Program-made: the position numbers and the translations under genes | Notes under the pieces: model-generated | The model's database searches: none | What the model saw: only the letters and a program-made list of their open reading frames with translations | What the model was told of the DNA's origin: nothing | From: Eonycteris spelaea | Lineage: Eukaryota; Chordata; Mammalia; Chiroptera; Pteropodidae | Assembly (NCBI GenBank): GCA_003508835.1 | Contig: PUFA01000727.1 | Span: 1-64,000 of the forward strand | Direction: 5' to 3' | DNA length: 64,000 bases | In this document: piece after piece, positions 1 through 64,000 of the stretch | Position numbering within the stretch: the stretch's first letter is position 1 | Layout of the letters: each line of letters opens with the position of its first letter

Positions 1-520
1 AAGGGGTCCGCCCTAATCCACCCACAATTAAGCAATCCATAAGGCATTTTTTAAACTCACACAAGAAACCAGTAGGCAGAGAATTAGGTACCAGTTTAAG
101 CCAGTCACTCGCACCTGAGCAATGAAGACCCCAACAACCTTCAACTCACCTGTGCCTCATTATACCATCATTATAATATGATGCATATGCTCAGAAGTTC
201 ATTAATATCATAACAGGCTGAATTATGGGAACAAACACGTGCAGAAAGCAAAATTATAAATCACTGAGTCCTATCAATCTTAGTTATCAATCAAGGAAGC
301 CCACCCCTCTAAGAAAAGTAACCACCCACAGCAGAAAGGGATAAAAATCCCCGAAGGCTTTGTTCCTAGGCATTTTGAGCCACTCTTCTCTTGCTCAGGC
401 TTGCTTCCACGTCTGGAAGTGTACTTTCCTTTCTAATAAAATTTTTCTTTTCTACCGTATTTCAGTGTCTTGCTCAATTCTTTGTTCGAGACATCAATAT
501 CTTGGACATTGTGCTGGGAA
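1..520 (+). mobile_element. LTR, family X, copy 1 (5' end outside window)
   Basis: This is a long terminal repeat of an endogenous retrovirus, cut by the left window edge. A TATA-like ATAAAAAT lies near 343 and a polyadenylation signal (AATAAA) near 438, followed by a T-rich stretch, the usual U3-R-U5 order for the plus strand. The block around 155-250 (CATTATACCATCATTATAAT and what follows) is shared with 28,290-28,400, which defines a second copy of the same family. No retroviral coding sequence follows it. I cannot name the family; the 3' end is approximate. Confidence 0.6.
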
Positions 521-924
521 AGGATCCCCATCTCTGGTAATACTGGTCCTTTTGTCCATTGAAGGGGGCTTGAGACTGATTCCAGGTGTAGCAGGAGATC
601 AAAGTTCTCTCTTCTGTGAATGCTTCTACTGCATGACTTGTGGTTTTAGTCTGTTTCTCTGACAATCAACTCAGTATCTTGTTAGAAACAGGATAGGAGC
701 ATTCTAAGCTGGTATTGTGGTTACATTATGAATTGCTGAAAAGAGTTCTGGGTAAACAATCAGATGAACTGGTTGATCTTAGTTTTGCCCCACCACTTGG
801 GTGGCTTTGACTGAGTCAATAAACCACCTCCAACTCCTCAACATACACACATTGATCACTTCTCCTCTGAAATAAGGAAACAGGGGCCTACATACATTAT
901 CTCTGAGCTCCCTTTAAATTTAAA
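521..924. other. No gene or recognised repeat
   Basis: Between the family X LTR and the L2-like piece I see no recognisable repeat, RNA gene or coding potential. Confidence 0.5.
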
Positions 925-1045
925 GACCCATTCATTCAACACACATTCATTAAAGTCTCCTATGTGTTTGGTACTGGAAAGGACACTGGGAATGCAGAGA
1001 AGAAAACTATGAGATTGCAGCAGTCATTGTTCTGAGGGTATATCA
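925..1045. repeat. L2/MIR-type ancient repeat fragment
   Basis: The run ATTCATTCAACACACATTCATT followed by TATGTG..GGTACTGG..GACACTGGGAATGCAG resembles the shared 3' region of L2 and MIR elements (their 'ATTCATTCAACAAATATTTATTGAG' consensus type). It is short and strongly diverged, so the family is uncertain. Confidence 0.45.
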
Positions 1046-1387
1046 TGAATATACTGACTTTTGAAGGGGAGTAAAATTGCCACCGCAAAATATACCTCTT
1101 TGGCATAAAGGTTATTTTGAGCTGGTTGTTTAAAAATAAAACAGTAGACTAGGGAAAAACTCTGAAAACCAAGTAGAAGTTCCTTTGTAAGAGACATTTA
1201 GATTTATAAGATATCTCCATTTGTAAGGGTGTCTCCTCTCTGTACCAGGAATTGAAGGATGATTAAATGTTTAGAAATTCTTACAATTGAAAAGGCAACT
1301 GATTTAAATCCGCATTAACATTTACCCTCGTTTACTGTGCTTTGCCTGATAATTTCCCATACCTGGCTCTGCCCGCCTGCCAACATC

Positions 1388-2167
1388 TCTTTTTAATTAA
1401 ATTTATTGGTGTAACATTGGTTAATAACATATAATTTTAAGGTGTACAGATTATAATTAAACATCTGTGTACTCTATTTTGTGCCCCACTGTAAGTCTAG
1501 TTTCTTTTCATTACCATATATATTTGGCCCTTTTACCCACTTCACCCTCCCACTACCCTCTTTCTCTTCTGGTAACTAACCACTATTCTGTTATCTGTAC
1601 CCATCAGTTTGTTTTATGTGTTTTATTAATTTGTTTCTTACTTTTGCAATATATTATTTACAATAGCCAAGATATGAAAACTGTTGTGGTTCAATCAAAT
1701 CTAAGACCCACGGAGCCAATTGAGATGAATTGTGAGCCTTTATTAGCCAGCCGGCGACTGACTCTCTACTATGCAGGGTTAGAGGAGATCAGTCCAGAGC
1801 TCCAAAAGAGGCAGTTTATAAACCCTAGAACCACACCCTTGTTAACATTAACAAGTAAGCAGATTACAGAATCAGAAGTCGGCTGTTAGCATATCTTTGA
1901 GCAGATTACAGAAGCAGAGGAAATCCTTAATGCTGGTTTACTGGAAAATTTTCCACCCTTAGCAAAAACAACCTAAGTGCCCACTGAGGGATGATTGGAT
2001 AAAGAGGAAGTGAAACAAATATTATATCCATATACACAATGGATATAAAAGATGAAATATTACCATTTGTGACATTGATAGATCTTGAAAGTATTATGCT
2101 AAGTAAAAGATCAAGAATGGAAAAGGACAAAATCATGACTTCAATTGTATGTGGAATATAAAATATC
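1388..2167 (-). mobile_element. Short L1 insertion with internal inversion
   Basis: The left half (about 1390-1650) is the reverse complement of an L1 3' UTR, starting with the T-rich tail at 1390. The right half (about 1655-2167) is the end of L1 ORF2 in the opposite, plus orientation: CAATAGCCAAGATATG and later AACCTAAGTGCCCACTGA, ending in AATATAAA. A 3' UTR joined to an inverted upstream part is the pattern made by twin priming during L1 retrotransposition. It sits inside LTR Y copy A, with imperfect flanking repeats (near ATCTCTTTT and ATATCTTTT). Confidence 0.65.
1682..1964 (-). mobile_element. Solo LTR, family V (same family as the 41.8-47.7 kb provirus)
   Basis: Read on the minus strand this begins TGCTAAGG and ends ACCACAACA, matching both LTRs of the provirus at 41,837-47,688 over essentially the whole length. 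It includes the TTTATAAAC TATA-type box, the CTAATAAAGG polyadenylation signal and the AATTCATCTCAATTGGC stretch. It splits the L1 sequence GATATGAAAAC / AACCTAAGTG, with AAAAC directly repeated on both sides (1677-1681 and 1965-1969), as expected for a retroviral integration later reduced to a solo LTR by recombination. Confidence 0.85.
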
Positions 2168-2376
2168 TTTTATCTTTAGCTAGAAATTGTATTTAAGGTG
2201 ATTCTTGAGCCATTTGGAGAGTTACTCTGTTTTCCTGGGTTCTTCCCCATGTATATAAGAGAGATATATGTTATTAAACTTCTATTTATTTTTCTCCTTT
2301 TAATCTGTCTTTTATTAAAGGGAGAGGGTCTTAGCCAAAAACCTAGAAGGGTAGAGATAATTTTTTTTCTGTCCTT

Positions 2377-5300
2377 AATGAAGCCATATATTATTTTCTC
2401 AATTAATACAAGGAAGCCAACAATCAGTCAAGATTGTTTCCTATTTAAACCAATTGCTCTTATAATAACCAACTTCCTGCATGACTAATGCAAAACTGCA
2501 ATGAATTTGATTCCTTCTGACCTATACTTCCTCTCACTTAGAGAAAACCACTCCATGTTGAATCACCTCTGGAACACACCATCCTGTGTTTCTTGGGATT
2601 GTAAATGGTGACTTGTTAGTTTACTTATACCCTGATCCCATTTTCTGAAGCTGTTCATGGTGTCCTATTAAGAGGTAGACTCCTTCAGGGAGACATTAAC
2701 CTTTTTTGGGGGAAAATGAATTTATAGTAAACTAATTATATGCTTTGTTTCTGTACTACATCTGTCTCATCTCTGGATTGAATAGAGCTTGGGTACATTG
2801 ACAATTACTGTGATTTATCATGAGCTAATTACCTGGTCAATTGCTCCCTTACTCAAATTAAGTGAGAAAAATCAAACTAACCTTCTATTTAATGGAAGTA
2901 TTCCAAAATGGTGGTTTCCTTCATGCTCAAGATTCTGGGTAGCCCAGATGATCATCTGATGTGGTGTGATACCCACAGCTGCCTAGACGGCACAATGCTG
3001 TTCTCCAAGGGCCCATCCACCTCCAAGCACTTCTCTTTGGCTGTGTGTGTATGCGCACATACAGGGAGCCTGATTTTTTTTGGGGGGGGGGGCTAGGGCT
3101 GCTATAATAAATCAAAATCTATAACACCAAGACGCACATCCCTCCTTCTACATTAACTTATTGTGGGGCTTTATATTATTATTCACCAAAGAGAGGCTAC
3201 ATTTATTTTCCTGGGCAAGGAAAAGCAGGACTGGACATTTAAGTCTCCAGAACAGAAGTACTAAGGAAGAATGAAGCCACACTGAGGGGCAGAGGTGGGG
3301 GATGGAGGCTTTGAAGTCAGCAGCAAACCCAGGAAAGGCTTGCCTAGAGATTGATTCAACTGTTCATTTTCTCAGGTTCTGCATACTCCCCATGAGATAC
3401 TCTTCATCTACCATTAGCTGCTCATCCTAATGGTGTATATTAATTTACAACTGAGGGGAATTGAAAAAACACACTATGTTTCACAGAAGCAAGGAACTCT
3501 CAAAACCCTTTTGAAGTCATGATAAATTAAACTGCAAAAGAATGACAGTATTTATCTTGCATCATTTTTATAGTTATTGCTGCTATTTTTCTTATGCAGC
3601 CTTAATTAAGAAATGTCTTTGGGGGATATCATTTCTCTCGGGGAAGAAGCATAATTTTAAAAAATAGCTTTGTTTTATTTCTGTCGATAAGAATACATGC
3701 TGCAGATTGACCAGATGGTAGAGAGAGGTGGAAACTCTGGCTGAGAGTCTCATTCCAGTTCTACCACATACCAGCCAGGTGACTTGGGTGTTACTTTCTG
3801 GAAAATAAGAAGTTGGACTAGTCAATCTCTAGGGCCCTTCCCTGGTTCTTTGGCCACCCTCAGGTTGATAACTAAGCAATCAAAATACTGCCGGATTTGT
3901 GCACATCAATCATGAAACTCACTGATAATAGTTAAAATCTATGTTGGTTTTTAACGACTGATCTGAGTAGTCCATTCAGTATCCAGACCGATTATTCCAC
4001 AGCTGATTGTTATGAACAACCAGAAGTATTGCTGCAGAAGACAAGGATTCAGTGGGGAGAAAATAGACACAACCAGAAGCCCCTCTGCTATGGGAGCTTT
4101 AAAGGGACTGAGTTGGCCCGGGGATTTTTCTCTCCAGCCCTGGGCCAATACTGGCCACATTAGTCTTTCTCTGTAGTACAGGTTTATGCTTACTCATTTT
4201 ACAACAGCTTTGATTTAATCTACAGACAAACCCTGGTTGACTTGAAAAGTCCATTGGTGTAGCCAACCATAGTCTGCTCCTTGAGCTAATTATTTTTCTT
4301 TGTTTATAAAACATCCATATGCTTAGTAAATTCTTGTCCATGTACATTTTTATTTTCATTAATTTTATGTAACATAGCTTAAGCAATAATTCAATCTGTC
4401 TGGTTAAAAAGGGCAATAGAATGCCCTTTAAGGTTTGCAATCACAAAAGATTTCCCTCTTTAGTTCCTCTTAAAAAGGCATACTATTTTCCAGGCGAAGA
4501 GAAATTAACACAGCAATTATTCCAGCCAAGCTCTCCTTCAACAGGCCACACTCCACCAAGCAGGACTTTGGCTCTGTCACCACTTACAGTAAATCACTAG
4601 ATGGTGGAACCACCTTTGCAGTCAGAATATTTCCTCACCACAGCAGTTCTGTTTGTCATGGGTTTATGCAGTTCCTGGCACAGGGGCCTTTTCCTCCTCT
4701 GCCAGGTTTCTTTCAGACTTGCTACAGCCCAGTTTCAACTCTGGCTTGGAAGACAACCCACAAAACTACCTTTCCAATTGTTCCTTTGGGCCCAGAGAAT
4801 CTCATCCAATTTACAGTGAAGGCCTCAGTCAAAGGCATTGTTGTTCTGGAAGCTGGTACCCCAGTGGGATGGATGTTGCCAACGTGTCTCCCTCATCTAC
4901 ATTAGTCCTGAGGACTATTGGGGGACTTTGAGTTCCCACATCCCCATAAGCAGGCATGGGGTCCATTGGACAACATTACAGGGAATAATTGGGGTTCTGA
5001 AACTCCTGACTTATAAAGACCCTGGTCAAGCTGACTGTGAAAATAAAAAAAGATTTTCAAGTAACAGCAAATAAATAATAATATATATTAGGTCTCAGAC
5101 TACACAAACTAATTTGGGATTTTAGTCTATTTAGCAGGAGACTTCTATCCATCTTCCAGACTCTATCCCTCTCCCTTGTCCACACGTAGCGTTCCCTTTC
5201 TCATGAGTAATTTCTGTTAAAAAGCTTTTATGCCCAGTTTTAGGGACTTCATTCTCAGATTTACAATACTTCTCAGGCTCCATACACATAAGCCATGGGA

Positions 5301-5689
5301 TCTTGATTTCTGAAGAGGGAGTAGCTGCTGACTTTTCTGAAGAAGACATCAGATTTGGCCAATACCTCGTTTCTTTAGGAGAAGATGGCCTGGAATGGAG
5401 AAAAATGATAATGCTCAAGATGCCATGTAGTAAGTGGTGGCCGAACCTCATATGAACATCTCCATCTCTGGCCCTCTCATTACCACTCTCTTTGCTTGAT
5501 AATGAGATGTGAGCTATCAAGCCAAAATATTTATTAAGCACATTCTGCATATAGAATACATTCCAAGCCAAAAAGAAGGAGAAGAAGGAAATCAAAACTG
5601 ATAGCTCAGTCCTTTATAGTCTCTCATTAGGCTCTCACTATAGCCTGATAACTGGTCTCCATGTTGCCAACTTCTTCAATCTCTAATCC
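2377..5689. other. Mostly unique sequence; no gene recognised
   Basis: There is a T/G homopolymer run at about 3076-3093. The stretch 4,480-5,080 is less AT-rich and open in several frames at once, ending in an A-rich tail near 5,045; no frame resembles a protein I recognise, so it may be an unidentified retroposed or repeat sequence. A 154-codon open frame on the minus strand (5,131-5,595) has no recognisable domain and is of a length expected by chance in this much DNA. Confidence 0.45.
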
Positions 5690-5877
5690 AGTGGTTCTCA
5701 AATTTTAGTGACATCAGATTTACCTGCAGAGCTTATTAAAACACAGGTTTCTGGGCCATGCCCTCAGACTATCTGATGTAGTGGGTCTAGAGTGGAGGCA
5801 AGAATTTTTATTATTAAAAAGTTCTGGGTAATGCTTATGTTCATGGTCCAGTGACCACGCTTTGAGAACCACTGCTC
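5690..5877 (+). mobile_element. hAT-Charlie MITE (MER5/MER20-like)
   Basis: A non-autonomous DNA transposon relic. It begins CAGTGGTTCTCAAATTTTAG and ends CTTTGAGAACCACTG, near-perfect terminal inverted repeats of about 15 bp. Interior blocks (CAGAGCTTATTAAAACACAG, CTGGGCCATGCC) are typical of small Charlie-derived elements. CTCTAATCCA follows the right end and CTCTAATCCA precedes the left end (5,680s), giving an apparent 8-bp or longer target duplication (TCTAATCC), as hAT elements make. Confidence 0.8.
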
Positions 5878-5879
5878 TA

Positions 5880-8800
5880 ATCCATTTTCCTCTCTGTTTC
5901 TGGTATGATTCCCTAGCACAGGAGCCACCTATGGTGATCAAGTACTCACCACCCAGTACCATAAAATACAGTCTCACCTCAACATGACATTTAGGGCCTA
6001 CTCAATGTCAGCCCAACTGGTATGTGCAGCCAGAACCTCGTACATCCTATGTTCTAACTCTCAAATTTGATTCCCTCAGAAGCAAATCCTGAGATAAAGA
6101 TTTGTAGGGTAATGCCAAGAAGCATAATACAAGATGTAAATGAGATAGGGACAGAAAGGAAATCAACACAGGTTGAGTTAATGAGAAGATCACTGCTATT
6201 GGCAACTGGGGCTCAGTATCACTGGGGGCCTCTGGAGGACTGCAGAGAATGTACCTCAGAGTTATCCTGCCTGAGGATTAAGGGATCTGGGTATTATCCA
6301 CCAATTTCTGTCAGTCCACGGGTTGAGGGCTACTTTTAGACCTATTAACTGCCCATCATTTTGGTGTGCCCCTGTACAAGTCTAACTCGCTCCAGAGACC
6401 AGAGAAGGCTCTCAGACAGAGCTTTAAGTACTTGAGGGAGGAAGCCATCACGTCAGAGTTCATGGGAATACTGAGTGCTAAGGGTTCCTTGATGGAATAC
6501 AATCAGCTTCTGCTCTACAAGCCCACCCATGCTGTTAATGCCAAGCTCTTTCACACATTTGCTCTTCAGCATGGAAGGACCCAAAACCTGCCTTCTGCAC
6601 CGGTTCTCTGGAAGACAGAGCCTTGGACTGGGCTGAAGTGATTCCTTGAGCTTTGGGTGGGCATCAATCTGGTGATCCTTGGCTCAACACAAAGAAATTT
6701 GTGTGACTAGATGAAGTTAAGGATCCAGGGGCAGGTGGTGAGTAGAAACAGCAACACCAAGAAGGGCCACAAGTACTAGGGAAAGATGCTGGGGGAGGAG
6801 TGGTGGCTTAGGGTACTGACAAAGTAGCTAAGGGATGTCTGCAGATGCAATCATTTGAAGTCATTATTTGGAACAAATTTTAAGCCCACTTGCCTTCTTT
6901 TGGTCAGTGGTGATTATGAAATATACTAGAATATAAGAGAAAATAGTGGAATCAGATCATCTTAGTGCCCAAATGGGAAGTCTTAAAGAATGTAGGCTAC
7001 AAACAAAAGGCCTGCACATCACTCATGAGTGTGGTCACTACAACTGTATCGACACTTAGGTGAAGTGCTGCCCTCCCAAGTGCTGTTAAAAACCCCCTCC
7101 TTCTCAGTCAGTCTTTGCCTAAGGTACTGAGCCTCAGAAATTGTTAATTTCCTGAGAACATGACAAATTGAGACTATTCTCTCCCTTGATTTTCAGACAG
7201 ACTTTTGTTCTGCCATTGGGGATACGAGAGCACAGATTTGTGGAAGCTTAAGTGATTCAGAGCAACAAAAATGTGTAACATCGGTGTGGGTGAGTGGGCA
7301 AGAAAGACAAGAATAATAACAATAATTCCCATTCAATATTATACAGTAACTTAATGTTCACTATGTAAAAATTCTTCTCTAAAAAAATAGATATTTTTCT
7401 TAAAGAAAATCATTTGACATAACAATCTTTTGTTCATAAAATATTAGTGAATGGCTGGTTCATATCTTTTTTATCCTCTTATCCTTTTTAATCATAGTCA
7501 AAGTCATGTATGCATGAACTTTGCAAGGCATTAGAAAACATAATTTACTTGACATGATTTGGGGAGAAAAAAACTGAAATATATTAAATGTCACTCAACA
7601 ACATTATTTAGAAAGAATAAAATCAGAGACACTAATTGCCATGATGGCTATTTATATAATGCACCACTAGAGTGAAGGGATGCTGGCTGCTCTTGAAATA
7701 GTTTAAATTTAACCCAGAAGGCAACCAGTGGGGCCAGTAAAGACACATAATCTGGGAGGTGATGTTTCTCTATTAAAGTTCAGCTATTGAGAGGGTAAGG
7801 AAACAAGCAAAGGCCCTTAGTTTAGAAACCTCAAGTAAGACTGAAGAGTGGGAAAACCTAGTCCCTTTCTTATCTCATTCTCTCTCTTGATATCCTTCTC
7901 TCAGATGCCAATGTCCTAAGGATCACCCCTAAGTGTCTCAAACTCAGCGGGCAATCATTTCTGATCCAGAACAATCCTTTCTTTTCCTCCACATCAACCA
8001 AAACGTTTCTGTGCTATGTCTTAATTTCAAAAGTTTGCTATGTGATTAATTAGCTGTTGTTTACAATCTAATAAACAAATTCCTATAAAGAGTCAAGAAG
8101 TAATGGTGGTACGAGGATGACCCATCAATTTCCCATTTCAGTCTGGGTATCGCATAGGAAGGTCTCGTTTTTCTAAATGGAGCTTGTTAGTGTGAACACT
8201 AAAATTGAAGTGAATAAAATACATATGAATAAAAACATAATGTTTAAGGATTCTAGTAGTTCCCAAAGAAAATGTGATAGGATGAATAGGTTCAGTTGCT
8301 AAATCATTTTGTTCATAGTGCTAAATTAGAGGACCCCGTTTTTAGACAGAGAAATTAGAAAGGTCTATATTCACATTCTTACAAATGTATAGGCTTGTGT
8401 AATTTTCTCAAAAATAAAAAGTCTAAGGGAGTTACCTTAGAATTTTCAGTTCTTAATAAATTAAAAATAGATTTATATCATTCCTTGTAGAATGTGAGTT
8501 CTAGTATCCATTTCTCAAATGATTCTTTAGTTAGTGTACCTGGAATGGTACTGGTCTCTTTAAGTATTCAGGTAACTTTGTTTTCATTCACTGCCAGGAA
8601 ATACGAATTCTTCTCAGAGTAAAATACAGCCAAAACAGCCACACAAAAGACACTAACCAGATGGTGCTGATGTATGGAAGGCTTAGCCCATGTTCTCCAA
8701 AAAGGGTTTATACCCACTTTTGAGTGAACCTTTACAACAAAACAAACAAAGCAAACAATAACAACAATATTCTTTCACTCGCTGAATAAGATGTTGCAGC

Positions 8801-9044
8801 TAACCTTGTCAAGTAAGATTAGTTTTGGGAAGGGAAGGAAAACTAGTTAAACTAGGAGTACCTGAAGTGTACAGGCAGTATACTAAGGTACTTTCATAGA
8901 TCTTTATTCCCTTTACTTGTTGCAAACATTTGTAAAATGGTATTGTAATTCTCTACTTCTCAAAGACAAACCTAAAAAAATTATTTGCACCTAAATTAAG
9001 TGGTAGAACTAAAACTGACTCATGACCCATGCTATTACCTCTAC
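5880..9044. other. Unique sequence, nothing recognised
   Basis: About 3.2 kb of AT-rich DNA without a recognisable gene, RNA gene or repeat, except short A/T runs. No open frame of note. Confidence 0.4.
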
Positions 9045-9232
9045 ATTAGTTGTTCTCAGGTATGAGTCTCCAAACCAGCAGCATCAGCATCACTTAAGAA
9101 CTTGTCAGAAATGTACATTCTCAGGCCTTGCTCCAGATCTACTGCATGAGAAACACAATTTCAGAAGCTCAGAAATTTGTGTCTTAACAAGCCCTCCGGG
9201 TGATGCTGATGCTCCTTAAATTTTCAGAAACC
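9045..9232 (+). mobile_element. MER5A-type hAT-Charlie MITE
   Basis: Matches the MER5A pattern in order: GTTGTTCTCAGG start, CCAGCAGCATCAGCATCACT, AACTTGTCAGAAATG, TCTCAGGCC, then TTAACAAGCCCTCCGGGTGA and TGATGCTGATGC near the right end. The terminal repeats are decayed. This is an ancient, immobile eutherian element. Confidence 0.85.
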
Positions 9233-9682
9233 CTGTCCTGAATTACAAATTCACCATGATTATATCCAGGGATGTGTTAACCACAGCTTGGCCCCTACCA
9301 GGGTATTTATACATTACAAGCCCAGATGCAAGCTCACTCCTCTGTAACCACTCTCTTCTTAGCCTGAATAGCTTGCCATTGTCTATATAACCCTTTGCCA
9401 ATTTATCATATATGTCTTTTGACAACTCTTCCACTGGGGCCTAAGAGTTAGACCTTTGCAGTGATTTCATTTTTCACATTTGTTTTCTACTTAACAGTGC
9501 CTGACAACAGTGGCTTGAATAAAGCAACGAGCTTCATAAATATTCATTTCCATGATGAATGGATATATCAGAAGCTCTAACAATTGCTTTGTATACCACA
9601 AGAATATTGGAATATTCTTTGGTCTGGAGAGCACCTATTAAATGAAAATGCTGATAAATGAGAATACTTCCTCATCAAGGCC
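9233..9682. other. No feature recognised
   Basis: Short stretch between two hAT relics with no recognisable content. Confidence 0.4.
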
Positions 9683-9820
9683 AGTGCTTCTTAAATTCTA
9701 ATGTGCAAACAAACTATCTGAGGATTTTATTAAAAAGCAGATTTCATTTAGGAATCTAAATTCTTGTAAGCTCCCAGGTGATGTCCATGTTGCTGGTCCA
9801 CGGATCACACTTTGAGTAGC
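9683..9820 (+). mobile_element. MER20-type hAT-Charlie MITE
   Basis: Shows the MER20 layout: CAGTGCTTCTTAAATTCTAA at the start, GAGGATTTTATTAAAAAGCAG, AAGCTCCCAGGTGATG, TTGCTGGTCCACGGATCACA and TTTGAGTAGCGTG at the end. Diverged and short, non-autonomous. Confidence 0.8.
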
Positions 9821-10454
9821 GTGATTAGAGGGCTCATGATTTCAAAGGGTCTGACAACTATAACAAAGAAGATAGTTGAGGTGGGGACCTATGTGGCTGG
9901 CTCTGGATATCTGAAGGTAAGAAGTAGTACATTCACAGTAGTCAGAAGTAGCTGGCCCAGGAGTGAGGGGAAGCTACATTACATTAAGATTCCATTTCAG
10001 CTCAACAGAGAAGAACTTCTGAACAAGCAGAATCATCTACACGAGTAAATGGACTACTACAAAATATCTGTGCACTTTGGAAGTGTTGCTACAGATGAGG
10101 TACCACTGGGCAGAAGTATCACAGGATGGAATCTCAAATGGGACAAGATGGATGAGATGGTCTCAGGGCTAGCCTAGCAAGATTTAATTAATCACAGTTC
10201 TTTCCTTCCCCACATAAGAGCAGAGACCACATCTCTTTCTTATTAAAAAATACTGTCAACGTTCTGAATATAAGTAAACATATATTCTGAAGAAATATGA
10301 ATTTATATTTATATGTAAAAAGTATGTCATACTCATTTTTAAAGGAAAAGTGAAAATCAGTTAAATTCTATTATCCAGGCATAGAGAAGAGGAAAGTGTA
10401 AAGAAAAAGTGAAAACCAGTTAGTTAAATTCTATTACCCAGAGATAATTATCGT
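9821..10454. other. No gene recognised
   Basis: The interval holds an imperfect local duplication: AAGTGAAAATCAGTTAAATTCTATTA near 10,348 recurs as AAGTGAAAACCAGTTAG..AAATTCTATTA near 10,407. Nothing else recognised. Confidence 0.4.
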
Positions 10455-10603
10455 GAATATTTTAGATTATTTACTTCAAGCCTTTTTCTAAGCATATATT
10501 TTAAACACTTGAATTTTTCTTGATATTGAATTTTGAGCTCTGATTTTTCCCGTAGTATTTATATCTTAAGTAATTCTTCATGTCATTAAAAATGCTTCAC
10601 AAT

Positions 10604-12867
10604 GCTTTTTTTTTAAAAAAAAAATTAATTTTAATTAATTTCAAGTACACAGTACATTGGTTAGATAACTATATAGTTAGTAAAATGATCCCCCAATTGC
10701 TCCCTCCCTCCCCTGACCCTCCACCTAGCCAATGTATTAATGCTAATTGCATTCCCTATACTGTGCTCCCCATCCCCATACCATCCATGCTACTAATTTG
10801 TACTTCTTTAACCTTTCATCCCATTCTCCCAGCCCCAAACCCCTTCCCTCTGTCTCACCAAATTGTCCACTATATTTGTAAGTCTGTTTTTGATTAGTTT
10901 GTTCTTTTTATTCCTTAAATTCCATATAAGTGAAATCATATAGTGTTTATCTTTCTCTGTCTGACTTAAATACCTTCTAGGTCATCAAAGCAATATCTTT
11001 TTCCATTCCCTTCCTTTTCATATGTAGGGTCTTGTTTTCTTATCCTTTCAGCCACTCTATCTTTTGGTTGGAGCACTTAATTCTTTTCCATTTAAGGTAC
11101 TTATTGATAGGAATGTAGTTGTTACCATTCTTTATTCCTGTTTTTGATACATGTTTTTTCTTCTTAAAGAAGTCCCTCCAACATTTCCTGTAATTCTGGC
11201 TTGGTGGATAAATTCCTTTAGTTTATTTTTGTCTGGGAAGCTCTTTATCTGTCCTTCAACTCTAAATGATAGCTTTGCTGGATAAATTATTCTTGGTTGT
11301 ATATCCTGGGTCTTCATTGTCGAATATTTTTTGCCAAGCCCTTCTGTCCTGCATAGTTTCTTTTGAGAAATCAGCTGCCAGTCTATGGGTGTTCCCTTAT
11401 AAGTAATTATTTGTTTTTCTCTTGCTGCTTTTAATATTTTTCTTTGTTTTAACCTTTGGCATTTTAATTATGATGTGTCTTGGTGTGGGCCTCTTTGGAT
11501 CCCTGATTTTTGGAATTCTCTGAGCTTCCTGGGGTTTTATGTCCATTTCCTTCACCAGGTTAGGGAAGTTTTCCATCATTATTTCTTCAAACAGCTGTTC
11601 AACATCTTGATTTTCTTCGTTACACAATCAGACAATATTTGGAGCCTTAATAGTGTCCCATATCTCCTTAAATTATTTTTTTCTTGCCATTCTGAGTGTC
11701 CTGATTGGCTTTCCTGTCCTCTAGATAGGGCATTTGATCCTCTTCTTTATTCACTTTGTTTATTCCATTTAATATACTTCTCATCTCAGATAATGTGTTC
11801 TCCATTTCAGACTGGTTCCCTTTTATAATTTCCATTTCCATTTTTATCTCTTTGTTGGAGTTCTCTACATTCTCCAAAAGTTCATTGAGCATCTTTATAA
11901 CTAGTGTTTTGAACTCTGCATCTGTTAGATTACTTGACTCCATTATATCTGGATCTCTGTTCTGTTCTCTCATATGGTTTCTGCTTCTTTGTCTTCCCAT
12001 TTTGGCTGCCTTTCCATGTCTGTTTCTATGTACTAAGCAAAGCTCCTAAGTCTCCCAGTCTTATTATTGTGGATTTGTGAAGTAGGTGTCCAGTGGCACA
12101 GTCTTGAGAAGGGTTCAGCTGTAGGCCAAATTTAGCCCAAGCCTCTACACCCTGGGGCCACCTGTTAAGATTCAGCAAGCAATCCGCAGATGCTATGCTT
12201 ATAGTTGCCTCAAAAGGCCACACCAGAAACCAATGCCAGCTGCCTCCACCAATGTGAGTCTCAGCAAGGAGCACCTGACTCGCTGAGGATACACCTGGAT
12301 ATGGCTTAGGTGGGGCCCAAGTTGGGGTAGGCAGGGTTTCAGGGAATCCTCTGGGTGGAGCGACCTTTATTATATAGTTTGATGATGTCACAGCTATGGC
12401 AGTGCTGTGTCCGGAACACTGGGAGGGGCAAGGGCTCAACAGGTAACAATGGATACCGCCAGCTCTTCTGTACTGAGCAAGTGTTGCCTCTGCTCTCACT
12501 CCGACAATGCCTCCCTATAAGTCCCTGGTGCACCCTGCACACAGCCGAATAGGCATTGGTGCTCAGAGAGAGCAGGTCCATCACCACGAAAATCTGCTCA
12601 TGGATGCAGCCCCTTTAAGAGGCGTCTGCCTCTGCTGCTGCCTCAGCTTCCATCTCATTTAGCTGCTGGGACCGGACAGCCCCATGTCCTCACTCCGTCC
12701 CACCTTCTGCCATTGCAGGGTGCTTTCTTGGATTTCTCCATAGTTGTATGGCTTGTTCATCTAGATCCCAGGCAATTTTTCCTTACTACTGCTCCTTGTT
12801 TCTGTCACAACTTTGATTTGGTTGCCAGAGGGATGAAACAGAGCCTCTATCATCTATGCCATTTTTT
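10604..12867 (-). mobile_element. Half-L1 (HAL1-like) copy 1: 5' UTR, ORF1, 3' end, no ORF2 body
   Basis: On the minus strand the order is: 5' UTR-like region (about 12,867-12,001), L1 ORF1 (12,000-11,164), a short piece of the ORF2 endonuclease start (about 11,090-11,005), then directly the ORF2 end and 3' UTR (about 10,995-10,615), and an A-tail (T-run at 10,604). Roughly the whole ORF2 is missing. The joint, GGAATGGAAAAAGATATT followed by GATGACCTAGAAGG, falls at the same place as in the plus-strand element at 31,686-34,590. It resembles HAL1 in layout but its ORF1 is of the younger local L1 type. I found no clear target duplication. Confidence 0.75.
11164..12000 (-). pseudogene. L1 ORF1 (RNA-binding chaperone), broken
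   Basis: ORF1 of the half-L1. L1 ORF1 protein binds L1 RNA as a coiled-coil trimer and is needed for retrotransposition. The start MGRQRSRNHMREQNRDP is shared with the plus-strand copy (33,029). A heptad-rich coiled coil follows (LLENVENSNKEIK), then the RNA-recognition region with RPTPRHIIIKMPK and the C-terminal domain with YPAKLSFRVEGQIKSFPD. The frame is intact for the first 110 codons only; after that the recognisable segments lie in different frames, so it cannot make full-length protein. The stop is the normal C-terminal one after GGTSL. Confidence 0.8.
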
Positions 12868-13440
12868 TCACTCTCCTCATAGTTCTTCTTAATGGCAGCA
12901 TCATATTGTTTCCTTGTATGTACTGAAATGGATTTAACCAACCTCTTATTGTGGGCCATTTCTGTTCTTTCTATAGTTCACTATTTCTCATCTTGTTACA
13001 ATTATCTTAGTACATAAATCTTGTTCTGCATCTCTGATTATTTCCTTAGGATGCCTTACTAGAGTATAGATACTGCAAGGCTCTAAATAGATGTTCCTCA
13101 GTTGCTTTTCAGAAAGGTTGTACCAATTTACATTCCTACCAGAAATAAAAGCATAGATTCCCCATTTTCCTCAGCAATAGAGAAATTATCACTTTTAAAA
13201 TCTTATGACATTGATTTCATGGCAATAGAATTTTATTATAGTATTTCCCTTATATTTCTTTGATTATACTCAAAGTTAAATACAATTTTAGGTTTGTCGA
13301 CCATTTTTATTTGTTTTGACTATATTCTTTACTTGTTTTCCATTAGTTCTAGAATATTCCTTATCAAATGTGCATGACATACTTTTACATATTGAAGATA
13401 AGCCGAATAAGCCATCGTTTATTGTACCTGTTTAAAATAT

Positions 13441-14660
13441 TTACCGTATAATTTTATATTTTTGATGTTCCAAAGTTTTAATTTCATTGCCAAATCTATT
13501 CATCTTTTCCTGCTGCCTCTAATTTCTTTTGTACTTGGAAAGTTCTTCTCCTTTCAGAGTACACTTAATAATGTTTCAACTTTTATGGTTCGGATTTTGA
13601 CAGTGAATGTTAATCTACTTATAATTAATGTTCAGGCATGCTATATAGGTTTCTTTTTAGAAGAGTTGTTTTTGTATTCAATGTATTGAATAATGTATAT
13701 CTTCTCCCACTGAATTTTTTTTTACACTTAAAACTTTTCTTTATTAAAGGTACAAAAACACTTTGCTCTCTAAAAGTTTGTCAATATTTCTAGTGACAGC
13801 ATATGGCTGCATATGCATCATTTGATCAAATCCTGATTTAAAACTTGCAACAAGTTATATTTGAAGTCTTAAATTTTTTCTCAACTTTTCATTTTGAAAA
13901 TTTTCAAAATTACAGAAAAATAAAATAATAATACAATGAATACCCATATACCCTCCACCTACATTCACCAATTGTTAATATTTTGGCATACTTTCTTTAA
14001 TGCTTTATCTATTCTCCCTTCTTCTCCCCCTCTCCTTAGTTTCATGTTTGCAGCTGCTGTGACATTTGTGTGCAAGTCCTTGTATAGATATGTGCTTTCA
14101 TTTCTCTTGGATAAATACCTAGGAGTAGAATGGTTATGAGCATGTATGTTTAACTTCTTTAAAAACTTCAAAACTATTTCCCAAAGTGGTTGTATCAGTT
14201 TACGTTTCCACCAGCAGTGCTCCAGTTTGCTCACATCCTTGCCAACACCTGCTATGATGTAATTTTATTTTACTTTAATACAATTTTATATATTGTAGTA
14301 TGATTGCCCAGTATAGTGATATTAATCATATTACAAAATTATAGTAGAATATTATTGTTTATATTCATTATATTGTGCATTAGATCTCTATGGCTTATTT
14401 ACTACTCATAAAAAAGTTTGTACTCTTAAACACCATTACTCTTATCCCTCCCTTCCTCATCCCCTGATAACCACCATTTTACTGTTTTTCCAGTTTTATA
14501 GATTCCACATGTAACTAAAATCATACAGTATGTCTTTTCCTGTCTGACTTATCTTACTTAACATACTATGCTTAAGATCCATCCATGTTGTCACAAATGG
14601 AAGGATATCTTCCTTTCTCATTGCTGAGTATATTTCATTTTGTATATGTACCACATTTCT
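13441..14660 (-). mobile_element. Old L1 3' fragments
   Basis: Minus-strand L1M-type pieces: CCCATATACCCTCCACCTACATTCACCAATTGTTAATATTTTG near 13,940, CATTTCTCTTGGATAAATACCTAGGAGTAGAATGG near 14,098 and AAGTGGTTGTATCAGTTTACGTTTCCACCAGCAGTG near 14,183. These are common L1 3' UTR and ORF2-end blocks in reverse. No intact frame. Confidence 0.6.
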
Positions 14661-14661
14661 T

Positions 14662-16100
14662 TTTACTGAGATAAATTGGTTAATAATATATAAGTTTCAG
14701 GTGTACAACATTATAATTTGATATCTGTATACACTATAGTGTGCTCACAGGAAAACTCTAGTTTCCATCCATCACCATAACATTTGACCTCCTTTACCCA
14801 TTTCACCCTCTCCCACCCCTTCCTTCTTGGTAACCACCAATCTGTTGTCTATGTCTTTGAGGATTTTTGTTTGTTTGTTTGTTTTCTTTGTTCATTTCTT
14901 TCTTTTTTGTTTTATATTCCACATGTGAGTGAAATTGTGTAGCCTTTCTCCTTTTCTGTCTGACTTATTATACTCAGCACAATATCCTCAAGATCATCCA
15001 TATTGTTGCAAATGGCAATATTTCATTCTTTTTTCATGGATAAATATATTCCTGTGTGTTTCACATTTTTTAAAATTCATCTGTTGATGAGCATTTGAGT
15101 TGTTTCCATATCTTGGCTATTGTGAATAATGCTGCTATAAACATGGGAGTGCATATATCACATCAAAAATCCTGTTTTCCTTTCCTTTAGGTATATATCC
15201 AGAAGTGGAATTCCTCAATCATATGGTAGATCTATTTTTAAGTTTTTGAGAAAAACTACATATTGTTTTCCATAGTGGTTGGAACCAATTTATATTCCCA
15301 TCAACAATGTATAAATGTTCCTTTTCGGTATCTGTTAATCTCTTGTCTTCTTGATGAATAGCCATTCTAACAGGTGTGAGGTGTTAGCTTTGATGTAATT
15401 TTAGATATTCCATTAGGTATGTATAGATATCCTGTTATGGTTTTAGTTTTCATTTCCCTAAACTATTCATGTTGAGCATCCATTCATGTGTTTATTTGCC
15501 ATCTGTTATACCTGCATTATTATGTTAAATAAAAGTGGTGAGTGTAACATTCTAGCATTTTCTTGACCTTAGAGGGAAAACATTCAATCCTTCACCTTTA
15601 AGTATAATATAAGATGTAGGTTTTTGTAGGTGCTTTTTATTGTAGGTGCTGTAGAAGATCCCTTCTACTCCTACTTTGCTGGGAGTTATTAAATGGGGGA
15701 TAGATCTTGATTTTTGTGAAAATTCTTTTTCTAAATCTATTGAAATGATCATCTGATTTCTCTTTATAATTTGTTACATTAATGGTATTGATGGTTTTAA
15801 AATGTTAAACCAACTTTACATTCCTAAGTTAAACACTACTTTGTCATGATATGTTTTCATTTTTGTACATTATTAGACTTATTTTTGTAAAAGTTGTTAA
15901 GAAATTTTGCATCTATGTTCATGTGGAATATTGATTTGTGGTTTATTTTCCTTTAAATATCCTTTTCTGGTTTTTGTATCAGAATAATGCTCAACTCTTA
16001 GAATGAGTTGAGAAGTATTACTTTCTCTCAATTTTTCTGGAAGCATTTATGTATAACCAGTATTATTTCTTTATTAAATATTTAAAATTCCCCAGTGAAG
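14662..16100 (-). mobile_element. L1 fragment: 3' UTR, then ORF2
   Basis: Begins with an L1 3' UTR in reverse (TTTACTGAGATAAATTGGTTAATAATATA..GGTGTACA; CTTGGTAACCACCAATCTGTTG), then the ORF2 end (CATATCTTGGCTATTGTGAATAATGCTGC) and, from about 15,500, the reverse-transcriptase region (CTCCTACTTTGCTGGGAGTT, CTAAATCTATTGAAATGATCAT). A gap between the two parts means an internal deletion. Many stops. Confidence 0.65.
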
Positions 16101-17940
16101 CCATTTTCATTTGCCAGGACAACCTTTGCATTTAATATGAATTTTAGAATCAATTTGTCAATTTCTAGAAAATGCCTGCTCACATTGTGATTGGGATCAC
16201 CTTGGAATCTATAGAACAATTTGGAGAGAATTGCTCAGATAAACTCTCATTTTTTCTGAAAGTATTTTGCCTTCCTTTTAAAACGTTTCCCAATTAAACC
16301 TTTTATTTTTATGTAATAAATTCAAATGCAGTTGTAAAAGCAATACAGAGAAATCTCATGTATCCTTTACATACTTCCACCAATGCAACATCTTGAAAAA
16401 CTAGAGTACTGTATCACAACAAGGTATTGACATTGATAAAAATCAAGATACAGAACACTTTCATTATTACAAGTATTCTTCACTTGCCCTTTTGTAATCA
16501 CATCCCTTTCTCTTTCTCCCATCCTCCATACTACCCTTTAACTCCTGGAAACCTGTTTATTTCCATTTTTTTTTCATTTCAAGGATGTTATATAAATATA
16601 ATAATATGTAACCTTTTGGAGATTGCCTTTTCACACAGCATAATTTCTGTAGACTTACTCAAGTTGTTTCATTATATATAGTTTATTTTAAAATTTTTGA
16701 ATTGTATTTTACTGCACTGAGGTGTTACAGTTTAACCATTAACCCACTGAAGGACATCTGGGTTGTTTCCAGTTTGGGACTATTGTGAATAAAACTGCTA
16801 TAAATTTCCATATTTAGGTTTTTGTATGAACATATGTTTTTCATTTTTTTCTAGAATAAAATGCCCAGGCATGAAATTGCTGGGTTCTATAGTAGTTACA
16901 TGTTTAGTTTTTAAGAAACTGCTAAGCTCTTTTGCAGAGTGACTGTACCATTTTAGAAACCCACCAGCAATGTATGAGTGATCCAGCTTCCCACATCTAG
17001 CCAATATTTGTTGTTGTTGCTACTTTGTTTAGTCACTCTGATAGATGTATAGTAATATCGCATTGTAACTTCATTTGCATTTCCCCAATGGCTAAATGAT
17101 GTTCAATGTCTTTTATGTATTTATGTTCTATCTGTATATTCCCTTTGGTGAAATCTCTCTCCATGTCTTTTGTCCATTTTAATGGTTGTTTGTTTACTAT
17201 TGTTTTGAGACTTTTTTTTGTATATTCTAGATCCTAGTCCTTTATTAGATACATGGTTTGCAAAGATTTTCTCTTGGTCTGTAGCTTGTCTTCTCATTCT
17301 CTTAACGAGGTCTTTTTCAGAGTAAATGTTTAAATTTGATGAAGTTCAGTTTATCATATTTTTTTTCTTTTATGGATCATGCTTTTGATGTCAAGTCTAA
17401 GAACTCTTCACTTACCCCTTATACTGAATATTTTCTCCTGGATGTTTTTCTAACTATTTTATGGCTTTACATTTTACATTTAAGTCCATGATCTGTTTCA
17501 AGGTGATATTTGTATAAAGTGTGAGGTTTAAGTCAAGTTTTGTTTTCTTTGCCTTTGGATGTTCAATTACTTCAGCACCATTTATTGAACAGCAATTCTT
17601 CCTTCATTGAATTGCTTTAGCATCTTTGTCAAAGATCAGCTGGTCACATTTGTGTAGGTGTATTTCTGGGTTTTCCTCTCCACCAATGACAAAAAGTCTT
17701 GATAACTGTAGCTATACAATAAAATTTTTAAATCAGATAAACTCTTTCCACCTTATTCTTCTTTTGCAAAATTGCTATAGCTATTTCCCGTTCCTTTCCT
17801 TTTCCATATAGATTTTAGAATAATCTTGTCTATATATCCAAATTTTTTGCTGAAATTTTGATAGAAATTGCATTAAATCTGTATATCACTTTGGGAGAAT
17901 TCATACCTTTAGTGTATTAAAGTTTCCAGTCCATGGTCAA
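16101..17940 (-). mobile_element. Old L1 ORF2 and 3' end mosaic
   Basis: Several minus-strand L1 pieces: 3' UTR type CACTTGCCCTTTTGTAATCACATCCC near 16,480; ORF2-end type GGTTGTTTCCAGTTTGGGACTATTGTGAATAAAACTGC near 16,763; and ORF2 with TTTATTAGATACATGGTTTGCAAAGATTTTCTC near 17,240. All are decayed and none is coding. Confidence 0.6.
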
Positions 17941-17948
17941 CTGATAAA

Positions 17949-19995
17949 TTTTTACTGAGGTGGAATTCACTTAACATAAAATTGACAATTTTAAAATGTA
18001 AAATTCAGTGGCATTTAGTACATGCACAGTGTTATACAACCAATACCTCCACCTAGTTACAAAACATCTAAATCACCCCAAAAGAAAACCTAATATCCAT
18101 TAAGCAATCACTCTCCATTCTTCCCTCCCTTAAGTCTGCTCTGCTTTCTGCCTCTATAGATTTACTTATTCTGTATATTTCACATAAATTAAATCATTAC
18201 CATATGTGACCTTTTGTATCTACCTTCTTTCACTTAGCCTTTTTTTTAAGGTTTATCCATGTTGTAGCATATATCAGTTACTTCATTACGTTTATGGGTG
18301 AATAATATTGCACTGTATGTTTATATCATCATTTGTTTATTCATTCATCTGTTAATGAACATTTGGGTTGTTTCCATTATTTGGCTATTGTGAATAATGT
18401 TGTTATGAACATTTGTGTATAAGTATTTGTTTGAGTACTGTTCTGTCTTCATTTTTAAAAGATATTTTCACTGGGTATAGAATTCTATTGTCTGTTTTAC
18501 TATTTCAGTACTTTAAAGATGATGGTCCACTATTTTCTTGCTTGCATTATTTTTTCTGATACAATCTGCCAAAATCTTTATTTTTGTTTCTCTGTGGGTA
18601 ACATGTCATATTTCTATGTCTGCTTTTAATATTTTCACTCTATATCTAGTTTTGAGCTGTATATGAATGCTCCTTAGTGTAGTTTTCTTCAAATTTCTTG
18701 TGCTTAAGTTTTTTGAGATTATTACATCCATATGTTTCTAGTTTCATAAATTTGAAAAATTTTAGTCCATTATTTCTCTTTCATCTCCCTCTACTACTAT
18801 AATTACATATTAGAGTGCACTAAGTTGCTCCATAGCTCACTGAAATCTCATTTATTCCCCTCCCCCAAATGGGGATAATCTCATTTTTGATAATTCCAAT
18901 TGCTATCTATAATTTTCATTTTGGATAATTTCTATTGCTATGTCTTCAAATTCACTAATCTTTTCTTCTGCAAAATCTAATCTTCCATTAATCTCATTTA
19001 TTATAGTTTTCATCTCTCCTCACACATTGTAGTTTTCAGCAATAGAAATCTGAGTTGAGTCTTTTTTAATCTTCCACATCTCTCCTTAACTATTTGATCA
19101 TATGAAGAATAGTTATAATAGCTTTTTGTCATTATCTGCTAATTATAACATCTGTGTTAGTCTGGATCAGTTTCTGTTGATTTCCTCATTAGGAACTAAA
19201 GTTTACTTTTTTTTTTTTTTTTTGCATGCCTGGTAACTTTTTATTGGATTTAAGACCTTGTAAATTTTACATATTTGGGTGCTAAATATTTATGCATTTT
19301 TAGAAATATACTTATGTGTTTTTTTTTTCTGGACATAGCAAAATTATTTGGTAACAGCTTGACCCGTTTAGGTCTTGCCTTTAAAATTTGTTAGATAGGA
19401 TTAAAACCATGTTTAACCTAGAGTTAATTATTTCTCATTACTGAGGTAAGAACTTTCTGGGTACAATACTCCATGAATTATGAGACTTTGCAGTTAAGTT
19501 GAGGCTTAGCACTATTACCAGTTTCGTATGAACACTAGGTACTGTTCCCTCTAATCCTTTCAGATGATTCTTTCCTTAATCTTAGGTAGTTTCTTCAAAT
19601 ACATGCATTGCTCAGTACTTAGCTGAATACTCAAGGGGCTTTCTGAAATTTTCAAATTTCTATCTCTGTACAGTTCTCTCAAGTAATCTTCCTTGTAAAC
19701 TCTAGATCCCTTGGTATTTCTTCAATCTCAGCTCCATCTTCTCTATTCAGGAAGCCCATCATATTCTACTTGGTTTCCCTCTTCCTGTGCCACAGACCAG
19801 AAACTCTCTTAAGGTAGCAATCTGGGGCAATAGTTGGGTTCACCACATTTTTTTCTGTCTCTCATGGATCACTCTCCTTCACTGTCTGAAATCTAGTGTC
19901 TTGTAAAGCATTGTTTCATATATTTTGCCTGTTTTTAAGTTGTTTCAGGCAGGAAAGTAAACCTGGACCCTGTTACTACATCTTAGCCAAAAGCC
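17949..19995 (-). mobile_element. HAL1 element, nearly full length
   Basis: HAL1 ('half-L1') is an ancient L1 derivative with ORF1 but no ORF2. On the minus strand: 5' region (about 19,995-19,170, starting near the GGCTAAGATG-type motif), ORF1-related sequence (about 19,170-18,450, including the reverse of CTTTAAAGTACTGAAATAG and of CCAGTGAAAATATCTTT), then directly an L1 3' end (18,440-17,949; reverse of ACTGAGGTGGAATTCACTTAAC). Order and spacing fit HAL1. It is strongly diverged, and the 5' border and the homopolymer T-run at 19,207-19,223 are approximate. Confidence 0.6.
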
Positions 19996-19999
19996 AAAC

Positions 20000-20640
20000 T
20001 TCTAACAGTATTACTCCAAATGAAAGCAGGATCTCAAAGAGATATCTGCACTCCCATGTTCATTGCAGCACTGTTCACAATAGCTAAGATATGGATAAAA
20101 CCTAAGTGTCTATCAGTAAATCAATGGATAAAGATATACATATATACAATGGGATATTATTCAGCCATGAGAAAAAAAAAGGAAATCCTGCCACTTATGA
20201 CAATATGAATGAAACTTGAAGGCACTATGCTAAGTGAAATAAGTCAAACAGAGAAAGACAAATACTGTCTGATCTCACTTATATGTGAAATTTTAAAAAC
20301 CAAACTCATAGAAACAGAGTATAGCAGTGATTACCAGCGGCTGGGGGTGAGGTAAATGGGGAGATGTTGGTCAAAGAGTACAAACTTCCAGTTATAGATA
20401 AATATAAGTTCTGGGGATCTAATGTACAGTATGGTGTTATAGTTAACAATATTATATTTTATACTTGAAAATTGAGATCTTAAATATTCTCACCACAAAA
20501 AAAAAAAAAAAAGAAATGGTTATGTGACATAATGGAGGTGCCAGCTAATGCTACAGAGGTAATCATTTTGCAATATATAAGTGTATTGAATAAATTTACA
20601 CAATGTCATATGTCAATTATATCTCAATAAAGCTGGAAAA
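20000..20640 (+). mobile_element. L1 3' end fragment
   Basis: Plus-strand end of ORF2 (GTTCATTGCAGCACTGTTCACAATAGC, CAATGGGATATTATTCAGCCATGA, CTATGCTAAGTGAAATAAGTCA) followed by the 3' UTR (GATTACCAGCGGCTGGGGG). An internal A-run lies at about 20,495-20,512. It abuts the minus-strand HAL1 back to back. No intact frame. Confidence 0.75.
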
Positions 20641-21340
20641 AAATATTATGCCAATAATATTATTGCTGACTTGGGTGTCTTCATCTTTTGTGGTTCCTTC
20701 TTATCACTTCCTGGGAGTTCCTAGTGTTCTGTAGCTTAAGGCTACTCAAAATTGCATGGACATCAATTTAAAATACTGTTAAAAATTAAAACAGATTATA
20801 TTTTTAAATAACTTGCATAATTTTATGTGTATTGGACAAGCCCTCCATACCATTTCCAAAATCTTCTTGGCCTCTCCTCTTACTCCAGTCACTGCTGGAG
20901 AGACCAGTTGCATTTAGACTTTGACTAACTTTGCACAGGTGCAATTGGACAGTGTCTCTCCTTGGCTGGTGACACATACATTTCACTTCCTTCCCTAAGG
21001 CTACTCTGATCCTATCAGTAGGAATCCCCTCTACATTCACACATAGACAACCAGAAAGTATGAGGGCATTTAACACACATGGGGCCATTTTTGACCAATA
21101 AGGAATTGAAGACAATAGAGAATTTATTTCCCCTAAATAAAAAATGAGACTCATTTCTTAACACTTTACAGAAGGTCCCAGTTGCATTGAGCATCAGTCT
21201 TCTACAATAGTGACCAACCTCTGTGCTTGGATTCCCTCTTTTCATCATTTGTGTTCCACTTCCTGGAATCACACTTCTAAATAAACCACCTGCATACAAG
21301 CCTTAATCTAAGGATCTGCTCTTAGGAGAAGACAGGCTAA
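20641..21340 (+). mobile_element. Possible ancient LTR relic
   Basis: The part from about 20,850 to 21,335 ends with ACTTCCTGGAATCACACTTCTAAATAAACCACCTGCATACAAGCC, an LTR-like arrangement with a polyadenylation signal (AATAAA, near 21,280) and U5-like end. I cannot place the family or the start. 20,641-20,800 holds nothing I recognise. Confidence 0.35.
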
Positions 21341-22156
21341 GATAATAGAGCATATATTTACATTTACATGTATATATAACACATAATAACCAGTTTTGGT
21401 GTAGTTATACAATGCTACTAGTGAAAACTAATGTGAAATCAGATAAGATTATCTATAGTATTTCTGAAGAACTGCTGCAAATAAATGGATTTTAAAAAAT
21501 CATGTCAAACATTTATTGAATGCTTACTACATGTAAAGTATTGTGCTAAACACTATGGAAAATAGCAAGAAGTATGATGTATATGGAACCAAAGAGAAAA
21601 ATGTTTAGCAGGATGCTTATTTTTAAAATACAAAATTAGAATACTACCAACTAAAAATTATATAACTATATAACACTACTAAAAAAACTACGTGTTCTAC
21701 TTTTGTCTTGAAATAACAAAACAAAATAGACAAAACATGTGGAACTATAATTTTTAAGACACTAAATATCAACCAACAAGGGTAGTGATCTTTAAGAGAA
21801 AGGAAACAAATGAAGTGGACCCTATTGCTTCCCAGCTTATGACCTGGAGAGAATTTCAGAAGTACAGGGAGAAAGATCTCAGGCACGGCCTAGCAGCCTC
21901 CCTGAGTTGAGCTTGGATTCAGAGAGATCGAGGAGACTAGAGTTCTCAAGGTGAAGTGTTGGAAAGGAGAAGTACACAAAGGTAGAACTCTAAAGATCTG
22001 TAGAAGGTCCCACTTGAGTCTTCCACTGAATAGTGATCAGCATATGCATGTGAAGGAAACACTTGAGACCAAGGAAAGAATTAGCCAAAAGAATTTAGGA
22101 AAAAGTCTTCAAAGTTCACATAAGGCCAAGAATAGTTTCTTATGTTAATTTCCAAA
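21341..22156. other. No gene; a short L2/MIR-like trace
   Basis: AACATTTATTGAATGCTTACTACATG..GTATTGTGCTAAACACTATGG near 21,508-21,555 resembles the L2/MIR 3' block. The rest is unassigned. Confidence 0.4.
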
Positions 22157-22746
22157 TTCTGTATAACAAATCACCACATACTTAGTTGCTTAAAATAATA
22201 CCCAATTACTAGTTGACAGTTTCTTTAAGTCAGAAGTCTGAATGTGGCTTACCTGGGCTCTGCTCAGGGTCTCACAGGATTACACCAGAGGGTCTGGGTT
22301 CCCTTCTGGAGGCTGTGAGGTAGAATACAATTCCAAGCTCATTTTTTTTTGCCAGAATTTAGATCCTTTGTGGTTGTTAGGGCTGAACAACCATTTTTTT
22401 CCTCTGGCTGTCAGCAGGGGCTGCTCTCATTCCAGAGGCTGATCTCGGGTTATTGTCTTGTGGCCCTCTCTATCTTCAAAACCAGCAAGGGAAAATCTCC
22501 CTCATTTTGAATCTCTCCATGCACCAAATTTCTCTTTGTCAAGAAGAACCTAGTCTATTTTAAAGGCTCAACTGATTAGGTCAGACATCCAAATTAATCA
22601 GCTTTTCTTAATATCAACTGTGCAGTATAACAAATTAACCATAGTAGTAGTTATCCCATCATATTCACATTTCATAGCCATACTCAATGGGGGGATTATA
22701 TAAAGTATGATTCATTGGGGGTCATATTAGAATTCTGCTACCACAT
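22157..22746 (-). mobile_element. MLT1-type MaLR LTR
   Basis: In reverse it begins TGTGGTAGCAGAATTCTAATATGACCCCCAATGA, the typical MLT1 start, and ends with the reverse of AACAAATCACCACATACTTAG..GCTTAAAATAAT, the typical MaLR end. Interior blocks (TGTGGCCCTCTC, CCAGCAAGGGAAAATCTCC) agree. This is an old eutherian non-autonomous ERVL-related LTR. Confidence 0.75.
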
Positions 22747-22899
22747 TCTCATTTCCACCATTCAGAGTAGAAAAATTCATTAATGAGTTGGAATTATGTA
22801 GAGTACTCAGAAGGGTTTTGCCTCAGTATTGTGGGAAAATTAGGCATACAGGCTGCTCTTGTTTTGCCTAACAAAGATTAAAAGTATGACCTGAAAGGC

Positions 22900-24235
22900 T
22901 AAAAATTGTTTCAAGTACCTTAATCATACAATGGAACAAAGCTCAAGAATGTTTATAAGAACATAAATATATTCAGCACTTACAAGGTGAAAGTTGAAAT
23001 GTCTAGCATCAAACAAAATGTTAGCAAGCAGGAAACTACTATGTATGATGGGGAGAGAATCAATCAATCTAAACTGACATAGAAATTTCGTAGGCGATAG
23101 AATTAGTAGATGAGGACAGAAAAAAAACATTATTATCATCATATTCCTTAAGTACAGGAAGTTAGAGGGAAAATTTAACGTGTTAAGTAGAGGTATGGAA
23201 GATATAAAAAGACCTAGATCTAACATCATCTACAATATATAAGATGAGAAATATAATTAATAGGATTAATGATAGATTAGATGTTGTAAAGAAATTATTA
23301 ACAAACATGAAGACTTTTCAAAAGGCAGTATCCAAAATTAACCGCAAAGAGGAAAAAGTGAAAAAAAGATTAACACAGCATCAGTGAGCTGTGGGACAAT
23401 TCTAAAAAAGAGAGTCACAAATGGAGAAAAGAGAGAGAGATGGGAACCAAAAAAAACTTGAGAACAAAACACAGTCAATAATTTCTCAAATGTTATGGAA
23501 ACTATATGTCTGCAGTGCTGAAAATCTCAACAAACCCTAAGCACAATAAATGAGCTTTAAGGATAATCATGAAAATATTTCTTAAAACCAGTGATAAATA
23601 GGAAAATGTTGAATTAGACATAGAAAAAAGACTTATTATGTACAAAGGAACAAAAATAAAGTTGACAGACATCTTATATGAAACAATGTAAGCCAAAAGT
23701 GAGGAGAGTATTGTATTTAAAGTACATAGAGAAAAACTTTCAACTTAGGTATTTATACCCTGAGAAAATGTCTTTGCCTTCAAAAACAAAGGTAAAATAA
23801 AGACATTTTGTTACATTAAAAAACAGCAAAATAATTAATCATCAGTTGACCTATACTATAAGAAGCGAAGTACCAATACACAGTATAACATAGATCAATC
23901 TCGAAAACATTATGCTAAATGAAAGAAGGCAAACACAAAAGGTCATATATTGTTTAATTCCATTTATATGAAATATTTAGAATAGGTACAATCATATAAA
24001 CAGAAAGGAACTGGTGGTTGCCAGGGACAAGGTCAGGGGGTAATTGAGAGTGATTGCTTAATGAGTACAGTGTTTTGTTTTGGGGTGATATAATGTTTTG
24101 GAACTATATACAGGTGGTGGTTAACAACATTGTGAATGTACTGTGTCACTGAATTTTATACTTAAAAATGGTTAATTTCATGTTATATGAATTTTTATCT
24201 TAATAAAAATATTAATATATTAATAAAATTAACAT
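22900..24235 (+). mobile_element. HAL1 element (ORF1 part plus 3' end)
   Basis: The plus strand carries decayed HAL1 ORF1: AAGTAGAGGTATGGAAGATATAAAAAGACC near 23,186, CATCAGTGAGCTGTGGGACAA near 23,380, AAACCAGTGATAAATAGGAAAA near 23,586 and CAAAGGTAAAATAAAGACATTTTG near 23,787. Within 60 bp this passes into an L1 3' end (AAACATTATGCTAAATGAAAGAAGGC; GGTGGTTGCCAGGGACAAGG; TTAAAAATGGTTAATTTCATGTTA) with no ORF2 between them, as in HAL1. It is non-coding now. Confidence 0.7.
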
Positions 24236-24462
24236 TTTTAAATAATTGTATGATCTTTTCAATATACACAGTGAAAGCATTTAACATCTCATATCCATTC
24301 CTGATAAAATCTATTGGCAAAGTTGGAACAGAAGGGAGTTTCCTTTGCCTGCTTTTAATCATGAAAAATGGAATGCTTTCCTCCTGTGTTCAGCAACAAG
24401 AAAGGGATGTCCACTCTTACCACTTTTATTCAACATTGTACTGGAAGCTGTAGCCAATGCAG

Positions 24463-24509
24463 CAAGACAAGACAAGACAAGACAAGACAAGACAAGACAA
24501 GACAAGACA
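24463..24509 (+). repeat. (AAGAC)n pentanucleotide microsatellite
   Basis: About nine tandem AAGAC units. They sit at the A-rich place in L1 ORF2 where an AATAAGACAAGAAAAAG-type sequence is normal, so the array probably grew from L1 sequence. Confidence 0.9.
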
Positions 24510-26144
24510 TCAAGGCTTGAAACGAAGAAGTAAAACTTTATTTATTCATATACTAATATCATCTATGTGGAAAATCTGATAATCTATGTGGATTATGTAT
24601 ATATAAAATCTGATGGTATCTACAAAAACCCACAAGACTAATAAATGAGTTTATTAAGTTTGAAGGATACAAGATCAATGTATATAAATCAGTAGTATTT
24701 CTATCTTCTAGCAACAATCAGAAACTAAAATTTAAAAAAAAATACCATTTACATTAGCATTGACAAGTATGAAATACTTAGGAAAAATCTGTCAAATATA
24801 TGCAATACCTCTACACTAAAAAATATAAAGTTTTGCTGATATAAATAAAAGAAGCCTTAAATTAAATGGAATGATACACTGTGTTCCTGAGTCAGAAGAC
24901 TGAAATTATTAAGATGTCAATTCTTCTCAAACTAATTTGTAGATTAAGCACAATCCCAATAAAAAAAACCTAGTAAGTTTTTATAATTGATAAGTTTATT
25001 CAAAATTCATATGAACATGCAAAAGACCTAGAATAGCCAAAGCTACTATGAAAAAAAGTAAAGTTAGAAAATTAACACTACTGACTCCAAAGACTTATTA
25101 TAAAGCTACAGTAATTAAGACAGTGTGGTATTGGTGTAGAGATAGACATATAAATTAATGGAACAGAATAGAAAGTTCAGAAATAGATCTACTCATATAT
25201 CAACACTAACTTTTAGCAAAAATGCGAAGGCAATTCAGTGGAGAAATGATAGTCTTTTCAATCAACAGTACTATAACAACTGTATATCCACATGCAAAAA
25301 AAAATCTTGCATCTATGCCTCACACTATATCTAAAAATTAACTTAAAATGAATAATTGACATTAATGAAAAACCTAAAATTATAAAAGTTCTAGAAGAAA
25401 CCCTTTCTAAACCTGGTTTGTTAGATATAACACCAACAGCACAATCCATAAAAGTAAATTGATAAAATAGACAATCAGAATTTAAAACTTTTGCTCTCCA
25501 AAAGACCCAGCTAAGAGAATAAAAATACCACCACAGTTTGGGAGAAAATATTTTAGAAATCATATATCAGATAAAGGACTTGTATCTAGAACATACAAAA
25601 ACTTTCAAACTCAATATTAAGAAGATAAACCATAATGAGATACTACTACACATCTATTAAAATGGTTAAAGTTAAAAAGATTGATATACCAAGTATTGGC
25701 AAAAATGCAGAGTAACTTAGACTTCATACAATACTGGAAAGGAAGTAAAATGGTACAACTTCTTTGGAAAATACCTCGGCAGTTACTTAAAAAAGTTAAA
25801 CATATACCAACCATAAGATACAGCCCTTCTACTCCTAGGCATTTATCTAAGAAAAAATGAAAGCATATATCCACATAAAAACTTATACCAGCTTTATTTG
25901 TAATCAGTAACAACTGGAAACAACTCAAATGTCCATCAATATGTGATTAATTATTAAACCGTAGTATAGGTATTTACTATGGAACACTATTCAGCAATAA
26001 AATGGAATGCAATATTGGTACATGCAATACTATGGATGAAAAAGTGCATGGTGTATATAATTCCACTTATTAAAATTCTAGAGAATGCTAACTTTTCTGT
26101 AGTGACAGAAAGTAGCTCAGTGGTTGCCTGAGTTTGGGGGATGG

Positions 26145-27437
26145 TGAAAGACAGCAGAATATACCACTACAAAATATGCCTATTTGGCATAAGGATTATT
26201 TTGAGCCGATTATTTTTGATGCAGGATGGGGTGAATCCCCCCACCTCGAGTGTGCACTTAAGCCCTATACCTACCAAGAGAGGGTCGTTGGCTCCCCATA
26301 GAAAAGAATTCAAGAGTGAACCGAAGTTAAAGACAAAGGAAAGTGTAATCACACACGAACTTCATTTCTTTAATATAGTTATTTTCCTCTGATTCAAACT
26401 GGTTTTGCCCAGGTAATGGCATTGTTACTTTTGCTTTTTCCCCCTTATCCTCTGCAAGCTTGCCCCTTTAATCATCAACCCTCAGGACATAAGATTGAAG
26501 GAGCCACAGGTCTATAATCATGAGGACAATAGGTTTCAGTTGGACTTTAGACTAAGGATAAAATTTTGGCCTTAGATGTGTTTCAGCCCCAGACCCATCT
26601 AGGCAGAACAACTCCCCCAGCCACGGGACCAGACATGATGGTGCCATGGGTGATTCCAGAACTGAACACAATGATCAATCACCTCATCCCCCTCCAATAG
26701 TCCAATCAGTAGCACTCACAATTCCATCTCCCTTAGTTTTCATGACAACTGATTTTTCCCTATAGAATCTGTACTCCCAAGAAACCCAGGGATCCAGGCC
26801 TTTGAGTGATAGCCCACCTGTGTCTCTGGGACTTTCAGTTCTAATAAACTTTCTTTGCTGCAAAACCTGTACATATCTTTCCTTTGGCTGAGATGTGCAC
26901 AGGAAGATGGACCTCTTTTATTATCAGGATAACAAAAGTTAATCAGAGAAAAAATAACACTCCTTAGAGTGTGGTCTTCTTTCAGAGTGTTTGAGAGATT
27001 GGGTTTATATCTGTTCTCAGTTTCTATAAAAATTTACTTTTTTATAAGGAAATCTCCATTTGTAAAGGTGTCTCCCTCTCTGTACTAAGAAAAGAAGAAT
27101 GACTAAATCATAAGAAACTCTTATCAGCGGAGAAGACACTGAGAAATCTACATAAGAAACCTTACCCTATTTTACTGTGCTTTTCCTGGTCACCTTCCAT
27201 TACTGCTCCCCATTCATACACTTTTCTTTCCTTTGTCTTTAGCTAAAGACAGTGTTTAAGGTGATGCTTTAGGTCACCTTTTAGAGTTACTCATTTTTCC
27301 TGGATATCTCCCATGCATAAATGAGTTATACATGTTAATAAACTTGTTTCTTTTTCTTGTTAATCTGTCTTTTATTACAAGAGGTCTCAGTCAAGAACTC
27401 AGAAGGGTAGAGGGAGGATTATTTTTCCTCCTCTACA
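26145..27437 (+). mobile_element. LTR, family Y, copy B, interrupted by LTR Z
   Basis: Starts TGAAAGACAG and shares CAAAATATGCCTATTTGGCATAAGG with copy A; ends CAGAAGGGTAGAGGGAGGATTATTTTTCCTCCTCTACA. It carries ATGTTAATAAACTTG (polyadenylation signal) near 27,330. 26,218-26,929 is foreign to the family and is annotated separately. Flanked by ATGG direct repeats, so a solo LTR inserted in L1. Confidence 0.75.
26218..26929 (+). mobile_element. LTR, family Z, nested in LTR Y copy B
   Basis: Foreign block inside LTR Y: it begins near TGATGCAGGATGGGG and ends near CTTTTATTATCA. It has a U3-like GC-richer first part and, near the end, GACTTTCAGTTCTAATAAACTTTCTTTGCTGC, a polyadenylation signal followed by a T-rich U5-like stretch, typical of class I ERV LTRs. 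Borders are judged only from where similarity to LTR Y copy A stops and resumes. Confidence 0.5.
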
Positions 27438-27519
27438 ATGGGTATGTGTAGAAGCAAGGGGGATTTCAAAGGAGCATGAGAAAATTTTAGAGAGAAGAAG
27501 TTCATTATCTTGATTGGGA

Positions 27520-28080
27520 TGATATCTTTTCCAGAAAGGAAAAATTTTTTCTGTACCTTTCTAGGTTCTTCTGGCTGGTCTAAGAATCAAATTGATATAA
27601 GTCAGATTAACAAGATAAAAATAAACAAAAGTTTAATAACATGTATACCTCCAGTATACATGGAAAAGACCCAGGAAAACTGAGTCACTTTATGAAATGG
27701 TGCAAGCCATCACCTGAAATATCATCTTTTAGCTAAAGATGAAAGATGTTTGGTATGGGGAGTCAGCTATGGAAGGCTATCAGGAAAAGCCCAGTAATCA
27801 AGGGTAACATTGTTAGGCAGATTGAAGTCATTGCTTTATTTATTGGTTTGAATTTCTAGAAATTGAGTCATCCTTCTCTTCCTGGTACAGAGGGGCAGAC
27901 ACCCTTACAAATGGAGATTCCCTTTATAAATGTAAATGTCTCTTACAGAAGAGGAACTTCTACTTTGTTTTCAGAGCTTATTTTATATCTGCTTTTTAAA
28001 AAACATAACCACCTTAAAATAAACAATATGCCAAAAAGGCATATTTTGGGGCTGCAAAATTATGCTCACCTAGAGTCCCA
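27520..28080 (-). mobile_element. LTR, family Y, copy C (inverted)
   Basis: Reverse-strand copy: TTTCTAGGTTCTTCTGGCTGGTCTAAGAATC near the left end, AACATGTATACCTCC, TCATCCTTCTCTTCCTGGTACAGAGGGGCAGACACC, and ATATGCCAAAAAGGCATATTTTGGGGCTGCAAAATTATGCTC..GAGTCCCA at the right end. It lies only 82 bp from plus-strand copy B, forming an inverted LTR pair. LTR X copy 2 starts 2 bp after it. Confidence 0.75.
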
Positions 28081-28081
28081 C

Positions 28082-28712
28082 TGTTAGGTAGTTAAGCAGG
28101 AATGAGCAACAGGAGCAAAGGACCAGCTCTGTAATCATAGAAACCTCTCTTAAAGACCTTCCTTAAGGACCTCCCGGAACACCTCCCTTTTATGGTTACA
28201 AATTATCCCAAATCCTAAGGCACAAAGCCATAAAAGCTGCTGGCTAAATCAGCCACAAGTGCATACACAGAAAGTGCTACCCCAACCTGCCCATAACCTC
28301 AGCCTCATTATACCATCATTATAATAGCATGCCTATGCCCTGAAGTTCATGAATCTAATTATAACAGACTGAATTATGGATAAGCACATGCACAGGAGGC
28401 AAACAGCTACAGAGCAGCCAACTGTCAGTCAAGGTGATCTCACATGCGGATCATCTAGGATCTCTCATCATGGCCCAAATACAAACAGACCTTTTTTGCA
28501 CAGTTACAGCTCTCTTCACTGAAAACCCGCTCCTCCCTTGAAGCATACTCTGTCTTTTATCTTTTAGCTTTTCACCTCCAAAATTCCACAGGGCTGCAGC
28601 TTTCCTTAGCATGGCCCATCTCCTAAAAATGTACTTTCAATAAATCTTACCTTTTATAAACCTTGCTGACCTGTAATTCCTTACTGCATCAGAAGGGAAG
28701 AACTGCAGACCT
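28082..28712 (+). mobile_element. LTR, family X, copy 2
   Basis: Starts TGTTAGGTAGTTAAGCAGG. Shares CATTATACCATCATTATAAT and CTGAATTATGG with the LTR at the window start. A TTTCAATAAATCTTACC polyadenylation signal lies near 28,637, followed by CTTGCTGACCTGTAATTCC. The end is approximate. I see no primer-binding site or retroviral frame after it. Confidence 0.6.
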
Positions 28713-29319
28713 CTGCCATGCTGCGGGGGCAACACCAGATTCACATCACTCAAGCAGTAGCACCATCTTTGAAAGTCCCAAAGAAGTTTCATAGTCTAGA
28801 GGCTAAGTCAGTGGTCTGTTCCATCTTACTGAACCAGTCTCTTAGTCCTGAAAATAGGTCAGTTCAGTTAAATAGTCTTGTCTCTCACTTCAGGAGTCAG
28901 TCTTGTAGTTAGGCTCCTAAGTTTGGCCTACATGGTACAAGCAATCAGGTATTTAATAAGAAGCATTTCTATGGGAACAAAAGAAAAACAAAGGTTAACG
29001 TCTATAAACTCAGTGTGAGTCAGGAGAGCAGCCAGTCATGATAAGATTTTAAATGTAGGGGTCAAAATGTCTTTTGCAGTTTGAAATTTCTCTGATGATG
29101 TCATCAGTTGTGCAAGTAAACTTTCTGAGTTTAAGTAAACAGGTGTGAAGATTCTCTAACCAAGGGATGTTGTAAGGACTTATCTGAAGTTTAAATTAAG
29201 TTGCCCAGCTTCAATTCGCAAGGCTTTAGGAAAAGGACAATTTTATTTCTCAATGATTCCAAGTCAAAAGTATGGGAGAAAAATAGATACATAAGTTTGG
29301 ATATTTGTAGCCCAATATA
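28713..29319. other. No gene recognised
   Basis: Unassigned; could be internal sequence of the element belonging to LTR X, but no retroviral motif is visible. Confidence 0.35.
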
Positions 29320-29327
29320 AAAGAAAA

Positions 29328-29371
<44 letters not shown>

Positions 29372-29413
29372 AAAGAAAGAAAGAAAGAAAGAGGGAGGGG
29401 GGAGGGAGGGAGG

Positions 29414-29446
<33 letters not shown>

Positions 29447-29466
29447 AGAGAGAGAGAGAGAGAGAG

Positions 29467-29541
<75 letters not shown>

Positions 29542-29556
29542 AAGAAAGAAAGAAAA
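29320..29556 (+). repeat. Polypurine microsatellite (GAAA)n / (GGGA)n / (GA)n
   Basis: About 235 bp in which the plus strand is almost entirely purine: GAAA units, then GGGAGG units, a long GA run with interruptions, then GAAA again. Long homopurine runs with mirror symmetry can adopt triplex (H-DNA) form. It likely began as an A-rich tail of a retroelement. Confidence 0.9.
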
Positions 29557-29682
29557 ATTTAGGATCTGGTTATAAACAAATCTAAAAGGCACTGGAGTAA
29601 AAAAGGAGAGACTTTATTCAGTTAACAGCTTGCATAACAGGGAGATGCAGCCTACAGCAAAATCCAAAAGTATGCTTGTTAT

Positions 29683-30233
29683 TGGTACAAGGTCCTTGTG
29701 CCCAATGCTTGGAAAGGCCAAAATTCAAAACACCAGAGTTTGTAGAAAGGAAAGATTTATTGATAGAGAAGGCACTAACTGAGAAGAAACCTCAAATCCA
29801 TCTTCCCAAAGTACAGAGTTCAGGTTTCTTTTATGCCAAGGGTAGGGTAATGGGAGGGGCAAGAGGTGATTGGGCCGGTGGCAGACATCTGGGCACAAGC
29901 AGGGGTCCAAGGAAGATTGTACTAGCTGATGTGAGTCTGGTCACAAGGTTCTTACAAATCTTTTATAAGCAGTACATATTTCCCTTATTTCCATTGGAGA
30001 GGCACTTTCTGACAAAGGAATGTTTTTGTAAAACTCAAGCCATAAGCAGAATTCCTCTAATGATTAGCATGTCTATATGCAAGACTCAGCAAGAGATTTT
30101 AGTGTGAAGACCATAAGAACAAAGTAGGCTTGAACAAGATAGAGGCAGAAAGGCTATTTCAATATTACATGTTCTGCTGAGACAAAGGCAAGGTCACCTT
30201 TTACAGAGAATTTTCCCACCCATGGGCCCCATT
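29683..30233 (-). mobile_element. LTR, family W (class I ERV type)
   Basis: Read in reverse: TGGGGCCCATGGG start, CCTTGTGACCAGACTCACATC, a TATA-type GGCATAAAAGAAACC, a polyadenylation signal TATCAATAAATCTTTCC and an end CAAGCATTGGGCACAAGGACCTTGTACCA. This layout is that of a class I ERV LTR. 29,557-29,682 to its left holds another possible LTR end (reverse of GAATAAAGTCTCTCC). Not named. Confidence 0.55.
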
Positions 30234-31674
30234 CTGGTCCGTTTCACCTAAGGTTTCCAAATTGTACAGTTGTTTGTTCAAAGCAAGCAGTTCTGATTGG
30301 TTAATATAGATGCAAATTAGAATAGAATTTGTATAGTTCTGATTGGATGGGTAGGTTTCAGTACATTAGTTGAAGGATGAAACCAGGGCTTCCCTGAAGT
30401 GATTGACATAGACAGAGTGATCAAGCAGGACATAGCATTGGAAGTCAAGAGTTTAGTCTGAGGTTCTTCCCAGTATACAGAGTACATGAGAAGCCCCTTT
30501 CAGCAGATGGCCACTAGGTTATTATTTTAAAAATTTGGCCCCTTGGTTGACAACGGGGTGTCCATCTCAGCAAATAAATTCCTTATTGGGGTTCACATCA
30601 AGTGAATCTTTCTTTTGGGGGTCTACACAATCTAGTTTATAGGTAGAAAACATGACTAAAAGTAACTAGAATCTGATATCCACTCAAGTTTTATAGTTTC
30701 TACTCTAACATGATTTTTTATCTCTACGATCATCCCCATTTTTACCAAAAATAATAAAACTAATTCATTTGTAAAATAAGTCAAGTCTTAGTAAACTTGG
30801 TCTAATTATTTTCATAAGTGTAGCAAAAAGAGCTATTAACCATATAGGGTCTTTTAATCTGCTTTGTTATAATTTTTTATAAGGAATCTCAGATTTAATT
30901 TTTAAATTGTCTCATGAGACCAGGAAGCTAAGTCAAGGACTTGCCATCATGAAACTTGCCTGTAATATTTAAATATTTGGGTGAATTCCTCTCCTCTGGA
31001 GGTCCTCAAAATATCCTGAGGTTTCTGTATGTGCCAGGAAGTAACTTTCTTTATTCACCTGGTAAGGCTGCCAGAAACCCTGTAAGCAAGGCACCATGCT
31101 AGTTTTTCCAAAGGGCTTTACTGGCCCCATAAAATCAATCTTAGTTCCTTAAAATTGTCTGGTAATATCAAATTCTATGCATGTTCTCAAACATGACATT
31201 CCAGTCAAAGCCTTGGTAATATAACCTATGTTTTCAATTATGTCCTGAAAGAAGGAGAACAGCTTCTAATTGAATTTATAAAAATAACTATATTTCCAGA
31301 AAAATGAGAATACTCACAAAGAGTATGAGGTAGGAAGATCAGGTAGGAAGAACAAGTGACCAGGGAAGACTGTGCCACTGGGCCCCACAGGAACCTACTA
31401 AATGATTGCTTCATTTCTGTTCAGATATACTTATGTTCAGATGCAAAATATAAAGATATACTTTACCAAATTATTGACAGCTTAAAAGAAAGTAACAAAA
31501 AATTCCTTAAATCTGGAAAAATAAAACACCAGCAATTTTTCAAACAAAAAAGTCATAAAAATATAACCATTATCCTCAGCTCATTTCTTCCTATGTTAAT
31601 TGTTGTTCTACTTAAATCCAGTTTTTCCATTAGTTCTGGAAATTCTTATCTAGTTCAGTGTTATGATCTTAAAA
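30234..31674. other. No gene; possible ERV internal remnant
   Basis: AT-rich, no open frame. It could be decayed internal sequence of the LTR W provirus on the minus strand. 31,355-31,395 (GACCAGGGAAGACTGTGCCACTGGGCCCCA) duplicates a piece of L1 5' UTR found again at 32,921-32,960. Confidence 0.35.
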
Positions 31675-31685
31675 TTATCAGAAAC
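31675..31685 (+). repeat. Target-site duplication, left copy
   Basis: TTATCAGAAAC here is repeated exactly at 34,592-34,602, just beyond the A-tail of the half-L1. It marks the insertion limits. Confidence 0.85.
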
Positions 31686-33028
31686 TTGGACCAGTCAAGA
31701 TGGCAAAGAAGTTAGACTGTGCTTGCCTCCTCTTGTGCCCATAGTAAAATTATAACGAAGCTACAAAGCAACCATTATATGCAGTTGCCTGAGGTCTAGC
31801 TGAACAGCAGTCCTACAACCAGGGCCACATAGAAGAGGCCACCTCAACATGGGTAGGTTGGGCAGAGATGCAAAACGGCCCAGTCCCACAATGGCATGTG
31901 ATGGTCAAGAATCTGCAGAGTTATCCATATTGAGAACCCCAGCCCAGGTTTCTAGTGCTGGAAAGAGAAGTCTCCATAACCTCTGACTGTAAAAAACTAG
32001 CAGAGATTGAGGATGAATGAGATGGAGGGCTCCAGGAGTTGCAGACATTCTTTTTAAAGGGCCTGTGCCCAGACTCACTCTGATCTCCAGCACTGGGGCA
32101 GCTACTCGAGGAGTGCCAAAGACAAACAGAGAGACAAAAAGTTGTCAGGCTTCAGGGTGATGGCTGGATGGGCAGCTTTCTCCCAGAGAGAAGTGCTCGC
32201 AGTATCCATTGTTCCTTGGTTGAGCCTTCCCCATTTCCAGTGTGCCACCACAGCTGTTTCCATCAACCTGGAAAACACAGGTCACTCTGCCCTGGTGATT
32301 CCCTGTGACTCAGCCTCTCCCAACTGGTGGGCCCACCCAACCTGCCTCTAGTGGTTTATCCCATACAGATGGCCTGTCTTGGCTCTTGCTGTGGACTTTC
32401 CAAAATCTTTCAAAAACTCACAAAACCCAAAGAAGCAGCATCTGACCTCAGAATGCCCCATACCTCTTGCTAAGCAGCCCCAAGCCCCATACTAGTGGCA
32501 GCTGGCCTTGGTTCCTGGCTTGGCCTCTCGAAGTACTATAAGTCCAGCACGGGGGTCAGCTATCTTGGTGACTATTACCAGGTGGCCCCAGAAGTACACA
32601 GGCTGTGGCTGAAACTGGCCTGCAGCTGGACCTCTCTCAGGAAGCTCCTGGGCCGCCATACCTGGTGGCCTGCTTTGACCTGGGCCAGAGTTGGAGCACC
32701 ACCCAGGGATGCATCTGAGGAGGACACACTCGAAGGATAGACTGGGAGAGAACCAGAGCCCTGCTAAAATGAATTGGCACTTCGCCAGCCAGTTCTCACA
32801 ACCAATCAGCCTAAGGGTCGAACCCTCCTATCGAGCGCAAACAACAACCAAGGCTCAACTGCAACAGGAGGGCACACACAACCCACACAAGGGATACACC
32901 TTGAGCACCCTGCTCAAGTGACCAGGGAAGACTGTGCCACTGGGCCCCATAGGACACCTACTATATTAAGGCTGGGAGATATAGCATCTGTATCTAATAC
33001 ATAGAAATAGACCAAGGGAGAAGCCAAA

Positions 33029-33967
33029 ATGGGGAGACAAAGAAGCATGTCTCACATGAAAGAACAGAACAAAGCTCCAGAAAATGAATTCAACAAGCAA
33101 TCTACCAGATGCAGAGTTCAAAACACTGCTTATAAGGATGCTCAATGAACTTAGGGGAAGAGTAGATGAACTCAGTGAGAACTTTAACAAAGAGATAGAA
33201 AACATAAAAATGGATAGAAAACAAAAAATGGAGAACATAAAAGGGAACCAGTCAGAGATGAACAATATAATATCTGAAATGAAAGTACATTAGAGAGATC
33301 AACAGATTGAATGAAACAGAAGATCGAATCAGTGATTTAGAGGATGGGGTAGCAGAGGACACCCAATCAGAACAGCAAAAAGGAGAAATAATGAAAAAAA
33401 TAAAATAAAACAATTTAAAAAGCCTTTGGGACAATGTCAAGCATAACAACATTCGCATCATAGGGTACCAAAAAAGAAGAGAGAGGAAGGAATTGAAAAC
33501 CTATTTGAAAAAATAATGACAGAAAACTTTCCTAACCTGGTGAAGGAAATAGACATACAACCCCAGGAAGCTCAGAGAGTCTCAAGGAGGAACCCAAAGA
33601 GGTCCATACTACCTCCTCCTCCTCCTCCTCCTCCTCCTCATCATCATCAAGACACATCATCATTAAAATGCCAAAATTAAATACAAAGAAAGAATCAAAG
33701 CAGCAAGGTAAAAGCATTAGTTACTTACAAAGAAGCTCCTATAAGACTGTCAGCTGATTTCTCAACAGCAACTTTGTAGGACAGAAGGGCCAGGAACAAA
33801 ATATTCAAAGTAATGACAAGCAAGACTTACAACCAAGATTGCTCTACCCAGCAAAGCTCTCATTTAGGATAGAAGGACAGACAAAAAGCTTTCCAGACAA
33901 GAAAAAGCTAAAAGAGGTCATCACCACCAAGCCAGTATTACAGGAGATGTTGGAGGGACTCCTTTAA
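33029..33967 (+). pseudogene. L1 ORF1 (RNA-binding chaperone), broken
   Basis: Start ATGGGGAGACAAAGAAGC gives MGRQRSMSHMKEQNKAPE, matching the start in copy 1. A frame change near codon 25 moves the coiled coil (NLPDAEFKTLLIRMLNEL, then SENFNKEIENIK) into another frame. The RNA-recognition part (FPNLVKEIDIQPQEAQ) and C-terminal domain (LSFRIEGQTKSFPDKKKLKE) are recognisable; the end at GGLL-TAA is the normal one. A CTC triplet expansion at 33,607-33,638 lies just before HIIIKMPK. Not functional. Confidence 0.8.
33607..33652 (+). repeat. (CTC)n then (ATC)n triplet run inside L1 ORF1
   Basis: Ten or so CTC units then several ATC units where the ORF1 of copy 1 simply reads RPTPRHII. It is a local expansion after insertion. 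Confidence 0.9.
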
Positions 33968-34591
33968 AAGTCTAAATTAAATGGCAATAACTACATATCT
34001 ATCAATGAGTACTTTAATTAAAAAGAATTAAATGCTCCAATCAAAAGATAAGGTCGCTGAATGGATAAGAAAATGAGACCCTTATATAGGCTGCCTACAA
34101 GAGACTCACTTACAGATTAAAAGATACACACAGATGGAAAGAAAAGGGATGGAAAAAGATATTTCATGATGGACCTAGAGGGTTTTGTGCTGAGTGCAAT
34201 AAGTCAGATAGAGGAAGACAAATGCCATATGATTTTCACAGATATGTGGAACCAAGAACAAAATAAACCAAAAAGAACTGAAACAAACTCATAGATACAG
34301 AGAACATTTCAAAGGTTACTAGATTGGAGGGTGTCACAGAGGTCAGTGAAAAAAGGGGAAGGGATTAGAAGTACAAATTGGTAGTTAGGAAACAGTCATA
34401 GAAACATAAAGTATATCATGGGGAATATACTCAATAAAAAAAATGCATGGTGTCAGATGGGTGCTGGATTTTATTGAGGTGATCACTTCATAAATTATAT
34501 AGATGTCAGATCACTATGTTGTACACCTGAACCAATATAATATTGTATGTCAACTGTAATTGAAAAATAAAAAATATTATTCAAAAAAAAG

Positions 34592-35271
34592 TTATCAGAA
34601 ACCTGTATCCTAGAGTATATTCCATGAGTCTCTTCGAAGATGCAAGCACATTTTGAAAAACATCATAGTGAACAGTAACTGTAAATGACAAAAGACTTTT
34701 AAAAATGGTCATAGTAAAAGAGTTTCATTGCAATACAATTGACAACAAAATTTGCTTATTTCTGTGACACATGAAACTTTTAAATAACTCAAAGTACAAA
34801 TGATGACATTACACTAAGACATCAGATCTAGGAATTTCATACAATTCCCAGAATACACACACACACACACACCCACACCCCCCACACACACACACACACA
34901 AATATAATCTGAGAATGTTTAGCATCACTTATATGACAATGCTTCCCATGTAATTTAACATATCAAGTAAACCCAATTGGTATAATGTCTCTCTTTCTAT
35001 AAGGAGAGCAAATCTTTTGAGATGTTTCAGGGACCCATCAAAAAAATCATAAAGTTAGTGAGAGGTCAAAATGACTTCATTTAGAATTTGATTTTGATAA
35101 GTTTCTTAAAAATATCAAAAGGTTTGGACACTTGACAAAAATAGGGGCACATATCATTCTGAAACAATATCTAATTATCTAAATAACTGAAGTGACAATA
35201 AAATATTTCAAATGCAAATAAAGGTTATATAGTTGTTAGCAAAATTAGTCTTTTAATATTAAGAATATTTA
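34592..35271. other. Right target duplication, then unassigned DNA with a (CA)n
   Basis: 34,592-34,602 is the second copy of TTATCAGAAAC. The sequence then continues the pre-insertion DNA seen before 31,675. An imperfect CA repeat with a CCCC interruption lies at about 34,853-34,902. No gene. Confidence 0.6.
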
Positions 35272-38200
35272 GGGTTTTTTTTTACTCTTCAATTAGAGTT
35301 GACATTCAATATTATTTTATATTATTTTCAGATGTACAGTATAGTGGTTAGACATTTATATAATTTATAAAGTGGCCCCTCAGTAAGTCTAGTACCAACC
35401 TGGCAATATACATAGTTATTACAACATTATTGACTATATCACCTAGGCTGTACTTTACATCCTTGTGACTATTTTATAACGACCAGTATATACTTCTTAA
35501 TCACTTCACCTTTTCACCCAGCTCCCTAACCCCTGCTTTCATCTGGCAATCACCAGTTTGTTCTCTCTATATGAGTCTGTTTTAAGTTGTTTCCTCATTT
35601 ATTTCATTCCTTAGATTCCATATATAAGTGCAATCATATTTGTTTTCTCTATTCAACTTAATTAGCATAATACCCTATAGGTCCATGTTGTACAAATGGT
35701 AAGTTTTTATTTTTTATGGCTGAGTAATTCCATTGTATATATGTACTACCTCTTCTTTATCCAATTGTCTATTGATGGGCACTTAGGTTGCTTCCATATC
35801 TTGGTTATTGTAAATATTGTAAACTTTCTTTGGATAAATACCCAGAGGTGGAATTGTGGGATCACGAAGTGGTTCTATTTTTAATTTTTTGAGGAAACTC
35901 TAAGCCTCTAAACTAGCTGTTCCAATTTGCAATCCCACCAACAGTGCACTGAAGTTACCTTTTCTCAACGTCTTCACCAACCTATGTTTTTTTTCTTATT
36001 TATTAATGATAGCCATTCTGACAGGTGGGAAGTGGTACCTCATTGTGGTTTTAATTTACATTTCTCTGATAATTAGTGACCTTGAGCATCTTTTTATATG
36101 CCTATTGTCCATCTCTATTTCCTCCTTGTAGAAATGTTTATTCAGATCCTCTGCTCATTTTTTAATTGGATTGTTTGCTTTTGTTGTTGAGTTGTACGAA
36201 TTCTTTATAAATTTTTGGATATTATCCCTTATCCGGTGTATCATTGGTGAAAAGCTTCTCCCATTCAGTAGGTTGTCTTTTCATTTTGTTAATGGTTTTC
36301 TTTGCTGTGCAAAAACATTTTAGTTTGATGTAGTCCCATTTGTTTAGTTTTTCTTTTGTTTCCCTTGCCTGGGGAGATATATTAGAAAAATATTACTAAG
36401 AACATTGTCAGAAAGTTTATTGCCTATGTCTTCTTCTAGGAGTCTTATGGTTTCAGACCTTACATTTAAGTCTTTCATCCATTTTGAGTTTATTCTTGTA
36501 TATGGTGTAAGAAGGTGGTCTAGTTTCATTTTATGCATGTATCTGTCAAGATTTCCCAACACCATTTATTGAAGACTGTCCTTACCCCATTGTATATTCT
36601 TGCCTCTTTTGTCATATATAAATGAGCATATAAGTGTAGATTTATTTCTAGGCTCTCTACTCTGTTCCATTGATCTATCTATTTGTTTTTATGCAAATAG
36701 CATGCTGTTTTGGTTACTACAGGCTTGTTATATAGTTTGATATCAGTTAGTGTGATTCCTCCAACTTTGTTCTTCTTTCTCAAGATTACCATGGCTATTC
36801 AGGGTCTTTTACTGTTCCTTATAAATTTAAAGACTGTTTGTTCTAGTTCTGTGATAAATACCTTTGGAAATTTGATAGGGATTGCATTGAATATAGATTG
36901 CTTTGGGTAGTGGACATTTTAAAGATGTTAATTCTTCCTATCCATGAGCATGTTACATGCTTCCACTATTTGTATTGTCTTCTATTTCTTTAATGACTTA
37001 AAATTTTCCAAGTACAGATCTTTAAACTCCTTGGTTAAATTTATTTCTGTGTATTTGTTTCATGCAATTGTACATTGTTTTCTTAATTTCTCTTTCTGAT
37101 AGTTCATTATTGGTGTATAAAAACGCAACAGATTTCTGAATATTAATTTTTAATCCTGCTACTTTACTGAATCCATTTATCAGTTCCAATAGTTTTTTGG
37201 TGGAATCTTTAGGGTTCTTTTTATATAGTTCTCTCCTGTCATCTGCAAATAAAGACAATGTTACTTCTTTTCCAATTTGAATGACATTTATTTCTTTTCT
37301 TGTCTGATTGCTATGGCTAGGACTTCCAAGACTAGGTTGAATAAAAGTGGTGAAAGTGGATATCCTTGTCTTGTACTTGATCTTAAGTAAAAGTCTTTTA
37401 GTGTTTCTCCATTGAGGAGGATGTTAGCTGTGGGTTTATCATATATGCCCTTATTATGTTGAGGTATGTTCCCCCTATTCCCACTTTGCTGAGAGTTTTT
37501 TATCACAAATGAATGCTGGATTTTATTGAATGATTTTTCTGCATCTATTGATATGATTATACGATTTTTATCTTTCAATTTACTAATGTGGTGGATCACA
37601 TTAATTGGTTTGTGGGTATTGAACCAATAAATACAGAAATAAATACAACTGTATTGTGGTTCATGATCTTTTTAATGTATTGCTGAATTTAGTTTGCTAA
37701 TACTTTGTTAAGGATTTTTGCATATATGTTGATCAGGGAAATTGTCCTACAATTTTCTTTTCTTTTTTTTTTTTTGTAATATCTTTGTCTGGTTTTAGAA
37801 TGAAGGTAATGGTGGCCTCATAAAATGAACTCAGAAGCCTTCCCTCCTGTCAAATTATTTTTGAAATAGTTTGAAAAGAATAGGTGTTAATTCTTCTTTT
37901 AATATTTGGTAAAATTCACCTGTGAAACCATGCAGCCCAGAACTTTTGTTTTTGATGATTTTTTTATTACTGGTTTAATCTTGTTAGTAGTGTTCAGTCA
38001 GTTCAGATTTTCTGATTCTTCTTGACTCAGTCTTAGAAGGTTGTATTGTTTCTAGGAATGTATCCATTTCTTCCAGATTATCCAATTTATAGGCATATAA
38101 TTGTTTGTAGTACTTTCTTTTACTCCTTTGTTTTTCTGTGGCATCAGTTGTCAATTCCACGCTTTCATTTCTAATTTTATTTATTTGAGCCCACTCTCTT

Positions 38201-38395
38201 TTTTTCTTGACGAGTCTGGTTAAAGATTTATCAATTTTTTTAATTTTTCAAAGAACCAGTTCTTGGTTTCATTGATCTTTTGTATTATTTTTTTAGATTC
38301 CATTTTGTTTATTTCTGCTCTGATTTTTATTATTTCCTTCTTCTACTCACTTTAGGTTTTTGTTTACTGTTGATTTAGTTTTCTTAAGTATTCAA
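35272..38395 (-). mobile_element. L1, 5'-truncated, 3.1 kb
   Basis: From the T-run at 35,275 the minus strand carries L1 3' UTR, then ORF2 up to the region before the reverse-transcriptase fingers. ORF2 is broken, but segments are clear: 37,599-37,288 contains [13 protein letters not shown] and [17 protein letters not shown]; 37,255-37,022 begins MSLFADD, the catalytic F-A-D-D motif of the reverse transcriptase, followed by [16 protein letters not shown]. Better preserved than the L1s at 13-18 kb, so younger. No clear target duplication. Confidence 0.8.
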
Positions 38396-39330
38396 AGACC
38401 TCATTAAAACAACATGAAGTACAACACATTATTTTGATAAAACATTGGCCTTTTCTAGACAGATTATTTTACAGGAAGGAAAAAACCCTTACAATCTCTT
38501 ATTGCCAAGTGTAGACCATTAGTCCAAGAAAACTTTGTCCTTTTAAAAGAGAGAAAAACAAATTTAAATTTTGCACCAGCTTATTTTTTATATGAAACCT
38601 CATTCATTCAAATCTTACCCAGTTCTAACCATGCATTAAATTCCTTCCTTAAGGTTCCTTTTCCATAAACCTATACCTTTCTTTTCCTTCAGTAAAAATG
38701 CTTCTTCACACATTCTTTTACTGAAAACACACATCTTACTTTCCATGAGTATAGAGATGTTTCCCTTATGATTTATAATAGTTTCAATCACATATATTAG
38801 AAATTTTAACCCTTAGAAACTTTAATTTCTAATGAAATTAAATAGTAAACAATTGAAAATTACCTGCTATGCCAACATTCTTTAGATTGGCAAATTTATG
38901 AATACATTTAATAATTTTTAAAAACAAATACCCTTTTTAAATAGCATGATCTTCCAATTTATCTACCACAAGAAGCCAAAAAGAGATAAACCTATGTTCA
39001 GTAATTAATGTTTCACTATTTTATTTTATTTATAAATCATATAGATATTCAATGAATTTCCATCACTTAACTTAGTGCCACTCTTAAGTTTTAACTTGCC
39101 AAAAAGATTTGGAAACTAACTTTAAGTATATATACCATAAAAACAAAAATACTGTTGAAAAGTTCATCTAATAACTTTTAATCCCACTTACGTCTATTTA
39201 ATTGTTTCCAACAACCATGTTTGAATTACCTACAAGAATTTAATTAGGCATTAGACAATGCCAGTCATCTTAAATTATTTTTCTGGCTGAATTTTTGAAA
39301 GAGATAACATGAACTTATTTGACTAATAAG
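38396..39330. other. AT-rich, nothing recognised
   Basis: No repeat or coding region identified. Composition resembles 30.2-31.6 kb and 39.9-41.8 kb; all three could be decayed ERV internal DNA, but I see no retroviral motif. Confidence 0.3.
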
Positions 39331-39892
39331 CCAAGGTAGAAAAGACTTGAAACTCCATATTTGAAAAGATATTTGGACACTAATGTTCAGAACAGCATTA
39401 TTCACGGTGGCCAGGACGTGGAAGCAACTGAAGTGTACTACTGTAGATGATTGGCAAAAGAAGCTGTGGCATATATAATGGAAATTACTCAGCCATAAGA
39501 GGAGATGAAATACTGTCAGTTGCGACAACATGGATGGACCTTGAGATAATCATGTTAAGCGAAATATGCCAGACAGAAAAAAATTGAAAATCACATATCA
39601 CTTACATGTGGCATATAAACCTAAAAGCAACAGATGAACAAGACAAACAGAGACTCATGGACATGGACTATATAGACTAGTGGTTACCAGAGGGTAGGGG
39701 TGGGGGGAGAGGGGAGGTAGATGAGGCAAAGGGGGTCAAATATGTGGTGACAGAAAGAAATCCAATCATAGGAGGTGAACACACAGTGTAAATATATATA
39801 TATGCCTTACTGTTAAAGTGTACAGATGAAACATTGGATTTTGTTAACCAATGTCACCATAAAAAATAATAAACAAACAAACCAAGGTAGAA
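39331..39892 (+). mobile_element. L1 3' end with target-site duplication
   Basis: A short 5'-truncated L1: ORF2 end (AACAGCATTATTCACGGTGGCCAGGACGTGGAAGCAACTG; GACAACATGGATGGACCTTGAG) and 3' UTR (GGACTATATAGACTAGTGGTTACCAGAGGG; AACATTGGATTTTGTTAACCAATG) ending in an A-rich tail. CCAAGGTAGAA is repeated exactly at 39,331-39,341 and 39,882-39,892, giving its limits. Confidence 0.85.
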
Positions 39893-41836
39893 TAAAAGTT
39901 GTTCATCTTCATTATGTTTAATGTTTATAATTTTAAAAATATGCCTATTTAATTAACCCAACAACCTTAAACTAGTTTTTATTCACCAAAAGCTATCTTA
40001 GATCATGTTAACTTGAAAACATTTGATTCATAAGCACTTATTTTTAAGCCAATTAAATAGAGCTCTTTAAAAAAATTAATTTTGTTAATATTATCCACAG
40101 GCAGAAAAATATCACACATCTACAATGTATATAGGCACATACACAAACATACAGACAAATGCAGAGACTTTTTAGCCTTGAGACTGGTACGATAATGGAG
40201 AACTCAATTTATAAGAGAACCATTGAATTAAAATTTTGTTGTAGCAGTTGGAATAAGTTGTTTACCTGCTCAGATGGCTAAAGCTTTTTTTTTTTTTTAC
40301 TAATATTTGTAGGTAATATTTTTTAAAACTTCTCATTTGCCCAATTTCCTATTATTTCCTTCCCCTCTTTTTTCTTCTGTTAAACATTTTTATGTTGAAG
40401 ATGAATCTTAGGTCCTAGAAAATATAGAGTAGAAAATCTACTTCACAAAGGCACAGAGAAAGTATCTAAGTTTTCTCCAAGATGGAGTTCTATGGGTATA
40501 TTTGCCTATTATCAGAGGTCCAGGGAAATTGTTATTTAATTTTTTTCTTCTTTTTATTAATTGCAAGACAATTCAATTTCTAACCTCCCATTATTTACAA
40601 GCATTTTGAGATGAATAGGCAATGTTTGAGTATTGATGAAGATAGGTGGATATTTAATTGTTTCTAGAGTTGCAAGTCTGGTTTTGCAAAGATTTGCAAG
40701 ACAAGGCAATTGTTTCCAGTTCCCCAAATAAATTGGACTACAGCCTGGATATCAAGAAGTTTACCCACCCATCAACTAAACTTGCCTCTGTATATCAGGA
40801 AGACTTCCAAGTAAGATATAAATCACAAGATTTTTACATTCTAGAATATAGTATGCTTTAAAAAAAAATCTATCTAAAGTGTTTAACAAAGGCTTTCTGA
40901 TGCTCTTCTTGCTGAGTGCATAATTTAACCTTAGACCAATTCGTTTGGGGTTGGGGTTCCCAGGGAGCTTTCCAGGTAATCTTTTCAGTTCCTTTCTAAC
41001 TTTGATAGGATCTAATGAAAATGGAGTAAAACAAACTTTATAATTTAGAAGATTTGCTTCAATATAAAAGACATGAATTATCTGTGATGGTGGGGATAGG
41101 GAGTCCAGAATATATCCAAAAGGATGGTGTATAGTAAGGCCTGAAGCTGGCAGAGCCTGATTTTAGAGCCTAACAACAACAACAAAAGCCTTATTGTCCA
41201 TCCTGGGTGATTCAGCTAAATTTATTTACTTTTAGCATTTACATGAGTAACTTTAAAGCCTAAGGATTATGCTGGAGTGCTCTCTGTAAATCTTGTATGG
41301 AAAGGGAACATTAAACAGAAAGCTGGTGTTTAAGGAATTTTCTAGAAAGGTGAAAAGAGTTAAGAGAATTCACTGAGGAGATAGGGCTGGGTTTTAAGAA
41401 TGAGAACTTATATTGGATGTGAACTTCAATTTTGTTCTAAATTTAATTTCTGAAAACTTAGGAGTCTCAGGGGAATCTCTAAAGTCTAGCAGTTATAATT
41501 TTATCTATTTTTAATGTGATCTTTCTATAGGTACCAATAAAATAATTATTTAAAATGAAAGTTCTATAAAACTCTTTTCAGTTTACAAGTTTTTCTAGTT
41601 CAAAGGATCCCTTGTCTGACTATTGATGAGTAGGAGCTTCTCAATAGTGACTCAAACCAATAAATATTTTTATGGCTTAACCATGAATGCAAGAGGCATC
41701 CACAAAGAAGGTACAAAAGAATGCAGCCCTCACAAGACCCAAAAAGTTCATTCCCAAAGACAGTATAAGAAAGCAAAAGCCCTTCATTGCTACAAGCAAG
41801 AATGGTATAGTAGGAATGATATCTCCAGTCTCCCAC
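39893..41836. other. Unassigned AT-rich DNA, left flank of the provirus
   Basis: No gene. Includes a T-run at about 40,287-40,299. The last four bases, CCAC (41,833-41,836), are the left target duplication of the provirus. Confidence 0.4.
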
Positions 41837-42138
41837 TGTTAAGGGTTTAAAATTTTCAAGTGAGCCAACTTCTGCTTCTGTAATCTGCTTGCTTGTTTGA
41901 TGTTAACCAGGGTGTGGTAATCTGCTCAAAGATATGCTAAGAGACAACTTCTGCTTCTGTAATCTGCTTGCTTTATGTTAACCAGAGTGGTTCTAGGCTT
42001 TATAAACTGCTTCTTTTTGGGAGCTCAGGACTGATCTCTAACCCTGCCTGGTAGAGAGTCAGTTGCCAATTGGCTAATAAAGGCTCACAATTCATCTCAA
42101 TTGGCCCTGTGGGTCTTAGATTTGATCACACCACAACA
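41837..42138 (+). repeat. 5' LTR of the provirus
   Basis: 302 bp, TGTTAAGG to ACCACAACA. U3 holds a direct duplication of about 76 bp (ACTTCTGCTTCTGTAATCTG starts at about 41,867 and again near 41,946). TATAAA is at 42,001-42,006 and the AATAAA polyadenylation signal at 42,076-42,081. The solo LTR at 1.7 kb also has the duplicated unit; the 3' LTR has only one. Confidence 0.9.
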
Positions 42139-42140
42139 TT

Positions 42141-42158
42141 TGGGGCCCTGGCGAAATC
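42141..42158 (+). other. Retroviral primer-binding site, decayed
   Basis: TGGGGCCCTGGCGAAATC two bases after the LTR end. Allowing one gap it is closer to the complement of a threonine tRNA (TGT) 3' end than to the proline tRNA used by many gammaretroviruses. Four or so differences leave this uncertain. Confidence 0.55.
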
Positions 42159-42721
42159 TCTCCAGAGGGGGAGATCTCCTAAGACCCACAACCCCGGCCA
42201 CCTTGGGCGAAGACCTGCCCCGTCCAGGGGATGACCACTGAGAGATGTTCTTCAGCCCTGGACGCCAGGTGGACTCGCCCAGGAGGGCAGGTGGACAAAA
42301 GGTTCAATTCTGTAACAACTGGGCATGAGCCATCTGGAGCAGCTTCACCGGTGAGTCAGACTGCACTACAGGTATCCAGGTTTTTGTGTATCTGTCTGTC
42401 AGTGGGCCCTAAAGAGAACTAGTGGAAGGCTGGACACAGCAATACTTCCCTAGTTTGGTCAAGGTCTGAGTCATCAGACTTGACTTCAGGTTTTTGAGTA
42501 TACTACTAGCGTTTTGTATTCTGTATTGTGTCTGTCTGTCCAGACTGGTTCTTGTCTTGTCTGTATTGTGTCTGTCTGTCTGGACTGGTCGAATGTACTA
42601 TTTTCCTTAGGTCTGGCCTCAATGGCCCCGTCCGACAAGACCCTGGGTCAGTGGCTGATCTTAGCCCTGGCTTATTTGGCTTTTGTGGAGATTTTCTCCT
42701 TTCTTGCCTATTTTTACTAAC

Positions 42722-42942
42722 ATGGGTCAGGCTTCTTCCTTGAATCGTACTACCCCACTTCAGTGCCTCCTTAACCATTTTAAGAATTTCAGGAGACGAG
42801 CCTAATCCTACGGAGCTAGCGTTACTCCCTTCCACCTTCAGAGGTTCTGCCAGTTAGATTGGCCCACATTTAGACAGGGTGGCCATCAGAGGGGTCACTC
42901 GACCTGCAAACAGCCTTTCAGGTGCAGAATATTATCTATGGT
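42722..42942 (+). pseudogene. gag: gag, matrix (MA) part, broken
   Basis: Matrix directs the Gag polyprotein to the plasma membrane through an N-terminal myristate. The start ATG gives MGQ, the Gly-2 myristoylation start seen in gammaretroviral Gag. The first frame stops after 27 codons; the matrix continues in other frames, with a recognisable WPTF motif near 42,860 and then GWPSEGSLDL and QNIIYG up to about 42,942, where similarity to Gag ceases abruptly. At least one stop and one frameshift make it non-functional. Confidence 0.7.
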
Positions 42943-45280
42943 AATCACAGGCTTCTTTTAAAACAGCACGGAAAGGCTTAAATTGGAATTTGTGGGCAGT
43001 GAGGATGCACTGAAGATTTTGATGGCAGTGACTTCCATTTAATGTGCGCTTTCGGTGTCCCTAGCAGTGTGCTAGGTGCTTTGGGTTGCTGCGGCATTTA
43101 ACTTTTGACAACGTTCTTTCGTTCAGTGGTTCAGCACCTGTCATGTGCCTGATGCATAGCGGTAGGGTGCTAGCTGTTTTTTATTCTTATTTTGCAGGTG
43201 AGGAAACTGAGGTACAGAAAGTTTAAATAATTTACCCAGTGATGGAAGTGAGTTTGTTTTTGATATTGAAAATACAAGAGTTGAAGAAGCTAATAGGGGC
43301 CTGTTGGGCTAATCCTTCTTTATATTTTAGATTAGAGTGGGGGAAGAGCAGTACGAAAATGGTTACGTAAATAGGGATTAAAAGCGAAGATGTCATTGAA
43401 AGCTAGTGAAGTGATGATTGTACATTTGTATTGGAGATTTGGGTCTAAAGAGTGACTAAACATAAATTTGATTAAAGGTTCACAAAGTATCTGTAAGGCA
43501 GAATTCTAAATAATAAAGTCTCCTTTCTAACTAGTTCTTCAGTTTAGGTTAGAATTTATTTCTATAGGAAAATAAATTTGTAAAAGAGCTCTGCTTTAAT
43601 TGGTTTAGAAAGAAATAAGCTTATAGAGAAATTAAGTCTTCCTAAAATTGTCAGAAAAATAGAAACTAATCCAAATGTTTTTGTTTTATCAAGTCTATAC
43701 GATCTGAGATAATCTTTGGTAATAAGGATAGTTTAATAGTGTAGGTTAAGTAAAAATAGGTATGTCTTCAAGTTGTCAGACACATAATTTTATTCTACCT
43801 GTGTTTATTGGTCAAATAAGTTTATGCTATTTCTACTAGTTGTTTAAGATTATAAAAATTATAAATTCAACCTAAAAGCTTATAAATGAGTATTGATGTT
43901 TAAAATAGTTTCCAAATTGTTTTGGCAAAATACTTAGTTTACCATAATTTTATTATATTTGAAAAATTGTACTATGAAAAAACATATGCCTTTAAAAATT
44001 ATAAAATTGGTATATTCATAAATTTGTTAATCTATTGAATGCTGATATAAAGAAGACATTTACAATTGCCCACTTCATTGTTTTCTCTAGAAATTAAGGC
44101 TACTAAGAGTTATGAATCTTTGTATATGTAAATTAATTGCTAGGAATAATACAAGGGAAGGAAAAAAATCTGTATGCAAAATATGCAAGGAAAATAAAAT
44201 GTGTTTTGAGATATGAAGGATGTGTTTTTTAAGAAAAAGGAGAGTAATTTTATCCTAAAATAGTTTCAGGTTATTTAAAGTTCGTTTGAGGCACAAAAGA
44301 GGAAAATAAAGGACCAAAACATAGGTGAATATATGAAGTTGTAAAGGAAAAGAGAAAGAGAAAATCTTGTTTTATATGGTCAAGTTGGCTAAAATGAAAT
44401 GTATTTATCATAAGGTTTTAAAAGGAACTTTAATATCAACAGTGTACTGACACAAAAATGGAGTTTGTATTATTAGTCTGTTCCTAATAAGAGAGTGTAA
44501 AGATTTTTCTTTGCCTGTGAGGAATACACTTAGGAAACAAAGATTCTATATCTTATCAAAAGAATTTATTGTGCTTCATAGTCTTATTATGTCTTTGATT
44601 ACTTAAAAAACTGATTCTTCTTAATATTAAGAGTGCTAAAGTTTTTTTATCTAGTCATATTTACCTTTGAAATCTTTTATTATCACTTTGGCTAAATAGA
44701 TAACTAAGTATTGTTTCATAGTGAGTGGCCTGTGATCCTATTTAATCAGGTGATCAAACCTTGTGACATTATGACAAATTTCCCAACATAAAGTGTAAAT
44801 GAGATCTTTTTGTTTTATCTTGAAATAACTTTGAGACTTCCCAGAGGACACCTGGAAAATCTCCAAGGTTTGGTTTTGTCACTTTGTAAGAGAAATGTTA
44901 AGCTAATTCAGTCTATTTGATATATTAAGCATTGTCAAGTAATAAATGATGCTTAACCTTCTTTAGGTTACATTTTTATGAATATATGTTACTGACACAA
45001 GTGTTTCAGAAATTGTATAAAGTTCCTAGAGATTTGTCAATATTTTTGCTATTCATATGTCCTTGTATAATGGTATCAGTCATAATTTCAATTATAAATT
45101 GTTGTATGTCATGAATATCAAGAATGGACCTGACTATTCAGAAACAAAGGGCTTATAGAGAAGCAAAGGGCATGGCTCTGATTTGGGCCATGACAGTAAA
45201 ACTATTACATAATTAGATAGCTATGATTTGGGTGAATATGTGGTCTTGATATTGAAATTGGAATTTTGGATAACAGGAAA
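42943..45280. other. 2.3-kb non-retroviral segment inside the provirus
   Basis: Lies exactly where the end of matrix, p12 and the start of capsid should be. It is much more AT-rich than the flanking gag, has no long open frame, and its first 300 bp include a MIR (43,030-43,250), an ancient host SINE. From about 43,260 to 45,270 nothing is recognised. Its right edge is sharp: capsid sequence begins at DLYNW (45,281), with none of the usual upstream residues. Origin is inferred to be host DNA, captured or inserted later. Confidence 0.65.
43030..43250 (-). repeat. MIR SINE inside the provirus
   Basis: In reverse orientation: CCATTTAATGTGCGCTTTC..AGCAGTGTGCTAGGTGCTTT near 43,034 and TTATTTTGCAGGTGAGGAAACTGAGGTACAGAAAGTTTAA near 43,190-43,230 match the two best-known MIR blocks. 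The middle has extra sequence with a second partial copy of the TATTGAGCACCTACTATGTGCC-type block. MIR ceased moving long before most ERVs entered mammals. Confidence 0.8.
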
Positions 45281-46036
45281 GATCTGTATAACTGGAAACA
45301 TCAAAACCCTTCTTTCTCAGAGAAACCACAGGGACTGATCTCTCCCTTGGAGACTTATTTACTCATCAGCCAACCTGGGATGACTGTCAGCAGCTCCTCC
45401 AGGTCCTTTTTAACTCAGAGGAATGAGAGCAGATCCTCCAAGAAGATGCCAAAGCCATGTTAGAGCTGAATGGGCAGCCCACCACCAATCCTACCCATGT
45501 CCATCATGTCCTTCCGAATACCTGTCAACCCTGGGACCCCAACACCGAACAGGGTAAGGAGGCTCCCAAAGGATATTGCCAGCTTCTGCTCCAGGGCCTC
45601 CGGTCTGCTGTCCAATGACCCATTAACTTATCTAAGGTAAGTCAGGTCATCCAAACTAAGGATGAATCACTGGTGGCGTTCCTGGAACGACTCTTAGAGT
45701 CGTACCAGTTGTATACCCTATTGACTCGGAGGACCCTAATAATAGGAGGGCTGTGAATTTAGCCTTTGTCAGTCAGTCAGTCCCAGATATTAGAAAGAAA
45801 CTGAAGAGGATGGAAGAGTTTGAAGGAAAGAACCTGTCTGAGCTAGTCGAGATAGCCCAATAAGTATTCAACAATAGAGATGAGGTAGATATAGCACAGA
45901 CTAAGAAGATGACCAAGATCTTGCTTGTAACCATGCAAGGAGTCCAGCCAAAGGGACTACCAGGAAAAGGCCGAGGCCAAAAACAGGCACCCAGGGCGAA
46001 CAATGGACCCAGGAGAGTCAGGTTAGAGAAGGACCA
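45281..46036 (+). pseudogene. gag: gag, capsid and nucleocapsid part, broken
   Basis: Capsid forms the virion core shell. DLYNWK opens the piece; HQPTWDDCQQLL lies near 45,367 in another frame; the major homology region is visible at about 45,650-45,715 (TKDESLVAFLERLLESY). It continues through VPDIRKKLKRMEEF (about 45,783) and a basic, Gly/Arg-rich tail (GKGRGQKQAPR, about 45,963) to about 46,036. No CCHC zinc knuckle is seen. Stops and frameshifts break it at several places. It runs straight into RNase H, so protease and most of reverse transcriptase are deleted. Confidence 0.8.
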
Positions 46037-46260
46037 ATGAAGAATAAGGAAGAAATATTAGCCCTTCTTGAGGCAATTTGGCTGCCAAAGAAAGTGGCAA
46101 TCATCCATTGCCCAGGGCACCAGAACTCGGGCTTTGAGGTAGAACAAGGCAACTCCTTTGCTGATCAGACAGCAAAGGAGGCTGCTCGAAAACTAGTGGG
46201 GCCAATTGACATTCTGCCAGCCCTACCGCCCAGGATGCTAACGGACACCCCTACCTACAC
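46037..46260 (+). pseudogene. pol: pol, RNase H end
   Basis: RNase H removes the RNA strand of the RNA-DNA hybrid. The open frame from 46,037 reads NKEEILALLEAIWLPKKVAI, IHCPGHQ and then GNSFADQTAKEAA, which is the C-terminal third of a gammaretroviral RNase H domain; the Asp in ADQ is the last metal-binding residue. The earlier catalytic residues and the whole polymerase domain are absent because of the gag-pol deletion at about 46,036. Confidence 0.8.
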
Positions 46261-47180
46261 TGCAGGGGAGTTGAACTATACAACAAGCTGGGAGGTAAAG
46301 AGGAATCTACTGGGTGGGTTAGGCTCCTGGACGGCCGCATTGTAGTACCTGAGGACTTGAGCTGAGACTTATAACCCAGGTTCACCAAAGCACTCACTTA
46401 GGAGGAACCAAGTTAATTGAATGGTTGAAAAGAGACTATTACATCCTGGGGCTGCAACGAATGGCCAAGTAGGTATCAGCCCGGTACCACATTTGCGTGG
46501 ACAGGCACCGGGGGAACATTGGGAGTTGGATTTCACTGAGGTCAGCCCGGGAAACTTCGGATTCAAGTACTTGCTTGTGTTCATTGTTCAGGATGGACTG
46601 AAGCCTTCCCCACCAATCAGGAGACCGCTCAGGTAGTAGCAAAGAAATTAATCTCGACATAGTGCATCGATTTGGCCTGCCCATAACACTGGGGTCCAAC
46701 AACGGCCCAGTGTTCATCGCCCCCACCAGCCAATCTCTAGCAAAGGTGTTAGGCACCAATTGGAAATTACATTGCATTTATAGGCCTCAGAGTTCAAGGC
46801 AAGTAGAAAGAATGCATAGAACCTTGAAAGAAACCTTAACTAAGTTCAAGCTAGAAACTGGTGAAAACTGGATGAGTCTCCTCCCCTTTGCCCTGTTAAG
46901 GGCATGGTGCACACTTTATTGTAAGGGCATAAATAATGCTTGGAAGACCCCCACCTCTCCTCCCCAAGTTAGGGGAAGAAAAGTTAACAGAAGTTAAGTC
47001 TTTACAGGCCCTCCACCTCACATGGCAGGAGACCCACCAACTGGTCTCTGTCACAAGAACAACCGCTCAGCATCCAGTCTAGCCACACGACCATGCTCCA
47101 GGTGATTGGCTCTTGAGCCTCGCTGGGATGGACCTTTAAGGTAGCTGAATGCTGTCATTGGATTCTGCACATCCACCACA
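46261..47180 (+). pseudogene. pol: pol, integrase, broken
   Basis: Integrase joins viral DNA to the host chromosome. The N-terminal zinc-binding part is decayed (LVN and [10 protein letters not shown] near 46,400). The core shows the first catalytic Asp in ELDFTE (about 46,523); a frame change follows after LLVFIVQD. The second catalytic Asp is replaced: the usual D-N-G reads SNNGPVF at about 46,694. The catalytic Glu is present in [11 protein letters not shown] (about 46,800). After a stop-laden joint, the C-terminal SH3-like part (GWTFKV..WILHIHHRH, about 47,125-47,180) can be traced. It cannot be active. Confidence 0.85.
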
Positions 47181-47462
47181 GACATCAGAACAATGAACCC
47201 TGCATTGGACAGAGGACCCACTAAAGATAAAACTATTAAGGGTCCAGTCTGGACCATCTTAATTCTCTCTGTCCTAAAGTAAGGGGGTCTTTGTATGGCT
47301 TTAGGTGAAACCTGACAGAATAGGAGAGGATTAGACCTACTGTTAACTACATATGTCAAAAAAGGGTGTAGGCAGTGAAACTCATGGTTCTCAGAACTCA
47401 CTACCCACCGTTCCAGGTTGTCGAATCAATGATTTGAATTTCCCTAGAAAACCAGTGGGAAA
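47181..47462 (+). other. Remnant between integrase and 3' LTR; env deleted
   Basis: Only 280 bp separate integrase from the 3' LTR where env of about 1.8 kb is expected. No surface or transmembrane motif is visible. A short purine stretch (AGTGGGAAA) just before the LTR may be the remains of the polypurine tract. Confidence 0.6.
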
Positions 47463-47688
47463 TGTTAAGGGTGGAAAATTTTCAAGTGGGCAAACTTCTG
47501 CTTAGGTAATCTGTTTGCTTTATGTTAACCAGAGTGGTTCTAGGCTTTATAAACTACTTCTTTTGGGAGCTTGGGACTGATCTCCTCTAACCCTGCATGG
47601 TAGAGAGTCAGTCACCAGTCAGCTAATAAAGGCTCACACTTCATCTCAATTGGCTCTGTGGGTCTTAGATTTGATCCACACCACAATA
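47463..47688 (+). repeat. 3' LTR of the provirus
   Basis: 226 bp, TGTTAAGGGTGG to ACCACAATA (terminal CA changed to TA). Same order of motifs as the 5' LTR but with a single U3 unit, 76 bp shorter, and CTAATAAAGG polyadenylation signal near 47,621. Numerous point differences from the 5' LTR indicate an old integration. Confidence 0.9.
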
Positions 47689-48328
47689 CCACAAAAATGT
47701 GAGACACCTCCCATCACAAACTCACTAATCTGTAGAATTGAGCAGGCACTATTAGAATGAGACTTTCCCAGCACTAACAAAGCAATAAAGGTTGAGACAA
47801 CAAAGGCCCCTTATGGACTGGAACACCTTATGAAAAATTTTTCTGAGAGCTGCCATGGTTGGACAAAGAGAGTACTACTTGTGACTTAATATCTCAGATC
47901 CCAGTCTATTCGATTGGCTACCAAGACACACCCTGGTTAATGCAATTTTTCAGATGGTGGAGACTGACAGAATATTTTCACTGGTCACAAAGTCAAGCTT
48001 TCAAGACATAACAGAGACAAAAAGAAAAAACAGTGACTATTTCTGGGAGAAAAAAAGGTCAATAAAAACTGAGGGTAACCATTTACCTTTTTATGCTCAA
48101 GGAGCTAGTTCCACAAATATTTTGTTCTGTTAATTTAAATTTTAAAAGGAAAAAGAACCTCATCATTCTCACTTCCACTGCACCCTGCAGGCATAGATAA
48201 GAGAGGCTGATGTAAGAACTCCTTCCTTCTGCCAGATTTTGTCAGAAGGCCCAAGATCTCTCAACTATAGCAGCCTCTGGGTGGGTAGTGTCCAGCCAGT
48301 AAGGTTGAATTCTGACAACTACATCAAC
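47689..48328. other. Right flank of the provirus, unassigned
   Basis: Begins with CCAC, the right target duplication. Nothing else recognised. It may be internal sequence of the element whose LTR follows, but no motif shows this. Confidence 0.4.
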
Positions 48329-48909
48329 TGTCAGAGAGGAAAGTTTTTTCTTCTAACATTCTAGGTTCTTCTGGATGGTCTAAGAATCAAATGGACATAA
48401 GATAGAAAACAGGAAAACAAACAAACAAACAAAATAAACATGTATACCTCCTATATACAAGAGAAGGACTCAAGAAAACAGTAACTCCCTAACATGGTCC
48501 AAGCCAATACCTTCTTTAGCTAAAAACTAAAAATTTGTGGGGTGAGAGAAGTCAGTTATGGGAGCCTACCAGGAAAAGAACAATAAATAAGGATAAAGTT
48601 ATTATCCAGATTTGTTTGCCATCTCCATTTTATATTTAAGATTGAGGTTTAAGATTAAGATTTAAGATTGCCTTTTCCATTGATAAGAGTTTCTAGACAT
48701 TTAGAGTCATGCTTCTCTTCCTGGTACAGAGAGGGAGACACACTTACAAATGGAGATTTCCCTTATAAATGTAAATTATCTCCCACAGAGGGCAACTTCT
48801 ACTCAGAACTTTTCCTGTGTCTGCAGTTTTTAAAAAAGAATCAGCCTAAAATAATCCTTACACCAAATAGACATAATTTAGGGTTGCAATTTTTGCTCTC
48901 CTAGTCTGT
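48329..48909 (-). mobile_element. LTR, family Y, copy D
   Basis: Reverse-strand copy: TGTCAGAGAGGAAAG at the left (its CA end in reverse), CTAGGTTCTTCTGGATGGTCTAAGAATC, AACATGTATACCTCC, CATGCTTCTCTTCCTGGTACAGAGAGGGAGACAC and TAGGGTTGCAATTTTTGCTCTCCTAG at the right. A short (AAAC)n run lies at about 48,416-48,435 and a small TTTAAGAT-unit repeat at 48,635-48,668, both local expansions. Confidence 0.7.
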
Positions 48910-50099
48910 AAATGGCCTTTCAAACAGCTTTCAAATGATATTAAACATATATTCAAAGTGATGAGTCCTCCAGTATTTGTTTGAGTAAAGTTTGAAATCC
49001 TTCAAGTTGAAGGCAGGTTAAGACCTTTTCAAAAATGAGCCTTTTCTAGTTGACTGAGCATTTTCAGACACACAGTCTTTTCAATTCTGAAGAAAATGTA
49101 ATGTGTAAAAATGGAAAAGCCATTGAGGCAAGATCAAGGAAGCTGTTTAGCAAATAAACCTGGAGTGATAATCGAGCAAACATTGTTACAAAGGGTAGTG
49201 CTGACTGTGCAATTAATTTAAGAGAAATTGCAACTCACCCTACTCATCTTTTTCTACCAGGTTATACATTGGTTTAAATGTTTAATGTTTTTTTTTTATT
49301 CAAGGTCAATTAAGTCCCCCCAAAAATGAGAGTTCTGAGACTGGAGTGTGCATTTTTGCATTGGTTCCTGGCCCTCAGTGAAATTCCTTCCCAGGGAACT
49401 TCTGAGCGCATTGTATGACTGGTGCATGGCACAGGAACCCACAGATCAATACTGCTGTACAGAAGTAAATGAAAATGGCTGAAAAAATGTGGCAGATGAA
49501 AAACTCCATGGTGGCTCTACGAGTAGAAAATTAATGACTGGCTGGAATCAGTAGGAACCTTCACTTCTAAATACTCATTAGTTTAATCGGAGGCCTGATG
49601 TTATGCAAGTTATAGAGGGAAAAGGAGACAAACCCTCCCCACTGTCTATTTTGAACAGAATATGCACATTTAACTAAAAGTGGTGAATGGTTCAAATACA
49701 TCAAACCAACTATTTATTAATCAATCTCCCAGCTTCCTGAGCACAGCATTGCATCTGCGTGAAGCCAAAATAGATGAAATACTTGTTATGACCCCAGTTA
49801 TAATATTAAATTTCAGAGGGGCTGATGGATTGGTGAAAAACACAAAACACATTCACCTTTAGAAATAGTTTCACCAAAGTCATCTTTGTGTTTCATTTTT
49901 CCTACTTAGCCTATATATGAATATCTGACCAATATAAAACTTGATAACATTACTTTTGCCTGCTTTTTTCTTCTTTGCTATCATTTCATTATTGCTAAGG
50001 CCACTCATTAAATACAGAACAGGAACTGAAAAGCCATTTCAAACTGCAGCTACTCCCAGCTTTAACAATGACCAGAGAGTGGAGAAAAAGTTAAGTAGC
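48910..50099. other. Unique sequence, nothing recognised
   Basis: No gene, RNA gene or repeat identified. Confidence 0.4.
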
Positions 50100-50560
50100 A
50101 AGAAATGACAATTGCAGAGGGGAGTCAGCATGAGAATAGGGACTGCTTTGTGTGTGTAACTCATGTTAAAGAGTTTAAACTTCATGTTAAGGGCATGAGA
50201 AGTTACTGAAAGAATTGTATCTGGAGAATGAAAATATCATGTCTGTATTTAAAAATCTCTGGCTGCTTTCTGTTTCTGTGAACTACAAGAGTGAGTCTGG
50301 CAGTGAGGAGGCTGACTGGGACGCTGTTGCCAGAGATGTGATGGGTGGTTTGGAATAATGAAATGTTGTGAGGCTGGTGAGGAGTGAGTACATTATGACA
50401 TATTGAGAATGCTGGAATTAAGGAATAAGAAACAAAAATTAAGATTGGGTCATTTTGACAACTGGGTGGTAGATGGTTATGTCAATCACTGTGCTGGGTT
50501 ACACCAGAGAAAAATCAGGTTGAGGAAGAATCAAGAATTCTGCCTTGACCATAAATGGCC
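50100..50560 (+). repeat. Ancient L2-like repeat
   Basis: The order GTTTAAACTTCATGTTAAGGGCATGAGAAGTTACTGAAAG, then CTCTGGCTGCTTTCTG, GAGGAGGCTGACTGGGACGCTGTTG and GACAACTGGGTGGTAGATGG follows a well-known L2-type interspersed block (rank: GGACTT..AATGGGGAGCCACTGAAGG, CTCTGGCTGCTG, AACTGGGTGGATGG). Diverged, non-coding. Confidence 0.5.
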
Positions 50561-53200
50561 AAGTTCTAAGATCCTCCAAATTAAAACTTGCCTTGCTAAC
50601 AGTTCCACATACCTGTTACCCATAACTTCTTAAAAACCTCTGATTGTAAGGTGTCAGGGAGTTTGTTTGTACTTTTGAGCAATAGCTTTCCTGTTTCTTT
50701 TTGCGTGGCCTAGTAATAAAGTGACTAATTTCTCGACTGCAATTCTCAGTGTTCAGTTTGGCTCTACTGTGTACCAGGAGGGATGAACATTCTTTCTGTT
50801 TGGTTACATCCACAACTCCGAATAACCAAACTTCAAATAGCATAGCATGTGCGCACGTGCACACACACACACACAAGAATGGTGTGTCTGGCATTAATAC
50901 ACAGAATAAAGTAGGCAAAATATTTAAACTATGCTAATACTTGAAAGTTAAGGGAGCTCTTCACTTCCTTCTTCTCTATTGTCTAAAATTTTAACTATTT
51001 TAGTAAGCACTAAAGTCAACCCAGAGACTTACATTACTTTTCAAACAGGTCAAACAGTTCAAATGGTTGGGTTAAAAAGAGGGAAAGAAAGGCAAATAAA
51101 CACTGGAAATTAGTCATATGCTGACATCTATACGTTACAAGAATGACTCAGCGAATCATTTAATGTGAACTTCAACAACAGCTTTTAATCAGTTTCTTAT
51201 GAAAAGATAATTTGATTTGGGCTTTCAAATGACTTTATCAATCATTGCCACAGTTCCAAAAATACTAAAAAAAAATAATTCGTTCTTAGTACAAAAGATT
51301 TGCCTATATTAACCCAGACATCCATGGGCAGCACTTGCTTTTCTATCAAAATGAGAAAATATTAGCAGCTAAAAATATAAGTATGTGCAAAGGTTCTAAA
51401 AAGTATTACCCTGGAACAATGACAATAGTTGGGATTTCTCTTTGTTAGAGGAAAAAGAAGAGACAGAAACTTTAGCAGTCTTCTCACATCCCCGAAAGAT
51501 TTGAGTCACAGGGTTTATTTGTGCTGAAAACCGGTTATTTACTGCTTTGCTTGAACCCTAAGCAGAATGCATCAGCATTTCAGAACTACCTAGGGCCAAG
51601 GGGTGGGGGGTGCTAGGAGATTTCCAGATTAATTGTAAGACAATTCATTGATATTTACATAACGAAAATAAATGTTTTTCCTGACAGAATTTCTCTTCAG
51701 TGCCTTGAGACCACCAGCAAAAGAGGAAGATACAGAAATTCTATTATATTAATAGTCTCTGTTTCTATGACTCTGACATTTATTAACTAGTGGGAGCTGT
51801 TTACTGGGTCATAAACTTTACTAATAGGGATTTTATCTCTAAATTATAAATCTCCTTTGGTATATGAATTAGTTATAAAAAGAATAATTATTTAAAGTGT
51901 CTTTATGGCTGCAATGTATTATGTTTATCGCATGATTCCTTATAATGGCCATTTAATTGCTAATTGTGGCCTGAACTTCATATAACCAGAGCAATGACAC
52001 ATATCTACACAATAGAATGAGCAGTTGTCATCCTACAAACCCAGAAGCACATCATTAGTTTGCTTCCTTTCCTTTTTTCCTCCTACTTTTCATCAAATGA
52101 ATTATATTACAGGCCTATACAGGGCCTGAATTATCTACATATTTAAAATCTTGAGGGAAATACAACTGACTGAGAGTGAATAGGTAACAAATATGTCAGC
52201 CTGAAAAGTTCCAGGAAAGTGTCATCCTTCTAAAAGCTTGCTCTCTGGGCAATGGAAATCTTTAAGTGACAAAGTGGCTTGGCACTGTCAGTTGTCTTTA
52301 AAAAAAAAAACCTGGGACAAAAATCAAGTAGTCAAAAATTAGATTTTATGAGTAAATGGTTTTAGTATATAAATTGGGTATTTTAATTTATTAAAAAGTT
52401 GTATGGGGTCTATTCTAACAATGGCACATGCAGAATTATCCTAGGTTTCTATGTAAAAACAGCTTATTGATTAACTTCAACTTTTAAAAATAAAAGAGCC
52501 ATTGTTCTTGAGCAGATTGGTACATCTGAGTACCAAAAGCCAGCTCATTTTTAGACAAGACACCACAAATGTGGAATGAAAGCATAATGAGAGCGAAGGG
52601 CCCTTAAGGTATCATCAATTCCTCTTCCTTTCCTCAGTGCAGTCCCCAAAAGGTAAATGTTGAAGTCTCTTCTCCATAGGCTTCTACTGTCTCTGAGAAC
52701 ACCAGGCAACTGAACTTATGATACACAGCACCTAAGACTGAAGAATGGAGTAGATTGGGACAAAGTTCTCACTATGAATTCCAAGAAGTCTATGTTTATG
52801 AGTGGTAACCAAATATATACTACATGACAAAAGTTATGCTGAGACACAATGTATAGGCCTAGAGGAAAAATAAAAATATAACTAGAGAAATGTAGGAGAG
52901 AAATGTTGTAGTCTTCGAATATTTAAACTTCTGGGGTGGGTGATACATGTGTGTGGAGAGTGAACCAAAAAGATCACTCAAAATTCTTCAACAATCACAA
53001 CCCTAAATATTTTAGACATAATACATTTTTGGTCATACTAAAATTATATACACATGCATATATTCCTAAATTAAGAAGCTAACTTTAGATATAAAAATGG
53101 CATTAAAATATAAACACTGCATATGTTTTAATTTCTCTCCCAAATGTTTACACGTACAAGTGTGTGTTGCAGGGAGGGGGGAGTCCTTTTCTTCTTATAG
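50561..53200. other. Unique sequence; short (CA)n at 50,858
   Basis: A short CA repeat lies at 50,858-50,876. Around 51,890-52,000 the sequence is non-repetitive, with homeodomain-type TTTAATTGCTAATTG, and could be a conserved non-coding element, but that cannot be judged without other species. No coding region seen. Confidence 0.4.
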
Positions 53201-53204
53201 ATTT

Positions 53205-53330
53205 GCTAATTTCAGAAAAATAAATATCTTCATGCCAGAGAGGTTTAAGGATTATTTTGGCAAGATGGGTGCTACAAAGTTTAATTATATAACTAATAAA
53301 TGTGTCAAAAAGATTTCAAAAAATGTTTAA
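53205..53330 (+). repeat. Diverged duplicate block, left copy
   Basis: TAATTTCAGAAA..AATA..CTTCA..AGAG..GTTTAAG.ATTATTTT..TGTGTCAAA.AGATT.CAAAAA is found here and, in the same orientation, at 54,713-54,845. The pair is 1.5 kb apart. I do not recognise it as a known repeat. Confidence 0.65.
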
Positions 53331-53967
53331 TAGAATCACAACTTATTGCTCTGATATCATTTGGTTTTATAGTGTCATGTATAGCTATCAAAAGTCATTT
53401 TATTTTTCTGTTGCAAAAAATCAAATTATGTTGGTTACAAAATTACCACTAGATTATTTGGTATTAATAAATTACACATATAATAAAAATGTTCAATGTT
53501 CCTTTAAATGACATTTTTAATAGTGCTGGTACATCAGCAATATAATGTGATTGATGTTCTGAAAAACTAAATTGACAAAAGGAGATTAATTGTAGTCTAT
53601 GGATTTCATTTCAGTATGAACCATGCTTTTTTGTTTTTAATGAAATTATATCTACTGAAATAAACTTGGCAAAATTAGAGCAGGAAATCAAAGGGAGATG
53701 AGCAAAACTGGCATGGTTAATCCTCCTCTAAGCCATACACGTCCTTTAAAAATTGAAAATAGTTAATGTATTTCGTAGGAATAGGTGATGGCATCCCGAG
53801 CCACATATCTTCACATCTCTAGAAAGGAAAAAAAAAGTTGGATATAATTAGAACTACATTTCAAAGTGTAGTTTTGTAAACATAACAATTTTTTTTGTCA
53901 TTATATAAGCTCTCGGCAAATAGTTTATTTCGAAGCAGAAATTTCTACCATTCACTTTTCAATCACA

Positions 53968-54366
53968 AGGACTTGTGGTAGACTGGATTATTATGCTTAA
54001 TTCTTCATCCTTCCCTATATTAGAATTATACACCCATGCTCTTTGAGATGGAGTTTGCAGTGCTTTCCATGGAGTTGATTTTCCTGTCCCTTTGATATGA
54101 CTGGCTTTGGCCTATGTAATGTTAGCAGATGAGTACAAACAGAGGTTCTAATGTGCTGCCATGATTTGGCTTGCCCTTCTGTGCCTCTGTCATTGCCATG
54201 AGAACATGGCCCAAGATGCTACTGGTCAGAATGCCAGGTGGAGCAAGCTGAGATAGAGTCAAACCCAGCTGACCTCGAAGCCCATGGACAAGAAAAATTA
54301 ATGTCTGTTGTTACAAACCACTGAAATTTGGGGAGGGGGGTTTGTTTGTTATGCAGCATTATTGTA
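53968..54366 (+). mobile_element. MLT1-type MaLR LTR
   Basis: Order of blocks typical for MLT1: TAGAATTATACACCCATGCT, TGACTGGCTTTGGCCTATGTAATGTTAGCAGA, GGCTTGCCCTTCTGTGCCTCTGTCATTGCCATGAGAACATGGCC, CAGCTGACCTCGAAGCCCATG, TGTCTGTTGTTACAAACCACTGAAATTTGGGG, GGTTTGTTATGCAGCATTATTGTAG. It lies between the two duplicate blocks. Confidence 0.85.
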
Positions 54367-54526
54367 GTGATGGATCCTTCTATACTTTATTAAGAATTCA
54401 TTTTTTTAAAAAATCCAAACTCCCAGCTACCTAGCTATACTGGTTGCTTGGTTACTGTTTCTTCAGTCTAACAATGGAAAGAACACTGGCTCATTCACAG
54501 CATGCTCTTGGGGATAAGCGACTTTA

Positions 54527-54712
54527 TATAACACTATATATACATATATATATATATACACATATATATACATATATATATACATATATATATACATACA
54601 TATATATATACACATACATACACATACACACACACATATATACAAGCATGTATAAATATATATACACATACTTCATATATTATATATGTGATGCATATAT
54701 GTGTAAATATAT
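54527..54712 (+). repeat. (TA)n/(CATA)n microsatellite
   Basis: About 185 bp of TA, TATACA and CACA units. An open frame of 91 codons across it is an artefact of the repeat. Confidence 0.95.
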
Positions 54713-54845
54713 TTTCTAATTTCAGAAATAAATACCTTCACTCTAGAGAAGTTTAAGAATTATTTTGATGAGGTAGATTGGAAAAATTTATATTAAAAAT
54801 TATATAGGTAACGAACATGTGTCAAATAGATTCCAAAAAGTCTTG
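54713..54845 (+). repeat. Diverged duplicate block, right copy
   Basis: Second copy of the block at 53,205-53,330, with small indels (for example AAATTTATATTAAAAATTATATAGGTAACG for AAGTTTAATTATATAACTAAT). Confidence 0.65.
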
Positions 54846-55019
54846 TATATATAAATCTATACACATGTGCATATGCACATGCACACTTCTTGTTTATGCT
54901 ACAATAGTCGATTAATATCAACATGGAAAAAATCCGTAACTGTGGCTTCTTATATTTCTATTGTCAAGATTGTTTTATAAGAGGTGCTATATATTTAATG
55001 CTAAATTAGTATCCAGAGT

Positions 55020-55570
55020 CATAAGGTATCACAGAAACACAGGTAAGAGCTCAATAATTCTATGTGATGGAATTGTGGAAGCAATCTGATTTAAGTGACA
55101 TTTCAATTGGGCCTTATGGGATGAGGAGCAGTTCAGCAGGAGAGTAAAGTGATGTAGGGTGTTCCAGTCATAAGGACCAGCATAAGCAAAGGCCTAAAGA
55201 CCTAAAAATATCTTTTCAAGAAAGGGTGAGTAGCCCTGTGTGGTTTGGGGCACATAGTACAAAGCAGCAAGAAAGGTGGTTGGAGGGAAAAGATGGGGCT
55301 TCTGTGCTAGTTTATACTTTATGTTGTGGTTAGGGAAAGTCACTGGTGGGTCTCAGCCAGAAAAATCTGATCAGAAGTTAGATAACTCATTGGATGTATG
55401 AAGAATGTAATGAAGGAGGAAAATCACTGTGGAGGTTACTACAATAATCCTGGGAAAGAACTGACTGTGCCATAACCAGGGCAACTGAAGCTGGGATGAA
55501 TAAGAGCCACATCTGAAAGATTTTGCTGCAGTAGAGCACACAATACCTGGAAGGTGTCTGGTTTGAAGTG
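55020..55570 (+). repeat. Ancient L2-like repeat
   Basis: Shares the same ancient block order: CATTTCAATTGGGCCTTATGGGATGAGGAGCAG, GTGTTCCAGTCATAAGGACCAGCATAAGCAAAGGCCTAAAG, AGTCACTGGTGGGTCTCAGCC and TGTGGAGGTTACTACAATAATCCTGGG. Strongly diverged, non-coding. Confidence 0.5.
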
Positions 55571-55589
55571 TTCATAAAAGAAAGGGGTA

Positions 55590-56110
55590 GTGTTATGGGT
55601 TGAATTGCGTCCTCTCAAAAAGATATTTTGAAGTCCTATTATTGAGTAACCTCCAAGTTTCTAGTTTCTAGTTCAGTGAACATATGGAGGCACAGGGAAT
55701 GTGGCCCTCCTGGAGAGGACATGGAAGTTCCTCACCTTTTCCCCATACCTTGCCCTATGCATCTCTTACATTTGGCTGTTCCTGAGTTATATTCTTTTAC
55801 AATAAATCAGTAACCTAGTAAGCAAAATGTTTTTTTTTTCTGAATTCTGCGAGCTGCTCTAGCAAATTAGTCAAACTCTAGGAGGGGTTATGGGAACCTC
55901 CAATCTACAGCCAGTGGTCAGAAGTATAGGTGGACAACCTGGACATGAGAATGGTGTCTGAAGCAGTGAGGCAGTCTTGTAGGATTGAACCCTTAACCTG
56001 TGGGATTTGAGGCTTTCTCCACATAGATAGTGTCAGTATTGAGTTGAATTGTAAGACATCCAGCTGGTGTCCAGAATTGCTTGGTGTGAGGGAAAACCTT
56101 ACACATTTGA
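55590..56110 (+). mobile_element. MaLR start and ERVL-class LTR
   Basis: 55,591-55,655 (TGTTATGGGTTGAATTGCGTCCTCTCAAAAAGATATTTTGAAGTCC) is a MaLR LTR start. From about 55,660 an ERVL-type LTR is seen: TTACAATAAATCAGTAACC polyadenylation signal (55,799), CTGCGAGCTGCTCTAGCAAATTAGTC, ATAGTGTCAGTATTGAGTTGAATTG and GACATCCAGCTGGTGTCCAG. It ends near ACACATTTG at about 56,109. Confidence 0.6.
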
Positions 56111-56112
56111 AC

Positions 56113-56130
56113 TGGTACCAGAATTGTAGC
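56113..56130 (+). other. tRNA-Leu-type primer-binding site
   Basis: TGGTACCAGAATTGTAG follows the LTR within a few bases and resembles the leucine-tRNA primer site (TGGTACCAGGAGTGGGG type) used by ERVL elements. This supports the class of the preceding LTR. Confidence 0.55.
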
Positions 56131-59100
56131 CAACTCCCAATTTTAGGAAGATTTTCACAAGTACTAGTTTAAATGGACTAACAGGAATTAAAGTGGAATC
56201 CAAAGGTGGGTAGAAAGCACGAGATAAGACTTAAGAAACTCAGTGAGGGGAGGGGCATCAATAAAGTAGAGGTAAACATATCTTCTTCATAATTTTTGCC
56301 TGCAATTGGGTCCATCTAAAGAAATCACATGGTCAGTCTCTTTGTGACATGAGAAATTCCCATACTACCACTGCCTAATTGTTCAAATGTTCTAAACATT
56401 ACAGAATATTTATGACAACCTGGGCAGTGAGTTAAAATATTCTTTGTCTTCACTGACCTTTGTTTATCCTACACTACAAAATGTGAACACAACTCCAGAT
56501 TATATTGTCATCACAGCAGCACATGTAAATTTTAAGTGGAAATAACTGCATCACAATTTTACAACAGGAAGTTTATCCACAGCAGTCCACCACTTCCCCA
56601 TTCCCCATGAGGACAAACTTACTTGTGTTTATATAAAATAGCCACCTTGATGGTACATGTTGGAATCTTAAACATCTTTGTGTAGCAGGCTCTGCCAGTG
56701 CCCTTTCCGATTCCCTCACCCTTTCCTCTTGGCACACACCAGCCTGATTTCCAACTGCCAGCACATGCGTTGCTTTGCCTAAGAACTATTCTTTGATCTC
56801 TGAGGCCTGCTTTGGCTGCCCCTGTGATATGCCACAAGTGATTATTTCTCCCCATTTCAGGAACAGCCTTCAAACAGTGACTGGTGGGAGTTGATGGATG
56901 AATACCACAGCTCATTTGCACTTTGGGTGGGATAACTATGAGGTACATGATAGCCAGTGAATCCTTGTGTTTTTCAGTCATCTACACTAGTTACTGGTTT
57001 GATAATATGCCCTGTATAAGCTCTTTTTTTTCCATTTCTTACTTCTTTACTCCCCTACTATTGCTTCTTTCACTTTCGCTCAAAAAACTATTTATATTCA
57101 AATCCTTGTCTCCAAGTTAGCTTCTAGAGGAGGCCAAAGATACTATGTAATTTTGCATTTATCAAAACTAATAGAACGTCTGTAAAAGTCACAGCACAGC
57201 TTGAAACAAAGCAATTTTCTGACAAATTGTGGATAGATCCATGTGACTTCCATATAACTCAAGAGACAATGTGTAAATTACAAAAAAAAAAATCAATTTA
57301 ATCTGGACCATAAATAATGTGTCACATAGCATTTTCTGGAAGAAAGAACTATGAAATGGAGAGTGAAATTCAACAATGGTGCAAAATCATGACTCTAAAA
57401 TGGCTGAGAATCATTGTCTACAAGAGAGCCCCATGACATCTTCCAAGCTGGCTCTCACTAGAGCTACTTAAGATGTCAACAAGTTGGCAATAAATTACTT
57501 GTTCATCAATGTGACAAAATGTAGCTGCTGATCTGTAAAATCATACACCCTTGAAAGAGGAAGCAAAGTTGGCACTGGTTGAAAACCCAGTAAATAACAG
57601 CTGCCCAGTGAGAATAGCAAAGCTGTGCGTGAGCTCATGGGCCCTGAATTTATTTGCTTTGACATTTTTAAAAGGAAATTTAATTGGATCGTCTCTCCTC
57701 CTAGTTTAAAATTTTCTACTATAGTATTGGCCACCAGATGCATAAGGGAAAAAGATTAGGAGCCAATTAAATTCCACGCTTCATTGAAACAAGATTATTT
57801 TTATTCCTCCCTAATATAAGGCTGATAGAGTCATTTTAGTGATTTCACCCTGCTACTTCCTTCTACTTACTCAAAAAAGGATATTTCTACAGGAAATATC
57901 TATGAATTTACAGAAAACTCTAGTAGTGTATATGGAATTGAAATTGTGGATTTATTGAACTTTCTTCCTTATAATAGGTTAACATGACCTTAGAAATAAT
58001 CAAATTGAAAAAAATCATAAAACCAGTTAAATTTTAATAAATCAAATTAAAATTAATCTTGGGAAGAAATTTCACAAAGACTTGTTGAGATAATCAAGGG
58101 CATTCTGATGACATAAGAAAAAGCTCATAGGTAAAGCAGAGAGATTGGCTTATATTCTTATCCATTTATGTCTTTACTGTAATAACAATATTTCACAATT
58201 GCTTCCCTTTGCCCCAGACCAAGCTTCAATAGAGTTGCCATCTGTGTGAGTATAGCTAAAAAACAGGTATAGCTTCTAAACAAGAAATATTTTCTTAGAA
58301 CTGCATTACAACACAAAACAAAACAAACAAAAACTGCATTACAGGGCAAATAAAGTTTTCAAGAAGACATGGATTTTTTTTGTTTGTTTTAGTGATATAC
58401 TTATGCATACAATTCAAGTAGCATCATCCAATCCTTTAAATCAAAGTAGATTTCAGCAGTATCGTTTCCTACTAGGTTATTGCTTTGTGTTAAGTAATCA
58501 GTATGTATTAACCAGTTATTTTTTTAATCTAGTGAGAATGATTAACAATATTTTATTTTAAATATTAAATTAAACCTCAAATATATAGAAATAACTGTTT
58601 GTTAAAGTGTTGGCATCAGCCCCTAAATATAATCCTTACCTTTAGGAATACCTTTGAGTCTTAGCTGCCTATCTATAAATTTGGAATGACATTCTCACAA
58701 GGTTGTTAGGACAATAAAATGTCACAGGTATTCTATCCTCTAAATACCAAACGGAGACCCTCAACAAGTGAGGTGTCCAAAGATGTATCCCAAGGGGCAC
58801 CCAATTGACCCCTTCTCCCCACTGTCAAGGCTATATATCATCCTGTTGTGACGGGAGACTTAGAGCCAATTGCTAATGCTTCTGCAGTTTAGTGCTCATA
58901 AAATGAAGCCACATCCAATTTTTCTCAGAAAGGTCAAAAGATAAGATACTAGTCATATAGTGCAACTTATAAAGTTTTTATAATAAAGAATTTAGTGTTA
59001 TTTTTTAAAGCCTGACTTCTGAGATTGACCAGACTTGCTCTAAATGGCAGGACCTATTTGCCAATTTTACAGCTACCATCTGTGAGTGAGCACAATAGAA

Positions 59101-59997
59101 TGGAAATGGGGTCTCTGGGCTGTGACAGTGCTAGAGCAACATGCTGAGACCATGGATAATCACATAATGGAATAAGAGTCAAATTACAGTCCCAGTGGCT
59201 CACCATGGGCTGCTGTAGAGGCCAGGCAGAGGCCTTGCCAAGGGAGTTCCTGAGAATCCAGGCTACAAGCCACAGTCAACAGTTATAGTGGGTGACAAGT
59301 CAGCTTATATCCATCCATAAAGGAAAAACTCTCACCAAAATGCAGCAGGATTAATCAAAACTGAATTAGCTACAATGACAGTCCTCTTGTAAATTTTGTT
59401 TGTTTGTTCTTGGACCTCAGTACTATTAGCTGAAGCCACCAAGCCATCACAGGTGGGGGGGGGCGGCACATGAGTCCAGGGGACCAGTCCTAACATGCAG
59501 TAGATAAGCCCCAGGAGCTGTTAGTCTGGACCAGGCCTTAATACCATGAATGTGGGGCTTATTAACCTGAGCCCAAGGCTATTACGGTAATAGACTGTGC
59601 TGGGTAATTCCCCTCAAGATTCATTTTCTGCTCTGCCCTTTACACTGAGCTCACTACCCTGAGAGGCCAGCCTATGTGGATTGCATCACTCCCCAAACTA
59701 CCTTGTTCTCTGGCTTCTGGATGGGTCCAGTCAATGGGAAGCAGCAAGAGATTAGGGTATTAATTCTACTTCCCCTTCCCCTGCTCTCTCCCTGCCTACC
59801 CATGGTTTGGCAGTGGCTATTCTTTTCTAACTGTTGCCACTGCTCCAACTTCTGCACTGGGCCTCAATAATACCAGTCCCCCTCTCTGCTATTCCAGATC
59901 TAGGGTTGGCAAAGGCTTTCCACTCTTGCTATTCCTTGAGTGCTCCACTGCCCTGACTGATTCCTTTAACCTTACCCACTCCTCTGTCAATAGACCC
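56131..59997. other. Mostly unique sequence, nothing recognised
   Basis: No gene, RNA gene or clear repeat. Short A-runs at 57,283 and a T-run at 58,372; a G-run near 59,453-59,463. Open frames on both strands (for example 56,619-56,981 minus, 120 codons) lack any recognisable motif and are within chance length. Confidence 0.4.
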
Positions 59998-60141
59998 TTA
60001 ATGGAATTTATTCCTGGGATGCAAGGTTGGTTCAACACCCACAAATCAATTAACATGATATAGCACATAAGCAAAGTGAAGAATAAACATCATATGATCA
60101 CATCAATAAATGCAGAAAAGCATTTGGAAAAAATCCAGCAT

Positions 60142-60236
60142 CCCAATCCCATCTGATCTCAGAAGCTAAGCAGGGTTGGGCCTGGTTAATACTTAGATGG
60201 GAAACCACTTAGGAAGACCTGGTACTGTAGGCATAA
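60142..60236 (+). mobile_element. 5S rRNA-derived retroposon, 5'-truncated
   Basis: Matches 5S ribosomal RNA from about its nucleotide 28 to the 3' end: ATCTGATCTCAGAAGCTAAGCAGG, GCCTGGTTAATACTTAGATGGG, CTGTAGGC, then CAT and an A-tail. AAAAAATCCAGCATCC is repeated exactly on both sides (60,128-60,143 and 60,237-60,252), a 16-bp target duplication of the kind made by L1-driven retroposition. The A box part of the promoter is lost, so it cannot be a working 5S gene. It shares sequence changes (CCCATCTGATCTCAG; AGGAAGAC) with the copy at 61,775-61,986, so both come from one derived family. Confidence 0.9.
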
Positions 60237-60642
60237 AAAAAATCCAGCATCCATTTATAATAAAACTCTCAGCAAAGTGGGAAAAGAGGGGACATATTTC
60301 AACATACTAAGGCCATATACGACAAATCCAGAGCCAATATCATACTTCACAGCAAAAACTAGAAGCATTTTCCTTAAGATCAAGTACAAGAAAAGGATGT
60401 TCACTTACACAACTTTCATTCAACATAGTATTGGAAGTCCCAGCTACAGCAATCAGATAAAAAAGAAAAAAGAAAGAAAAAGACATCCAAATTGGAAAAT
60501 AAGAAGTAATAGTCATTATTTGCAGATAATATGATACTATATAGAGAATTCTAAATATTCTGCCAAAAGAAAAAAAAAACTGTTAGAATTGATCGATGAA
60601 TTCAGTAAAGTAGCAAAATACAAAATGTAAAAAATGTAAAAA

Positions 60643-60979
60643 ATGTGGCAAGCATCAAAGTGACACAGTACAAAAAGGGCAAGGACTCTCTATGCACAGA
60701 GAAGGTGACATTATGACAGGAAGCAGAGTTTTTGTGGTGGGCAGACTAAGCCGATTTTCTGCAAAAAGGCTAAAACTACAAGAAGATTATCTTGGGCTTG
60801 AATTCATTGGGCCCATCTGCAGATTTAAGAGAATGCTGGCTATCCAGAGATGCAAGCATTTTAAACTGGGAGAATATACGAAAAGAAAGGACCAAGTGAT
60901 TCAGTTCTAAGCTTCATATTTTGTTTTATTATGAAGACAATAAAATCTTGAGGATATGTTCACTTCAGGGAAAAAAAAA
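60643..60979 (+). pseudogene. RPL36A: Processed pseudogene of RPL36A (ribosomal protein eL42)
   Basis: eL42 is a small zinc-ribbon protein of the large cytosolic ribosomal subunit, about 106 residues. The copy starts inside the gene at KCGKHQ (about residue 20); the early part (VTQYKKGKDSL-equivalent) is shifted in frame, and from about 60,770 one frame continues to the normal end: ICRFKRMLAIQRCKHFKLG and then KDQVIQF-stop (60,908-60,910). The 3' UTR includes the AATAAA signal (60,939-60,944) and an A-tail (60,971-60,979). There are no introns, so it is a 5'-truncated retrocopy. One Cys of the second zinc pair is lost. It could also come from the close paralogue RPL36AL. No target duplication found. 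Confidence 0.88.
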
Positions 60980-61774
60980 GCACAATGAAATATCATTTCA
61001 CACCTATCAGAATATCTATCATCAATAAATCAAAAAATAATAAGTGTTGGCCAAGATGTGGAGAAAAGAGAGATCTCATACACTGTTGGTAGGATTGCAA
61101 ATAGGTGGTAGCCACTATGGAAAACAGTATGAAGGTTCCTCAAAAAATTAATATGGAACTAACTTATGACCCAGCAAGTCTACTTCTGGATATTTATCCA
61201 AAGAAACTAAAAACACTAATTTGAAAAGATATATGCACCCACTCCTATGTTCCCTGCAGTGCTATTTACAATAGCCAAGACATGGAAGCAACCTAAGTGC
61301 CCATCAACAGACAACTGGATAAAGAGGTGGTACATACATACAATGGAATATTACTCAGCCATAAAAAGTGAAATCTTACCATTTGCAACAACATGGATGG
61401 AACTAGAAGGTATTATGCTGAGCAAAATAAGTCAGACAGGGAAAGACAAATATAATCTCACTTATATATAGAATCTAAATAACAAAATAAGCAAAGAAAC
61501 AAAAAAGAAACAGACTCATAGATACAAAGAACAAACTGATGGTTGCCATATGGGAGGGGTGTTGGGAGACTGGGTGAAAAAGGTGAAGGGGTTAAGAAAT
61601 ACAAATTGGTAGTTACAAAATAGTAATTAGGGTATAAAGTACAACATAGGGAATATAGTCAATAATATTGTAATAACTATAGTGCCAGGTGGTTACTAAA
61701 CTAATTGGGGCAATCACTTCAAAAGTTATATAAATATATACTATGCTGTTATCTGAAACTAATAGAAAATAAAA

Positions 61775-61986
61775 ATTTTTAGGTGAGGCAACCCTTGGTT
61801 GACCTCACAATCAGATTGCAAGGACCTTGTCAGCTTATGATCCCTTACTTTTTACTTTTTATTTTTTAGGCCTAAAGCACCCGTCTTCCTAGGTGGTCTC
61901 CCATCCAAGTACTAACCAGGCCCAACCTGCTTAGCTTCTGAGATCAGATGGGATAAGGCTTGTTCAGGGTGGCATGGCCGTAGACT
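61775..61986 (-). mobile_element. 5S rRNA-headed SINE, full head plus tail
   Basis: On the minus strand the element begins GTCTACGGCCATGCCACCC and follows 5S rRNA to its 3' end (61,985-61,869, about 117 nt), including the internal control region used by TFIIIA and RNA polymerase III. After a T/A-rich joint comes a 90-bp tail unrelated to 5S (reverse of 61,776-61,866: AAGGGATCATAAGCTGACAAGG..GGTTGCCTCACC). AAAATAAAA is repeated at 61,766-61,774 and 61,987-61,995 as target duplication in the L1 3' end. A 5S head joined to a separate tail is the layout of 5S-derived SINEs, as known from fruit bats. Confidence 0.88.
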
Positions 61987-62048
61987 AAAATAAAATGTAA
62001 TGTGAAGTATAATTGAAAAATAATCTTAAAAAAGAAATGAAAAAAAAG

Positions 62049-63328
62049 TCCCTTCATTAAATCCATAACCTTGACTCCTTTGAGTATGCTGTGTGTGTTT
62101 CCTGTTAGAACCTCACAGGTATATGGACTTTGCCTGATCTATGTCCAGGGCAGGACCGAAGGCTTGGTTGAAGCCGCTGACTGGCTCCTTCTGCTAAAGA
62201 ATGCTAACTTCAGGATTCCCCAGCACTGTGATCCCTGTTTTGGAGAGACATCCTGAAGCCCTACCCTTCTAATCCCATGTCTGTTGTACCAGGCCACCTC
62301 CCTACTCTGCCTCTGCTGGCTGATCCCTGTGGTGCTGTTCTTTTTTGTCCCCTCTCTGTTCATCCCATGCACTTCAGGTAATCAGGCTATACTGGGAAGG
62401 TGTCCTAAATCCCCACCCCTACCATCTATCCCATCCACTAACACTGATACAAACAGAATTGGTGTTGAAACTAATACTAAGGGCTCCTCAGCTTTCATCA
62501 GCTAGGAAATCCCTTTCTACTTCTCTGTAAGATCCATAGTTCAAGGAAGAGATCCTCTTGAGAATAACATTCAGCCTAGAATTGAAGACATCCAGGTTCT
62601 GAATAGTGGCTGGTGCCAGTAACTTCTAGAGAGCTTTTCCTATCATCTCTGGAACTTCAACTACAGTCAACCTGTCCAGCCCATACACTAGAGGAAGAGT
62701 GCAGCTGTCTAACCCCTCACCTCCATACAGGAGCTCATTCCTTGTTCTCAACAGAACTTAAATCTCATCACATCATACTCAGGGCTGGGTGACTTTCACA
62801 ACCTGGTGGATCTTCTCCTGAGGTCTCACATATGACTTTTTGCTATGGCAGACTTCCCAAATGTTGGCAATCACTAAAGCTCTAAGTGAGAGGTTTTCTC
62901 TGCCTTACTGGACCCAATGGATCTATACAACTGGTCCAACTCTCTCATGGCCTCTTCTGACATTACTACTCCCATATCAATTCTCTGCCATGGGTATAAG
63001 ATCAGACAATAACCAAGGAGCAGGAGTAAGAAGGAGGCTGTGCCACATTGCCGAGACCCAGCTGATACCAAGTAATCAACGAAGGCTTTAAGAATGGTTG
63101 GATACCTACTGTGATGTATCATTCAGAATCCCCTTGAGGAAGGTCTTGGTGGCCCAGTTGCTAGGAGTCCCCTTCAAGGACTGTCCCAGCTAAAGAGCTG
63201 TCTTGGCTACAAAGAGCCACATTGCCTAACATTATACCTCTTCCTAAATCAACCCACAGGGATAAAGGCCAGGCCATTTTGGCCCAACTCAGGACAACTC
63301 TGAAAGGCCATTCTATCTCCAGGGTTCT
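62049..63328. other. Unique sequence, nothing recognised
   Basis: GC-richer than the rest and open in short frames on both strands, but none resembles a protein I know. Possibly an old ERV or other repeat; unassigned. Confidence 0.35.
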
Positions 63329-63336
63329 TTCTATGG

Positions 63337-63559
63337 CAAGGGTCCCCAACCCCTGGGCTGCAGACTGGTGCCTGCCTTTGGCCTGTTTAGAACCAGGGTA
63401 CACAGCAGGAGGTAAATGGTGAGCCAGAGAGCAAAGATTTATCTGAATTTGCAGCCACACCCTCGTGCTAGCATCACTACTCAGCTTCACTCAGATCATC
63501 AGGTATTAGATTCTCATAGGTGCACTGGTCCCTGGTGCCAAGAACTTTGGGGACTGATG
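63337..63559 (+). mobile_element. Short hAT-type DNA transposon relic
   Basis: Begins CAAGGGTCCCCAACCCCTGGGC, contains ACCAGGGTACACAGCAGGAGG and GATCATCAGGTATTAGATTCTCATAGG, and ends CCCTGGTGCCAAGAACTTTGGGGACTGATG; the ends form inverted repeats around GTCCCCAA. TTCTATGG (63,329-63,336) and CTCTATGG (63,560-63,567) flank it, an 8-bp target duplication with one change, as in hAT elements. An inner deletion relative to the usual form is likely. Confidence 0.8.
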
Positions 63560-63567
63560 CTCTATGG

Positions 63568-64000
63568 GCCAGCCAAGGCTATCTTTGGACCTGCATCACA
63601 TCTCAACTTGTCTTTCTGACACTCCTGTGTCCTTTCCCTCCCTTCCCTTCCTTGAGTATTGATCCCAAGGATGCTCCTGAATAACACTTACACATTAGAC
63701 TCCATCTGCTTCCTAAGAACCCAGTCTGTGACCAGGCTCCAACCCAGAGTATCTCAGGATATATTAGATATTAAAATTGAAACACACCTACATAGTTCAG
63801 GAAATACGATACTGTTTACTACTGATTTTACTGTATAAACTATGCAATATTATGTTCAACCTATTCACATTAAATATTTTCACGTGAGCTTACAGACTTA
63901 CTGGTAACATTCCCAAGCTATCTTGTATCTAGTTATGAACAATAACAAGCTTAGGAGTACCAGAGTGCTGCAGACTCTGGAATTAGTTAAGCTCTCATTA
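63568..64000. other. No feature recognised
   Basis: Unassigned DNA up to the right edge of the window. Confidence 0.4.

Follow-up and report, generated by a model that had tools for sequence, protein, structure and literature searches.

Two L1-derived elements lie on opposite strands of the 64,000-nucleotide stretch of Eonycteris spelaea DNA analyzed here (contig PUFA01000727.1, hereafter the window), and in both the same part of ORF2 seems to have been lost at the same bases. Does this common joint go back to a single deletion and one copied lineage, or did two L1s lose this part separately? A preliminary description had proposed that a deleted L1 became a non-autonomous family of HAL1-like design that uses the ORF2 protein of intact L1s.

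The window holds one copy of each of two half-L1 families

Both elements consist of a 5′ UTR, ORF1, a stub of the ORF2 endonuclease and a jump from GATATT to the last ORF2 codons, as had been described. The first copy, e1, lies on the minus strand at about 10,604–12,867. Its ORF1 remnant (11,164–12,000, minus strand; both ends set by eye with the frame of the family as a guide) is broken. The e1 joint at 10,980–10,997 reads GATATT (10,997–10,992), GCTTT and GATGACC (from 10,986), and it is followed by the ORF2 end, 3′ UTR and A-rich tail (10,604–10,986). This 3′ part is of the type found in a full-type L1 nested in locus L043. In the 5′ UTR of e1, about 290 bases are missing at 12,105–12,106, a gap common to part of the family of the second copy. 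By eye, the flanks of e1 had no clear target duplication.

The second copy, e2, occupies 31,686–34,591 on the plus strand. Its ORF1 (33,029–33,967, placed by eye) is broken in e2 itself and open in the majority sequence of its family. The joint at 34,158–34,175 reads GATATT (34,158–34,163), TCATG and ATGGACC (from 34,169), with the ORF2 end, 3′ UTR and A tail at 34,169–34,591. The exact 11 bases TTATCAGAAAC flank e2 on both sides, at 31,675–31,685 (left) and 34,592–34,602 (right). For both copies the positions given earlier hold, for e1 approximately, as does the 11-bp target duplication of e2.

Over 1,195 aligned bases, e1 and e2 have an identity of only about 70% and so do not represent two copies of a single young element. 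The proposal of a multi-copy deleted L1 stands, but not that of a single family: we found two families of different age, an old one with e2 and a young one with e1.

The window also holds two 5S rRNA-derived insertions, one with a visible target duplication. MEG SINEs, which are 5S-derived, are described as the only known active SINEs of megabats (PMC7547651).

The joint recurs in the genome with few variants

We searched the genome (1.96 Gb, 3,802 contigs) with 141 bases across the e2 joint and 181 bases across the e1 joint. From 2,304 and 2,226 first-look candidates, respectively, which are not to be equated with copies, 40 were scored for each joint, self included; the match counts are thus lower bounds. 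Each joint had at least 39 matches beyond the window copy, with identities among those scored of 87–92% for e2 and 95–98% for e1. A lack of further copies, or joints that differ once aligned to the parent L1, had been named as signs of two unrelated deletions. Neither outcome occurred, except that a few bases differ from one family joint to the other.

Thirty loci per family, window copy included, were read at the joint. The old joint TCATGATGG was exact in 18/30 loci and differed by one to three changes in 11/30, and two of its variants start with G like the young joint; one locus was not parsed. In the young family, 29/30 loci had GCTT(T)GATG, with the form GCTTTGATGG in 21 and close variants in eight, and again one locus was not parsed. 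An ORF2 with endonuclease and reverse transcriptase, as expected for an autonomous L1, was not found: the deletion joint was present in 58 of the 60 loci (window copies included), the remaining two being those not parsed. The family joints are nearly equal, i.e., TCATG/ATGG in the old and GCTTT/GATGG in the young family, differing by two base changes and one inserted base. The earlier statement that both elements share the same joint is therefore nearly right, with three changes between the families.

Other L1s of this genome, in which the endonuclease continues, have GATATTTCATGCAAATGG at the upstream edge; L096 and L097 match it exactly, and L094 and L095 each carry two changes. At the downstream edge, the L1 at 61k of the window has CAACATGGATGGA. 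No GT was found at the upstream edge in the genome L1s examined, and an AG before the downstream edge was present in the L1 nested in L043 and absent in the 61k L1. The splice-like GT..AG signals that the preliminary description had suggested looking for were thus not found as a pair around the missing part in these L1s, and ordinary GT..AG splicing is not indicated.

The deleted form itself was copied

Besides e2, we extended 20 of the 29 old loci fetched. Thirteen of these came to lie no more than 61 bases from the 5′ end of e2, and seven were shorter or interrupted. Target duplications were clear by eye in 7/13 (L037, L038, L040, L042, L043, L044 and L046, some with one mismatch), possible in L033 and L045 and unclear in the other four. 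Ten of the 29 young loci fetched besides e1 were extended; all ten start within about 40 bases of one another, and four had duplications clear by eye (L058 with 16 bases, L061, L063 and L067), the other six not. Copies of both families thus have target duplications of their own: the deleted form itself was copied, as had been concluded earlier from the duplication of e2. The two families are L1-derived, retain ORF1 without the ORF2 reverse transcriptase, and are multi-copy, A-tailed and provided with target duplications in the proportions given, as is characteristic of half-L1s.

tRNA-like inserts lie within L042 and L044. A shared acquisition of these was ruled out by their different sites and target duplications, judged by eye, and we read them as separate SINE insertions. 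Another ORF2-deleted L1, with a different joint, adjoins L050. Two patterns searched in viral contigs gave no match.

ORF1 is open in the old-family majority sequence

In the old-family majority, ORF1 is open over 318 codons, 303 of them from the first M. We scanned three open ORF1 pieces against Pfam: L033 contained Transposase_22 (1.2e-15) and a dsRBD-like domain above the cut-off, the ORF1 domains of L043 were below it, and L032 had none. When eight young copies were aligned, the young and old majorities differed by indels mostly in multiples of three, with no in-register stop. In the alignment of 27 copies, the young majority was broken at two A-runs of variable length among copies.

Between the family majorities, 7/12 indels were in frame (p 0.003), or 8/11 (p 0.0002) with two neighbors merged; the control was 29/152 events in 17 decayed old copies. 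The dN/dS ratio between the majorities was 0.47 (0.33–0.73) as compared with a median of 0.57 (range 0.33–1.05) in 16 decayed old copies. It is not clearly below this control and hence provides no evidence of selection. None of the 27 young and 20 old copies measured had an intact ORF1, the young and some old stretches being partial.

The young family groups within the old family in ORF1 and apart from it at the 3′ end

We built a tree from ORF1 to the joint with seven full L1s together with 13 of the 21 old and 8 of the 27 young rows. The eight old rows left out were truncated or contained inserts or gaps; some full L1s were long or of unusual composition, and no young-type L1 is known to be among them. 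All 13 old and eight young copies were on one side of the branch from the seven full L1s (support 99/95), and the young family was placed inside the old one, beside the old copy L048 (93/96). A first ORF1 tree agreed (support 97 and 87). AU tests did not reject the old copies as one clade without the young (p 0.25), the young copies in one clade with all full L1s (p 0.249) or the young copies together with the four nearest full L1s (p 0.124).

Among the L1s of the source genome, those with a short intergenic region adjoin the half-L1s in this tree. L094–L096 and the L1 beside L074 aligned to the half-L1s at 66–75% over longer stretches. Three further L1s, L081–L083, were retrieved through their reverse transcriptase and were rejected as parents: their intergenic region is long, like that reported for the more active megabat L1 family (PMC4072516), and their ORF1 is only about 61–68% like that of the half-L1s. 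Three reverse transcriptase matches with L1-like flanks (C379, C165 and C10) contain stops.

The 5′ UTR gap of about 290 bases has the same edges in eight young rows and in the old copies L042, L043, L045 and L048. Elsewhere in the old family it is close in L035 and wider in L044, and nine old copies retain the block, which is also present in both full L1s examined. A pattern of the short 5′ UTR form, with six errors allowed, matched 24/27 young copies. Two nested derived deletions, of ORF2 and of the 5′ UTR, hence place the young family inside the old one.

Beyond the joint, the grouping was different. For this part we built a tree with 14 of 21 old rows, eight young rows, two window L1s, the L1 next to L050 with the other ORF2 deletion, and the full-type L1 that lies within L043. 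Here the young family joined the L043 L1 (100/100), and the old family stood apart (99/98). Between the family majorities, the 5′ UTR had diverged by 24%, the two ORF1 halves by 18% and 14%, the endonuclease stub by 13%, the stretch following the joint by 23% and the 3′ UTR by 34%; both ends have therefore diverged faster than the middle. As the young 3′ end groups with the L043 L1 and not with the old family, either an exchange or a separate deletion is needed. Based on this one full-type L1, we read the grouping as a probable exchange of the 3′ end.

Family divergences are close to those of the two latest fruit-bat L1 waves

Old copies differed from their own majority by 6–18% depending on the window of alignment (mean 11.8%, 27 windows), i.e., the divergence of the old family is about 12%. 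For the young family it is about 7%, judged from one copy, L097, which was found via a neighboring L1 and not picked by its joint. L097 differed from the young majority at 74/1,027 sites; its divergence was 6–7% for ORF1 and the joint region and 9% for the 3′ UTR. The joint-picked young copies L060 and L074 also had 5–7% in ORF1.

Divergence of the joint-picked young copies varied strongly along their length. Base changes were about 1.5% in the core, from the second half of ORF1 to the joint, and 6–13% in UTR windows; deletion events, many of one base, amounted to 0.7–1.4% in every window. The core of these copies looks homogenized, by assembly or by conversion. No N letters were present in the 80 loci checked for them, which speaks against simple unfilled gaps behind the uniform young core. 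The very low divergence at the joint had raised the possibility that the young family was active after L1 extinction. This was rejected given the uneven base changes, the even deletions and the 6–9% of L097.

The two latest L1 waves of a fruit bat are reported at 92–93.5% and 87.5–89% identity, the younger being called megabat-specific, and L1 death in fruit bats is put at about 24 million years ago (PMC4072516). One L1 family of the wave corresponding to the old half-L1s, 2C, is described as not restricted to bats (PMC4072516). Judged by sequence divergence, the two half-L1 families would be close to these two waves, a comparison of divergences and not a dating.

Discussion

HAL1 (half-L1) families were reportedly described by Smit in 1999 and by Bao and Jurka in 2010. 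Like these, the bat half-L1s derive from L1, have kept ORF1 and lost the ORF2 enzyme, and have a poly(A) tail and target duplications; the HAL1-like design proposed in the preliminary description, i.e., an L1 derivative that has ORF1 but lacks the ORF2 reverse transcriptase, is borne out. For HAL1, dependence on the enzyme of full-length LINEs is stated (PMC5322556), and bat half-L1s would share it. They seem to differ from HAL1 in that an endonuclease stub and the last ORF2 codons remain, and in that they would form one lineage with two families of different age, stepwise shortening and, in the later family, a 3′ end of another L1 type; published HAL1s may share any of these traits. That half-L1s have arisen repeatedly has been published before (PMC5753468). 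Young HAL1s are listed for guinea pig and marmoset, later and lineage-specific families like those of the bat but in different hosts; the megabat row of the young-family table in that source has only LTR entries (PMC3183009). Megabat L1 lineages have wave identities close to the half-L1 divergences, but those L1s carry ORF2 (Yang et al. 2014, PMC4072516), and the term HAL1 is absent from the main text of that paper. No fruit-bat half-L1 was named in the titles or abstract openings of the HAL1 and half-L1 literature searched, and a prior description is possible. Since half-L1s are already known in mammals, the bat lineage is a new example and not a new kind.

We propose that e1 and e2 stem from one long-lived half-L1 lineage of HAL1-like design that arose by one ORF2 deletion and later took up the 3′ end of another L1, and assign this a probability of roughly 0.78. 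That a deleted L1 gave rise to a multi-copy family is supported by the many copies of the joint with their own target duplications in part of the copies examined, and further by the open ORF1 of the old-family majority, the nesting of the young family in the old and the second deletion common to both. The lineage would have started from a short-intergenic L1 that lost nearly all of ORF2, from the endonuclease after GATATTTCATG to the last codons (ATGGACC), which would have left 5′ UTR, ORF1 and 3′ end. Copied many times with target duplications, this form would have made up the old family that holds e2. One branch of it would have lost about 290 more bases of the 5′ UTR to become the young family that holds e1, with more small deletions and the 3′ end type of a different, full-type L1, perhaps gained by template exchange. 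RNA may have been transcribed from the L1 promoter and the elements' own ORF1 protein made from it; given the loss of ORF2 and the L1-like insertions, reverse transcription was probably performed in trans by the ORF2 protein of intact L1s. The lineage may have risen with the two L1 waves and ended when fruit-bat L1s died. An extended form of this scenario is tentative and, in our estimate, falls a little short of even odds: here a single lineage would have lived beside its helpers for tens of millions of years, keeping the ORF1 frame, shedding other parts stepwise and switching its 3′ end as if tracking the helper, until L1 extinction.

An unlikely alternative is that two different L1 lineages lost this part of ORF2 independently, at almost identical positions, and that each deleted form was copied afterwards; short repeats close to the two breakpoints (CATG at the upstream one, CATGG at the downstream one) might have assisted. 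Such an origin would agree with the three changes between the family joints, with the grouping of the young 3′ part with a full-type L1 and with AU p values of 0.12 to 0.25; moreover, the deleted L1 beside L050 has its own joint, so such deletions recur. Yet both breakpoints would have had to recur within a few bases, the young family is nested in the old in the ORF1 tree, and the 290-base gap in the 5′ UTR, which two full L1s lack, has edges that coincide between the families. The earlier view that independent deletions are improbable is hence strengthened by the tree and the common second deletion, although the AU tests do not reject them.

We regard it as quite improbable that the elements belong to the ancient eutherian HAL1 family that repeat libraries already contain, rather than being of younger origin. 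The architecture is the same, and family 2C of the matching wave is said not to be bat-specific (PMC4072516); however, the family divergences (about 12% and 7%) lie near those of the last two L1 waves of a fruit bat, the younger of them called megabat-specific (PMC4072516), and in the tree the half-L1s adjoin short-intergenic L1s of the source genome itself. A joint made by splicing of full-length L1 RNA, with the product copied repeatedly, is hardly credible. Splicing of L1 RNAs is known, each family has an almost invariant joint, and in the L1 within L043 an AG immediately precedes the downstream edge. But the upstream edge has no GT in the L1s examined, the 61k L1 of the window lacks the AG, and the nested history of other deletions in the young copies fits copying of the deleted form.

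If, as we propose, one lineage followed two L1 waves and then switched its 3′ end, it would be a natural test of which parts an L1 parasite must keep, i.e., ORF1, promoter and 3′ end, and also of whether a half-L1 depends on its 3′ end for the choice of the L1 enzyme that copies it. Fruit bats, in which L1 is reported dead (PMC4072516), would then show the fate of an L1 parasite after the loss of its helper.

Divergence and insertions in half-L1 copies

Young half-L1 copies from the source genome (L051-L080), which were picked by their match to the joint of the window copy e1, diverged unevenly. Base changes were very few from the second half of ORF1 to the joint, UTR divergence was normal, and short deletions were numerous along the whole length of the copies. 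In the old-family window copy e2 (31,686-34,591, plus strand), ORF1 contains a CCT repeat at 33,612-33,639, and the 38-base ORF1 stretch around this repeat is missing in the other 28 aligned rows.

Two further old copies, L042 and L044, carry tRNA-Val-like SINE insertions between ORF1 and the endonuclease stub. Both sites are A-rich and near each other but not identical, and by eye each SINE has its own target duplication.

Another ORF2-deleted L1, found at 3396-3795 of locus L050, has a joint that differs from those of the half-L1 families, i.e., it leads from the endonuclease start (CTCCAATTGAAAGG) to the ORF2 end (CAATTGGATAAAG).

Other repeats

Upstream of e2, an L1 5' UTR piece of 50-60 bases (31,353-31,410) is about 90% like e2 at 32,915-32,973; no L1 3' end was seen beside it. 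Insertions derived from 5S rRNA occupy 60,120-60,237, where a target duplication is visible, and 61,869-61,985.

A repeat is present in three window copies with 83-90% identity (1679-1909, 41,837-42,141 and 47,463-47,686). With its TATA-like and AATAAA signals and a terminal CA, the copy at 41.8-42.1 kb resembles an LTR. Most of the 150 RVT_1 places listed in the searched genome, G000, share a single score of 131.1 bits, and many of the places with this score have a frame of 359-362 codons. Their source looks like a young LTR element.
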